NCBI GenBank assembly: GCA_029378245.1
Contig: JARKIF010000082.1
Location: 62,001 to 126,000, forward strand
Origin: Roridomyces roridus
Lineage: Eukaryota > Basidiomycota > Agaricomycetes > Agaricales > Mycenaceae
Direction: 5' to 3'
DNA length: 64,000 nt
The translations under genes and the position numbers were made by a program. Positions 1 through 64,000 of the stretch are shown here, piece after piece (position 1 is the first letter of the stretch; each line of letters begins with the position of its first letter). The notes under the pieces were generated by a model, which ran no database searches, was not told the origin of the DNA, and was given only the letters and a program-made list of their open reading frames with translations.

Positions 1-1358
1 GGAACGACGTCATGTATGTGAAAAGGAAGAAGGATGGTGCGAGAGGATGTGGACGTGAGAGCAGGAGGTACCGGGGAATGAGACGAGCGGTGAGGGCCGG
101 TGCAAGACGGTATGGGAAAGAAGATAAGATCGAAGGAATGACATCACCAGAGTGGCGAAAAGGCGGGCGAAGACAAGAAACCAGAAAACTCACGATAAAT
201 CCCCCATCCAAAACCTCGTCTCAATAATGGCCGTACTCTTCGCTCGGGCGCGCAGGACGTCTTCTTCCGACGGGACGTACGTCGGTGCTGCGATACGGTG
301 GATCTCACGAAAAAAGCTGGCTCGTTGTTATTATTGTATGTGAAGAGAAAAAACAGAGGACGTACTAGCTCGCGCTGTCCATGAGATAAAACTCTCCGGG
401 ATGCTCGTCTACGGCCCGCTCAACAGCCGGCGAGCGGGAAATATGCCATATAGCGTCCGCCAGCGCAGGTGTGAGGAGGGTGTGTGTCTGCGTGAGGACG
501 AAGGCGTCGGGGGCACCGCTCCCAGGGAATCCGTTGCCGCCGTGATTGGAGTTGGCGGTCGTCGGTCGTCGAGCTTCCCAATCACTCGGACGGCGACCAG
601 CAGGCGCTGACGAGGGAAGACCAGCGAGTTCCCAATCGGTCGGCCTACGTCCGCCGCCGGCACTGAGATTCTGGTTCGGGGTAAGGTCGTCGACAAGTAT
701 CCGATCGTCCCACTCGCTGCCCCTTCGTTCTGTTGCACGAGTAAATGGTACTGGATCGAGTCCCACCTCGACCGCGCCGTCCTCGAGATCACGCCGCCGA
801 CCGAAATGCCCGTCCAGTGTGTCCCCATCCCCGTCTAGCGTGTCCACGTCCACGTCGACATCGGCTCGCACGATGGCTGGGAAAGCCTGTAACAGCTGCC
901 CCGCCCACCGACCATCCTCTCCCAGCGCAGGCACGCCAATTCGCCTGACGACCTGCGCAAGTGTCCCCGCGCTATCGAGCACGTTCCGATAGATCGTATA
1001 CCGAAAGTCGGCGCGCGCCTTTTCGTCAAAACCACGTTGGTGGATGATCTTCATCTGCTTTACTACAAGGAGTTGAGGATCGAGTAGCATGGAAATGAGA
1101 TGGATAGGAACCTATGGTGCTCTTGCCCGACTGGCTTGGAATGAGAATTTGCCAGACAGAAGAAAGCAAGAACAAGAACGGACCTCTCCACTTCCTAGAC
1201 ACCGGTAAGCATGAGCAAGGCATAAGCAGATGGGACACACCGAGCAACAAGATCTTGCACTCCTTCTTGTAGCGCTTGGAGTCTGCAGCTATCTGGCGGT
1301 CGATAGCATCAGAGCGGGCGCGGTCTGTGCGGGATTCCTTGGATGCAGGCTGGCCCAT
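1..1358 (-). CDS. G-protein alpha subunit, divergent, 5' part (runs off left edge)
   Basis: Heterotrimeric G-protein alpha subunit that would couple 7TM receptors to effectors at the plasma membrane. The start at 1358 gives an N-terminus MGQPAS, a good N-myristoylation signal. Proposed exons are 1358-1241, a short exon ending at 1112, 1062-366 and 316-194. Visible family landmarks are [10 protein letters not shown] before the P-loop, SGKSTI across two introns, VKQMKIIHQ, and near the left edge [20 protein letters not shown] leading to switch I (STAIIETRF). The helical domain carries an acidic and Gly/Arg-rich insertion of about 120 residues absent from canonical subunits. From 193 down to base 1 there is no usable AG acceptor, so the window edge lies inside an intron and the switch II, NKXD and TCAT parts are outside. 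The P-loop junction is odd: ordinary splicing does not restore GAGESGKS. Family assignment is secure; activity is not. Confidence 0.85.
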
Positions 1359-2247
1359 TGAATGGACTCGAGGAGAGACAAGTATCAAACAGCTGTCGTC
1401 GCGTCGTCGTGTAAATGTCGTGAAGCCCGTCCACCGACTCGGGAGACCGTAGAGGATGACGGGCAGAGTCAAGTTCTCAACGTCCCGTGCCGCGTGTTGT
1501 TTCCAATTATTCCTTTCTTGGGTATCCGAGCAGGCGTGGCGCATCAATGATGATCATTCCCGCTTTCTTCCCGCCCTGACCTGACCTAGTACCTAGCTGC
1601 ATACTCGCTGTCTGCTCATCAGCACACAACCCTTGGTTCCAACATACCAGCCTACCCTCGTCTTTTGCTTCAAATTCCCACCTGCTGGAGCGCCGCTTTC
1701 CGGGTAGTGGCCAATTGAAATAAGGACTGATTGACTCGGGCATGTGTCTGGCCGGTTCACGGACGCGTTTCTGACAGCAAAAATGGGCAATTTCCTACCG
1801 AAATTTCAAACTCATCTTCGGCTTCGTTCGGTCCCAAGGAGAATAGATAGGCCCTTTCCATCATCCGACGAACATATGAGTCCACACCTGTATGATGTAT
1901 CTGCTACTGCTACTGCGCGAATGCCCTGGTCCCGAAATCGCACGGACGTCATTGGTTTCACAGGTACATTCCTGCGTGAGATCTTCCATTGGGTTGTGCC
2001 TGTTCCAAATCGCGCCAAAAAATTAAGAAAAAGCTCGAGGGACAGCAGCCTCTCAATCGAAGGGCCTCCCATTTTATTCCTTACGATTTTGAGTCGTATC
2101 TCCATCGCACATTCGCGGAAGATACGTAAACCCGCCATCGGCCAGCGCTATCTTTTATCACAAACTATTACATGCTTCCGACGTGTCCCTTCAGCTGAAT
2201 ACGTCTCGCCCTTCCTTGCCTCTACATTCCCCTCCTACGCCCCGACG
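1359..2247. other. Divergent intergenic region, G-alpha / MFS transporter
   Basis: This stretch separates two genes transcribed away from each other, so it should hold both promoters. I see no third gene. Frames here are interrupted and lack recognisable motifs. Confidence 0.5.
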
Positions 2248-4269
2248 ATGGCTCCTCAAAACGCGGCCGTGCCTGGGCTACTCAGTGTGCCCCGAATAAC
2301 GACCTTGTTAGCGTCTCTACTCGTTGCAGTGGGAGCGGGGACCAACTACGTGCGTGCCATGAATCCGAGACTACGAATCTCGACACTGAGCCAATGTCCA
2401 GGTCTTCTCCGGTCGGCATTCGTAGCTGTGGATCTCGAAGCAGGCAAGCTAATGAAAGTTTCAGCCTATTCCCCGCAGCTCGCGGCGCGCCTTAATATCA
2501 ATCATACTCAGCTAAACGTCGTTGGGCTTGCAGCTAACGGTGAGGGGTTTGTTTATCGTATGCCGAGCAACTATTGAGGCACGCGACAGTCGGTGTATAC
2601 GCCAGTGGACCATTCTGGGGTCGGATTGTCGACGCCCGCGGACCACGTATTCCGCTCGGTTGCTCCTTCGTATTCCTCCTCCTTGGATATACCGGTATTC
2701 GACATTTCTACGATGCAGGGGTCCCAGAAGGCACATCACTATTCAGTCTCGGTCTGGGTCTTCTCATCGCGTGCAGCTTCATGACCGGCGCGGGCGGTAA
2801 CGCGGGTTTCACGGGCGCGGTCAACTCGACCGCAAAGTCCTTTCCCGACAAGGCTGTGCGTAGTTGCTACCCTACATACCGCGACAGTTCCGCTGATTTT
2901 TGTCTCCGCAGCGCGCGACGACGACAGGGATCGTCCTGTCCGGTTTTGGCCTCTCTGCATTCTTCTTCTCGACAATAGCACATATCCTGTACCCTGGAGA
3001 CACCTCGTCATTCCTATTCCTCCTCGCATGCGGGACCGCATTGGCGACCTTGACCGGATTCTTCTTCGTGCGAGCGATCCCGCTTGCTGCGACGGAAATC
3101 GAGCACACGGGGGTCACCGCTGTCGCAGCCGAGGCCGAAGCCACGCTCTTTGGCCACGTCAACGACAGCCATACTCCGCTGCTAAACGAGCCCGCAGATA
3201 CCGCGCAAGAAGAGTACGTTCCAGATGCAAGAGGAGGGGTTGAACTGAGCCCACCACGCAGCAGTCGACAACGTAGCCTCAGCCGCAGCCGCAAAGCTGA
3301 AGCACTCGATGGCCCGAATGTCTATGGTCGCGCGTTATGGCTGAATCCCGACTTTTGGCTTCTCTTTGCGATCCTTTCTCTGCGTGCGTTTCCTCTTTGT
3401 ATTCGCGGCACTACTGACGAGCGCCTCTAGTGAGTGGGACAGGCCTGATGTGTAAGTTCCTGCCGCCATTCGTGTCACCAAATGCTTACTTTTTTTTCGC
3501 AGATATCAATAACGTTGGCTCCATGTCGCAAGCGTTGTTCGCCAAGGGCAACCCCACCTACGATGAAGTCGAAGCATCACGCTGGCAAGCCGCCCAAGTC
3601 TCCCTCATCTCCATCATGAACTTTTCCGGCCGCATAGTCATCGGTATGCCCCTTCTCCTCCCTTGAGATTCATGCTCACTTGGCCCCAGGCGTGCTTTCG
3701 GACAACCTCAAGAACCGATTCGGCCTTCCCCGGTCCTACTCGGCCATCCTCGTATCCACTCTCTTCTTCTTCTCACAGCTGCTCGCAGCACAAATCGGGG
3801 ACGTCCAGAGTTTATGGAAAGCGAGCATGCTCGTCGGGTTTTCGTACGGCACCATCTTTGGTCTCTGGCCCACCCTCTGCATCGAATTCTTCGGTCTCTG
3901 TGCGTCCTTTCCCTTCCTCCCACCCCACCATCTCACGTCTTTCTTTTAGCCCACTTTTCCGAAAACTGGGGTTACCTCTCCCTGTCACCCCTAGTCGGCG
4001 GGAACCTCTTCTCCATCGCCTTTGGTCGAAACCTCGACGCGCACGAGCCGGTAGAGAGCACAGCCGCAGTGCGCGCGGTAGCCATAGCCCACCAGTGCCT
4101 CGAGGGCCGCAGCTGTTACGTCGCCACGCTCGGGCTGACTAGCATCGCGTGCTTCGCTGCTATCCTACTCAGTGGGCTTGTGGCGTGGCGTGAACGCAGG
4201 AAGCTTCTTGCTGCAGGCGCTCTTCCGGGGCGGGCTTCGCGTGTCTTGTGGGAGGATACGGAGGATTGA
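2248..4269 (+). CDS. MFS transporter, nodulin-like / MCH1-like
   Basis: Multi-span major facilitator protein, probably moving a small organic acid or similar solute; the substrate cannot be told. The start at 2248 (MAPQNAAVPGLL) leads straight into a first membrane helix. Proposed exons are 2248-2353, about 2459-2539, 2590-2855, 2912-3383, 3431-3451 (a 21-nt microexon), 3503-3643, 3690-3899 and 3950-4269. Splicing gives typical family stretches: YSPQLAARLNI, GVYASGPFWGRIVDARGPR, GAGGNAGFTGAVNSTAKSFP, GLMYINNVGSMSQAL and NFSGRIVIGVLSDNLKNRFG, followed by a final helix and a charged cytosolic tail. A long hydrophilic loop (from about 3090 to 3300) separates the two six-helix halves, as in MCH1/nodulin-like proteins. 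The first acceptor could be 2459 or 2465. The gene looks intact. Confidence 0.85.
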
Positions 4270-4564
4270 ATGTATTTCACTACACAATTAGACTACAGGT
4301 GTAATATCTGACTTAATATCCTTCGAGCCATACATGAGCGATCTCTTCAAAGTGGTTCTTTCTAGTGTAGGGGAATAGGGATACAGTGTGTGCGTGTGGT
4401 ATGTGTACAGTGAGGATAGCGATATAGGATGTGTGTGGGTAAGATGTACAATGATGTGGGATGGAGAGAGAAAAGAAAAGAATGAAATGCCTTTAGCTGG
4501 ACTGCTCGCCCTCCTCCTTTGCACGCTGTGCATTGACCGTCCGGCCCAACTGTCGCCCACCCTG

Positions 4565-5701
4565 CTAGTTGTCAATGGCACCCTTCTCATACTCGATCAC
4601 GCTCTTCTTGGCAAGGGGTACTGGCGTGCCATGTTGAGCTAGCTCGCGTTGGCGACGAGCTAGGGCCGTCTTGTCCACCCGCGCCTTGGGAACGAACCCG
4701 ACTGCCACATTCTCTTTGCCACGCCCAGCCCCAGCGTCCGGAGTGTCGGAAATCTCGCGGCGGGGACCCAGCTCGTCGATTGACATCAGAGAACCGGAGG
4801 GACGCATGCCAGTGTGGCTGGACGACGCGGAGGCATCGCTGCCACAGACGGAACGAGCCCTAGCCGCCAGGACCTGCAGGCTGTCGACCGGTTCCTCCTC
4901 TCTGTTGGGAAGAGGGAGAAGAGGTGTAGACGGGACGGCAGGAGAGATGGGGTCTTGGACAACGCGAGTAGCGGCGGGCGTGGTGGGCTCATCATGTTGC
5001 GCCATGTTCTTGTCGCCGACGTACGCCTCGTCGACCAAAACGTCGGGGAGATGGGGGTAACTCGCAAGCCACGAAGACTCGGGGTCGTCGACAGGTTCAG
5101 CTCGACTCGCCGTGGAAGAGGCGAAACCAGGTGCGGTTGGCGGGTGACGAGCCTCGTCCTCGACAACGACGGGCAGTTCAGCAGCGACCTTTGGCACGGC
5201 TACTCTATGGCCGGGTCCGGCGAAGAAACGATAGCCAACATAGATAAAGGCGCACGCAGCGACCGCGGTAAACCAGATGGGCATTGCTTCAATGGCGGTG
5301 AAGGAGGACGCCGGAGCGGTCGGGGAGGGTGCAGTTGAAGGGGTAGGCGTAGGCGTGACAGTGATATACGCAGTGGATGTTGCTATGACCGTCGAGGGTG
5401 CAGCAGTGACTGTCGATGTAGATATCGCCGTGACGGTGCTGGGTATCGCGAAAACCGTAGTGGTCTCGCGTAGTGTGATTGTAGTGGGTGTAGGTGCAGG
5501 AGCGGCCAATAGATGCAATAAAAACCGATTTTTGTGGATCATTTCACGGATGAAGAATATTGCGCGTAGAAGGCCTCCGCCGAGCGAGGCGATGAGGACC
5601 ATGCCCAGTCGGGGGTGCCTACAAGCCATATGAGCGAGATGATCGGGAACTGGACTGGGCGAGACGAACCCTTGTACAAAGTCGACTATAAACTGCCACA
5701 T
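4565..5701 (-). CDS. Module partner protein, copy 1: single-span, Ser/Thr/Pro-rich, basic tail
   Basis: I do not recognise this protein. One uninterrupted frame of 378 codons runs from the ATG at 5701 (MWQFIVDFVQGF). It has an N-terminal hydrophobic stretch (VLIASLGGGLLRAIFFI), then about 80 residues rich in Thr, Val, Ser and Pro with repeated TVT/STV units, a membrane span (WFTAVAACAFIYVGYRFF) and a long hydrophilic tail. The tail contains SSWLASYPHLP, a KEN tripeptide in GRGKENVAVGF, and ARRQRELAQHGTPVP close to the end. SWLAxYPHL, KEN and RELAQHG recur in the mirror copy at 29926-31225; KEN recurs in copy 3. It is transcribed away from the multi-span gene at 5935 across 233 bp, so the two probably share a promoter. 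Secreted-side Ser/Thr/Pro regions are usually O-glycosylated; a surface role is inference. Confidence 0.7.
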   Translation of the reverse strand: MWQFIVDFVQGFVSPSPVPDHLAHMACRHPRLGMVLIASLGGGLLRAIFFIREMIHKNRFLLHLLAAPAPTPTTITLRETTTVFAIPSTVTAISTSTVTAAPSTVIATSTAYITVTPTPTPSTAPSPTAPASSFTAIEAMPIWFTAVAACAFIYVGYRFFAGPGHRVAVPKVAAELPVVVEDEARHPPTAPGFASSTASRAEPVDDPESSWLASYPHLPDVLVDEAYVGDKNMAQHDEPTTPAATRVVQDPISPAVPSTPLLPLPNREEEPVDSLQVLAARARSVCGSDASASSSHTGMRPSGSLMSIDELGPRREISDTPDAGAGRGKENVAVGFVPKARVDKTALARRQRELAQHGTPVPLAKKSVIEYEKGAIDN

Positions 5702-5934
5702 ATCGACTGAGAGAGAATCTGAAGAGAGAAAGGTAAGTTTGTTGACGTATAAGTACGCGTTTTTGTTCGCCTTGCGCCGGCTTGATGGCCGATGCACGGG
5801 CCGTACCTCTCATACTTAGATCAGCGAGGTTATCTGTGTTGTGGTTGTTTGGTGTGATGGCCGAGTGGACGTCGACTGGTAAGCGAGTCTAGGTGGCTGA
5901 CACTCAATTATACATCTTGTCCTCTACCACAACA
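5702..5934. promoter_or_regulatory. Shared divergent promoter region, module copy 1
   Basis: This 233-bp gap lies between start codons pointing away from each other. The same arrangement with different sequence is found at 29817-29925 and about 56040-56327. No defined promoter element is claimed. Confidence 0.5.
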
Positions 5935-7739
5935 ATGCCTTCTCTCGTATTCCCAATTTCCTCTCTCCCCCGCAGCTTCGGTGGCCTTTTGTTCGGTGTT
6001 CTCAAGATCTTCAACGTCGACAATCAGCCAGTGCTCGTCGTTCCCGAGTACAGCACGCCGCCGCCCACCAAGACCACTCCAATTTATCTACCACCGACGA
6101 GATGCATCCCAGGCCCTTCCAGCAGCCCCAGCGAGTTCCCCGACACTGCGCTCCTCGGGCTTATCGCCACGGTCATCATCGGTTTCGTTTACATCGTTTG
6201 CACAAGATTTGACGCTTCTCCTCCCGAAACACGCCCTCCTCCTCCACCCAAACCCAAGAAATTGAGGCCAACATCATCCTCTTCCACCAGAGATCCGTGG
6301 TCGCAGGTCATATGGGCGTATCTTGTCATAATCGTCTTTGGAACGCCCATTGCATATCACCTCTACTTCGACAAACCCCGACTCGTCGGTCATATGGGCA
6401 CACAAATGATGCTCATGGTGGAGAAGGCTTTCCTCAAGGCATGGGATAGCGTCGAGTCCCTTTTCAGTGTCAACATCGTTCCGCATTGGCGGCAATATCT
6501 CAAGATCGGGTTTCACGCCTTCACTGGCCATTCGCTGGGTCTCCTCCCCTTCTTCATCTACCGCCGATGCTACGGTCCTGTCGTGCGCATTTTACAGACC
6601 CCTGCACCTACGTGGTTCTCTCTCCCTTGGATCGTACCCGTGGCTCTTTTCGCCTCCACCTCCAAGCTCAGCTGGATTCTTTGGTTCACATACTGCTCTA
6701 TGGTCAACAAGCACCCGAGCCTGCAAGCGATGCACGACTGGCTACTCCGCCTGCCGTCTGCCATATGTTCACTGATCGGTACAACGCATTCCTTGGATAT
6801 ATGGGTAAGTTCCATTCCTAAATGCGTTCATCCGTCGTCTGACGACAAGCATAGATGATCTTCGGACCGTTCAGTCTCAATATAGCCATGTTGGCCCTTC
6901 TCACCGTCGTGTTGACCATCCATGGCATTCCCTGGGCCCTCAGGACGATACATCGGCACCAACATTTCATCCGTTATATCTTACGTCTGGAAACGATTAT
7001 GGTCGCGCTTATGACTTGTTTCTGGGGCATCTACCTGCCAGTTCTCATGTTCTGGTTCCAATATAGACACTGGCCTACGGAATCTCGGCGTCTTTGGCAA
7101 TCGATCTATTGTCCGGAGGCTCGCGCAGAGACGAAACGGATGCTTCGAGCGCTTTTGGAGAGTAACCTGCGTTTCAAGGAGGAAAGGATTCGGGAGTTTT
7201 CCACGCACGGACGTGAGCTGCGTCACTTACGTCTGGAAACGATTATGGTCGCGCTTATGACTTGTTTCTGGGGCATCTACCTGCCAGTTCTCATGTTCTG
7301 GTTCCAATATAGACACTGGCCTACGGAATCTCGGCGTCTTTGGCAATCGATCTATTGTCCGGAGGCTCGCGCAGAGACGAAACGGATGCTTCGAGCGCTT
7401 TTGGAGAGTAACCTGCGTTTCAAGGAGGAAAGGATTCGGGAGTTTTCCACGCACGGACGTGAGCTGCGTCATGAATTATGGGAAGCAATCGGGGTCTGTA
7501 TGGAGACATGGAGGACGTTACATCTTATTCAGAAACTGGTGAGTCGATACCCTGATTCCCCTCGTTCATTTCTGACCACCATGCAGCTCATTGTCATACC
7601 CATTGCGATTTTGTACGGCCACTTTTATCTCGTGCGTAACATCCAACCATGTTCATCCTCTTCCTTATCTCTACGTTAGATGCCTGCAATTCGTAGTCGG
7701 TGGTACAGCTGGCGTTTCCGGCGTCGAGGCCGAATTTGA
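5935..7739 (+). CDS. Module multi-span membrane protein, copy 1
   Basis: I do not recognise the family. The start at 5935 (MPSLVFPISSLPRSFGG) matches copy 2. Exons 5935-6804, 6855-7538, 7587-7631 and 7680-7739 are all phase 0. The exon 1 length (870 nt) and exon 3 length (45 nt) are identical in copy 2. The order is: hydrophobic N-terminus; conserved TTPIYLPPTRCIPGP; span TALLGLIATVIIGFVYIV; proline-rich loop; about five further hydrophobic segments; the exon 3 span LIVIPIAILYGHFYL; then a short basic tail (YSWRFRRRGRI) and stop. That suggests about seven membrane spans with a cytosolic basic C-terminus. An in-frame 82-codon tandem duplication (6980-7471) doubles one span and the following loop. 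It is paired head-to-head with the gene at 4565-5701. Confidence 0.75.
6980..7471 (+). repeat. Perfect 246-bp tandem duplication inside exon 2
   Basis: Bases 6980-7225 and 7226-7471 are identical as far as I can read. The unit is 246 bp (82 codons), so the frame is kept. Copy 2 has a single unit: its exon 2 is 438 nt against 684 nt here, exactly 246 shorter. The doubled part covers the span TIMVALMTCFWGIYLPVLMF and a charged loop. It is either very recent or an assembly collapse/expansion artefact. Confidence 0.95.
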
Positions 7740-7852
7740 GCTTCCAGTCTCGATGGTATGTTTTTTGTTCTTTCATGCTTCTTTCATATTGAACTCCCGT
7801 TTAGACATATACCCTTTTTCTCTCTCTCTTCGCCTTTTAACAACAATACTCA

Positions 7853-8173
7853 GTTGAGAATCGGTTGGCGGCAGTATCGGGGCGACCAGTAGAAGTGCTC
7901 AACGCAACGACAAGTTCGAGACACTGCGAGAGAGGAACCTGCATCCAGAGGGACAAGAACGAGACTATCGGTGCGGCCATGAAGATCGTCGGGGACGCCC
8001 AACTATTTTCGCCACCAGCAAGTCTCTTACCTCCAATTTTTGGTCCTAAAGCAGTGTTTTTGTTCTTTTGTCGTGTGGGTTTCTTTTCACGTTCGTATGG
8101 TTAGTTGCTGATATTTTCGTCAGTACGAGCCGCGCTTGGGTCGTCCTGTTCCGTCCGTCTCCCGACCGCCGAG
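7853..8173 (+). repeat. Conserved 3' flank of the multi-span gene, copy 1
   Basis: The stretch starts near TTGAGAATCGGTTGGCG and ends near CCCGACCGCCGAG. It recurs at 27834-28150 (-) and 54104-54430 (-). Shared landmarks are GTGCGGCCATGAAGA, GGGGACGCCCAACT, CGCCACCAGCA and, after an acceptor-like CAG/TAG, GCTTGGGTCG. Indels shift the frame between copies, so it is more likely untranslated or regulatory than coding, although a spliced small exon cannot be excluded. Confidence 0.6.
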
Positions 8174-8334
8174 TTTTATACCCGCAGCTTCGTTTAGCTT
8201 GCACCGAATTAGTCTAGAAACTGTACATGAACGAGATTTTTATCTGCTTCAGAATACTTAGCTCTTGTGAACATCTGAGCATCACGACACTGGCATCGCT
8301 CTTGATCTCGGCGTCCATCATCTGACAGAAGCGG

Positions 8335-10267
8335 ATGTCGAGGAAAGGCTGGAAAGCGCAGTACCGGCTTCCGCCCAGCTCTCCTCGTCGTTCGACGACC
8401 TCCTGGGCAACCCTTTTGCTTACCGGAATCCTATCGGCTGTTTTGGCCCTGTTCGCTCAAGAACATTTTATTCGTCAGCGACCACCGGCCCCCTCTCTTT
8501 CACCAACATGCCACCCACCATTACCCAACATCTTCGCTCAAACGCCAATCCACAGAGGCTTTCCCGGCATAAATAAAGCCCTCCAAGACATCGACGCCGT
8601 CGTAAACCGGACTTTTTTCGCTGGGGGCATCGACGGATTGGCTGTGGCAGTCGTCACGGGTGAAGGCGCCATCTACGAAGCTACGATGGGTCCACTTAGA
8701 GCCAACGAGACGACGCCCGAATCTCGTGGAGCTATTGACAGACATAGCATCTTTCGTATTGCGTCTGGGTCGAAACTATTCGCAACTCTCGAGACTCTGG
8801 TGCTCAGGGAGAGAGGAGCTTTGCAATTGTAAGAGTCCAAAAGCAGTGGCTACTCTCTGCTCATTCTCGTTCTATAGAGATGACCCCGTGGACAAGTTCT
8901 TCCCGAATTTTTTGTATGCGCCGGGCGGTTGGATAGACGGAGACGAAACGCCGGCGACCTCTGGTCAGATAACCTTGCGACAACTGGCGAGCCATATGTC
9001 TGGTCTCACACGCGAGTTCCCGCGTGGAGATATGAAGAATTGGCCCTACTCTCTAGAAGGAACGGGCCCACCCCCAATCAACGGCCGTCCCTTTCCCACC
9101 ACGGAGGAAGTTATCAGCGGCCTCAAGAACTACCCATTGACAGTTCCGACGTATTCGTATCCTATTTATTCTAACGTTGGGATGGCGCTACTTGGGCAGG
9201 TCGCTGTGGCGGCCAACGCAGCGTTTGAAGCGTCCCGAGATTCGCCTGGGACGTGGGCTCAGCTTGCACGACGTGATATATTTGGTCCGCTGGGCATGAA
9301 CGGTAGTAATTTTGTCGTTACTTCAAGCAACAAGGCGCATGTCGCAGTGGCATCCAAGAACAGTGACGAAGTGGTGAATACTTTCCGATGGTTCCCTGTT
9401 CAATTGCTCATGGTTTCTGAAGGACTTGGATTTCCTGGATGCCATGTCGTGCTCCGGAGGTCAAATGAGTTCCCTGTCGGACTACATCAAAGTCATGCAG
9501 ACGATTCTCGACCCAACGCGTCCAGAAAGTCTCCTGCCTCCCCATGTCATACGGGAGTGGCTGCGGCCAATTCATGGCTAGATGGACGACACAACCGAGG
9601 TTGGGATGCTTTGGGAGATCGAGAAGATCAGAGACTCGTACAGCCGTCCGGTCAGGATATTCCAAAAATGTGAGTGACTGATGAGCGCATTTGCAACTCA
9701 CTCACATTCGACAGTGGGCGTTCTCGGTGCATCTCGCAGCGTGTTTGCAGTCAACCAGGAAATGTCTTACGGTGTTGCCATTCTCATGACTGGCACTTCG
9801 TCTGCGGTCGGGGATTTGGCTCTCGATATCTTTCGGCGACTGCAGCCCACCTTGGATCAGTTGTTGGCGTCCAGCGCGACTCGATTGTATTCCGGTGGCT
9901 GGATCTCAGACGACTCGGAAATAATCATCGTCGTCAAGGAGGGCTCTTTGTGGGTCACAAAACTCCAACTGAAGGGATCAGACGTTCTGCGTCTCATTCA
10001 GGATAACGACAAACCCGAACCCATAACTGTGTGGTCTACAGGCAGGCGTCATGAATTCCGGTGAGCATCGTCAACTGTTCAATTTCTTCTTTTACACCTT
10101 TCAGAATGGCGTTCACCGGGGCTTCTCGCGTCTGCATGCGTTCTTGGGCCACAATTGACGACGGGTTCGCTCGTGGATATCCTACTGATTTGATTTATTT
10201 TACAGATAAAGTCGACGGCATGAAACTACATGTGCCGTCGGTCAACGTTGTCTTCGCCCGGAAATGA
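8335..10267 (+). CDS. Beta-lactamase-like serine hydrolase, membrane-anchored
   Basis: Member of the class C beta-lactamase / penicillin-binding-protein-like family (PF00144 type); fungal members hydrolyse esters or amides and the substrate is unknown. A short basic N-terminus and one hydrophobic span (ATLLLTGILSAVLALFA) suggest a type II membrane or secreted protein. Catalytic motifs are visible: SGSK (SxxK, within FRIASGSKLF) and YSN in YPIYSNVGMALLG. Proposed exons are 8335-8828, 8878-9373, 9423-9670, 9716-10060 and 10105-10267. Splicing at 9373/9423 gives DLDFLDAMSCSGGQMSSLSD; without that intron the frame appears broken. The protein ends SVNVVFARK. The mirror copy at 25061-27672 is a pseudogene, so this is probably the only working one here. 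Confidence 0.85.
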
Positions 10268-10452
10268 TGAACAGGCTGGTTTCGGTGTGCTTGTTTCGAT
10301 TTAGAGGTTCTTTGGATGTCGATTCTCGGTGGAGACGGGGATGAATGCCCGAAGGTCAAGACGGAGTGATGGGTTTCGGAGCTCCTAAACGGAACGCCTA
10401 CGGCAAAAACGAGTCATAAATATTCTGGTCGACTCCTTGATCTGCAACATCC

Positions 10453-11563
10453 ATGTCCTATCCAACCTACCCTCCCGACGCGTTCGCGCAAACGACGCTG
10501 AACAGGCAGGACGCGGCGGCTTATCTGGACCGCATCAACTTGCCTGCGTTGCTCCTGGACTCTCCACCCTCGCTCGAGCTGCTCTCGACCGTTTTCCTGG
10601 CACATCTTGAGCAAATCCCAAAAGATACCAGTCCGCTGCATGTCCCAGAGTCGCAGTGGAGTGGCCCCTCAACGCCAGTGAAGCTCGGCAGTGCATTGGC
10701 CGATGGCATGCCACTCGGCTCACGCGCCTTTGACCGTATCGTGCATGAGCACAAGGGCGCGTACTGCTTCGCCATTAACGCGACGTTCGCTGGGCTCCTT
10801 AGGACCTTTGGATTTACGGTCTCGGAACTTGGGGCCCGCGCGTGTCGTTCGCTTGGGAATGATCCATTGACACATGCTGATGGGTGGTACTGGGGAACTC
10901 TGACGCACGAGGTTCTGGTGGCGGGTTGGGAGGGAAGTGCGGACAGGTACTTGGTGGATGCTGCATGGGGACCATGGAACCTCGCATTGCCGTCAGTCGT
11001 CTTCATCTGCCTCTTTTATTTGTCTCAAATTTCTCAGGATCAAGCTCACGACCGATCCGGCAGGCGAGACCATATTGGGGCTCAACGAGTTTGAGGCTTA
11101 CCGCTTGGTTTTTGAGGAGCTGCCCGTCTCCCCGAACAGAGTGAAGCCACTGGACGTCATTCCCGGATACACCCTCTATCGACGCATCGCGCCCGTTGGC
11201 ACACCTCATACTTTGCCGATAACACCCAACTCCCCCGGCTATTGGTCCCCCATTTTCCACTTCCACCTCAGCTCCCTCGGTCTCTCCGATTTCATGCTCT
11301 TGAACCATTTTTCTGCGACGCATGGCCTTGCGACGTTCACTCCCTTCTGGCTCGTCACGCGTCTCATACCAGGTGGAAAGGGCGCCCGACGGTCGATGAT
11401 GTACGCCGAGAAGGCAGGCGACGAGGCCAGGCGTGCAAAGGTTTATACCACTGGCGGTCCGGAGGCTCAGGGAAGTGACGAGGGGCGCGACGTCGAGTGG
11501 GTCGATATGGAGACCGGCCCGCTCAAGGAATATCTTTCGCGGGAGCTGGGATACAAGTTTTAG
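10453..11563 (+). CDS. Arylamine N-acetyltransferase (NAT), copy 1
   Basis: Transfers an acyl group from acyl-CoA (acetyl-, or in some fungi malonyl-CoA) to arylamines or hydrazines; in fungi this detoxifies plant and microbial aromatic amines. The start is at 10453 (MSYPTYPPDAFAQ). Exons are 10453-10991 and 11038-11563. The Cys-His-Asp triad is visible: Cys in HKGAYCFAINATF, His in THEVLV, Asp in YLVDAAWGP. The N-terminal part also shows the usual LERIPKD-like motif as LEQIPKDTSPLHVP. The C-terminal half carries PGYWSPIFHFHLSS and LNHFSATHGLATFTPFW. The protein is about 350 residues, the usual size for fungal NATs. An equally intact second copy lies at 23721-24834 on the other strand. Confidence 0.92.
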
Positions 11564-11691
11564 AAGGCTAGAGTCTCGCGTGGACCTAAAATTGAAAAAT
11601 AGCTCGCCGATTCTGGCCCTGTACTAGCCATCGACCACGCCATCGAACGCAGCTCATCTCGATTGTCGGTCTCCGTGGGCGGAGATCTTGC

Positions 11692-13517
11692 TCTCCGTCT
11701 TACTTGGTGGCTTTGTGGCGCCGTTAATCCTGTCTTGGACGTTCAAGTTCGCGGACTTTCTACCACTCGACCCCTTTCCGCTTTGGGGATCGTTCGCGGA
11801 GTATGAAAAAACTTCCAAGCGTCCTAATGCAGTGATTACTTGTTTGAACCGTCCTTCTTACAGAGTTTCAACTTCAAGACTTGTATCTCCGCTCGATGCT
11901 TACAGTATTATGACCCGCCACCGCTACTTGGCTGTAGCCAATCTCCATCCCAACACATTCCTCCTAGAGCCATCCGAGACCAGGCACGCGAAGATTTAGC
12001 TTACTCGAGGACCTTTCTGCGACACGCCACACGTCAATGACCTTCACTTCGGAGGTCTCGCCCGCCGCCGTGCGCAACCAGCTTAATAATAACCGCCACC
12101 GTCATCCGTGGCGTTCTCTCGGGGATTCCCTTACGGCCTTCGCGGGAAGTGAACACTGACTGAACGATGACGAGCATTTACTCCCGAATAAACTTGTGCG
12201 AATCTAGGGTTCAAAGCAACTGCTCTGCTGAATCAAGTACTTATGCCGCCTTCATCGTCGGGGACCTAGCTTGATGTCGGCACGCGCCGCCCTCTTGTAA
12301 CAGGCCATTCCTCAGAATTGAATGCCGGAGCAATTGCAACTCCTCATGGCGTGTTTCAACACTCGCAATAATGTCTCAACTCGCGGCGTCGTAAACAGTA
12401 TGCACCCATATGTGGGGCCCTCCCGCGATGACAGGATTGCACCCTCTTAGGACCCAGCAGTCGATCCCCGGTGGGTGGCTAGACCTCCGCCAAGCTGACC
12501 GTTGTACATTATCTCCGTTCAAACATCAAGTCGGCTGGGGAGGCATCTCGGGGGCAATCATTCACTGCTGGTTGTTCATGACAGGTACACAGGTGGATTT
12601 TCCAGGGTGAGTGTCGTTTGAACCATTTTTACTTGCAAGTTCACAATGCTTGGCCTTGACCGGACTCGGCACGCCGACTTCAAGGGTATCCCAGGTATCA
12701 GCGCAACTCCGTCTCCAAAAAAGACCCCCAAAGACAATCTAACCATTTCCAGCAAATAACCTTGCCTGAACACCGAATGCATATATGTATAGTTCCCGCG
12801 AAGGGTACGGTCCGATGGCCCTCCTACCGGGCGGGATCGCTTGTGGGCGCGCCAATTTTAATTCAGTCTGGGGGCCAATTTACCGGATTTTGTCTCCCGC
12901 GATGCGCCGCCTCCATGGGTTGATGCCAACCAACTTGCATAGGGTCCGGGACCCTGGCTCTAGATCTAAATTTCAGATTACTCAATTTCGGGTGGGTTTC
13001 AATCGAAAATACGTCGAATGTGGCTGAAATGAAAGTCTCTACGCTTCAAAGTGGCACTTCAAGGGCATTCTTCGCTGGAAGGCGGCCCATCCTCGACCAG
13101 AGTCTAACAAGGAAGAATTCCGGAACAGAAAAACGTTCCCGGCACGTGAATCTGATCAGATTGAGTTGGCCGCCAGCGCCACATTTCCTTGCAGAAATAG
13201 AAGGTTGAAAGTTGAACACGAACACGAACCCATCGGATGCGGTACATACTTGGCTCGACCTGATCGGTTTCTCGGAATTGCCTTTGGAGTTCTTCAGGTC
13301 TCAGAGTCCCAAATTCAATCTGGTTGAAATCACGGAATTTGAACTTTGGTCTTGTTTGCCCATGATGTCATCATTTCAACACGAGGAGGTCTACCAAAGG
13401 ACCATCCCTTCGAATTGCGAAAGACAAGACTCGAGAAACTAGATCCAATTTCACCACGTAACCTTCCAGGAACAGCATATCAAAAAGTTCTACCCGCCAA
13501 CGCAACTAACTCCATAT
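11692..13517. other. Gene-poor spacer next to the left arm
   Basis: Just beyond the duplication edge there are 1.8 kb with only short, unconvincing frames. A 103-codon frame at 11688-11999 starts with a hydrophobic stretch but shows no family motif or splice support. I see no clear gene, tRNA or terminal repeats. Confidence 0.5.
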
Positions 13518-14676
13518 CTAGAAAGGGATACCCTCCATCCCCCGATGAAGGACCGCGTCCACCACAAAACCAGCCAACACAATCTGCCCAACCAACGGCG
13601 TACCCAAAAACATGGCCTTGCAAGTCTCCGGCGAATCAATGTTCGTCTTGGCCAGCCCACTTAACAAAACGATCCCAGCGCCCAGTACCCCAATTTGGAA
13701 CGCCCACCCATGCCCATTGAGCGCCCCGCCGTACGAAAGAAGTCCGAGGAACCCTATCCCTGTACCTGTACATATTTTAATCGTGTGTTTACCGCAAAGT
13801 CGGGCGGGGGACCGAAGCCCGATGCGGATGTCGTCTGCGTGGTCTTGATGCTGGTAAATCGTCTCGTAGGTGATGGTCCAGAGACATGCGCCGATGTAGA
13901 TTGGGGTGAGGATTTTGAAGGGGATGGGTGAGATGCTGAGGTCGCTCCAGCCCATGAAGATGCCGATTTTGAACATCAAGCCCTGTACATAGAAGCTGGG
14001 TGAATTATATGTGGACCAGTCGGGGATGGTTTACCAGAGGGATGGGCGCCAGGTTTGTCCATCGCTGTAAGGTTTCGGTTAATCTTGCGGACGCGGCGTG
14101 AAGGACTGAAAACCTTACCTTGCAGGTTGGATAAATCACATAGAGAGGCCAAACGGGCATCGAGACGTATAGTCTGGCATCTGTCATGAGCTTCCCTCCG
14201 GCACCAGACAAAGCACTCACGCGGCCTTGCTGAGAGTACGTGACGCTAGGTACACGCCCAGGAGGACCTGTATCCCAAAAAACATCCACGCGCGGGCGAG
14301 GGATATAGCGCCTCGCGGCAAGGCTCGCTCTCTGGTCCGCATCACAAGCGCATCGATGTCGTGGTCGAGTATGTCGTCGATGGTCATGATCTAAGTTCAA
14401 AGTGTGTCAAGTATGTACTGTTGTGGGGAATGTATGGTTCCTTACGAGGGACTTAATACCGAAACAGAGCGGGACGTAGACGAGGGCACGCATGAGTGCG
14501 TCCGTGGCGCGGATTTCCGGTTGGGCGTGGTAGACCATTGCGATAGACCAAGCTGTGGGCAGCCAGACGACCCAGAAGCCTATATTGTTGTGAAGTCTAC
14601 ATAGCTCCCAGCAAGCTTGGATCTCCTGGCGAGTCGGCGGTGCGAATAAATCGGTACGTTTTTCGACGAGATTCAT
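13518..14676 (-). CDS. UbiA-family aromatic prenyltransferase (COQ2-like)
   Basis: Membrane prenyltransferase that attaches an isoprenoid chain to an aromatic acceptor, as in ubiquinone or fungal meroterpenoid synthesis. Proposed exons are 14676-14446, 14390-14221, 14173-14119, 14064-14035 and 13982-13518. Both prenyl-diphosphate-Mg motifs are present: MTIDDILDHDID (family usually NDxxDxxxD, here the Asn is Asp) and YETIYQHQDHADDIRIG. The middle section (LYVIYPTCKRWTNLAPIPLG) resembles the COQ2 KR..PQ.-LG region. It starts at MNLVEKRTDLFAPP with WELCRLHNNIGFW matching the N-terminal helix of the family. It has no mitochondrial presequence that I can see, favouring secondary metabolism over ubiquinone synthesis. 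It is head-to-head with the methyltransferase-like gene at 15217. Confidence 0.88.
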
Positions 14677-15216
14677 AGGGAGGAAAAGTATGGATTTCGT
14701 TTGCCTGTGTCCGTCCTTTTAACCCCAAGTTATATTCTTTCAACCCTCATACCCAGTTACTTGCCCGTACCTGTGTTGAGGTTCAAGAATGCCCGAAATG
14801 TTCAACTTCCCATGGAGAATGTGGTAATCCGACGGCAGTGGGGGGTGATTTTGTTTTAATTCTGCTATCTCCATCGACTGTGCCCCCACCGAACCACCGC
14901 CGATCTCAAAAGTCAAGAGTCTGGATCTGCAATTGTAGAAAATTACTTTGGAGCCCTGAACCTCTAAATAACCGATCCACTTTGGATGCAATAGGAAGTA
15001 GCAGATGCGAAGAAGTGGTCTGGAACCCACACTGCTATCAAGTCCTGTTTCGAAAACATAACGAGAGGGTGCAAACATAGATCTTGAGTCTTGCCCAGCT
15101 TTGTTCTTGCGGTCGGCCATAGCCCGCCCGGATCGCGATTCCCCTATAGATGGTCAGAGTCTCATTCCACTCGCGAGATAAAAGGGAGACGCACAAAGAA
15201 TGTGGCTACTTACAAC

Positions 15217-15980
15217 ATGGCCGTCCTCAGAATTTTCTGTATCATCGCAACGACTCTCGGTTTGCACGTCGCATCCACGTCCCCGACTCCACCTTTGAGC
15301 GCAGCAGAACGCACAATCGCACCAACCAATGTTGAATTTTTGCTCGTCTCTCCAACGTTCCGCCAAGCTCCCAAGGTTTCTTCTTTGTCTTCTTCTTGCA
15401 TGCACGGTCAAGTGAACGCGCATAGATCATCTACTGGTTCTCCGCACTCGCAGAAATCACGACAATCCTCGCCCAACTGCACCCCCACTCCTCTTCAGCC
15501 CAACTCGCCCTCTTAGCCCTCACACCAACCGGCCGCTGCCCCACCCCACGACTAACCCTCCCCTTGGCCCTCGGCGCCCTCTTCGCAGCCAGCGGCGCAT
15601 TCCTCCGATTCCGCTGCTACCGCGCCCTGGGTCGGCATTTCACCTTTGAAACAGGCATCATCATCAATGCCCACGAACTAGTCACCCGTGGCCCATACAG
15701 CGTCGTCCGCCACCCAGGTTACACAGGCGCCGTCCTCGCATACATGGGTCTCGTCTGCTGCTATGGCGCACCGGGCTCGTGGTTCCTCGAGTGCGTGGCA
15801 AAAGGAAGTGTAGCCGGCGCGTTGTTTTGTGCTGCATGGGGCGGTGCGATGACGCTCGTCGTAGGCGGGCTCATTGCCAGGATCGATAAAGAAGATGCTG
15901 GGTTGCGGAGCGTGTTTGGAGAGGAGTGGGATGAATATGCAGAGAGAGTGCCGTATGCTTTGATTCCGGGCATCGTTTAG
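15217..15980 (+). CDS. Isoprenylcysteine carboxyl methyltransferase-like protein (ICMT family)
   Basis: Integral membrane methyltransferase of the ICMT/STE14 fold, which uses S-adenosylmethionine; classical members methylate prenylated protein C-termini in the ER. Exons are 15217-15375 and 15426-15980. Several hydrophobic spans are followed by the diagnostic C-terminal block TRGPYSVVRHPGYTGAVLAY and a final FGEEWDEYAERVPYALIPGI, where RHPxY and EExxxxxY are the family's SAM/prenyl site. Length (about 237 residues) fits. The upstream neighbour is a UbiA prenyltransferase, so a small-molecule substrate carrying a prenyl chain is conceivable, but a protein substrate is the default. Confidence 0.87.
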
Positions 15981-16082
15981 TTAGTTACACACCTTGAGAT
16001 TATTTGTAAACACGGATTTCGCATAATTGAGGACGTTACCCAGTTCATTATACCCCTGGCGTACATGGAAAAATCATAAACC

Positions 16083-17489
16083 TCAAAGCCTGCTCCTTAC
16101 TCCCCGAGCATTCATCACCAGCGCATCATACACGGCTCTCCCCACTTGGTCTGGTGCCTCCTGTATCGTCTGAAATCGGTCAGAACACATATTGGAGGGA
16201 TAGTCGCAAAACACACCTGATGTCCCGCACCCTTGATCACCGTCCTCGAAGCATATGGCGCCGCCTCCACGATAGCCGCGTGCACGTCCTTTGGTCTACA
16301 AAGCAGAATTAGATTTGAAGTAGGGTCCAAAAAAAAACCAACATACAGGACGTCAGCGATTTCACCGAGGATGAGATGGACCGGGTACGTGCGAGCCAGG
16401 CTCGCGAGGTTCTCAAGCGGCTTGGTAGCGCCATTGGGATCGCGGTACATGGTCGCTTCTTGATCCCGGGTGCACGCCAGAGTCACGCCGTGATACGCAC
16501 CCTCCTTGAATTGCGCACCAGCTACAAAATTTCTTGAACAGGACGTTCAAAAATGGGTTTGAAGACACGAGGACATACGATGCTCCACGATGCCGTATTC
16601 CTAACCAAAAAAAAAGAATAAGTCGGTGACAGACTGTGAGAAGTGGGCGGGATTCATGGGGCGTACGATGTATATTTGGAGAACACGGGGATCCCACCTC
16701 TTCCTGCTTTCTCGGTCTCGTGAAGCCGCTAATGCCTGCTGGCGGTCGGGCCACACGTCACGCCGTTCATAAGCCCCTTTGACGAGGATTTTGCGCAGGC
16801 TGCTGAGGCGGTGTGCGCCCATGGGGCTGATGAGGGGCTCGATGAGCACGAGGGATTGGAATGGGAAAACTGGCTGGATTCCTTGTAGAATCGTTCTATA
16901 GCAAGAATGAATGGATGGGAGGAAGAAGAATGCAGCAGACGCACATGGAGCAACCACCCAAACTCTGTCCCACTCCCACCAGATTCCGCGTCCTAAAGTC
17001 GACGCCGCCTTGCTCAGGACCGATGGAAAGGAATCGATGGGCTGCTTGTGCATATCGCTCGCAGGAAACTAAGGGAAATGAGATGAGTTAGATAGCAGCT
17101 ATGTATGTAGTGAGTGTGGGCACGCACAGCTGAGGTAGTATTCCGGCTGCAGCAGCGCCCGCGTATTGAGCGCAGCCGAGGCACCGTGATTGGGACAATC
17201 CAAGCACCAGGCTTCCCGTATCTTGACGGGACTGCCTGCAGTCGACGCAAGCGAAAAGAGGGCCCTGACGCTGATTAGGACGTGGACAAGGATAGAAAGT
17301 GAAATCGCACTCTAGCGGAGGAATCCACGTCTCCTTCATGAAACTCGTGGCGTGGAGGAATAGCAGGGTCAGGCCGTCGTCGTCGTCATTGCTTTCAGAG
17401 CCCGACAGCCAGTATCGCTTGGCTGTTAGATAGAAGGGGTAGCCTCCTCCGGGGGCGTAGGTGAAGGATTGCTCGTTGAGCGGATGCAT
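16083..17489 (-). CDS. Alpha/beta hydrolase
   Basis: Single-domain alpha/beta-fold hydrolase, substrate unknown. The start at 17489 (MHPLNEQSFTYAPGGG) is followed by LLFLHATSFMKETW, the oxyanion strand. Later exons give EAWCLDCPNHGASAAL, the nucleophile elbow LVGVGQSLGG (GxSxG with Ser), LVLIEPLISP, the acid in HLILGEIADVL and the His in VIKGAGHQ. The last exon ends QVGRAVYDALVMNARG. About seven short exons are needed; edges near 17100-17300 and 16550-16620 are approximate. All catalytic elements are present, so it is probably active. Confidence 0.8.
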
Positions 17490-18201
17490 ACAGAGGCGGT
17501 GGGAGGTGAGAGCCACAGCATACCAGCAGTCGGGCTATTTGAAGGCCACGAAGCAAAGCCGCGGGTTCTTTTAATTTGCTTACGAGAGATCGGCAAAGGT
17601 GGCTACAAAATTGGCCAGAAAAATGGCAACGCAACTCCGAGGCTGAGAAAATCATTTATCGAGGCGTATATACTCGAGAAAACGGAGAAAATAGAGAAAA
17701 GAAATATCGAAATAAAGTTCGACGGTCGGTGAAATCATGTCGGGACGGATAGCGAACATGGAACAAATACGTTGTTGTAGGCGTTCAGAAAGGCCCGAGT
17801 TAAGGCGCTGCCGGAGATACTGAAACCGGTTCAGGAACAGCTGCCAATAGCTTGGTTCGTACTTGAAACCAGTAGGGCCAGGCCGCGGTCGGGTCTAGAA
17901 ACGAAGGATTAATGGCACTCGCAGACTCCGTCTGGGAAACTGCATGGGGGATTAAGATGCTGGAAGATGGGAGAGTTTCCCAGCCAAGATCTTTGTCTGC
18001 AATGGGCGCTGGGCTATGTCAAGGCAGTGAACCTGGACGGCGGTGTATAGCACTGTGAATACGTCAGAGAAGCACGGAAGCTAAATAATAATCCAGGGTG
18101 CGACGGAGAGTGATGCATTTGGTGGTTTGGTTTGGGGCACCCGGTATGGTCGCCATAAACTCGTTTTGTTAGCACAGGGAATCAACTTCGGAGCGCCCAG
18201 T
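17490..18201. other. Intergenic between alpha/beta hydrolase and ADE2
   Basis: About 700 bp hold the hydrolase promoter and the ADE2 3' end. No gene seen. Confidence 0.5.
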
Positions 18202-20124
18202 CTACTTGGGAGAATACACCTCCCATCCCACTTCCTTCAACTTCTCCACCTTACCAAGCACCTCGCCTTCGAGGTCTTTCAAGTACTCATCCATCGCATC
18301 GACGAGGCGTAGAGTCCCCGCTGCAAGAATACGCACCGCCAGCAGCCCCGCATTCGTCCCATTGTTAATCGCAACGGTGGCAACTGGAATCCCGCGCTTC
18401 CCAAAAAGAATCAGAAAAGAGAAATACGTGCAAAATATGAATGAACATACGGGCATCTGGACAATACTATGCAGCGAATCCACACCATCGAGGGTGCTGC
18501 CCTTGACGGGAACGCCTATAACAGGCAACGCCGTCATCGCAGCGACCATGCCAGGTAAATGCGCTGCCCCGCCTGCACCAGCAATGATAGTGCGCAGCCC
18601 ACGGGCCGATGCCGAACGCGCGTACTCGACAAGTCTGTCGGGTGTGCGGTGAGCCGAGACAATCGTCAGCTCGTACGGGATCCCGAAGCGATCAAGAATG
18701 CGGGCCGCCGGAAGCATCACAGGGAGATCCGAGTCTGAGCCCATGATGACACCAACGAGAGGGTGGGCGTTGGAAAACCCGGATCCAGGGGCGGGCGCAG
18801 CGGGAGCATACAGGTCTGTTTCCTCTATCGGGCTCGAAGGAAGCGCGGCGAGGAGAATTCGGAGGCGAGTGCGCAGCTCGGCATCCGAATCGGCGACAAC
18901 GGTGATGTGGCCCATCTTGCGGCCCTTGCGGCATTCCGATTTGCCGTACAGGTGGACGCTCGCGCCGGGAACGCTGAGTGCGACGGAAGTAAGGGCTTTA
19001 ATTTCGTCCATGGAAGATGATAGGCCGATGATGTTGAGCATGGCGCAAGAGGGAACCTTGAGAGCGGTGGAGCCAAGGGGGAGCGATAAAATTGCTCGCA
19101 GGTGGTTCTCGTACTGCGATGTTTCGCACGCTTCGATGGTGTAGTGGCCCGAATTGTGTGGCCGAGGCGCAATTTCGTTGATGAAAAGGCCACCTAGACG
19201 TCGTTGAGAAACATGAAATATGTAAACAAAACATTTACCATCTTCCATGAGGAACATCTCGACACCAAAGACGCCAGCTCCATCAAAGGTCTTGATAGCA
19301 TCCGCAGCCATGGTCTGAGCCCGATGAGAGAGAGTCGCATCCCGTGTCCGTAACGGCGCAAAAACCAAATGGCAGATATTCTCCTTGTGAATCGTCTCCA
19401 CCGCTGGATACGCCCTGACCTCGCCACTCGTGCTACGCACAACCATAACGGCGATTTCCTGAGCGAACGGAACCCACTTTTCGGCATAGAGAGGCCGATT
19501 GCCGAGCGCCGCGAGAGCTTCCGCCGCCTGTGAGAGGTCCCGCAAGACGAAATTGCCGCGCCCGTCGTATGCCAATGTTCGGCTTTTGATCATGAGAGGA
19601 AGCCCCAATTTATCCGCTGCAGCATGTATTGACTCGACTGTCGAGTCGACGGCGAGGAAATCAGAGACGGAACATCCCTTGGCTTGAAGATGTCGTTTTT
19701 GATTTAGCTTGTCCTGGATAAGCTTGATCGTGCTCGGGTGGGGCTGAATCTCGCATTGGGCTTGAGACAGGGCATCTGCGTCGACGTGCTCGATCTCGAC
19801 GGTCAGGACGTCCACCTTTGCCGCCAGTTCGCGAATTTTCGTGGGATCCGTGAACGAACCGTCAATGTGGGAAAACTGGGGTGAGATGGGCGCTAGAACT
19901 TGCTTTGCTGGGCCGTGCTCTCCGACGTCGAGAATGACCGTTTTTATGTTGAGCAGAGAGGCGGATGCCGCGAGCATCCGGCCGAGCTGACCACCCCCTG
20001 AAAATCTCAAGATCAAGGGCGAGATCGGGGACAGAAAGCTAGGGAAAGTGTTTGAGCACACTTCTGCAGGAATTTCCGTCGGTTTACACACCTTACCGAG
20101 GATTCCAACCGCTTTATCGGTCAT
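18202..20124 (-). CDS. ADE2: Phosphoribosylaminoimidazole carboxylase (ADE2), ATP-grasp + PurE fusion
   Basis: Carboxylates 5-aminoimidazole ribotide to CAIR in de novo purine synthesis. Exons are 20124-20097, 19997-19239, 19193-18451 and 18396-18202. The N-terminal PurK-like ATP-grasp part begins KAVGILGGGQLGRMLAASA and includes KSRTLAYDGRGNFV and FINEIAPRPHNSGHYTIE. The C-terminal PurE-like part has VGVIMGSDSDLPVM, VSAHRTPDRL, IAGAGGAAHLPGM and VATVAINNGTNAGLLAVRIL. This two-domain order is the fungal one. The start lies 58 bp from the divergent RSA3 start. No damage seen. Confidence 0.97.
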   Translation of the reverse strand: MTDKAVGILGKVCKPTEIPAEVCSNTFPSFLSPISPLILRFSGGGQLGRMLAASASLLNIKTVILDVGEHGPAKQVLAPISPQFSHIDGSFTDPTKIRELAAKVDVLTVEIEHVDADALSQAQCEIQPHPSTIKLIQDKLNQKRHLQAKGCSVSDFLAVDSTVESIHAAADKLGLPLMIKSRTLAYDGRGNFVLRDLSQAAEALAALGNRPLYAEKWVPFAQEIAVMVVRSTSGEVRAYPAVETIHKENICHLVFAPLRTRDATLSHRAQTMAADAIKTFDGAGVFGVEMFLMEDGKCFVYIFHVSQRRLGGLFINEIAPRPHNSGHYTIEACETSQYENHLRAILSLPLGSTALKVPSCAMLNIIGLSSSMDEIKALTSVALSVPGASVHLYGKSECRKGRKMGHITVVADSDAELRTRLRILLAALPSSPIEETDLYAPAAPAPGSGFSNAHPLVGVIMGSDSDLPVMLPAARILDRFGIPYELTIVSAHRTPDRLVEYARSASARGLRTIIAGAGGAAHLPGMVAAMTALPVIGVPVKGSTLDGVDSLHSIVQMPVCSFIFCTYFSFLILFGKRGIPVATVAINNGTNAGLLAVRILAAGTLRLVDAMDEYLKDLEGEVLGKVEKLKEVGWEVYSPK

Positions 20125-20182
20125 TTTAAGACGGGAGAAGCAAAGTGATGGAAAATAACAAGTCACAACAACTCTTTGACAT
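20125..20182. promoter_or_regulatory. Very short shared promoter, ADE2 / RSA3
   Basis: Only 58 bp separate the two divergent start codons, so both transcripts must start within or near this gap. Confidence 0.6.
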
Positions 20183-20828
20183 ATGCCTCCATCTGCTGCT
20201 CCGCGAAAGCGGACGAGAAAACGCAAGAGACGCGCGCTCTCTGTCTCATCGTCCTCTTCCTCGTCCTCCTCCGACTCGGAGACAGAAGTGGCACCGAAAA
20301 AGGCACCGGCACCACCTCCAGTGCCTGCAGCGCCCTCCTCATCCTCAGAGTCCTCTTCTTCGTCCGAGTCGGACTCGGACTCGGATTCATCAGACTCTGA
20401 CAAGGAGCCCTCGCCAACAAAACCGACTCCAGCTGCTGCTGCTGCTGCTGCTGCTGCACCCCCGCCCCCGCGTCGTAACTCTCCCTCACCACCACCACCC
20501 TCAGCGGAACTACCGACGTTCCTGCCCCCACGAGATGCACCCACGCGCGAGGACGCCGAGGAAGCGATGAAAGCTCGGTTCAAAAAGTTTTGGATGGCAT
20601 CCGTTGCTGATGGATTCAAGGACGATTTGGAGGAAATTCGGGTCAAGGTGCGCCGCGTTCTTTTAGGCTCAAAGCCATTCTGACAACTCCCATGCGCTAC
20701 AGGAGCCTAATCTCGGGGCTTCTCGTCTGGCGCTTTTGATCGACTCGCTCGCCTCTGGTGCTGAAGTATTCACATCTACGGCCCAGGGGAGCCATGGGGT
20801 CAACGAGATGGAGGTCGTCTTGGAGTAA
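20183..20828 (+). CDS. RSA3: Ribosome assembly protein 3 (RSA3-like)
   Basis: Nucleolar factor for 60S subunit assembly. Exons are 20183-20647 and 20703-20828. The N-terminus is Arg/Lys-rich, followed by serine/acidic low-complexity runs (EFS-like SSSESSSSSESDSD), an Ala run and a Pro-rich linker. The conserved C-terminal domain reads ARFKKFWMASVADGFKDD, then LEEIRVK spliced to EPNLGASRLALLIDSLASGA, the signature of the Rsa3 domain. Family identity rests on that domain only. Head-to-head with ADE2. Confidence 0.88.
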
Positions 20829-21014
20829 AAAAGTATGTAGGATAATATAATGTGTTTTTGACCTTTGTCCCAGTTCGATTTGAACGGTAAACTTGCCTCC
20901 CTAGTCGGACATTAATCCTCGCTCGCGCGCAATCAACGATACTCGGGAGCGAGCGAACTTTTCCTCTTAAAAACCAGCCAGAGCCCACCTTTGCCCTCTA
21001 GATCTGGTCCCACA

Positions 21015-23239
21015 ATGGTGAACACCGCCGATTTTCACGAAACCGACATGATGATTCTCGTCGCCATGCTCTGGTTCCTCTACTGCCTCGTCGTCCTGCT
21101 CATCTTTTGGACAGTCAGGTTTGGCATGGGGGCTTTACGGCGGTACCTCTATTCCACTCCCCTCTGTGGACCCAATTCCAGGGAGAATAGTACGGATTGC
21201 GCGACTCTCGCTGCACGGTACGGCGCGGTGTTCCAGGTCCCGACAGGGACGTTTACACACAACATCGTGCTTTGCGACCCAGCCGCTATTGCGCATTTTT
21301 ATGCGAACGCTCCGGGCATTTATCGCACGCCGGAGCATTTACGCCGGACTACTAAAACCCTCGTACGTAGACAGATCATCTGCAGGCCTCTTCTTCATTT
21401 CTTCAGGTCGGCCGCGGGTTGGCGTGGGCGGAAGGAGAACGGCACCGAAGGTTTCTCTTTTATTCCACTCGATATCTTCTCCTCCTTATTGTTTTCCTTG
21501 AAGCCACCGTCAAGCGCTGGCTCCGCTTTTCACACAAGCCTCCATCGAGCAGAATTTCGTGCCCGTCTTTTTCGAAATGGCTCAAAAGGTTCGATACAAC
21601 CAGCTAAAAAAGCATAAAAACTAACTTGACCACAGATGCACAGTTCGTGGAGGCAAGACCTCCGGACACGACCTCGAGGAATGATAGTCGATATCAAGCA
21701 CTGGTATGTATGTTCCAAAGCGTCGTTCAACGAGTTTAACCTGAATTATGACCAGGATGAACTGCGTCGTGTAAGTCATCCAATCCATTTTATGATACGA
21801 TTTGTCCTCAACACACTACAGCCTCGACAGCCTCGGCGTCGCCGGCTTCGCTCACGACTTTGATTCCCTCAAAGGCGACTACTGCATCGTCACCGCAGCA
21901 TTCCACGCCCTCCGCGCTCCCAAAACTTCTTCTTCGCTTTCCAACACCATCTTCCGCCTGGCGTCGTCCTACGCCCCGAGTCTACTTTTTTCCCTCCCGA
22001 CGGCGAAGAACCGCGTTATCCAGGATTTTCGGGGATTGATGAGTCGTCTAGCGGGGGATGTCCTTGAACGGAGTACTATCAAGGACGGTCTGCCGGATAC
22101 GTCGTTTTTGGGGTTGTTGAGTACGTGTCTATCTGTTTGTTTGAATTGCTGAGGAGTTGAATTGACTTGTAGTTAAATCTTTGGCTGAAAACCCTGCGGG
22201 CGAGTTCCGGTTGTCCCACGAGGAGGTCTTGGCACAGGTGTGAATCTTTTCCCGTGTTTATTGCTCAATTTCAACTTTTTTTCAGATGGTGAGCATTCCC
22301 GGCTTTGGAGTCGAAACCGATAATGACAATACCAGAATACTTTGTTGTTTTCTGGTCTGTTCGACTACCCTAATTCTGTGGCTGTACATTAACTCCATCA
22401 TATAGCCCTTGGTACTACCGCAGGTGAGTTTGTTTAGCGGCTCTTGATAAGTGACTTCATTCTCGTTAGCCTCTCTTTGTGTTCGTACCGCTATTCTTGA
22501 CTCTCAACTTTTGCTGATTCTTTAACAGTGGACCCTAGTCGAACTGGCCAGAAATCCAATTTGCCAAGACACATTGCGTACCGAGCTTCGTCAAGCCGGT
22601 GCCCTATCAACCTACTGCAAAATCTCGAAACTCCCTTACCTGCACGCCGTCGTCTACGAGACTCTACGGCTCCACCCACCGGTAGAAGATACCACACGTG
22701 TCGTACGTTTCCCTCATTCTGAATATGAATGAAAATCCGACCTAACGCACTCTAGGCAAGCGCAGACGACGTCATCCCCCTCAGCGCCCCCATCTCCTCC
22801 AAACTAGGCGAAACCGTATCAAGTATCAGGATCGCCAAGAGCTGCACACTCACTGTACCCATCCAATACGTCAACACGTCCGAAGCGTTCTGGGGCCCGG
22901 GAGCCTTGAAATTCGATCCGGGGAGATGGTGGCAGTGGCAGGATAAGAGCAATGCTGATTTCCCGGGGAACAGGCATCTGGCGTTTGGAGATGGCGCTAG
23001 GGGGTGTATTGGAGCTGACTTTGCGTTCGCTTTGATCAAGGTGGGTGCACAGTTTTACCATGACGGAGAGTGAGCGAGTGGGTGTTGACGGTATTTGACA
23101 TAGGTCGTGCTGGCAGTCACTGTTGCCGGGTTTGAAATCTCGCTGCCGGGAGGGCCGGAGACGGTGATTGCGCCGGTTCAAGGGTGTGTTCCGTTTCCTG
23201 GGATAAGCTCAGAGATGTTGGTGGTCGTACGAAAGCTGT
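21015..23239 (+). CDS. Cytochrome P450 monooxygenase
   Basis: Haem monooxygenase anchored by an N-terminal span (LYCLVVLLIFWTV). Many short exons; the first ones are 21015-21362, 21407-21450 and 21504-21588. Visible landmarks: VGRGLAWAEGERHR with HRQALAPLF after splicing (C-helix), HWMNC and SLGVAGFAHDF, the I-helix as ALGTTA, ExxR in YETLRLHPPVED, and the haem loop FGDGARGCIG with the Cys ligand. The stop at 23239 follows EMLVVVRKL. The region 22240-22510 needs microexons and is the least certain. Because ExxR, PERF-like FDPGRW and haem loop are intact, I treat it as functional. It sits at the inner edge of the right inverted arm. Confidence 0.85.
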
Positions 23240-23720
23240 AACTACGAGCATGTACAATTGGAAATACACGTGCTATACATGGCCGTCGGTATGCACAGAA
23301 CAGGCGTGCCCTCCACTTCCAGGAACTAGTTTTTACTGGAATGTCCCAAAGCGTGGCTCAGTACAGTGCGTATCACGTGAGCTCTGGTTGAAAACGAAAA
23401 TGCGGCAATGTCAAGACAGTAGCTCCCCTCATACCCGTGGTGAAGGTAATGCGGGCACTCTCTTCACCGAATACATGAGCCTGCGAGCCAGAAATGTCGG
23501 AAAGGAACGCAAAAGACGCGCAAATCGGTACTTTTCTCAAGGTCAATCGGGAGGCTTCATTATGAGAACTTGGCATACTTATAAGCGGGGGCGATATTGA
23601 CGTCAAGCAAGATCTCCGCCTACCGAGACCGACAATCGAGATCAGCTGCGTTCGATGGCCAGTACGGGGCCGGAATCGGTGAGCAATTTTGGAATTTTAA
23701 CACGCGAGACTCTAGCCTTT

Positions 23721-24834
23721 CTAAAATTTGTATCCCAGCTCCCGCGAAAGGTACTCCTTGAGCGGGCCGGTCTCCATATCGACCCACTCGACGTCGCGCC
23801 CCTCGTCACTTCCCTGAGCCTCCGGACCGCCAGTAGTATATACCTTTGCGCGCCTGGCCTCGTCGCCTGCCTTCTCGGCGTACATCATCGACCGACGCGC
23901 GCCCTTGCCACCAGGTATGAGCCGCGTGACGAGCCAGAATGCGGTGAACGACGCAAGGTCATGTGTCGCGGAGAAATGGTGCAACATCATGAGATCGGAG
24001 AGACCGACAGAGCTGAGGTGGAAGTGGAAAGTGGGGGACCAATACCCAGGGGAGTTGGGTGTTATCGGCAAGGTATGAGATGTGCCGACGGGCGCGATGC
24101 GTCGATAGAGGGTGTATCCCGGAATGACGTCGAGTGGCTGCGCTCTGTTCGGGGAGATGGGCAACTCCTCAAGAACCAAACGATATGCCTCAAACTCGTT
24201 GAGACCTATTATGGTCTCGCCCGCCGGATCGGTCGTGAGCTTGATCCTAAGAAACTTGAGACAGAGAAGAGATACCGCAAATCAAGAAGACTGACGGCAA
24301 TGCGAGGTTCCCTGGACCCCACGCAGCATCCACCAAGTACCTGTCCGCACTTCCCTCCCAACCCACAACCAGGACCTCGTGCGTCACAGTCCCCCAGTAC
24401 CACCCATCAGCATGCGTCAACGGATCATTCCCGAGCGACCGACACGAGCGGCCTCCAAGTTCCGAGACCGTAAAGCCAAAGAACCTGAGGAGCCCACCAA
24501 ACGTCGCGTTAATGGCGAAGCAGAACGCGCCCTTGTGTTCATGCACGATGCGGTCAAAGGCGCGTGAGCCGAGTGGCATGCCATCGGCCAATGCACTGCC
24601 GAGCTTCACCGGCGTCGAGGGGCCGCTCCAATGCGACTCTGGGACGTGAAGTGGACTGGTATCTTTTGGGATCTGTTCAAGATGTGCTAGGAAGACGGTC
24701 GAGAGCAGCTCGAGCGAGGGCGGAGAATCTAGGAGCGACGCGGGCAAGTTGATGCGGTCCAGATAAGCCGCCGCGTCCTGCCGGTTCAGTGTCGTTTGCG
24801 CAAACGCGTCGGGCGGGTAGGTTGGATAGGACAT
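23721..24834 (-). CDS. Arylamine N-acetyltransferase (NAT), copy 2
   Basis: Mirror paralogue of the NAT at 10453. Exons are 24834-24296 and 24246-23721. Catalytic Cys (HKGAFCFAINATF), His (THEVLV) and Asp (YLVDAAWGP) are all kept. By eye about 11 of the first 180 residues differ from copy 1, including Ala-Tyr to Ala-Phe next to the catalytic Cys, TFG to FFG, and PWN to PGN; later LLNHFSATHGLA becomes MLHHFSATHDLA. No stop or frameshift is seen, so both copies look active, and the changes near the active site could alter substrate range. Confidence 0.92.
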
Positions 24835-25144
24835 GGATGGTGCAGATCAAAGACCAGAATATTTTATATGACTCGATTGTTTGGCGTAGGCGTTCCGTTT
24901 AGGGGCTCCGGAGCGCCGATCACTCCGTGTTGACTTTCGGGCATAAGTACATCGACCGAAGAAAAACTTATTCAGCCCGTCTCCACCGAGAAAACTAAGG
25001 AGAATCGAGATACAAAGAAGCTCTTCATCGAACACGAGCACTGGAACTGTTGTTCAAGTATTATTTCCGGGCGAAGACAAGGTTGACCGACGGCATATGT
25101 AGTTTCATGCCGTCGACTTTATCTGTAAAATAAATCAAATCAGT

Positions 25145-25816
25145 GGCTGACTTTCCATAAGGAAATTTTTAGTTTTCATGCATTTTTCGCGGTGCCAGCG
25201 CCGCCGTCACACTGAGTTTCACCTCGTTTAATGTTGAAATCTATTCGGACTTGTTTCCATAAGCCAAAAGAAATGCCACCGGTAACATGTAGTGTTTTTC
25301 CATCCTGATCCTTTGCTACACGACGCTGAAGGCATTACCGACGCGCCTCTGGCCTCGGCATCGAGACATTGTTGACCCGAACCCTCGGCAGTGTTGCATT
25401 GGCGAGATCGACGCGTCTTTAACGCGTTTTTGACATGTTGCGAGATCGTGAACGCACTCGGAGGCTCTGCCGGTGACTACTTTGCATCAGTCATCAACTC
25501 GAGCCGCTAAATCGAGAGCTAACTGCGCTTGTCGCCTCGATTCGGCATGCATTGATTGTATCATTTACCTGATGGAATGTCGAGATCTGCTAAACGCCGG
25601 TCATTCTGACAGTTTATTGAAGAAATCAAATCTGCAGAGGGGGGGGGGGGGGGGGGTACCCCTCTGCAGATTCATTCAGATTTAAGGTTTGTAGAGGGCT
25701 CAGAGCTGCGTATAAAAGAAATTTTAGCTCCGGGGTCCTGACAGGTGTCGCCGGCAGCTCGGCAAAGTGACGAAAAATCGTTGAAAACATTTGATTTCCC
25801 TTATGGAAAGTCAGCC
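25145..25816. mobile_element. Non-autonomous DNA transposon with 18-bp TIRs and AGT target duplication
   Basis: The left end GGCTGACTTTCCATAAGG is a perfect inverted match to the right end CCTTATGGAAAGTCAGCC, with weaker matching inward for about 70 bp. The 672-bp interior has no long frame. The flanks read AAATC-AGT before and AGT-AGGAT after, and the intact left arm reads AAATCAGTAGGAT at the same place, so the target duplication is AGT (3 bp). A 3-bp duplication is used by PIF/Harbinger and CACTA elements, but these ends match neither terminal consensus I know. Confidence 0.9.
25627..25677. repeat. 18-G run inside an inverted repeat
   Basis: Within the transposon, AATCTGCAGAGGGG is followed by a run of 18 G in total, then TA and CCCCTCTGCAGATT. 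The halves pair as a hairpin of about 14 bp. The exact G count may be an assembly guess. Confidence 0.8.
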
Positions 25817-27833
25817 AGTAGGATATCCACGAGCAAACCCGTCGTCAATTGTGGCCCAAGAACGCATGCAGACGCGAGAAGCCAAGGTGAACACCATTCT
25901 GAAAGGTGTAAAAGAAGGTCTTCAACAGTTGATTACGCTCACCGGAATTCGTGAAGCCTGCCCGTAGACCACACAGTGATCGGTTCGGGTTTGTCGGTAT
26001 CCTGAACGAGACGCAAAACGTCCGATCCCTTCAGTTGGAGTTTTGTGACCCACAAAGAGCCCTCTTTGACCGCGATAATTATTTCCGAGTCGTCTGAGAT
26101 CCAGCGACCGGAATATAATTCAGTCGCGCTGGACGCCAACAACTGATCCAAGGTGGGCTGCAGTCGCCGAAAGATATCGAGAGCCAAATCCCCGACCGCA
26201 GACGAAGTGCCAGTCATGAGAATGGCAACACCGTAAGACATTTCCTGGTTGACTGCAAACACGCTGCGAGATGCACCGAGAACGCCCACTGTCGAATGTG
26301 AGTGAGTTGCAAATGCGCTCATCAGTCACTCACATTTTTGGAATATCCTGACCGGACGGCTGTACGAGTCTCTGATCTTCTCGATCTCCCAAAGCATCCC
26401 AACCTCGGTTGTGTCGTCCATCCAACCATGAATTGGCCGCAGCCACTCCCGTATGACATGGGGAGGCAGAAGACTTTCTGGACGCGTTGGGTCGAGAATC
26501 GTCCGCATGACTTTGATGTAGTCCGACAGGGAACTCATTTGACCTCCGGAGCACGACAGGCATCCAGGAAATCCAAGTCCTTCAGAAACCATGAGCAATT
26601 GAACAGGGAACCATCGGAAAGTATTCACCACTTCGTCACTGTTTTTCGAAGCCACTGCGACATGCGCCTTGTTGCTTGAAGTAACGACAAAATCACTACC
26701 GTTCATGCCCAGCGGGCCAAATATATCACGTTGTGCAAGCTGAGCCCACGTCCTATCCTAGGCGAATCCCGGGACGCTTCAAACGCTGCGTTGGCCGCCA
26801 CAGCGACCTGCCCAAGGAGTGCCATCCCGACGTTGGAATAAATAGGATACGAATACGTCGGAACTGTCAACGGATAATTTTTTAGGCCGCTGATCACTTC
26901 CTCTGTGGTGGGGAACGGCCGTCCGTTGATGGGGGGTGGGCCCGTTCCTTCTAGAGAGTAGGGCCAATTCTTCATATCTCCACGCGGGAACTCGCGTGTA
27001 AGACCAGACATATGGCTCGCCAACTCTCGCAAGGTGATAGGACCAGAGGTGGCCCGAGTTTCGTCTCCGTCTATCCAACCGCCCGGCGCATACGAAAAAT
27101 CGGGCAAGAACTTGTCCACGGGGTCATCTCTATAGAACGAGAATGAGCAGAGAGTAGCCACTGCTTTTGGACTCTTACAATTGCAAAGCACCTCTCTCCC
27201 TGAGCACCAGAGTCTCGAGAGTTGCGAATAGTTTCGACCCAGACGCAATACGAAAGATGCTATGTCTGTCAATAGCTCCACGAGATTCAGGCGTCGTCTC
27301 GTTGGCTCTGAGCGGACCCATCGTAGCTTCGTAGATGGCGCCTTCACCCGTGACGACTGCCACAGCCAATCCGTCGATGCCCCCAGCGAAAAAAGTCCGG
27401 TTTACGACGGCGTCGATGTCTTGGAGGGCTTTATTTATGCCGGGAAAGCCTCTGTGGATTGGCGTTTGAACGAAGATGTTGGGTAATGGTGGGTGGCATG
27501 TTGGTGAAAGAGAGGGGGCCGGCGGTCGCTGACGAATAAAATGTTCTTGAGCGAACAGGGTCAAAGCAGCCGATAGGATCCCAGTGAGCAAAAGAGTTGC
27601 CCAGGAAGTCATAGAACGACGGGGAGAGCTGTGTGGAAGTCGGTACTGCGCTTTCCAGCCTTTCCTCGACATCCGCTTCAGATGATGGACGCCGAGATCA
27701 AGAGCGATGCCAGTGTCGTGATGCTCAGATGTTCACAAGAGCCAAGTATTCTGAAGCAGATAAAAATCTCGTTCATGTACAGTTTCTAGACTAATTCGGT
27801 GCAAGCTAAACGAAGCTGCGGGTATACAACTCA

Positions 27834-28150
27834 GGCGGTCGGGAGTCGGACGGAACGACCCAAGCGCGGCTCGCACTACGAAAATCTCAGTGAATATTCA
27901 ACAAAGGTGAGAAGAAACCCACGCGACAAAAGACCAAACACACTGCTTCAGGACCGAAATTGGAGGCAAGAGACTTGCTGGTGGCGAAAATAGTTGGGCG
28001 TCCCCGATGATCTTCATGGCCGCACCGATAGTCTCGTTCTTGTCCCTCCGAATGTAAGTTCCTCTCTCGCGGTGTGTTGAACTCCGTCGCCGCGTTGAAC
28101 GCTTCTACTGGTCGCCCCGATGCTGCCGCCAACCGATTCTCAACCGAGTA
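27834..28150 (-). repeat. Conserved 3' flank of the multi-span gene, copy 2
   Basis: Counterpart of 7853-8173, reading on the minus strand from TTGAGAATCGGTTGGCGGCAG to CCCGACCGCC. It is very close to copy 1, with single-base indels that change reading frame partway. Confidence 0.6.
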
Positions 28151-28257
28151 TTGTTTTAAAAAGGCGAAGAGAGGAAAGAAGGGTATAGATCTAAAGCGAA
28201 AATTCGAACATGAAAGAAGCATGAGAGAACAAAAACGTACCATCGACACCCGGAAAC

Positions 28258-29816
28258 TTAAATTCGGCGCCGACGTCGAAACCGCCAGCTGTACCATCGA
28301 CTACGAATTGCAGGCATCTGTCGTCAAGATGAGGATGAGGATAAATGTGATTGTATGTGACGCACGATATAAAAGTGGCCGTACAAAATCGCAATCGGTA
28401 CGAGTATAAGCTGAATGACAGTCAGAAACGAACGAAGGAATACCAGCATCGACTCACCAGTTTATGAATAAGATGTAACGCCCTCCATGTCTCCATACAG
28501 ACCCCGATTGCTTCCCATAATTCATGACGCAACTCCCATGCATGCGTGTAAAACTCCCGAATCCTTTCCTCCTTGAAGCGCCGGTTACTGTCGATGAGAG
28601 ATCGAAACATACGTCGTGTCTCTGCGCGGGCCTCCGGACAGTACATCGATTGCCAAAGACGCTGTGATTCAGGAGGCCAGTCGTTGTGCTCGACCCAGAA
28701 CATGGAAATTGGCAAGTAAACGCCAAAGCAAAAGGTCGAGAACGCAATGGCGATGAGTTCTAGGCGCATGGTTAAACGGATGTCATCGCGGTGACGACGC
28801 ATCATCCTGAGGGCCCAGGGAACCGCATGGATGGTCAGCACCACGGTGAGAAGAGCTAGCGTGATTATATTGAGACTGAGGGGTCCGAACATCATCTGCG
28901 CTTCTCGTCAGTCCATGAACGAGCGGATTGAAACAAAGGAATGTACCCAGATATCCCCGGACTCTGGCGCACCGACCAGTGAATATACTGCAGACAGCAG
29001 TTGGCGTAGCCAGTGGTGCATTGCTTGCAGCCTCGGGAGTTCGGGTTCTACGCAGTAGTATATGAACCAAGGAATCCAGCGGAGCTTTGAGGTTGAGGCG
29101 AAAAGACTGAATGGAACGATGTAGACCAGGGAAAACATGGGAAGCACAGGGGTCTGTAAAAGAAGCACGACGGGGCGGTAACAGCGGCGGTAGGTGAAAA
29201 AGACGAGGAAACCCATCGAGTGGCTTGCGAGGGCGAACGAGGCCATCTTGAGATTTTGTCGCCAATGCGGAAGGATATGGACACTGAAAAGGAACTCGAT
29301 GCTATCCCATGCATTCAGGAAGGCATTCTCCACCATGAGCATGATTTGTGTGCACAGGTCGCCGACGAATCGAGGCTTGTCGAAGTAGAGATGATGTGCA
29401 ATCGGAGTCCCAAAGACGATTATGGCGAGATATACGCATATGACATGCATCCATGGATCTCTGTCGGATGATGTTGGGTCCAATTTCTTGGGTTTGGGTG
29501 GAGGATGAAGTGGAGGGCGTGTGTCGGGAGGAGAGGCGTGAAATATTGTGCAAACGATGCAAACGAGACCGATGATGATCGTGGCGATGAGCCCGAGGAG
29601 CGCAGTGTCGGGTAACTCGTTGGGGCTTCTGGAAGGGCCTGGGATGCATCTTGTCGGGGGCAGATAAATTGGAGTGGTCTTGGTGGGCGGCGGCGTGCTG
29701 TACTCAGGAACGACGAGCACTGTCTGATTGTCGACGTTGAAGATGTTGAGAACACCGAACAAAAGGCCACCGAAACTGCGTGGGAGGGCGGAGATTGAGA
29801 ACACGAAGGAGGGCAT
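28258..29816 (-). CDS. Module multi-span membrane protein, copy 2
   Basis: Mirror paralogue of 5935-7739, 470 residues. Exons are 29816-28947 (870 nt), 28895-28458 (438 nt), 28410-28366 (45 nt) and 28317-28258, all phase 0. The start is MPSFVFSISALPRSFGG, with conserved TTPIYLPPTRCIPGP, the same series of spans, the 15-codon exon 3 and a basic tail (YSWRFRRRRRI). By eye about 14 of the first 100 residues differ from copy 1, clearly more than in the neighbouring NAT. It lacks the tandem duplication and looks intact. Its head-to-head partner begins at 29926. Confidence 0.75.
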
Positions 29817-29925
29817 TGTTGTGGTAAAGGACAAGATGTATAATTGAGTGTCAGGAGAGTGGAAACATCAGACGCGTCCATGTCAACAAACCAAAGCATA
29901 TATACCCTTAGACTTGACCACCACC
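29817..29925. promoter_or_regulatory. Shared divergent promoter region, module copy 2
   Basis: A 109-bp gap between divergent start codons. A TATA-like CATATATACC lies at about 29897-29906, some 20-30 bp before the partner gene's ATG. Confidence 0.5.
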
Positions 29926-31225
29926 ATGTTGCACACTCTGGTACATGGCTACCTTATTCCCCTTTTCGACTGGACAGACTGCGGTCCTTCGCACTACTTT
30001 GGCTTGTTCGGTGGGTTCGCTGGCGGTGCGACCCTTGGCGGGCCTGGTTTTCAGGCCTCGGTCGCTGCGTGGGCCAACGAACAATCGAAGAATATGGCGG
30101 CCGTGTTCGCTCGCCTCGCCCAACCCGCCACGCCCAGTCCCTCGCTTCCTCCTTCCTCCGCCCCAACGCCTCCAGCGACCGTGACCGTCACTAGCACAGT
30201 GACATCCCTCCCCACCCCACCACCACCACCACCACCTCGACCATCTTCAACTTGGCGACCGTGACAGTGACCGCTCCAGCGCAGCCTGCCCCTGCCCCGT
30301 CCACAGTAGTCCCGCCGCAATCTACGGCCTCGCGTTCCCAATTCGATAACTTGTCCGTCATCATCATCCTCTGCGCACTGGGCACATTCCTAGCCATTTG
30401 CTCCTACATATGGATCCCTGGCCGCTGCAAGGCAACAGCTCCCGGCGTGGTACTCGCCACTGTTGTTGAGCAGCCAGCCGTCCTGGACGTTCCTCAGGCA
30501 GCAGCTCCAGTCCTTGCCGTCGCGCCGGATCTTCCCCTCATCGACGATGCTCTGGCTCTGGCAGATCTCCCGCCCAGTCCACCCCCTCGTTGGCGAGCAT
30601 TTTCGACCCCATGGAGCACCCAGCGCCGTCATCCCCGTGGCTCGCCGGCTACCCTCATCTGGCCATTGTTGCAGGGCCCCCGTCGTCGCCCTGCCCTTCT
30701 GAGCCTTCGGTTCCTTTGTCGACCCTCAGCAAGGGCAAGGGAAAGGCACGCGAGCAGACCGATGTACGTCGTGTCGTGGACCGCGTCTCGGCCTTCTGCA
30801 GCTCTTCTCGTACCAACCTCCGTGACATGTCCTTAACGGAGCTGGGTCCGCCTCGCGCAGAGAACGACGCGGTGGAAGATACCGGCGTTCTTCGGCGTCT
30901 GGCTGCCGATTTCGCTACCGAAGGCGTTGGGGCGGGCCCACATGCTGGTCCATCTTCCACTCGTCATGCGACAACCTCGCGGATGACCATGGCAGAGTTC
31001 GGTGACGAGAGCGCGTCGGCTGCGGGTGACGAGAAGGAGAACAAAGCCAAGTTGCGCAAAGATGAAGGGCGGGCTCGTCGGGGCCGTCGAGCAAGGAGGA
31101 CGGTCCCCAAACCGCCGTCGCCCGGCGTGCAATTGGCGATGCAGAATGTGAAGGGCCGAGGCCCTCTTGATCGCGAGCTGGCGCAGCACGGCGTGCCAAC
31201 TGGCGTGTGGCTCGTGCAACAGTAG
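29926..31225 (+). CDS. Module partner protein, copy 2 (frame changes twice)
   Basis: Unrecognised; counterpart of the gene at 4565-5701. From ATG 29926 (MLHTLVHGYLIPLFDW) the frame runs through a Pro/Thr-rich region (TVTVTSTVTSLP), then must switch between about 30180 and 30250, inside a CCA repeat, to continue as ATVTVTAPAQPAPAP and a span (LSVIIILCALGTFLAICSYI). A second switch near 30560-30590 leads to SSPWLAGYPHL, GDEKENKAKL (KEN) and GPLDRELAQHGVP. Tail motifs SWLAxYPHL, KEN and RELAQHGxP match copy 1; the rest hardly aligns. The first switch could be an unrecognised intron; I found no good splice pair for the second, so indels or sequencing errors are possible. Confidence 0.55.
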
Positions 31226-31838
31226 AGGAGCACGGCTGTGGCAACGGAACAGAGTCTGTTTTACCCATCATTTCTTTCAGTTCCATTCAACTTCCCAGGA
31301 ACTTCCACTCATCTCTTGTATCGAATACACTATCCCACCTTGTACAACACACACTCTACACAGATTACTGTATCACTATCGACATTCCTATAGCATACCA
31401 CCTAGATAGAATTACATACATACATACATCCTTACTAGCATCGAGAATCAGAGTAAAACCGAACAAACCGAACTTTCATTGCAGTGTATGCAATTGATGA
31501 TCTCCTAGTAGTCTCCTACTGCCGTGCGGCATGTTCAAACGTTGGAATCCATAGTTTTCGCTTTCCCAGACGGAACTTTTGCGGAACACCCAGGCAGCGG
31601 CCAAGTGAAACCGGAAGTATCTGCTCTCCACTTAGTAGCAGCGCATGGAATTTGAATACCAACTTGTTAAAAATCAATGTCCAATAAAAAGCGGCAGATT
31701 CGATTCAGAATTACATGCAAATGAATGGATGGATATCGAGACGGGAACGGGATATTTCAAAGCCCAGCGCGTGTACCAACCCAGCAAATAAATTATTTAC
31801 GCCCCCGCCGTCGTCGTCCAGTTCTTGTTGTCAGATTC
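31226..31838. other. 3' flank of partner gene 2 / 3' flank of HsbA gene
   Basis: Convergent intergenic DNA of about 600 bp, AT-richer than the genes. No gene seen. Confidence 0.5.
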
Positions 31839-32561
31839 CTACGTGAACCCGAGGGCGGTGCGCGTAGCGGTGAGTCCCTCGGCGGTAAGGAACTGCTGGG
31901 CGTCGAGCATCCTGTCGAGCGGGAACCAATCAGTCAGAACTGTTCAAGCTGAAACAAATAAGATAAGTACAGGATGTGGACAATGTTGAACGACAATGGG
32001 GCGGTCTTGTTGAACTGCGTGACGGCGGCGGCAGTGATAGGGTCGAGCGTGGTCATCTGGCTCGCAAAGTTGCTGACTGAACCCTGGGCAGTTATACCCG
32101 AAAGGCTGGTCGCGACGAGTCTGCACAGAATTGAATTGGATTGGTTCAGTTCATTCATTCCATCTGATTGACATGGACGCACTGAATGCTATCGCCAAAG
32201 TTGTCCCCGAGGTCGTTGTTGACGGGATCGGTGGTGTTCGAACCGGAACTGGTAGCTGTAGCTGCGAGTTTCGTGGTGGCAGTCTTGAAGGCGTTCTCCA
32301 GCGCGGTCAGCTGTGTCGCCAGGGTGGTGGCGCTCAGCGTGTGGTTCGATTGGAGGGTGCCTTCAGGGCTGTCAGGTCACTATCCGAAAGACGCGTCGGG
32401 AAGGGCGCACTAATGGTGCTGGCGACATTGCGCGTGGTTATCGAGAGGGGGTCGAGGATGGTCTGGATCGCCGCGTTGGTGTTGGTCGTTTGACGCACAT
32501 TGAGGGTGCTCGCGCAAGCGACGGAAACGAGGGCAAGAGAGAAGAGACGAGCCACAAACAT
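31839..32561 (-). CDS. Secreted hydrophobic surface-binding protein (HsbA-like)
   Basis: Small secreted protein of the HsbA / cell-wall galactomannoprotein family, which coats hydrophobic surfaces and can recruit hydrolases. The start at 32561 gives a signal peptide (MFVARLFSLALVSVACAS). Helical repeats of the family follow: NAAIQTILDPLSITTRNVAS, LATQLTALENAFKTAT, SNFASQMTTLDPITAAAVTQ, and the end LDAQQFLTAEGLTATRTALG. Four exons are inferred; introns interrupt near 32410, 32185 and 31970. The acceptor near 32370 was chosen because it restores STLQSNHTLSATT. A TATATA at 32621-32626 sits about 60 bp upstream. Confidence 0.85.
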
Positions 32562-34368
32562 GATGCGGACGAGGACTGGGGGAGTCAAGAGTCGCGGATG
32601 TAAACGCGGGAGATGGGCTGTATATAAGAGAGTGATTCGTGGGGACGTTTCAACAATAGCTCCGTGTAGGAGATGCTAAGCATGTCGCCAGAGGGATTGT
32701 CGGCCAATTAGATGCAGGGGGATTCGGGCCCGCACACGTACACCCAGTACGTGCCTGGAAAGAGGCCTATTGTCGGGTTGCAAGTTGATTTGGGATGCAT
32801 CAATGATCTCATGCAGTTCCCAGGCCCGTGGGATATTCAAGTGGCCGTCGAGAGACGCGACGACGGCGGAGATGTTGACCGAACAATATTTTCTCACCAC
32901 CGTGGTTGGAAGATGAATTTCTTGAGCTGGGACTGGACGGACCCTTTTTTGATGCGACAGCGCGCTTAGCGTCAACGCCGAGCATCGCTGGGCAAGGAGA
33001 CATGGAGAGGACGGAACCGAAGGATGCTTGCCAAATACATTCACGGGAGATGCTTGGCAGGTCCTTGACGGTGCATTGGAGCAAAGCGTTGGCTCGGTGG
33101 TGCTGGTCTGAAGAAGAGCCTGACACGGTCTGACGGAACTCTCACTGGGCTGGTTGCATGCAACGAGCTCCTGAGAGTGCGAGTGGGGCTGCCATGAAGT
33201 TTACCGTGTTGGAGATTCCCGCGATGCTCGGGAGCGCCCAGTGCATGCCAGTAGAGATGAGTGTCGCCGAGTGTACCCATACCCAGAACAAAGGGAAAGG
33301 TCAGGACAGGCCCGAGCTGTGGGATCGCAGCGGCATAGATAATATATTCGAGATCTTGGAACGGTATCCAAATGGCCACTGATCAGGCTCTGAGTCGTGC
33401 AGTCGTGAGGGAAGAGCCTAAGCGGCGGAACGCTGATCCGCCAACCGAACAATATTTGCTCCATCTGTCAGCCTCCGCCGGTGCCACCATGTTGTCCTTG
33501 TGTTGTCCTCCACCGCCAGCGTTGTTTCCCCGATTCACTATACTTCCTGTGCTCGAGGACAGATTTCTACCGACTCACCGCAATGGTCCACGCTGGATTC
33601 CCAATCGCTGGGCTCTGGCCACTCCCTCGGTGTTTAATCCTTGACCAGATTTGCAAGACGAGCAGCGAGTCTCGAATCTGGTGCTTCATGGGGTCTTGGA
33701 CTTGGATTTTTCAAGACCTTCTCCGCCCAATCTACTCACCACCGAACACCCAACGGAGGAGTATAGAAGACGAGATCAAGGGTTCATTGGACGACCTCCA
33801 CCCTTGGCTACCAATCTTTCGATTTTTCGCCCACTTCCAATCGCCACAACATCGTCATACAATTTAATGTTGTCTTTTTGCTTCCGCTGCTCGAGTTTGT
33901 ATGCTTGCATGAAAAATGCTAGGAAATTGGTTCTCCGATCCTCTCGGCTCATGAAGCTAGAACTTGATCTCCAGTCTTTCGCAGCTTTTCAAAAACTCAA
34001 GTTTCAGCGTCTAAGGGGCTCAAAGTCTTTCGTGGACTCAGCGGCGGTTGTAATTGCCTGAACTCGTAATGATTTCGGCCCGTCCGCCCGTCGTAAATGA
34101 ACCCGCTTCAATTTATCTCGCCTTGGTAGCAAATTGCATGGCCATGGATTCCTGTCTGTATATATTTCATCCGGCCCTCTCGACTCGTACTTTTGTCTCT
34201 TGAACACCCCTACGTTTCCTGCGGCTCCGAAACGCCCGTGTATCGGTTGGACCTACCCTCCGATTCGTCCTGCCATTCAGGTATACCAAAGAAGTCGCCC
34301 GATTAAACATATCGGATGGCCACTATTAGTATATAAAGGCATTTTTCATACATCCCGTCAGAAGAGAA
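32562..34368. other. Intergenic stretch without a recognisable gene
   Basis: About 1.8 kb between HsbA and the carboxylesterase. Minus-strand frames at 32809-33126 and 33041-33379 and plus frames at 33481-33867 lack known motifs and do not join convincingly. A decayed or unfamiliar gene on the minus strand (ending near 32715 with PGTYWVYVCGP) is possible but not supported enough to call. Confidence 0.4.
34329..34339 (+). promoter_or_regulatory. TATA-like box of carboxylesterase 1
   Basis: AGTATATAAAGG lies about 30-40 bp before the ATG at 34369, a plausible core promoter position. Confidence 0.5.
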
Positions 34369-36427
<2,059 letters not shown>

Positions 36428-36476
36428 TTTTTTTTGTAACGATAGTACGAGTCCATGAAATTATTCCACGAATCTA

Positions 36477-37664
36477 CTACAACCTCGGACGTTGGAAGTT
36501 GAAACAAGATTTGAGCTCTTTAATAGCTCTATCGGGTTCCTCCCATACAAGCTAACGAATTGGATGAGAAAGAAGGAGTGAAAGTTTGACGGACGACATA
36601 CGAAATGATTACACCCCTGGATAACCTTTGAATGTATCTCTAACCCCGCCGCCTTCGCCTGATCCTCCAAGAACCAGCCGCCATAAATGATGTTCCAAGG
36701 CTCTGCGTCGCCATACACGCTCCAAAACGCCGCTCGGCCCCAGACCTGTCGGACCTTTGAGTCGAACAGCGCCTTGATCGTCTGCTTGTACACGACATCC
36801 TGAAAAGGATCCAGTCCAATTATGTTGTCGTATCTCTCCCCCGGTGCGAAATCGACCATGGAGTGGAGGTCATCGGGCTTGAGAGTGGAGATGGTGGGTG
36901 GACGGAGGGTGTCGACGTTGTCGTAGGTTAGGTTGTTGAGGTTGCGGGTGGAGAGATCCCCGTGGACAAAGTAGCTCGATACCCACTTTACAAATGCGCT
37001 TCCGCGGTCTTCGGGCGCGATCTTGGGGTCCGTATGCGGGATGAGCAAGCCTAACGGAGTCGGCAGGCCAAGAGAAAGCGATGGACATTCTGCGAGCGAT
37101 CATGATAATTTGCACAGCGTAAAAGAGTGGTTTTGAAACGCACGCAGTAGAATTATGGTGTGCACAAAGTCCGAAAGCCTCTCCTGCGTAGCCTGCGGCA
37201 AAGTTTCCATCGAGCATATCAACGATGTCAGAAATATTGTGCCCAGAGACCACCCAGCAACTGCGACACCGCCAGCTTCGGGTAGCGCCAAGTCTACAAT
37301 CAACCCGTCGAGGAACAGTGCGAGATCGTGGCCCTGCTGTGCCAGGATACTGGTCCGCTGCTCGGTCGTGCCAGTCATGAACGCCGCGAGCTCTGCGGGG
37401 TTATAGGGACTGGAGGCGGGGTATTCCCGACGATTAACGCATACGATGCGTAGGGAGTTGGAAGGAGCGACAGCACTGAGGCGCCCAAAGGTTCCTGTCA
37501 AGAGATGAACAAACTTTCTGATGCGAAGTAAAAGGGATATAGATACCACTGTGGAAGGTGTGTCCATGAATTATCAAGAGCGTCGTGTAATCGCTGGCAT
37601 TATCCGGCGTGCCGCTGTCGGTGTAGAAGAATTCGACTCCACTTGGAAGGGTGAGGGTCGGCAT
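36477..37664 (-). CDS. Alpha/beta hydrolase
   Basis: Alpha/beta-fold hydrolase of unknown substrate. The start at 37664 (MPTLTLPSGVEFFYTDSG) is followed by TTLLIIHGHTFHSG, RIVCVNRREYPASSPY, a nucleophile elbow VAVAGWSLGTIFL (GxSxG), and a final exon group with VIQGCNHF (catalytic His region) and EPDRAIKELKSCF. Splicing near 37120/37089 joins HTIILLQ to CPSLSLGLPTPLG, and near 36598/36543 joins HF to LVWEEPDRAIK. The stop is only 50 bp from that of carboxylesterase 1. It appears intact. Confidence 0.78.
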
Positions 37665-38229
37665 TTCAATTCTGATGCCCTTGCAAGACTCGGTGGGCAG
37701 TCTTTATACCACGGCGACTGCTGTTTCTAGGTTAGGCCGCGCGCGAGAAGACGTGTCAGGCGACAAACCAGGACAAGAAGCAATCATTGATTTTCGGTAG
37801 CAAAACAGCGGCGCCGCCACTGGAGACTAGCCAAAATTCAAGCCGCCAGTACCATTTCCAGCCATTCGGAAAGGAGAACGCAGATAACGTCCTCGGGAGA
37901 AGTGTCGAAGAGTCAGGAGACGACAAAGGCCAGGCAGTCGGATGTTCTGGTGTCGGAGGTGGGAGTCTTGAAGAAGGAAGTTCTCGCGATCCGGAACAAC
38001 CGTGACGACCAAGTGCCTGGATTGGAACCCACCGCCCTAGATTCATACCAGAATTCCAATCTAGGCTGAAGTGCCTGTTTGAGTCTACTGGATGAAACAA
38101 ACGAATGATGTTCAATTTTGACGGTACACGATCATCCACAAATTCCGTAGGTAGTAGGTACAAGTAGCGGCACTGAGGGAAGCAGAGTAAGAAATATCAA
38201 GTGTTATCAAGCTCGTTCATGTGCCCATG
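37665..38229. other. Intergenic, hydrolase promoter / DUF6534 3' end
   Basis: About 560 bp without a convincing gene; frames on both strands are short and motif-free. Confidence 0.5.
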
Positions 38230-39949
38230 TCAATATTCAACGGAAAGCAATTGTTCAGACGGCTGTCGCGACGAGAGAATGACTCGAATGGCCACCGGGG
38301 TTGGTCCCAAAGTTGACCGTGGCTCGGATGGACCCCTGCCCCATTTTGCTATCGGTGTCGCCGGTGGTAGGAACGACCGTGGGGATGGTGGCCATGGGAA
38401 TTGAGTTCCAGTCCTTGTCGCTCGAATCCAGCTTGGCCCGACGGGCTTCACGTCCGTTGAGACTGTTTGTATTCTAGCGCGCTCGGGATGGAATCTTTGT
38501 TGACGGAAAGACGAACGTGGACATCATGCTATTCATATAGACTGTAGAGAATCAATATGAGAATGTCGGAGGGAAGGAAGGACCGAAACCGACGCACGCT
38601 TGCTGTTCGGGGCGAGTCTGCACGTCGAGTTGATTAGTCAGTGAGTCGGTCCAAAAACGTCGGACCTACCCTAGGAAAAACCAAAAGGTATTGGGTAAGG
38701 CAAGGAACAGAGCCATGTTCAAGCCCGAGGACACCGCAGTCAAGGTACCCCGGTTGATAGCGTCGTGGATGAGCGAGTCCATCAGCGAGTTGGTTCTAAA
38801 TGCGAAGGCTCGAACGACAATATCTTTGTGTACCAAAAGTCAAACGCACCGCATAAACTCTCCCTTCTGACGACGGAGGAATAAACAGAGGTAGATGGTG
38901 ATGAGGAGGTCGCAGGCGAGGGCAGAGGCAGCTTGGACGGTGGTGATGGCCTAATAGAGGGTCGTCAACAACAACGAAACGACCTAGTTGACAACTAACC
39001 TTGGTTTGATCAAGTTTCAGGTAGGAGCGAAGGTGGTACCTTAAATCATTGAGCCTGGGACCCACGCGAAACAAATGGACAGACTTACGAAGTGGCAGTT
39101 TGGACGACGCCAGCAACAATCGAAACGAACGCAAGAGCAAACTGAGGTCAATGTGAGTGACAGAATGATATCGAGGACGAACGCTTACGATGATGTATAA
39201 GCCGAAAGCAGAGATGCTGAACTTGCTGCGTCCTTGGGTCACTGCCGAAGGATCAATCTAGACGGAACATAGATGGAAACCCCCTACGGCGATGAATCCT
39301 GTGCGCAAAATAACTGGTCGAGTGTTAGCCGAGTTTGAGGATAAAGAACTGCGAAGATACATTTGAACAACGAAAGCGCCGAGGTACTGAATGAAGATGA
39401 GTAGGCAGATGGGACTATGGATGAACGACTCACGGCTGCGAGAAGCTGGAGCTGGGAAGGGATCAGGTTACGAGCCCCAATCTGACGATCACATACCGAG
39501 TCGGCCCTAGACACCGGTCAAAACCATGAACCACTCAACGCGCCGTGAAACTCACCAAATCAGATTCAGTTGAGGTTCGCCGAAGCGGTTCACAAAACGA
39601 TCATAGGACGAGTAGAAGAAGAATATGATTTGGACGGTTTCGAGGAACCTGTACCGGATGAGTGCGTAATACGAATGCATAAAGAGCTGAACATTACAGG
39701 ATGCCGAGGACCTGCGTGCCTGTTAGCTAGGCAAGCAGTAGATCGTAACACTCACGGTGAATTTGATGAAGGCTCGGTCCTTGGGGACACTCGCAAAGTA
39801 CCTATAGATCTGGAGAAAGCCGATCCCATAGAGGCTATCGCCGAATCCCTCAGCGTCGAGTACAAGTCAACAAAGGAAACGACGTACAAGGTTTCAACAA
39901 AGAGAGACACAAGCCAGACACCGTACGTGGCATCAAGTTCGGTGACCAT
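38230..39949 (-). CDS. DUF6534-like seven-span membrane protein
   Basis: Agaricomycete-expanded membrane protein family of unknown function. The ATG at 39949 (MVTELDATYGVWLVSL) starts the first span. Spliced exons give LYGIGFLQIYRYFASVPKD, FFFYSSYDRFVNRFGEP, YFAHRI, SKFSISAFGLYII, the typical DLLITIYLCLFLRRQKGEF, the signature SLMDSLIHDAINRGTLTAVS and ALPNTFWFF, then YMNSMMSTFVFRQQRF and a long hydrophilic tail. About ten short exons, edges approximate. The tail is longer and more Arg/Pro-rich than I would expect. Receptor-like topology is inferred only from hydrophobicity. Confidence 0.75.
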
Positions 39950-40696
39950 TTGAGGGACTGTGTTGCTTGTCGAGTTGGAGGAGAGTCGAGTTTCAAAGAA
40001 AGGTGGAGAGAGAACTGAGAGACCCTGCACTCCGTGGGCAGAATTATATACATCCTAGAGTTATAAATTGAACGGGGACATGCGCATCATTCCACGGGAG
40101 GTCTCTTTTCTTCTATCGTCACATTTTAGCTTTAGTCAACTGCCGTCTCAAAGCCGACGCTTTCTGGCCTTGATTTTTCGCGAATTGAGAGAGTTTCAAA
40201 GACCCGAGGAACCGTTGGCCAATGTTCCGCGGAAAGACGAAAGCGGCTCTTGACCGCAATGGTACCGGCACGATATCGTGGTGGCCGTGAGGTGCTGAGA
40301 GAGATGATTGCCTGTTTTGGAAGACTTCCTCATCAAGCAGAGGAGCCAAACCTTACAAAAGATGTAAGCGGTTTCTTCCATTTGACATGAATTTGTTTCT
40401 CACCCATATTAGGTATTGCCAAGGTCATTTAACGTTGAATCCGACTCAATGTGCTTGGACACGGACGCTGTAGCAGTCGGGCCGGTCTTCATCGCGTTCT
40501 TGGTCCCTCGGAAGCGTCAACTTGCTGGTTGCTGATCAACCGACATCTTGAAAAATCCCCACGCAGCTGGGACCCTGCGACTCGATTAACGACACTGGTG
40601 ATGACGCTGGCCTCATGTCTCAAGTGGACTAAAAACGGTCTTTGCAGCAGAAATACAATGCAGATTAGGGTATGCTAGGTATCAGAAATGCACTCA
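39950..40696. other. Intergenic, no gene seen
   Basis: Includes the DUF6534 promoter and the tetraspanin 3' end. Short plus-strand frames have no motif. Confidence 0.5.
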
Positions 40697-42109
40697 TCAT
40701 CCCTGCTCGGATATCGGAGCCAAGCTCGAATTAGAACGCGACCGCGCCATTATCTCCTCCGCCATATCAGGCCCATATTGGTCTGCCAATTGTCTACAAG
40801 AAACAGTCAGTCAATCGCGAACCAACAAAAGGAGAGCAAGGCAACGCACGAAGCATACGAATTCATAATAACCGCCATACTGTCCGGACTGAGCCGGTAC
40901 GCCTTGGGCATCATGCCCTTGCCAAAGCGATACGTGACATGGTTCGAGCAAAGCAACCCGACGACAATGAGGCCAATGTTGACTGGGACCGCGCCAAAGA
41001 CGATGATATACCACCGCTTGAGAAGCTTTTTCTCAAAGGCCAGGTACGGAGCCTTGCACCCCGGGAGCGTCGTACGCGAGTAGCATCGCGGGCTCACCGT
41101 GGCTTCGACAAAGGGGCTAAAGTACCCACAGCAACCCAGCGCGTTTTGTATACGCAGTCGGCTGTTGGCGTAAAAGTCGGACCATTGCTTGTTCAACTTG
41201 CCCTCGAGGTTGAACGTATGCTTTTTGTATGTTAGGTAGCCCGGAACGACTAACAGCGCGAAGGACTGGAACGAGTGTGAGCGAAGGAGGAGACAAAGAG
41301 GATGAGACCACGCACAATCCACAGGAAGAATGTATAAAAGGCGAGGAAACCGCGATTGTTGAGCACTATGCCGGCCCATCCAATAATGGCGGTGAATACG
41401 GCCATGCCCGCAGCGACAGTGGAAAATATGAGCTCTAGGGAGTTGCCGGCCCGGACGACATCCGCATGCTCCCACACATCGAACCAGGCAGTGAGGATAA
41501 ACGCCAACGCCGCCAGGGCGCCCGCAGTGTACTAGCCAAAAGGTCAAGATAACATGAAATGGCGGCAAACGGTAAAATACGCACGATAGTATTAGCGACG
41601 ACCAACGTCCACTTGAATCTATTCCACCTCGCCCGGCCGGATTGGACCCCAGGGTCCACACCGTCGTAATTTTCATCATGAGGTCGAGGCATGCGTCGCT
41701 CTCCCGCGCGGAACGCCTCGACGCCCCCGCCACGAGTGGGCACTCCGCTCGCCTTCAAGGCTTTACGTTGCCGAACAGATGAGGGCGCGAATTTACTTGG
41801 CACGTAGTTGATCTGCAGCGACACGGTGCTAGCAGCCGGCGAGGATGCGCGGGAGCTACTCCGGCTGGACGATGCTCCGTCGGTGAGGAAAGGGGCGCGG
41901 GGTGGCTCAAGGGGCGTCGAGATGAGGTGCCGCGTCGAGGCGCTGTGAGACACTGTGGATAAAGCATCAGACCCGCTAAAGCAGAATGAGCTCAAGTAGA
42001 TGGAGGGAGACGGAAACTCACCGAGAGTCCCGCTGATGCTAAAAGGTGTCAAAAAACCGCGATCTTTGGCGACAAAAGTGACGCACCGTACTGGTGCGGC
42101 GTCTTCCAT
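40697..42109 (-). CDS. Tetraspanin, basidiomycete Tsp2 type
   Basis: Four-span membrane organiser protein. The start at 42109 (MEDAAPVRCVTFVAKD) is followed by a long Ser/Arg-rich cytosolic N-terminus (SRSSSRASSPAAS), then spans 1-3 (WTLVVANTI joined to YTAGALAALAFILTAW; LIFSTVAAGMAVFTAIIGW; FLAFYTFFLWI). The large extracellular loop contains the diagnostic GCCGYFSPF, plus PRCYSRTTLPGC with further Cys residues. Span 4 is VPVNIGLIVVGLL, and the C-terminus ends MARSRSNSSLAPISEQG. Long N-terminal extension and CCG loop together fit the basidiomycete Tsp2 group. Same orientation as MAU2 upstream, 157 bp away. Confidence 0.85.
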
Positions 42110-42265
42110 CGAGGTAAACAGACCAAACGCGCTGCATCGAAAAACGAGTGTAGGTTGAGAGTGTGGTATAGTTACAGTGGGAGGGGCTAAGAAGAGAGCT
42201 AGTAAAATATTATCCCGCAAAGCAATTTGACAATTCAAATGCGCAGCGCCGATCCGCGACGTCGA

Positions 42266-44825
42266 TCATGGTTTCAATGACGCAGTGGCTCCTTGCTGCG
42301 ATAAAGCAACAACGGCTTGTCTCAGCAAACCGTTTGCCTCCTCCCGTTTCTCCGCAAGGTCTTCCTGCCCATCGCGTTTAAACAGCTCTGCCAACAGTCA
42401 AGCACAAGAAAAAGAGGAGGTGGCCAAGACTTACCGAGAAATCTCTCACCCGTCCACAAACGCAAGGGCACATTTCCCGACGTGTCAAAGTGCCCCTTGG
42501 CCTTCTTCTCAGGCGCCCCCAATCCCGCAGCAAGCTGCTCGCACGTCGACAACATCTTCTTCGCCTCCCCGCTCGCGGTGTGCATGTAATGGGCGGCGAT
42601 CAGCGCCAAGATGAGGGCACGGAGGTGGTTGTCTTGGCACTCTGTCGCGTACGACAGCGCATTCTTCAAATGCTGTCTAGGGGAATCGTCAACTCCACAG
42701 CCATATGATTGGAAGAAACGACAACACACTTGGCCGTCAGGATCTCTGTCGTCAGCACTCCCTGCAGCACCTCTCCGACTGCACGCATCCCACCGCCAAG
42801 GACCCCGCAAGCCGCGGCAGCTTCCTGCCCAAGCCTCCCGAGCTCAGCTTGTCCAATATTGGCCAAATCTTCATCTTCCTCCGCCAGCGGTATCAACTCC
42901 CTCCCACACGCACGTAAGCGCGCCCTGGACCGAAGCCCAACAAGCAATGCCACTTCTCCAGCCCGTGCAGATGCCGAGCCCGCGACGTCTCCGACTTCCT
43001 CAGCAAGCTGCACTGCTACGCGATAGCAAGTATATGCACGTGTTGTCCGACCCAGCGCATGAGCAAGGTGGGCGTGGAGCAGCGTTATCCGATGGGCCAG
43101 GGCGCCAGCAAAGAGCCCGTGCGTTCGCGCGTGGGCTATCACCTCATTAAGCTTCTAAACAATCCGGTCAGCGTCCCGCGTTTTGGGAGGTGCAGGCAAA
43201 ACCTTACCTGCTCTGCGTCCGCAAACTCGCTACGCATGATGCAGACCCCCGCCAGCTCGCACATCATATCAGCCTTGATCTTGGCCATCTGCAGCTCCAC
43301 TGCGCGTACTTCACCCGCACTTGCCCAGCGGGGAACTGAGCTTGAGAGTCAGCGGCCTCATCTAACGGTAAACCAGACAACTTACGTCTCAGCTCCCGTC
43401 CCGCCTCGCGCTCACACACACCAAGTCCCTCCAGCAGGAAAGTCTTTCGCTTCGGTTTGCGGCCCAACTATTCCAAGTTAGCGTAAGGTAAACGACGGCA
43501 GAGAAAACACACCAGATCGCGCCTTGCCACCGCGCTGATCAGATACCCAAACGCATACAACACACGGGGGTGTGTCGAGCGTATGTATACCGGCAGTGAA
43601 GATGCATCTAGCTGGACCTAAGAGACATGATGAGCGAGAGAGAAACTCCAAATAATGCCTGCGAACCTCGATGATGCCTTCACTCTCCAACGGCATAATC
43701 TTTGTACCCGCGTGGCGTTTCCCGTTGTACACCCCAGTGTCAAGCAACGTGTACAGCAGAGACAGACGGGCAGAAACCGGCGAGGTCTTGCCTTCGTTGC
43801 TATTCTGTGTCGGCGTCATCGAATAAGTGAGCCAAATGACACCGAGGACGAGAACGTGGATGACGAGTGTAGCATGAAACGGGGACGTCATGTACAACGG
43901 AGGCTCCGCATCGCTCGCAGGCTCGGGGGCGGGAATGACGATGCCCATGGCGGCGTCGGCACGCTGCAGTGCCCCAGGCAGTTCCGTCCATTGACCCAGC
44001 GCAATCAACGCACGCAGCTCAATCACCCGCGCAAGCAAGGTGATGTTGGAATGTGGGGCAGACAGGAGGGGATTCAGCGCTGCGCGAAAAGCTGCTAGAT
44101 CGCGCGTGGTTTCCCTATCACGCGTTGCGAGGGTCTTGGATTTGGTCGGGGTGGACATGGCCATCTTGTTCTTGCCGGGATTAAACGGGGTGGGCTTGGC
44201 CTGGGTAGTAGGATATAGCATTGCTTGTAGTAGATGGTCCACCCATGCTAGATGTGTGTAGTAGTACGCCGCGGTGGGTAACGTGGATCCAAACGACGTC
44301 GGTGAAGGTCGTAAGAGCTGGCGTGCGCGTTGAGGTGCTGCGCGTGCCGAGAGAAGAGTAAGGTATGGAGGGTAGGACGCGAGTGACGGATGTTTTTCAG
44401 CGATTATGAGCTTGAGGACGTTAGATATGACGCCAAGAAGAACTGAGGCGACTCACCGCTTTGCCCAACGCCCTCTCCACCTCACCGTCGATACCTGCAG
44501 CCCACGACTGATCCTCGAATCCACCTTCGAGCACACAGAGACCGATCTCAGCCAGTGCAGTCCAAGCGCGACATTCATCTGGCTGCGAAAGATGTGCATC
44601 TCCACCGTGTCGACGCTTAGTGCTCATGCCACCAGGATTGGGAATCCCGAGACAGCGCCGCAAGGCCAGGAGCGAAACTGATAGTGCGCGTGTGTGCGCG
44701 CCATTCGTTGGTGGATGTGCGAGTAACGAAGGGATGGCAAGTAGGAGTTGAGGGCCGCGTAGTTGCTTGTCTTCTGCCGGTGGTGTCAGGCGTACCCGTT
44801 TTGCTGGACGCGGGCTGTCGCCCAT
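42266..44825 (-). CDS. Cohesin loading factor MAU2/SCC4-like
   Basis: TPR-like alpha-helical partner of the SCC2 cohesin loader, acting on chromatin. The start at 44825 (MGDSPRPAKRVRL, a basic nuclear-type N-terminus) is followed by LLLAIPSLLAHPPTNG, LLALRRCLGIP, CRAWTALAEIGLCVLEGGF and EVERALGKA, typical of fungal MAU2. Middle exons include FRAALNPLLSAPHSNITLL, RVIELRALIALGQWTELPGA and QMAKIKADMMCELAG-like helices; later ones AHALGRTTRAYTCYRVAVQLA and the final EANGLLRQAVVAL. At least seven exons. Assignment rests on the overall helical pattern and N-terminal motifs, so moderately strong. Confidence 0.75.
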
Positions 44826-44992
44826 GCCGAAAAATTTAGCGGTGAAAAGCCTGAATTGTCTATAGTTCTATGGGGCTGATAACGGGTGCAAGAAAGAGGA
44901 TGGAGGGCAGCAGAGAGCGTGCTGCTGACACATCATTGATGCGTGAATCACCCGCCGCGTGATGGCGGTCGCGCCACAATTCTTCTTTTTAT

Positions 44993-46997
44993 TCAAGTAC
45001 TAATTTCACCCGACAATCCATGCCAAAACGCACATCGCTCACTCAACGCCTCGGTAACATTTTCGAGCGACAAATCGCCTGGATGAAGGAAAATCCTGGG
45101 ACTTCCATTGCTATCCACAGCAGACTGAAAGATGGTTGAATTCTCAATTTCTCATCGAAAAGATTAGACTCACCGGCCAAGTAATAGCATTCGCAGCTAC
45201 CGGTGTACCATCCGTCACAAACGAAGTAAAGTAGCCTCGCATGGCGTTGACAATGGCCTGGTCATCGGCGTCAAACGTTCTGGTTCCGTCAAAGAACGCG
45301 TTGAGATCAGCGCCGTGGTCCGAGCTCAGAGTCGGGTTGTCCCAGCTGCAAGAGATCAGTATGGTTGAAGATTCCACAAAGAAAAATCAAACTGACTGGT
45401 ACTGGTACGCAGGCAAGCCAAAGTCATGTGCGGCCCCAGCAATCAACACAGCGCTGCAAATATACCGCATTTCGCCGTACATCTGCTGACCCTGCAGACT
45501 AAACGAGTTGTTGTAATCCGCTAGAGGATACAGCTCCGCAATAGCCTTGTCAAAGGACGCGCGCGTAAAAGTGCTAAATTGCCCCGTAATGAAATTATAC
45601 ACGGTCGTCTCTGTCGCGTTTGCCTCAGACGTGTTGGCGGCAGGGTTCGCCAGGCCTGCAGACCAATGCGCGCCTTCGTTGGTGTTGGAGCCGAAAAGCA
45701 CTGGGACGCGCGCGAAGAGACCGCTCTTGAACGCCTCAACGGGTCGTGTTGCAATGAATTTGCCATCGGCGATGGGAGCAAGGGGATAGAGACTGGACGT
45801 GCGATTTCCGAGGATCTTGCTCCCGGCAGAAGCGATAGTGTTTACCGGCGCGGCGCGGAGGCAAGCCATGATGGCGTCACCAGTTCCGCTGCTTCCACAT
45901 CCACTAACAAAACAAAGTCAATACACAGAACGCAAGAGGAGCCAAAGTCGAACATACGCAAAGCCAGCAAACTGTGTGAACAAATCCTCCACAAAAGAAT
46001 CGGTGTAGTGCGGCAAGAAACTCAGGGACGGGCTATCTCCCATCGCCTGATGGAACAGGTTCCCATTCGCGCCGTTGTTACCGACGAGATGGAACATCGT
46101 GGAACCCGCCCCAGCTGACTCGCCCCAGATGGTCACGCGCCTGGGGTCCCCGCCAAATTTGCTGATGTACCGTTGGATCCAAACCAGAGCTGCTTTCTAA
46201 AAACATATGGAAGGCTTTGTATATTTAGAGAAAGAAGACGGCATACCTGGTCCAAAAGTCCCGCATTCAGAGCACCATTATTAGCCACCGGGGTCCCGCC
46301 TACCGAACGACGTCAGCCTTCACTCACGAAGGGGGAAATCGACCGACCAAGGAACCCAAATTGCCCCAGACGATATTGCACGGTCGCGAAAATTAGCGGT
46401 TTCGCAGAATTTTGAATGATGTTCTCTGGTGGAGCGCCCGCAGCGGTGCCCCCTTCAAATCCACCGCCATGGAAATAAACGAGTACGGGAAGCGCACTAG
46501 TCGCGGTCGTCGCTATCGGAATAAAGACCTATGTACATCAGTGAGGTCCACAATACCAGCACCACTCACATTTATGAACAAACAATCCTCAGCAGTCGTC
46601 GAACTCGTCGTAGTCTGCGTAGTCGCAATACACTCTGCCGCATACTGTCAAAAGTAATGAAAAAAAAAAACTCCACCTCCAAGAGAAACAAGTGACGTAC
46701 TTGAGTCGCATTCACATCCCCCAAATGCGTCGGAGGGGAAACCGGAGCCTGCCAGCGGAGCGCACCCACCGGCGCATCCGCAAACTTGACTCCCCTAAAG
46801 TAAACAATCTCATTCGTCGCGTCCGTCAGACCCGTAAACGTGCCATCTGCAGAGCGAGTCAATCATTCCGTCATACATGTAAAGGCAAGGCGAACGGAAA
46901 ACGCACAGTCGAGGGTCACGGTCGACAACGGCGCGGCGACAACTACGCCAGCCAGAGCGGCGACAAGGAGAACTTTTCCTGCTCGTGAGGGAAACAT
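44993..46997 (-). CDS. Type-B carboxylesterase/lipase 2, secreted
   Basis: Paralogue of the gene at 34369. The start at 46997 gives a signal peptide (MFPSRAGKVLLVAALAGVVV). Order: DGTFTGLTDATNEIVYFRG; ADAPVGALRWQAPVSPP; oxyanion VYFHGGGFEGG; VQYRLGQFGFLG; nucleophile elbow VTIWGESAGAGSTMFH; acid FGSNTNEGAHWS; His SSDHGADLNAFFDG; end RCAFWHGLSGEIST. About nine exons with introns of 45-60 bp. All catalytic elements are canonical, unlike copy 1, whose elbow is GQSSG. Confidence 0.88.
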
Positions 46998-47464
46998 ACT
47001 TGCTTAGGTTGCAGGATTCATGTCTTCCGCTTAAATATGTTTCGAGGACGGACATAGGACCCATGATGCAGCTTCACATGACCCTGTGGTCCACGCAGAG
47101 TTACTTCCAGGAGATGATGATAAACCGAAGCTGCTGGGAAGATATTGGAGACCAGCCCAGGAATAGATTGCTCTTGATAGCTCTTGGTATTGCTCCAAAA
47201 CCCGCCGGAAACATGAACTCGACGGCGGATGAGAGAGCTCAGAGTCGGAACGCAGAAATCTCATGGTCACTGGTGAGATGAACAAAGTGGTTTGATCAAA
47301 TCATGCGCCTGACGCCCGGACCGCCCGACATCAGGTCAGCCGACAAGATCTTTGACACAATCCATCCAGGACCACAGGCTGTCCAGAGGTAAAGATAACA
47401 TTGCAAACGTATTACAAAAAAAAAAGCGTCCATCCATCCATCCATCCATCCATTGTTTTCATGC
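46998..47464. other. Intergenic with a CATC microsatellite
   Basis: Carboxylesterase 2 promoter and ceramidase 3' end. A (CATC)n run of about six units lies at 47430-47453 after an A-run. Nothing else seen. Confidence 0.6.
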
Positions 47465-50279
47465 TCAAGCCGTAACAGTAAAATTCGAAGACGTCGCCGT
47501 AAACGCCGAAATCGACCCAATCAGAGGCTTCGAGTCCCCAAAGTACCTCAATCGATAAGTGCCAGCTACACCAAACGACCGTCAAGCAGCAGAAACGATG
47601 GTAATAAAAAGACCACTAACCTGGCGTCCCCGACTCGATCGTCCACGAGATATTAACATTGCTAGTCCCGAGAATCGTGCTCTGCACAGCCCACTGGTAC
47701 AGCGTCGACGGGTGCGAATCCGAGCGCACGGCCTTCCACGAGCCCGATACGAGCTGCTCAACGTTCAGGAACGTGCCCTCAAGGCGGAGATTGTTCTACA
47801 TCATCGTCAGCCAGGAGTAAAAAAAACAGATATCTACACACCCTCGGGTTGGCACCAACAAAGACAGCAAACACCGTCTGCCCAGCCTGGAATGGCGTGC
47901 TCGTCACCACATCCGTCACAATGTGCCCAAAGCTCTGGAAAATCGGAGGCGCATCAAACACCACCGGCGATTGCAGCGAAAGCGCGCTCGACGTGAGCTC
48001 GGGCGGGGCAGCGTCCGAAACGGGTGTCCCCGTCGGCGTGTCGGCCAAGAACGGCACAAGCGAGCTGTACTTTTCAATGTACGCATCCAGGGTGTGCGGG
48101 CCGTAGAGGGTAGAAGCGCCCTCGTAACGTTGCACGGCGTACTCCTCGGGGGTCGCGATGTAGTGCCCGTAGGTCTAAAGGTGAAATGTAAGTCGTAGAA
48201 GAAGAGGAACAGGTAAGAGATATACATTGGCTGGGCCCGAGACGACGACGTGAGCGCTATTGTCGAGGACGCCGGTGGCAAGCAGTTGAGCGCGGACAGC
48301 CGCCCTGCAAAGATATGAGCAGGTGATCAAGTGGAATCAAGTAACCACGCACTTGAGACGGCGGCCAGCCATGGTCGTAAGCTCGCCGGGAATGATGAGC
48401 ATCACTATTCAGATTCAGGCTTGATCTTGCTTGTCCACAAGACACATACCCAAGTTTCCGACTTTGAGAAGCTGAATATCGACCGTGCTGCAATGACGGT
48501 AAGTAAAGCTCAATGCGAGCCACGCAGACAACTGACTTGGGACTCCACGGGTACGGTTCAGTCGCATATCCGGTGTTGAGCAAGATAGGCTTGGGCGCCT
48601 GACAGGCGACCTGTGCAGCCGACGGAATGGGCGTGATGAACGACTTGACGATTTCCCATAACGGATTCCTATATTTTCATAAGTATCGGACTGTAGTCAC
48701 AAAGGGGAACGTACTGCGAGGTGGAGTTGTCACCCTGGACAAAGTCGAAAGCACCAGGGCCGTCGCTGCAGCACTTTCAGAGGACACAGATAACGGAGAG
48801 GATGGCCACGGACGTCGTTCCACCAGCGAAGGAGAAGCCCATCGCAGCGGGGCAAGTCTGCACCTGGGTTCCGTTGGGCAACGCGAAGGTATGGTTGGCC
48901 CTAAAAATCCGATAAGCGAGTGTCACGAGGGGAACGAGACACTCACATATTCAAATAGACGTGCACACTCCGCACCGAGCCCGTAACAGGCGAGAGCGTA
49001 GAGCTCATCAGCTTCTTGGCCGCATCGACCTGAATCTGCGCAATCATCTCGTTGGAGTGGAAGCCGAGCGAGTCGAGCGTGAAGCCTGGCCCACGGCCGT
49101 GGCAGTCCGCAACGGTGCCTCCACAGGTGGAGGAGTTGGCCTGGCAGGGCATTCCGTCGTATGGCTCGCCGGGAGACTCGCAGAATGCACCGAGGCTGCA
49201 GAGTGTTAGCTTTTCATCCCCAAGACAGAGGAAAAGAACAGACGTGTTCGGGCTGGTGTCTCCGACATTGGCCTGTGCAAAGCCAGCGACGAAGGTCTGG
49301 TTTCCAGGCATAGCATTGGGCTCTATGGAGGCTGAAATAGATGTTAGTGGAAGGGGCCCGGTGTAGCGCATTCAGATAATCACATTCGTAGAGATAGGCG
49401 GCCATTCCCTTGTTATCTGAGCTGACAAGGGTGTTGTTCTGCAAACTGTTAGCGCAGCTTCAAGAAGGCCATCGAAATCACCTACCTCGTAAAGACTCGT
49501 CCCGTGTACCGGGAACCAGCTGAGGAAGCCTCGAGATCCGAAGCTCAGCAGGTCCATAAACTTGTCCTGGTCTCCACCCTGGTCCACATACATGTCCTGC
49601 TCGGCCTGGGGATTGAAGAGATACGCAGTCGGGCTGCGGTTGATGTTGCCGCCAGTTACGCTGGTGTTGCCGATAGTGAGGGTACCGACTGCGAGAGACT
49701 CGTGCGCGCGGTCGACGGCAAGGACGACGCCCTGCACGATGGCACCGAACGTCTCGTTGACGAAACCGAGAGAAGTGATCTGGGGAAGCAGGTTCTCGAG
49801 ATATCCACCAACACCGCTGTGCTGCGCCAGAGAGTTAACGAAGCAATAATAGTAAGACAAAGCACACACCTGGTGAGTACTCGAGAGAGCAAAGTTCTGC
49901 GCCGTGTACAGAGTCCCATACTTGGCTGCCAGCTGCGCCAAAATCTCGCGGCGAACACCCGTGTCGCCCATGGCAATGTCGGCATTGATAAACACAATAC
50001 GGTTGGCCTCGACGTCAGGCTCGCCGATAATCCAGGCGCGAGCACGTTGGCGCATGTGCAGACCCGTGTCGGTCTGCCCGAGGGAAGCATAACCCTGTCG
50101 CAAAAGTCAGTTCTGGCAGAAATGGGTGCTCTCATGGACTTGATACCCACCATCATGTTGGTCTCCACCACGGGACCCGTTATGTCGGCGATGCCCAGAC
50201 CCAGCAGGTATTGAGACTGGGCCATGGCGCTGAGCACCGAGGTGCAGAGCACCGCGAAGGAGGGCAGGAGGCGAGTCAT
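47465..50279 (-). CDS. Neutral/alkaline ceramidase, secreted
   Basis: Zinc amidase that splits ceramide into sphingoid base and fatty acid. The start at 50279 gives a signal peptide (MTRLLPSFAVLCTSVLSAMA) followed by the family opening YLLGLGIADITGPV. Then GYASLGQTDTGLHMRQRAR, FALSSTHQ spliced to HSGVGGYLENLL (zinc region; family usually THTHSGPGGY, so Thr-His has become Gln-His and Pro is Val), RSPTAYLFNPQAEQDMY, the catalytic NVGDTSPNT, YDGMPCQANSSTCGG, AAMGFSFAGGTT, IPGELTTMAGRR, and the C-terminal beta domain ending YRLRYFGDSKPLIG. At least ten exons. Enzyme core intact. Confidence 0.92.
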
Positions 50280-51928
50280 CGCACGGGGAGGGAGGGACAC
50301 GGGCTGAGACACCGGATGGACTGGTTCATATGTTTAAGGCGAGCCGGAGGCAGCTGACGATGACGGGATGCACATGGTTAAGAAGTTGACGAAGAGCCAC
50401 TTGTGCGGATCGCAGCATAGCAACTGCCAACGAATTGATTTTAACCGAGCGCAGACACATATAGGGCGAAGAATCTGGAGGAAAAGGAAGCCTCCGTCTG
50501 AGAGACGCGGAATTTCGAGCAAATTGGGCTCACTGTGAGTTTTCATTACGCATAGCTTCGAATTCTTCCGAGTGCCCTGGTCCGGTAGCAACTGGAAGAC
50601 ATGTGTTGCGGTCCCACATGCGCGCTACGGTTGGCTGGCGTTGGCGAGTCCGATGGTGAGTACTTGAGTTGACAAGGCGGACTTGTCTGAATTTGGCACA
50701 TCAAAACCAAATCAAAGCAAATCTTTCCTTCTGCTCAATGCTTGCAAAATTCTGGCCGGTAGTGCCATCCATCCTACAACTAACTGAGTGCTACCGCTTG
50801 GATATCATATGCGACGCCAAATCTTCTCGCCGAAGTCGAAACCATTCCTTTAGTGACCACATGATGCGGGGTCACGGGTAGCCATGCGTGGGCGCCGGCA
50901 AGGTGCTGGAATGGCCAAAAATGCGGGGAACTCAAACGTTGACATGTGCACCTCGCTCGCGTGAGAAGCACCGAAAAAAGAAAAGGCTCGTTCGATCGTC
51001 AAGAAGAAAAAGAGCTTGAATGAAAGTCACATTCTGCACATTGTCCGCAGGGTTGCGAGTCCCAAAGAGCACCGAGAAGATATACTACCTTGCGCTGAGT
51101 TCACGAGAGGTTCCGGATTAATGACCTCCGCGGGGACCCAGGGTGTATTGCCCGGAATGAGCTCGTCGAATTCAGATTGGGTAAAAGTCAACAACGAGAG
51201 ATTCAGGAAGGGTCCTAGTATCGACTGGCGCCCCGCCGGAGAGTACCTTGCGGTATGAGGTCTATCTGGCCACATAAATCTGTGGTCCGAAAGCATGAGC
51301 AGGCGGAGCAGGTTATGATAATTTGTATCCTCCCGTTGAGACCCTGGCCAGCCTTGTTGAGATTGCGAGGATTTGAGCTTGTTCAGTGAGCCAGATTCGA
51401 TACTGGGCCGGGAATTCAGTCCAGTGAGGCGCGGTAAGGGTCCTCCCCAGATTGAGAGAGAGTCTTCTGTGAGATTCCGACAGGGACTCGGCGAGATGAT
51501 GGTGGTACGGGATCAAGCTTACCAGATCTGAGATCACAGATGCGGTGATTATCACAGGCGCTGTTCCCACGGTTGATGTTCATATCGAACTTGGCTCGCA
51601 AACAAAACTTTCTCGCAGGTGAACAGTCGTTCTACATTCGACCACTCTATTTAACGGTACACGGATCAGGAACGGGAAGACTTTTACTGGCGTCCATCAA
51701 TTAGCGTCCCTAGTCTGTCGCCCCCTCCGTGCCAGTGGGGACAACCTGTGCGGAATCAGCTTGTTCTCCCTGGCTTACAAACGCTTACAGAGCCCAAGTC
51801 GTAGCAACAGAACAGTGAGTAAGCCTGAGTAAGCGTGCTTGGATTATTCGGAGATCAAACCCCCGAACCAATCTGTGGATTCTGTTCAAGTCCTTTAAAA
51901 GAGGCATCTAAACAACTGAAAACCGAAC
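50280..51928. other. Gene-poor intergenic region
   Basis: About 1.65 kb between the ceramidase promoter and the epoxide hydrolase remnant. Only short frames; I see no gene, tRNA or terminal repeats. Confidence 0.5.
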
Positions 51929-53830
51929 ATGCGCCTCACTTCTCGCTCGGTGTTTACCGCTGCTTTCGCCGCCATGGTTGTGGGCGCCACTTGCGACGAG
52001 TACAATTTGAAGCCTTTCAAGATTGACCTCTGTGGGGACATTCCGCACCTCAAGGCCCTGGTCAAGAATACCTGGTTGCCGGAGAAGGCTCTGTATCCTG
52101 CCGCTGGAGTCTAAAAAGGCGTCGAGTTGGATAGCTTGCGGGAGTTGCGCACGGAATGGGTGACAACTTTTGATTGGGAAAAGCAGGAAGCTGAGCTGAA
52201 TCGTAAGTATCGCGTTTTCTTTTCTGGAATTTATCTCATATTGTCCGACAGACTCGACCACTTCACCGCCGAAATCGAAGGGCAAGTCGTGCATTTCGTG
52301 CACCAAAAATCGAAAGCTTCGGACGCGATTCCCGTCATTCTGATTCACGGATGGCCCGGTGAGTTTCTTCGAGCTCGTGCTGTCATTGCCTGCTCAATTA
52401 TTTTCTTTAGGCTCTTTCCACGAATTCCTCCCGGTCATCGAGCCATTGACTCAACGTTCAACGTTCAACGCGACCAGCGGAAAGAATGTCTCGTTCAATG
52501 TCGTGGTTCCCTCGCTCCCCGGATTTGTCTTCTCCTCCCCCCCGCGGCTCGCCTCAGAACTGGACCGTCGACGATACCGCCAGAGTATTCAACACATTGA
52601 TGAATGAGGTTCTGGGGTATTCGACCTATGCTGTGCATGGAACCGATTGGGTACGAGCATCTGTACCGAGTCGAAATAACGCTCATATGGATGCAGGGCG
52701 CTGGTGTGTCGTATTCCATGTACATACGAGACTGTGCGCGCAACGCATCTCGCATTCCTGTCGTTCACCCCTCCAACGGCCCAAGATATTGCCGACAACA
52801 ATATCACTCTGTCGGATGTTCAGAAGGTGACGCTGCAGCGAGATATAGAGTGGACCTCGACTGGGACTGGCTATTTTGTTGAACTGCAGACCAAGGTGAG
52901 CTCAGCCTATTGTCGTGTCTTTCATTCCCACTTAACCTCGTCTGTCCTCAGCCAAACGATCTTGGGCTGGCTCTGTATGACAGTCCTGTCGGACAGCTTC
53001 ATCAGACTTTTGACATGAAACTTGTGAGCTTGTACAAGCTCATTCAAGCTCACAAGCTTCTGCCAAATCGCCGCAAGCTCACAAGCTCACAAGCCAGGTC
53101 CTGAAATCCACAAGGTCTGCCGTTCGACTCCTGGAAAGTGCAAATTTTTATTCATTCTTGGCCGCTCCTGCATTTACCTTTGTGCTCAGTGGACTCAAGG
53201 GCTGTCCTGCTGTTTAAAGAATTATTTCCGAGCTCAAATTTGGTGTTTTCAGATGCATTGTTCATTGGAATCGAGCTTGCGAGCTTGTGCGGCAAGCTGC
53301 CAAGCCCCACAAGTCCACAAGATGATTGTCAAAACACTGCCTGGATCGGAGGAAAATTCAAAATCTGTGCGTTCTCCATCTGGCTCGCTTTGTTGTCTAC
53401 TCACTCACAAACTCGCCAGGGTCCGACCCGCCCGCAGGAACCCCACCATCCGTATTCGACAACACCGCAATCCTGACCGCCATCTCACTCTACTACCTCA
53501 CCCACACCTTCTTGTCCTCCGTATTATGGATTTACGAACAGAACCCGAACGGGCTCAAGACGACATACATACACCAAAGCTCCGACCGACGCTCCACTGC
53601 TTTTCAACCAATACGAGTACAATGTTGGATTTTGGCCCGAAGAGTACGTCGCCAAGGTTGGGAATTTGGTGTCGTACAAAGGTGTGTGCCAACCATTCAG
53701 TTGAAATTGATTCGATGAGACTGATGCTGAACGTCTAGTACACGATTTTGGCGGACATTTTGCTGGACTGGACAATCCTCCCGCTCTCATCGAGGACATC
53801 CGTGGCCAAGTACTTCTCGTGAATGTAAAA
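51929..53830 (+). pseudogene. Epoxide hydrolase, secreted type, decayed
   Basis: Remnant of a fungal epoxide hydrolase (alpha/beta fold). A signal peptide (MRLTSRSVFTAAFAAMVVGA) and N-terminal domain are followed by VILIHGWPG, NVVVPSLPGFVFSS, QNWTVDDTARVFNTLM, YAVHGTDW, ITLSDVQKVTLQRDIEWTS, PAGTPPSVFDNTAILTA, YEYNVGFWPEEYVAKV and HDFGGHFAGLDNP. Lesions: an in-frame TAA at 52112-52114; a frame change in a 7-C run near 52547; another after SYSMY near 52725; a 330-bp inverted-repeat insertion near 53003-53337 between SPVGQL and WIGGKFKI; a small duplication of ACAT near 53565. The nucleophile Asp region (GTDWG) remains readable. Clearly dead. Confidence 0.88.
53003..53337. mobile_element. MITE-like insertion in the epoxide hydrolase remnant
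   Basis: The ends are imperfect inverted repeats: CAGACTTTTGACATG at left against CAGTGTTTTGACAAT read inward from the right, followed on both sides by CTTGTG..CTTGT and multiple AAGCTTG/CAAGCTC motifs. It interrupts the protein between SPVGQL and WIGGKFKI. CAG ends recall hAT elements, but I could not find an 8-bp target duplication. Confidence 0.6.
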
Positions 53831-54103
53831 AGAGGCTCCGGTATCCCATAATGTCGATTCGTTTCCGTATAGTAGTAATACCGTATATACACCTATCCCA
53901 GTTGTTGAGTCAAGGATTCCATTTCCATTTCCGCTTCGCACACTCGCATTCAAACAGACCGCGATTTCAACAAGCAATTCATCGTCCCAGGGATTCACCG
54001 AAGCAAGCAGATGATGATATTCGAATCCAGATACAGAGGAGAGAGATAAAGAAAAGAAAATTTGATGCAAGCTATGTTAGTTGCGGGTATATGTAACCTG
54101 GCA

Positions 54104-54430
54104 CTCGGCGGTCGGAAAGCGAACAAAACCAAACGACCCAAGCACTGCTCGCACTAGAAGGACAAGTCAGCTCCGTCGACAGCAACATAGAAAAAACACG
54201 CACACGTCAAACGACTCGAACACCCCTTCAGAATCTTGAAGAAGTTGAGGTAGGAAGTTTTGCTGGTGGCGAAAAAAAGTTGGGCGTCCCCTACAGTCTT
54301 CATGGCCGCACTAGAAACCTCGCTCGTGTCCCTCGAATTAGATCCTCTCTCGTGGTGGTTGAGGTTGACGCTGCGTTGGGCGCTTCTTCTGGTCGTATGG
54401 TATTCTTCGCTAGCCGATTCTCAACCGAGT
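54104..54430 (-). repeat. Conserved 3' flank of the multi-span gene, copy 3
   Basis: Reading on the minus strand, it keeps TTGAGAATCGGCTAGCG, GTGCGGCCATGAAGACTG, GGGGACGCCCAACTT, CGCCACCAGCA, a TAG acceptor-like site before GCTTGGGTCG, and CCGACCGCCGAG, in the same order as copies 1 and 2. It is more similar to those copies than the adjacent coding sequence is. Confidence 0.6.
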
Positions 54431-54478
54431 GCTGCAGGTAGAGAGGACATGATGGCTTTCATTCTGTGTCGAGTTTAG

Positions 54479-56039
54479 TTATGGTAATAAAATGAAAAGT
54501 AAAGAGATATACCTGCGGCGTCGCCAGCGCCAATATTGTACCCTTGGGATTACGTTGCGCACCACGGGCATCTACTCGATAGTGAGTGGAAGAAAAAATC
54601 AGTGGCAATGGGACGCACAATGTAGAAATAGCTATAGATGATGATGACGGGCGCGGCGATGAGCTGGGAAACGCGGGTCAATGACGGAAGTGGACCGAAA
54701 AATAAGATGCTCACCAATTTCTGACTCCAATGTGCGCGTACCCACATCGACTCCCATAGCAAACGCACAAGCTCGTGAAACTCTTTCTTCTGCATGATCC
54801 TCCAGTTGTTGTGGCGTTCCTTATAGAACCGGCGGAACTGTGCCAATTGTTCGCGCGCCTCTGGCGAAGAAGAGGCGAGGTCCTCTAAATCGTGAAACCA
54901 CCTTCGAATTCCACGACCCAGTGGCTTGAGTTCGGATGACGTAAAGGAAATATCCGCCAAAAAGCGAAAGATCACCGTAGCAATCCAGGTCCAAAGGGAT
55001 ACAATTGCAACAAAGATCGGTAGACCACCAGGACGAAAAGATCGGACGATGGCCCAAATTGTGGACGGAAGGTGGAGCAGCGCCAAGTAAACGGTGCGAA
55101 GACAGGCCCACGAGGAATAGATCACCAGAGGTCCGGTGACGATCTGAATGAAGTGCATCAGTACCAAAAACTACAAACGAAAGGGGCAGGAGTACCGAAA
55201 TAGTTTCCCATGAGAAGGTGGGACTAGCCATTACAACGCGGCGTCGAATGTCTTCGATGCTTGGTGTGTATCCGTCACGGCAATAGAAGTAATAATACAT
55301 CCAGAGTATCCGACGGAGCTTGGGATGCAAAGCCCACAGCAACCACGGACCCAGCGTGAGGCAGCTTCCCGAAAATATTTCGAGGTATTGAGCTTTGTCG
55401 AGACGGACTCGGTGGCGGGAGATGAAGGCGACAGCGCGTCGCTGGGCGAGGACGATGAGGAGCCCGGCGAAATGACCGACAACCGCGAGGAATGCCGTCT
55501 TGAGATAATACAGGCCGTAGTCGTAGATATGTTGGATAAGACTGAGAATATCTAAAACCCTGTTCTCGAGTACCAGTGCTAGGCGGTATAGCATCAACTG
55601 GGGAAACAAGCTGTTCGAAGCGGGCGTCTTCGTCGTGGACGCATAGGCCAAAATGGTCATGAAGAGCGCGAAGAAGAACGAGAGCAGCCGGACGCGATTC
55701 TGTGGTGCTATGTCGGGCTCTGTGACGGGCTCTGGTGGTACGGCTGCCGTTGGAGTTGGCGCACGGCGAGCGTCTTTGAAGGTCGACCAAATGGTGAAGA
55801 CGACGCTGGCGAAAAGGAGGGCGGCCAATCCATACATAACGACGTAGGGGAGCTCGGATGGCTCGCTGGAAGTCGGGCTTGGAAGGCATCGTGTAGGCTC
55901 GAGGAAGATGGGGGTGGTGCGAGTCGGCGTGTACTTGACAACAGGCGGCGACTGCGTGGAGATGTGGAAAGCCTTGCTGGCGAAGAACAGGCCGGCGAAG
56001 CTGCGGGAGGGCGAAGAGGGCAGAAATCGAGTAGGGCAT
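54479..56039 (-). CDS. Module multi-span membrane protein, copy 3, diverged
   Basis: Third family member. Exons are about 56039-55196, 55143-54715, 54663-54619 (again exactly 45 nt) and 54571-54479. Shared with copies 1-2: RSFAGLFF near the N-terminus, RTTPIFLEPTRCLPSP, the same run of spans, SQKL before the exon 2 donor, LIAAPVIIIYSYFYI in exon 3, and a basic tail (QYWRWRRRRY). Elsewhere residue identity is low. The ATG homologous to the other copies (56039) is two bases out of frame with RSFAGLFF; an in-frame ATG at 56089 gives an alternative N-terminus. Either that start is used, or the gene is damaged, or bases are missing from the sequence. The tail runs about ten residues past the stop position of the other copies. 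Confidence 0.65.
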
Positions 56040-56327
56040 GGTGGTGGTACTGAATCAAGATGTAAATGCAGTGTCAGCCACCCTTGCACGGAAGATGGAC
56101 AAGAAATTAGGCGCTACTCTACTTATCTGCTCAACGACGTTGGAACGACGCGTCTGGATGAACGCTATGTGGATGCCTTTGAGTCGGAGGTCAGTCTAGT
56201 CTCCTTCGACAGAGCTGCAGCCATCAAATCATTTCCTTCTCTCTTCTTCCCCACCACGTCCACACGCGTAAGTTCATCTCGCCTAGCTCAGTTTGGCTCA
56301 AACTCACTCTCAAACCTCTTCAAAGGG
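56040..56327. promoter_or_regulatory. Shared divergent promoter region, module copy 3
   Basis: Gap of up to 288 bp between divergent starts (shorter if 56089 is used as start of the multi-span gene). Confidence 0.4.
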
Positions 56328-57504
56328 ATGCTGTCTTCTCTCTACAGTGTCTTTCACGGTCTGGCCGCCCTCTTCCTCGCGACACATGTCGCAGTCCACC
56401 TCTCGCCAGACGGCTCCCTACCACACTGGCGTTTGCCCACCCTGGATAATGTACAACACACAGCGCATTCTGCGCTTAACACCGTCCTTTCTGTGGCCAA
56501 CGCCTTCCTCCCGCCTCGCCCTATCCACTACAACTCGGTAGACGCGTTGGCCATGTGGCTCGCAGAAACGCAACAGGAGCTCGACATGGCACACCGCGAA
56601 ATATCGCGCCTTCAGCACCTAGAGCGTCAAGTTCTTTATAAGCAGAGTCTGTCTGCACAGGGTACCCTCAACTCGCCTCTCACCCTCGGCCAGTGTCCTG
56701 CGTCACATCTCCACCACCTATCTCTCCCCATCCTACCTCCTCGCCCGCCGCTTCCCGCCTCAGAGCTCACACCCGCAGCACTCCCTGACTCTCTCCCTCT
56801 GAGCGACCCATCTGAGCCCGTGTGGTCACGTCTGATTGACCGCATGATGCAGCACCACAGTGGGCCGCCCTTGGTGTCGCTCTTAGTGTGCATCTTGCTC
56901 TTCATTGTCATTTGGTGCATCGCACGGAGGTTGGAAGTGCGCATCGGGAACCGTCGGCAGCATCCCTGCCAGGAAGATGTCCCTCTCGTCGCCGTCATAC
57001 CGCCCGCCAACCGACGACAAGCCCCTGCGGCTGGATCTCTGACGCGACTCCGTCGGCGAGGATGGTCTCGCCCTAGCCAGCTCCAAATCCCGGCGGTTCA
57101 AGCTATATTCGCCGGTTCAGCCGCAGCGCTGCCTCTTCTACCGCCAATGACGCCACCCCCGAACGACCTCCGCTCGCCACCTGCTCCCGAACGTCTCGAT
57201 TTCGCTGCTGCGTCCCATTCCACGCCGTTCCTGGAGAATGTACTCGCTTCAGTGGGACTGCAGGACGTTTCCATGGACGACGCGGTCGATGATACGTTTG
57301 CGGAACACGCTGGCGTGATTGACCCTTCCACTCTCGCATGGCCGCCCATCAGGCCCCGTGAAACACCCTGGGTTGTAGCCACAATGCATTGTACCTTGCC
57401 GTGGCAGGGGGGTACATTTAAATAAGGTGACACCTTGACAAGGCAGCCATCATGTGCCCACATTGCAATGTACCTTTGGCAGTGCACAGCAAAGAAATTA
57501 AAAT

Positions 57505-57591
57505 GCAGCAAGGGGGAATTGAACCCAAAACCTCCTGCTGTCATCCAGGCAGAGTGGATGGCAGACACTTTAACCAACTGAGCTAGAGAAG
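57505..57591 (-). other. tRNA-like segment (degenerate) inside the transposon
   Basis: Read on the minus strand it has an A-box-like TAGCTCAGTTGG and a B-box-like GGTTCAATTCC at tRNA spacing, but the D stem and acceptor stem do not close well. Probably tRNA- or SINE-derived, not a working tRNA. Confidence 0.5.
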
Positions 57592-57668
57592 AGTGACAGA
57601 GGGTTCTCCACATCAAGCCAAACTATGCCCTCAGACTGAGATCCAGCAGTGAATCGGCGGTTAGACGC

Positions 57669-57693
57669 GGGTTAGGTTAGGTTAGGTTAGGTT
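57669..57693 (+). repeat. Short telomere-like GGTTA repeat
   Basis: About five GGTTA units inside the transposon. Agaricomycete telomeres are usually TTAGGG, so this may be chance. Confidence 0.7.
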
Positions 57694-57889
57694 TGGTGCA
57701 CCCCTAAACAAATGACATCCCCCCCGCGGCTTCGTCTGTGAGTGGAAGAACTCGTAATCCACCGTGAATGGGCGGTTAGGGGCGATATCTGCTGTGAATG
57801 GTGATTAGGGGCATCATCCAATGGGAATGACAGCATCAGATCAGGGCTGGTCAAATAGGGTAGTAGTGGCCTCAAATAAAGCACCCAGT

Positions 57890-57976
57890 ATGGTTCTGTA
57901 GTGTAGCAGTAAGCAGTCATTCCTAATATAGTAATCCCTATGCTGGAGGTCTGGGGTTCAATTCAGCCTGCTGGCA
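57890..57976 (+). other. Second tRNA-like segment (degenerate)
   Basis: GTAGTGTAGCAGTAAGC followed after about 45 nt by GGGGTTCAATTCAGCC resembles A and B boxes. T-stem pairing is poor, so it is not called as a tRNA gene. Confidence 0.35.
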
Positions 57977-58479
57977 GCTATTTTGCCCTGCTGTGGCTGG
58001 GTGCAATTCATTTAGCAAGGCTGTGACAGGGTACAATGCAATGTGGGCACACTGTGGCTGGGTTGTCAAGCTGTGGCCACAATTAAATGTACCCCCCAGG
58101 CATGACAGGGTACATTGCCTATGTGGTACAGCTACACCTCCGTGAAACTCCACGTGCATCTGAGGTCGTCGTGGCCCCTCGCATCGCCATTCTGGAGCCC
58201 GAGTCTTCGGCCGGGGCTTTACGGCGGGAGATGGAGGAAGATCAACGTCGAACGGACGAAGCTCTGGCCCGGGCACGCCAGGCAGCAGAGAACCGGCTCA
58301 TGTCTGCATGGGCTGCAGGCCGCGTTCCTATTTTGCGGTCACCACTGCACCCACGCTTGGGGCTCGTGAATATGCCGCTGCAGAGGGAGACTGTTGGGGT
58401 GGTGGCGGAGGAGGAGGAGAAGGAGAACACGCCTCCGGAAGTTGTAGGTAAGGGGAAGGGGAAGGCGCGTGCGCCATAG

Positions 58480-61400
58480 ATTATCGTACATGATTCATGA
58501 ACTAGTCGGACTCTCTTTCATACACACTGTAGCAAACTATCACTCTCCTGTATAACGCTAGAACTTTTTTTGTAGGTACATCCAGTACTTAGATTGTATG
58601 TATGCTAGATTTGTATCCGGACGAACCACCACCATCATCGATCATCGATCATCGATCATCTTCAATGCCATCTTTATAAGAGCACTAGCTGGAACCCGTG
58701 CATCCGCACGGCAGTCTGGCAATCACTGACATGCATGATTCATTGAGACTCCGAAGAAGAGAGAGAGAGATGAAAAACCACTCTGGCTGCCAGTGGCAAA
58801 TGCTTACTCGTCGTCGGCTGTTCTGCGCAGGTCCGTCGCTGCCGCTCTCTCCCTTGGCACTCCTCAGCCTCCTCATACTTCAGTCTAAGTATTTGTATGT
58901 ACTTCCATTGCACTCGTGAATAAAGCGATCATTCGACTTCCTGGATACTGCATGCAAATCTGTTTTTGTAGCTAGTCATTATTTAGTCCAGCTAACCCAT
59001 TTGACGTTGCCTTGCGATGGTAATCTTTCGGAGCGCATAATGCGGCTTCGTCTGCTTCTGCAAATACCGACAGCGTCACCCAGCAGGACACGGAGATCTG
59101 CTTCAAAGCCTGTTGAAGGTTCGTCTCCCTCGTGGCCGAAACATCGCAGAACCGACCGATAACTTATAAGGGTACCCTTGCTGCGAATCGGCTGGGGAGA
59201 AGCGTGAGTGCGGGCCTTGTGGGGGTAGTGTTGTCGACGGTTGAGTAGATACATTGCCAGTTGAAGGACCGATAGCGGCCGTTTCAGCAGCCTCCCGTTC
59301 ACGCCGAAGCCGCTGAGCACAACTTCGTGCATTGATTTCTTGAGTCTCCGGCGGTGTTCCCAAGCCCAAAGCCGCTTGAAGTGCTCGCTAAAAGCCAGTC
59401 AGAAAGAAACCAAGAACTTGCCACAGAATGAGCCCCACGCGCATGGAGAGCCGCAATCACGGGTTCACAAAGAGCCTGAGGGAGGACAGGAAGAAAAGCA
59501 CCCGTTCCGACTGAATCTCTGGACCCACGCCAAAAGCCGACAAAAAGCAGGGAGGAATCGATTTATTTGGCTGTAGATCTCGCTGGGAGGCGCGAATACA
59601 TCTTTCTAGAGGCCGGGGAGGCGTGCATACAGGTGTGGTGGGCCGTGGCTGAATGGGCGAAAACGGCTGAACGGCTCGGGAAGTCTCGGCAGTAAAAGGG
59701 AGGGCAGTAACAAAGCAGTAACATGGCTGAACTGGATGAGGAGCTGAAGAATGGAGAGATGAAAGAGAGAGTGGGGCACAGCCGCTATCTGGCAGGGGTA
59801 CACCTTGTGTAATCAAATTGATGGGAGAGGGTACCTCTGCCATTTCACTTCCCACCTGGTGCTACAATACACAATCTGAGAGCAGGAACATCTTTGGTGT
59901 TATATTTAAACATCTCCTATAGGAGTACAATTCCTCCGAAGGCAAATGAAGAGAAGGGAAAAAAAGTCAACAGCATGAACCGAACCCATGACTCTGACAC
60001 GATATCACGATGCAAACGGGTTGTTTGTACTTGCGTGGATAAACACTATCTATAACCTGATTGGCTGAGAGCTCGAAAACGTGACTGCTGTCTTTTGTAT
60101 AAGTAGATTTTTCACAATTCCCGCTACCTTTAGGTAAGGGTTTCTTATAGGGAGCAGGTTTTGACAGCTCTGGCAGTAAATCACATTTTTTCAGCAGTTT
60201 TGACTAAGCACATATCTTTTTGGCTGGTGCCGGAAGACGGCTTGAAGCACAGCATTTCAGTGACCATATTCGTGTAGAGTAAGCTGATGGAATTACGTGG
60301 CGCTTGCTCTCTCTTCACTGCTACGATGTTTCGATGTCTTCACCTCGCTACGCAACGTTCTGCGACCAACCTTTGTCGACAACCTTCGATGGTCACTCTG
60401 ATACCACCAAGCTCCCTAGCTCATGTGTCCTGGGAGCCTCTACTTCACTGGCAGTCTTCAGGGTTTCTTACACTGCCCCTCATCGACGGCACCAACTCTT
60501 CTACTCCAATCAACCCTCTGTGCACTCCGGAGACCTTGAATATGATCTTATCCGTGGATGAAATTGGTTGAGCATTTGCCTGGACCGCCAAACGCTGCCA
60601 CAGGCCAGTGGCCTTTTGCTTTGACCACCGGAGCCACACAGCCTGGAAAACTCCACTCAAGTATCGCGAATAGCAACACAACTTTGACACCATTGCTAAT
60701 GCATCCTAAGGCTCAATCCAACCCCCCGTAGACATAGATTGCGAGCTCGAACAAAACCCGAAGGTAGGTCTCTCGTTCATGTCTTTTCCTAATGTGACCG
60801 ATTCACTGTTGTAGGCTTGTCATTTACACCGATCCAACTGCCAGCTGTAGCCCAGCCCATGGATGTGGATAGTGAGTCTGTACGAATCGCAGATGCCCTT
60901 GAAGGTAAGACACGACTTCCCATGGTCCGCTGATCCAATCTAATTGCTTCTTTGTTTGCTTCGTGAATGCGCTCTCTGTGGCGAGCGTCCAGCTTGTTCT
61001 TGTGCATCGTAAAATTCCAACTTTGCTGTCCCTGCTGAAACTGCTGAACCCGTTGAATTGTCTGCTGTTGCTGTTCGTATCATACATGATATATTTCTTG
61101 GATGTCATGTTACTCGAGCCCGTGTCCCAATCTTCCATGCAAAATTTGAAGCAGTTCATTGTGCCCTTGACTTGCATGTTGTGTTGATTTTTTCATGATC
61201 ATGCCATGTGATACACATTTCCTTCCGATGTTTGTCAAACTGGCCATGGAGCCTGCCTCTCTCATAGATCAATGGGAACTTGCTAAAAAAAAACACGTGC
61301 ATTCGATACTGAAAAAGGACATTTGAAGGACATACGCTCAAAGACAAAGATATCCATCATCTCGAAAAACCACCAGGTAGCGGGCCTTGGCCGCCTTGCC

Positions 61401-62358
61401 GCTTGTCGGCCCTTTCAGCTTATAAATAATATGGTTGAGATTCTGACTGGAGGTGTTGACCTTGTGGGGAATGGTTTGGGATTTCCCCCGTGATTGAGCC
61501 TGATGTTTCATGGTTTGGAGGATGGTTTATCTTTGAGCATGATGGTCTGGGCATCTTTACTTAGCCTGGTTCAAGGTTTTTAATTCCAGCCAGATGGTTA
61601 GTGGACCTGCTTCCAATTGCATGGTTTCGAGTTCCAACTCATTGTCCAATCGAGGTGGAGGTATATGGGTCTTCCCGTGACACCGCCCAACTCAGATCAA
61701 AATTCGGATCAAACAAAACATTGTGAATTCGGCCCGGGATTCGGATCAGTGTGATGTTTCCAGAAGTTGAATTTGTACGGGAGGAAATTGTAAACTGACA
61801 GCAGAGAGAGCATTGAAAAAATTACTGCTCCAAGTCGAACCGCGTCATCAAAGTCGGATGGGTGACAATCGGTCTTCATTTGAGTCCCATGGTTAAGCAA
61901 TTTTCGATGTACCACGCCGGCTGAGCAGAGGCACTGATGTGCACCCGGCAATCAATTTGATGAGAGTTCGAGCCGATGGGCCGATCCACGCGGCAGACCA
62001 GAAACCATGTCGGAAATCTGGGTTTGAGCTTGTAAGTGGAGCGTTAGTCACAAGTGTTGACAAGTATGTATAAGCGGGTCCAATTTTTGATAAGTCTAGA
62101 TCAATTTCATAAGCGCTGCCAAGCGCTAAACTCAGCTGGATGCGTCAATTCTGGGAGGTACATGAATACAAAAAAAAAACTACATATAATCGTTGGGCTG
62201 TGCGCACGGGTCCCCGGACCTACCCTATCGACAATTTCAAGTCGCTCAGGCCGGGGCAAACAGCTTCAATTCTTCCTCTCTTGCGACAGGCTCATCCGGG
62301 TCAAAAGCGGCCAATTGGCGGCAGGTACAAAGTAGGGAATCCGCTTCATCTCTGAAGG
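58480..62358. other. Repeat-rich region without a clear gene
   Basis: About 3.9 kb of AT-richer, low-coding DNA. It includes an ATCATCG tandem run (58632-58660), a minus-strand set of frames at 59103-59855 with no recognisable motif, a plus frame at 60287-60571 and minus frames at 60789-61177 with a Gln-rich, charged stretch. These look like fragments of old mobile elements, but I see no reverse transcriptase, integrase or transposase motif, nor clear terminal repeats. Confidence 0.45.
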
Positions 62359-62740
62359 TCAAGAGGGATTAGAAAAGCGACAGCGACAATGATTAAAAAC
62401 ACATGTTATGTCGCAGTGCAGCTTAATAACATTCCTGCAATAGTGGAGCAGACGGAAGTAGGAGCGGGCAGACTCGGACTGCTCGCGCAGAAGGCGCGTG
62501 TAGGCGAGGTTGCCTTCACAGAGGAGTTCGTCCCCGGTCGCGGACGCGATGATGTGAGAAGCCTGCACCAGTTTCAGCCAAGTATTCAGACAGACGAGGC
62601 GGCGGGATGAGACTCACACTCAATGGGGTTGATGGAGGGGCCGAGGGCTCAGAGGGCAAGGACTGAGAGGCCGTGGGCTCAGAAGACGAGGGCTCAGAGA
62701 GCTCAAAAGGAGGCGAGGGTAGGGTGCGGAGTGCTGACAT
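62359..62740 (-). CDS. Small hypothetical protein, two exons
   Basis: Not recognised. ATG at 62740 opens a Ser/Pro-rich exon (MSALRTLPSPPFELSEPSSS) ending at 62618; a standard 55-nt intron (GTGAGT...GCAG) joins in phase 0 to an exon starting at 62562 that reads ASHIIASATGDELLCEGNLA and SESARSYFRLLHYC. About 108 residues. The clean phase-0 splice supports a real gene, but the surroundings are repeat-rich, so it could be part of a mobile element. Confidence 0.35.
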
Positions 62741-63040
62741 TTTGGGGTGGTGAAGGTTGGAGACAAGGTCAACAATAGTTGTTGTTTATTTATTCGCGGC
62801 GTGACGTCGACTTTCTTTCATTCCAGCGGTGAACAAGATGACAAGGCACTCGATATCCCGGAACACCAGTCGCCCACTAACGCGATATCAGTGGGGACCG
62901 ACCAACCGACGTCTAGATACTCCTTGACCTCTCCTTGCGGCAGGACGACATCATTGCGACAGCATCGACTTGGGAACTTGAAGCCATGCAATCTACGCAC
63001 GTATGGTCGGCTCATGGTGGAAGAACGGACGGTGGTGTAG

Positions 63041-64000
63041 GCAGGTACGTCCCTGCATCTTCTTTCATGCCTCCTCCTCCGTCACGACGGCTACGTACGC
63101 GGCGGCGACCATGACTTTCAACGACGTCTTCAGCACTCGTGGGCACTGGACGTCCAGTCTCCTTCTTTTGCGACACTTGTCAGCCCCGCGCCGATACCTA
63201 ACAACGCCACTGACACGACGACGACCTCTCCGACTTCGACCCATCCGACCGACGTTGATTACGAGCTACTGTATGGCCGAATTGTGTTGTTTGAGACGAA
63301 TCCGGATGACCCGAGGGACTGGAGTGACTCATCCGGTGCGTGTTAGCGCTCAATCCCTTTCTTTTCTCACCCAATTCCCAACCAACTCTGCCTGGCGGAC
63401 TGACGTGAAGGCAGCAACGACGGCGAAGAGGAAGACCAACGGGAGCGTGCTGCGACTATTATTGTCCTTGCGCAACAACGCGCCTGGGAACCACTGCGCG
63501 CTGACAGTGAGCAGCCGATTCGTCGACGCCCACACCTCCGCCCGGTTCGTCAAGCACGGGTTCTTCCAGCGTGGCTGCCTGCATGGGTGCTTCATTTCAA
63601 AACTACATACGTTAACACGGATTCAGTCACCGTGCCTTCCTGCCCTTTACTTTATGGTATGTCATGTCGCTCATCGATATGTCCGGCGAGCTGATTCGAC
63701 TCCTCAGAATCCACGCTCCTTGGACCCTGGCATCTGGTATGTTAGTTTATGCATTATTCTGGCTGGGCGACTCATTTCATCTTTTTTCGTCATTGTATCC
63801 ACCGCAAGTCTGCACCAAATGCGTGCAATCCAAACACGAAGGCGAGTCTGTTCCTTCTCCAACTTGAGCTACCCTGGCTTTAGTTTCAATCGCTGTTTTT
63901 GCACTGGACCATGGCACCGTATGTGTTCCATTCATCGTCTCGCGCTTCTGCTGACTTTGACCCTAGATTCTGCCTCGACTGATCTCATTTGTACTCGTAC
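63041..64000 (+). CDS. Hypothetical gene, partial, runs off right edge
   Basis: Not recognised. An open frame from about 63041 reads RRLQHSWALDVQSPSFATLV, then NNATDTTTTSPTSTHPTDVD and RIVLFETNPDDPRDWSDSS, ends at 63335 and joins across a 75-nt intron to SNDGEEEDQRERAATIIVLA at 63411, followed by RRPHLRPVRQARVLPAWLP and LHFKTTYVNTDSVTVPSCP. A further donor lies near 63658. The start was not found, and later exons lie beyond the edge. The consistent splice and codon pattern suggest a real gene. Confidence 0.35.

Follow-up and report, generated by a model that had tools for sequence, protein, structure and literature searches.

Three divergent gene pairs

The window, a 64,000-nucleotide stretch of the Roridomyces roridus (Mycenaceae) genome, carries three divergent gene pairs, here called A (a multi-span protein) and B (its partner), with ATG-to-ATG spacers of 233, 109 and 288 nt in pairs 1, 2 and 3, respectively (Table 1). 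Pair 1 is the sole pair of the window with an open frame in both genes. The A1 exons lie at 5935-6804, 6855-7538, 7587-7631 (45 nt) and 7680-7739, and the protein has 552 aa versus 470 aa for its allele on contig C101, which lacks the 246-bp duplication; this duplication is either a recent event or an assembly artefact. B1 has hydrophobic stretches near residues 33 and 137, a Thr/Pro/Ser-rich linker and a KEN tripeptide in the tail, and its allele (C101:302525-303646) is 96% alike. In the C101 counterpart of pair 1, 3,175 bp separate the A match from the B match. An inverted segmental duplication has pairs 1 and 2 at its ends, and it is one whose arms contain beta-lactamase-like and arylamine N-acetyltransferase-like genes.

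Table 1 Features of the window, with positions counted from its first nucleotide.
Feature	Positions	Strand	Description
B1 partner gene	4565..5701	-	single exon, one open frame, 378 aa; NCBI P0007
Pair 1 divergent spacer	5702..5934	.	233 nt
A1 multi-span protein	5935..7739	+	4 coding exons, 552 aa including internal duplication
Tandem duplication in A1 exon 2	6980..7471	+	2 x 246 bp, perfect, in-frame; not in C101 allele
Intron-like stretch	7756..7804	+	GTATGT...TTTAG; directly past A1 stop codon, before 3' element; sequence
Inverted segmental duplication, left arm	7824..11565	.	partner arm 23719-28173
3' element copy 1	7855..8205	+	intron 8075-8123
Inverted segmental duplication, right arm	23719..28173	.	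partner arm 7824-11565
3' element copy 2	27790..28142	-	intron 27876-27922
A2	28258..29816	-	4 coding exons, 470 aa, open
Pair 2 divergent spacer	29817..29925	.	109 nt
B2	29926..31225	+	frameshifted in this haplotype; C101 allele (L006) one open frame, 426 aa
3' element copy 3	54090..54425	-	intron 54154-54203
A3, divergent subtype	54479..56039	-	ATG frame broken, 2-nt shortfall near codon 12; NCBI P0013
Segment absent from other haplotype	55688..58449	.	2,762 bp; junction C101:362556/362557, from match coordinates
B3	56328..58479	+	coding frame interrupted by 777-bp repeat
777-bp repeat inserted in B3	57364..58140	+	inverted ends of about 100 nt, 79% alike

Differences between the haplotypes inside the modules comprised frameshifts, insertions and one deletion, with the alleles of pairs 1 and 2 being about 96-98% alike. 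A2 (exons 29816-28947, 28895-28458, 28410-28366 [45 nt] and 28317-28258) is open beside a broken B2. The original prediction took B2 as a gene, whereas it is frameshifted here relative to its open C101 allele, from which it differs by +2, +18 and -1 nt; a spliced B2 was ruled out, as that allele is one open frame. A3 and B3, likewise predicted as genes, are present as sequences but interrupted: A3 is 2 nt shorter near codon 12 than its relatives, which breaks the ATG frame, and the B3 frame ends inside the 777-bp repeat, with the KEN-bearing part lying beyond it. At least 29 other near-full-length copies of this repeat, 91-99% alike, were found among the 40 candidates scored out of 132, and the first 349 aa of B3 matched B3 alone in the genome. 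The other haplotype, lacking these 2,762 bp, has neither the start of A3 nor the spacer and only a small part of B3, which marks pair 3 as a module in the course of loss. A further apparent case of an intact A beside a broken B (C483:35188) was dropped, since A is frameshifted in exon 2 there.

A large family of linked genes

The predicted three copies describe the window, but about 60 A loci were counted genome-wide on 11 contigs, with both haplotypes included and matches merged by hand; 26 of these are on C101. B was searched with five partner proteins, chosen for lying beside an A, at E<=1e-3. The search returned 26 places, namely the five queries themselves and 21 others, and 19 of the 21 non-query places were head-to-head with an A. 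The expected fixed pairing across a short, shared divergent spacer was thus borne out, and homologues within this genome were mostly linked, with no housekeeping family reached by the proteins scanned. A further seven A/B pairs were identified by direct reading, one of them (C101:83690) from its layout alone, and B was sought and not found at three A loci (C493:61517, C458:2731356 and C101:362556). From these comparisons, A, with about seven predicted spans, and B point away from a short spacer in a module that recurs at many loci.

A gene models were obtained at 11 of the 18 loci tried, with the 45-nt third exon imposed on the gene finder; a twelfth model (L006) was spurious, on the wrong strand, and was left out. 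The proposed exon of this length was read in A1 and A2, but P0009 is longer at this position. Hydropathy of the 11 A proteins indicated six to nine segments, including a weak N-terminal one, so that "seven-span-like" is a fair but inexact description, and the TTPI(Y/F)LxPTRCxP mark and basic tail were present as described. Most B proteins have an N-terminal hydrophobic segment, and they have one main span, a Pro/Ser/Thr-rich composition and a variable tail. The KEN tripeptide was thought common to B tails; in the second halves of 13 B proteins it occurred in four (the three of the window plus one more), with DEN or GEN in four and neither in five. KEN as a fixed degron was ruled out, as it is not kept in 9/13.

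The strong divergence between copies that had been noted was confirmed. Distances among A proteins correlated with those among B proteins (Mantel rho 0.47, p 0.0013, 11 pairs), in line with co-inheritance of the two genes, but the nearest relative by A was the nearest by B in only 6/11 pairs. The shared parts of A are the 5' coding end (within subtype) and a non-coding 3' element, and no conserved B-side element was common to all 17 compared. B and the middle of A diverge fast, and the first ~70 codons of A and the 3' segment stay alike at most loci.

Searches for known families

The claim that neither protein belongs to a known family held for the proteins scanned. No Pfam cut-off was reached by A1, by A2 or in a scan of 10 A members; on the B side, B1, the initial portion of B3 and five other B proteins likewise stayed below every cut-off, and neither the AA11 monooxygenase nor the PF11915 profile (those of cwr-1/cwr-2) was found in the scanned A or B proteins. 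Pfam probably also includes a wtf model; the scanned proteins reached no Pfam family. In the PDB, A matched HIV gp120 (E 0.07-10) and B gave a match at E 0.22, which were all taken as chance. Three protein-database searches of limited reach returned no homologues outside R. roridus, and a literature search, with subscription journals largely out of reach, found no publications on the family.

The roughly seven spans and basic tail of A would suit a chemoreceptor family in which A acts as a receptor of seven spans, possibly coupled to G proteins, with B as its accessory subunit. Two further hints are a weak match to G-alpha at 368-1111 and the UniRef name of one member (P0009), STE3 receptor. 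However, the STE3 profile (PF02076) was absent from A1 and A2 at E<=1, and 10 A members gave no receptor profile, PF02076 included, at E<=10, a scan in which the HMMER filters drop most matches above about 0.1. In addition, the 48 STE3 exon matches in the genome lie elsewhere, with none on C101, C483 or C493. A STE3/mating receptor identity for A was rejected by profile, and we regard a chemoreceptor function as very improbable.

A structured element 3' of A

An element of ~350 nt lies directly 3' of A on the same strand at at least 43 of the 60 A loci. In two genome searches, all 43 element matches listed followed an A in the same orientation; among the matches listed, the element was absent at 17/60 loci, among them every locus on C379, C458 and C83. 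It is more conserved than the coding middle of A and contains an intron of 47-55 nt (GT-AG in 16/17). The alignment contained 15 base pairs with changes on both sides versus 7.1 in shuffles (reached by 0/500), with 96.7% of cells paired versus 35-45% when slid. Column shuffling gave z -5.4 (0/200), compared with z -0.24 for the 5' coding block of A as control. The fold signal was equally strong on the reverse strand (z -5.9), folds of single sequences gave modest z values (-2.7 and -1.1), and 10/500 shuffles reached one of the pair-count measures. Rfam gave no match at gathering over the window and none at E<=10 over 7750-8300, and a tRNA search was negative. A protein-coding element was ruled out, since the copies share no common frame and differ pairwise by indels in all phases (17 divisible by three, 65 and 22 not); type-3 A genes may extend a few codons (SVENRLAA) past its beginning, as they do in NCBI's models. 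The element, assumed to be the 3' UTR of A, could act in message control or provide homology that feeds gene conversion.

Exchange of ends and selection

The ends of A are homogenised and its middle is not: between C483:132050 and C493:41854, dS was 0.10 over the first 70 codons versus 0.84 over the remainder of that exon. Leader dS was lower in 16/16 comparisons and three-fold or more lower in seven, not counting one allele pair that had none. In the A body tree, 226464 grouped with 22481 (100/99), whereas in the element tree it grouped with 247300 (99/97). The opposite grouping was rejected in each tree (p 4e-41 for the body and 0.011 for the element), the groups having been picked after the distances were seen. 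Three other groupings had p values of 0.064, 0.106 and 0.157. The conflict of the two trees in this one well-supported case argues that ends were exchanged between paralogues by ectopic recombination or gene conversion. A constraint on the leader at the nucleotide level is another possible cause of its low dS. Whole-gene dN/dS by simple count was <1 wherever counted, and positive selection across whole genes was not seen. Together with the close alleles of pairs 1 and 2 and the many broken copies, this disfavours simple balanced polymorphism.

The dN/dS values, the degenerate copies and the inverted segmental duplication with its ordinary enzyme genes would fit an ordinary lineage-restricted membrane complex (for transport, wall or nutrient sensing) that grew in copy number through segmental duplication and diverged under relaxed constraint. 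Relaxed constraint, however, leaves unexplained the adjacency at 19/21 independent B places, the covarying 3' element, and silent sites that are alike at the ends and near saturation in the middle. We consider this explanation possible, though doubtful.

Copies that spread, convert and decay might instead form a selfish killer pair, one protein harming cells or spores without the module and the other protecting them, which we judge unlikely. Among known drivers, a single wtf gene yields both poison and antidote, with membrane spans, and we know of no divergent partner or structured 3' element in wtf. The many copies on few contigs, the end exchange, the broken copies and the presence or absence of pair 3 between haplotypes agree with a killer pair, and the S. 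pombe wtf drivers are likewise multi-copy, with patchwork trees from pervasive non-allelic conversion and many pseudogenes (PMC6526906). A/B resembles wtf, to that extent, as a multi-copy fungal family with non-allelic gene conversion. Nevertheless, the scanned A and B proteins reached no Pfam family, so a relation to known drivers is not indicated, and the open A2 beside a broken B2 is weak evidence against a poison A that depends on a B supplied by its own nucleus. An open B2 does exist in the other haplotype, which qualifies this last argument.

Discussion

The best reading of the sequence data is that A and B form a lineage-restricted family of membrane gene pairs whose diversity probably arose through duplication and ectopic gene conversion. 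The module would be copied and lost as a unit, and paralogues exchange ends by ectopic recombination or gene conversion. We further propose, with a probability of about one in three (0.35), that this two-gene membrane module serves in surface recognition. A and B would then be expressed together at the hyphal surface, in contact with one another, their variable parts would carry specificity, and this fungus would use the family to recognise self and non-self or partners.

The layout, with no sequence relation claimed, recalls Tetrahymena MTA/MTB, described as head-to-head membrane-protein genes in an array of pairs with a putative bidirectional promoter, in which terminal TM exons are shared, the rest is type-specific and one complete pair is joined from segments (PMC3608545). 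The A/B genes, too, form an array of head-to-head membrane gene pairs; unlike in that account, many copies look whole, and the shared parts are the start of A and a non-coding 3' segment. In Neurospora, the cwr-1/cwr-2 fusion checkpoint is a linked pair with diverged haplogroups whose specificity is thought to lie in protein-protein contact, CWR-1 being a chitin monooxygenase and CWR-2 a protein of eight spans with PF11915 domains (PMC9550227). A/B is likewise a fungal linked pair of a multi-span membrane protein and a partner, but lacks both cwr profiles in the proteins scanned and occupies dozens of loci rather than the one described. The tgr genes of Dictyostelium are divergently transcribed, with their own domain content. 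TgrB1 and TgrC1 are highly polymorphic receptors that are encoded by adjacent genes and bind each other (PMC8129030); A/B resembles them in having two adjacent genes, whereas organism and proteins differ.

A bolder and quite improbable extension of the recognition proposal is a three-part diversity cassette, in which A and B are surface partners accompanied by a spliced, covarying RNA tail. The tail and the A leader might serve as homology boxes by which the array overwrites expressed copies through gene conversion; alternatively, the shared tail might link copies in one circuit of silencing or message control that leaves few pairs expressed at any given time. We know of no het, cwr or mating system with such a cassette repertoire.

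To our knowledge, mycelial recognition in mushrooms beyond the mating loci is poorly known, and this large, fast-changing family of paired membrane proteins is a concrete candidate for it. The 3' element offers a second lead, as an RNA without an Rfam match that is tied to one gene family. If the pairs were instead selfish, they would represent a two-protein fungal driver.

State of the three pairs

The original prediction had placed three head-to-head pairs of a multi-span membrane-protein gene (A) and a single-span partner gene (B) in the window; all three were found there, with the predicted four coding exons in each of A1 and A2. B1 is a single 378-aa frame, and B2, A3 and B3 are all damaged in this haplotype. 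B2 differs from its open allele by +2, +18 and -1 nt. A3 has a 2-nt shortfall near codon 12, where the frame is kept in the other 15 cassettes (A loci with their surroundings) compared, being full length in 14 and 3 nt short in one. A 777-bp repeat whose inverted ends measure ~100 nt interrupts B3; it has at least 29 other near-full-length copies among the best 40 of 132 candidates scored, and nine bases, CCGTGAAAC, lie on either side of it. A1 carries a perfect in-frame 246-bp tandem repeat that is missing from its allele and could be an assembly artefact.

The assembly of this agaric (Mycenaceae) comprises 90.8 Mb in 501 contigs. Contig C101 was treated as the other haplotype because six A genes there keep the order and orientation of those on C483, the contig whose positions 62001-126000 make up the window. 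Two 100% matches at pair 3, separate in the window, abut on C101, so 2,762 bp of the pair are absent there.

Pairs 1 and 2 lie at the ends of an inverted segmental duplication whose arms are 91-99% alike, depending on the block, and hold genes resembling those for beta-lactamase and arylamine N-acetyltransferase. A Pfam G-alpha subunit match near pair 1 (E 7.5e-7, 29 bits) is below the curated cut-off. On C101, two kinase-like gene copies, 74-79% alike in DNA and with GGFSHVWYGQNL in their frames, lie beyond two B genes.

Positions of A loci and associated features
Feature	Contig or window	Position	Remarks
A genes	C483	22481+, 35188-, 67935+, 91816-, 118020-, 132050+
A genes	C101	278884+, 291574-, 306821+, 336716-, 362556-, 378372+
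A with B by direct reading	C483	22481, 35188, 91816
A with B by direct reading	C101	83690, 226464, 247300, 335844	335844 allele of C483:91816; B at 83690 displaced 2 kb, recognised from layout only
A without B	C493	61517	no B-like frame of at least 110 aa within 3.5 kb
A without B	C458	2731356	none found within 1.9 kb
A without B	C101	362556	B deleted
Unpaired B match	C483	58882	far part of split B
Unpaired B match	C223	2139971	low-complexity stretch
Weaker B match	C101	468517	6.2 kb upstream of A, divergent
Insertion, 531 bp	C483	35227-35757	in A-B spacer; L020-L022 vs L038 (C101)
Insertion, 22.9 kb	C483	35960-58894	inside B; L020-L022 vs L038 (C101)
A broken in exon 2	C483; C101	35188; 291574	both haplotypes; L020, L038
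Element, second query	C101; C44; C223	79751; 15530; 1199743	same strand, just downstream of A
Match left of deletion	C101	361690-362556	window 54821-55687, 100%
Match right of deletion	C101	362557-362607	window 58450-58500, 100%
Kinase-like copies	C101	70001-100000	L033-L035
G-alpha match	window	368-1111 (-)
Inverted duplication	window	7824-11565, 23719-28173
Repeat in B3	window	57364-58140
tRNA-like stretch in repeat	window	near 57500-57590	by eye; ARAGORN calls none

Size of the family and pairing of A with B

A genome search with A1 exon 1 gave 55 places, and one with the A3-type protein P0013 gave 84 exon matches. Merged by hand, they yielded 60 A loci spread over 11 contigs (C101 26, C223 8, C483 6, C493 6, C458 5, C379 3, C83 2, and one each on C46, C111, C88 and C44), a count that includes at least two short fragments and both haplotypes wherever both were assembled.

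Five B queries found 26 places at E<=1e-3, 24 of them head-to-head with an A. Five of these 24 were the queries themselves, picked for adjoining an A; with queries left out the fair count is 19/21, several of the 19 being alleles of queries. One exception is a remote fragment of the B gene that the 22.9-kb insertion splits and whose start adjoins C483:35188; the other is a low-complexity match. The paired count leaves out nine weaker places, whose best E values run from 0.002 to 0.46; one of them lies just beyond the 6-kb pairing limit. B1 alone retrieves few relatives because B evolves faster than A. Direct reading revealed a partner B at seven further A loci.

Among 11 pairs, B-protein distances correlated with those of the A body (Mantel rho 0.47, p 0.0013) and also with those of the leader, A's first ~70 codons (rho 0.50, p 0.0007). 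The nearest relative by A was the nearest by B in 6/11 pairs.

Exchange at the ends of A

Between C483:132050 and C493:41854, dS rose within one exon from 0.10 over the first 70 codons to 0.84 over the following 200; between A3 and C483:132050 the two values were 0.17 and 0.89. Leader dS was below the rest in 16/16 comparisons, three-fold or more in seven (excluding one allele pair with zero leader change) and barely in others (0.30 vs 0.33 for C101:226464/C483:22481). Protein-level selection alone does not explain such a jump within an exon; nucleotide-level constraint could add to the low leader dS.

In a blastn comparison of 16 cassettes, segments immediately 3' of A matched all 15 others, and the middle of A matched between 0 and 7 of them, varying by gene. 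C101:226464 grouped with C483:22481 in the body tree (100/99) and with C101:247300 in the tree of this 3' element (99/97). Both trees rejected the opposite grouping (p 4e-41 and 0.011), for groups picked after the distances had been seen; tests of three further groupings fell short of significance (p 0.064, 0.106, 0.157).

A putatively spliced and structured 3' element

A 436-nt element query gave 40 places (the best 40 of 51 candidates), every one of them 3' of an A and on its strand, and a second query (best 40 of 53) added three. Together they place the element at at least 43/60 A loci; among the candidates scored it was not found at 17, namely all those on C379, C458 and C83, five on C223 and two fragments.

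Within the 17 aligned copies, a 47-55-nt stretch has a GTNNGT donor (GTAAGC in one) and a motif resembling a branch point, with an AG acceptor in 16 of 17; judged by sequence, it would be a spliceosomal intron in A's sense. Because copies 1 and 2 have another intron-like stretch behind the A stop codon, the element is read as A's 3' UTR. Most of its indels have lengths not divisible by three.

In the consensus fold, 61 pairs make up 12 helices, of which helices 1 and 2 join the pre-intron and post-intron parts. Paired cells reached 96.7% vs 35-45% with the partner slid, and 15 pairs changed on both sides, compared with 7.1 under shuffling (reached in 0 of 500) and 1-6 with sliding, counting sequences rather than events on a fold derived from the same alignment. 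Column shuffling gave z -5.4 (0 of 200), whereas the 5' coding block of A gave -0.24; because the reverse strand gave z -5.9, the signal does not tell strand. Single-sequence folds gave z -2.7 and -1.1, and Rfam had no match.

Protein families and possible role

Neither A nor B reached a Pfam cut-off (best E 0.0079, TctB, protein P0012), and PDB sequence searches gave chance-level matches only. Protein-database searches matched 6, 1 and 8 proteins, every one from R. roridus; they rely on shared 5-residue words with ~8000 candidates scored each, and distant relatives elsewhere could escape. In the A3-type subgroup the B tails have in common a unit around G-W-x-x-L ... R-x-x-I-V, which some of them seem to carry in duplicate. 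The UniRef name of the A-family member P0009 begins 'Fungal pheromone STE3'; it looks like a wrong automatic label, since the STE3 profile gives no support and 48 STE3 exon matches lie elsewhere in the genome.

The closest known layouts include the Tetrahymena MTA/MTB array (PMC3608545), Neurospora cwr-1/cwr-2 (PMC9550227) and Dictyostelium TgrB1/TgrC1 (PMC8129030), and wtf drivers (PMC6526906) are closest for the conversion pattern; compared through Pfam, none showed a sequence relation to A/B. We tentatively read the family as a recognition system (probability about 0.35). Whole-gene dN/dS below 1 (three B pairs gave 0.56, 0.39 and 0.27; A likewise) and the close alleles of pairs 1 and 2 speak against recognition. 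So does the one case of an open A (A2) beside a broken B (B2) on the same haplotype, though the other haplotype keeps an open B2. Ordinary drift of an expanded complex is only slightly less probable than recognition. That A and B form a selfish pair seems unlikely, and a chemoreceptor family distinctly improbable. These membrane genes are paired, copied together, alike at their ends and in decay, and A's RNA tail appears, from its sequence, to be spliced and structured. On the recognition reading, A and B would be partners at the cell surface.
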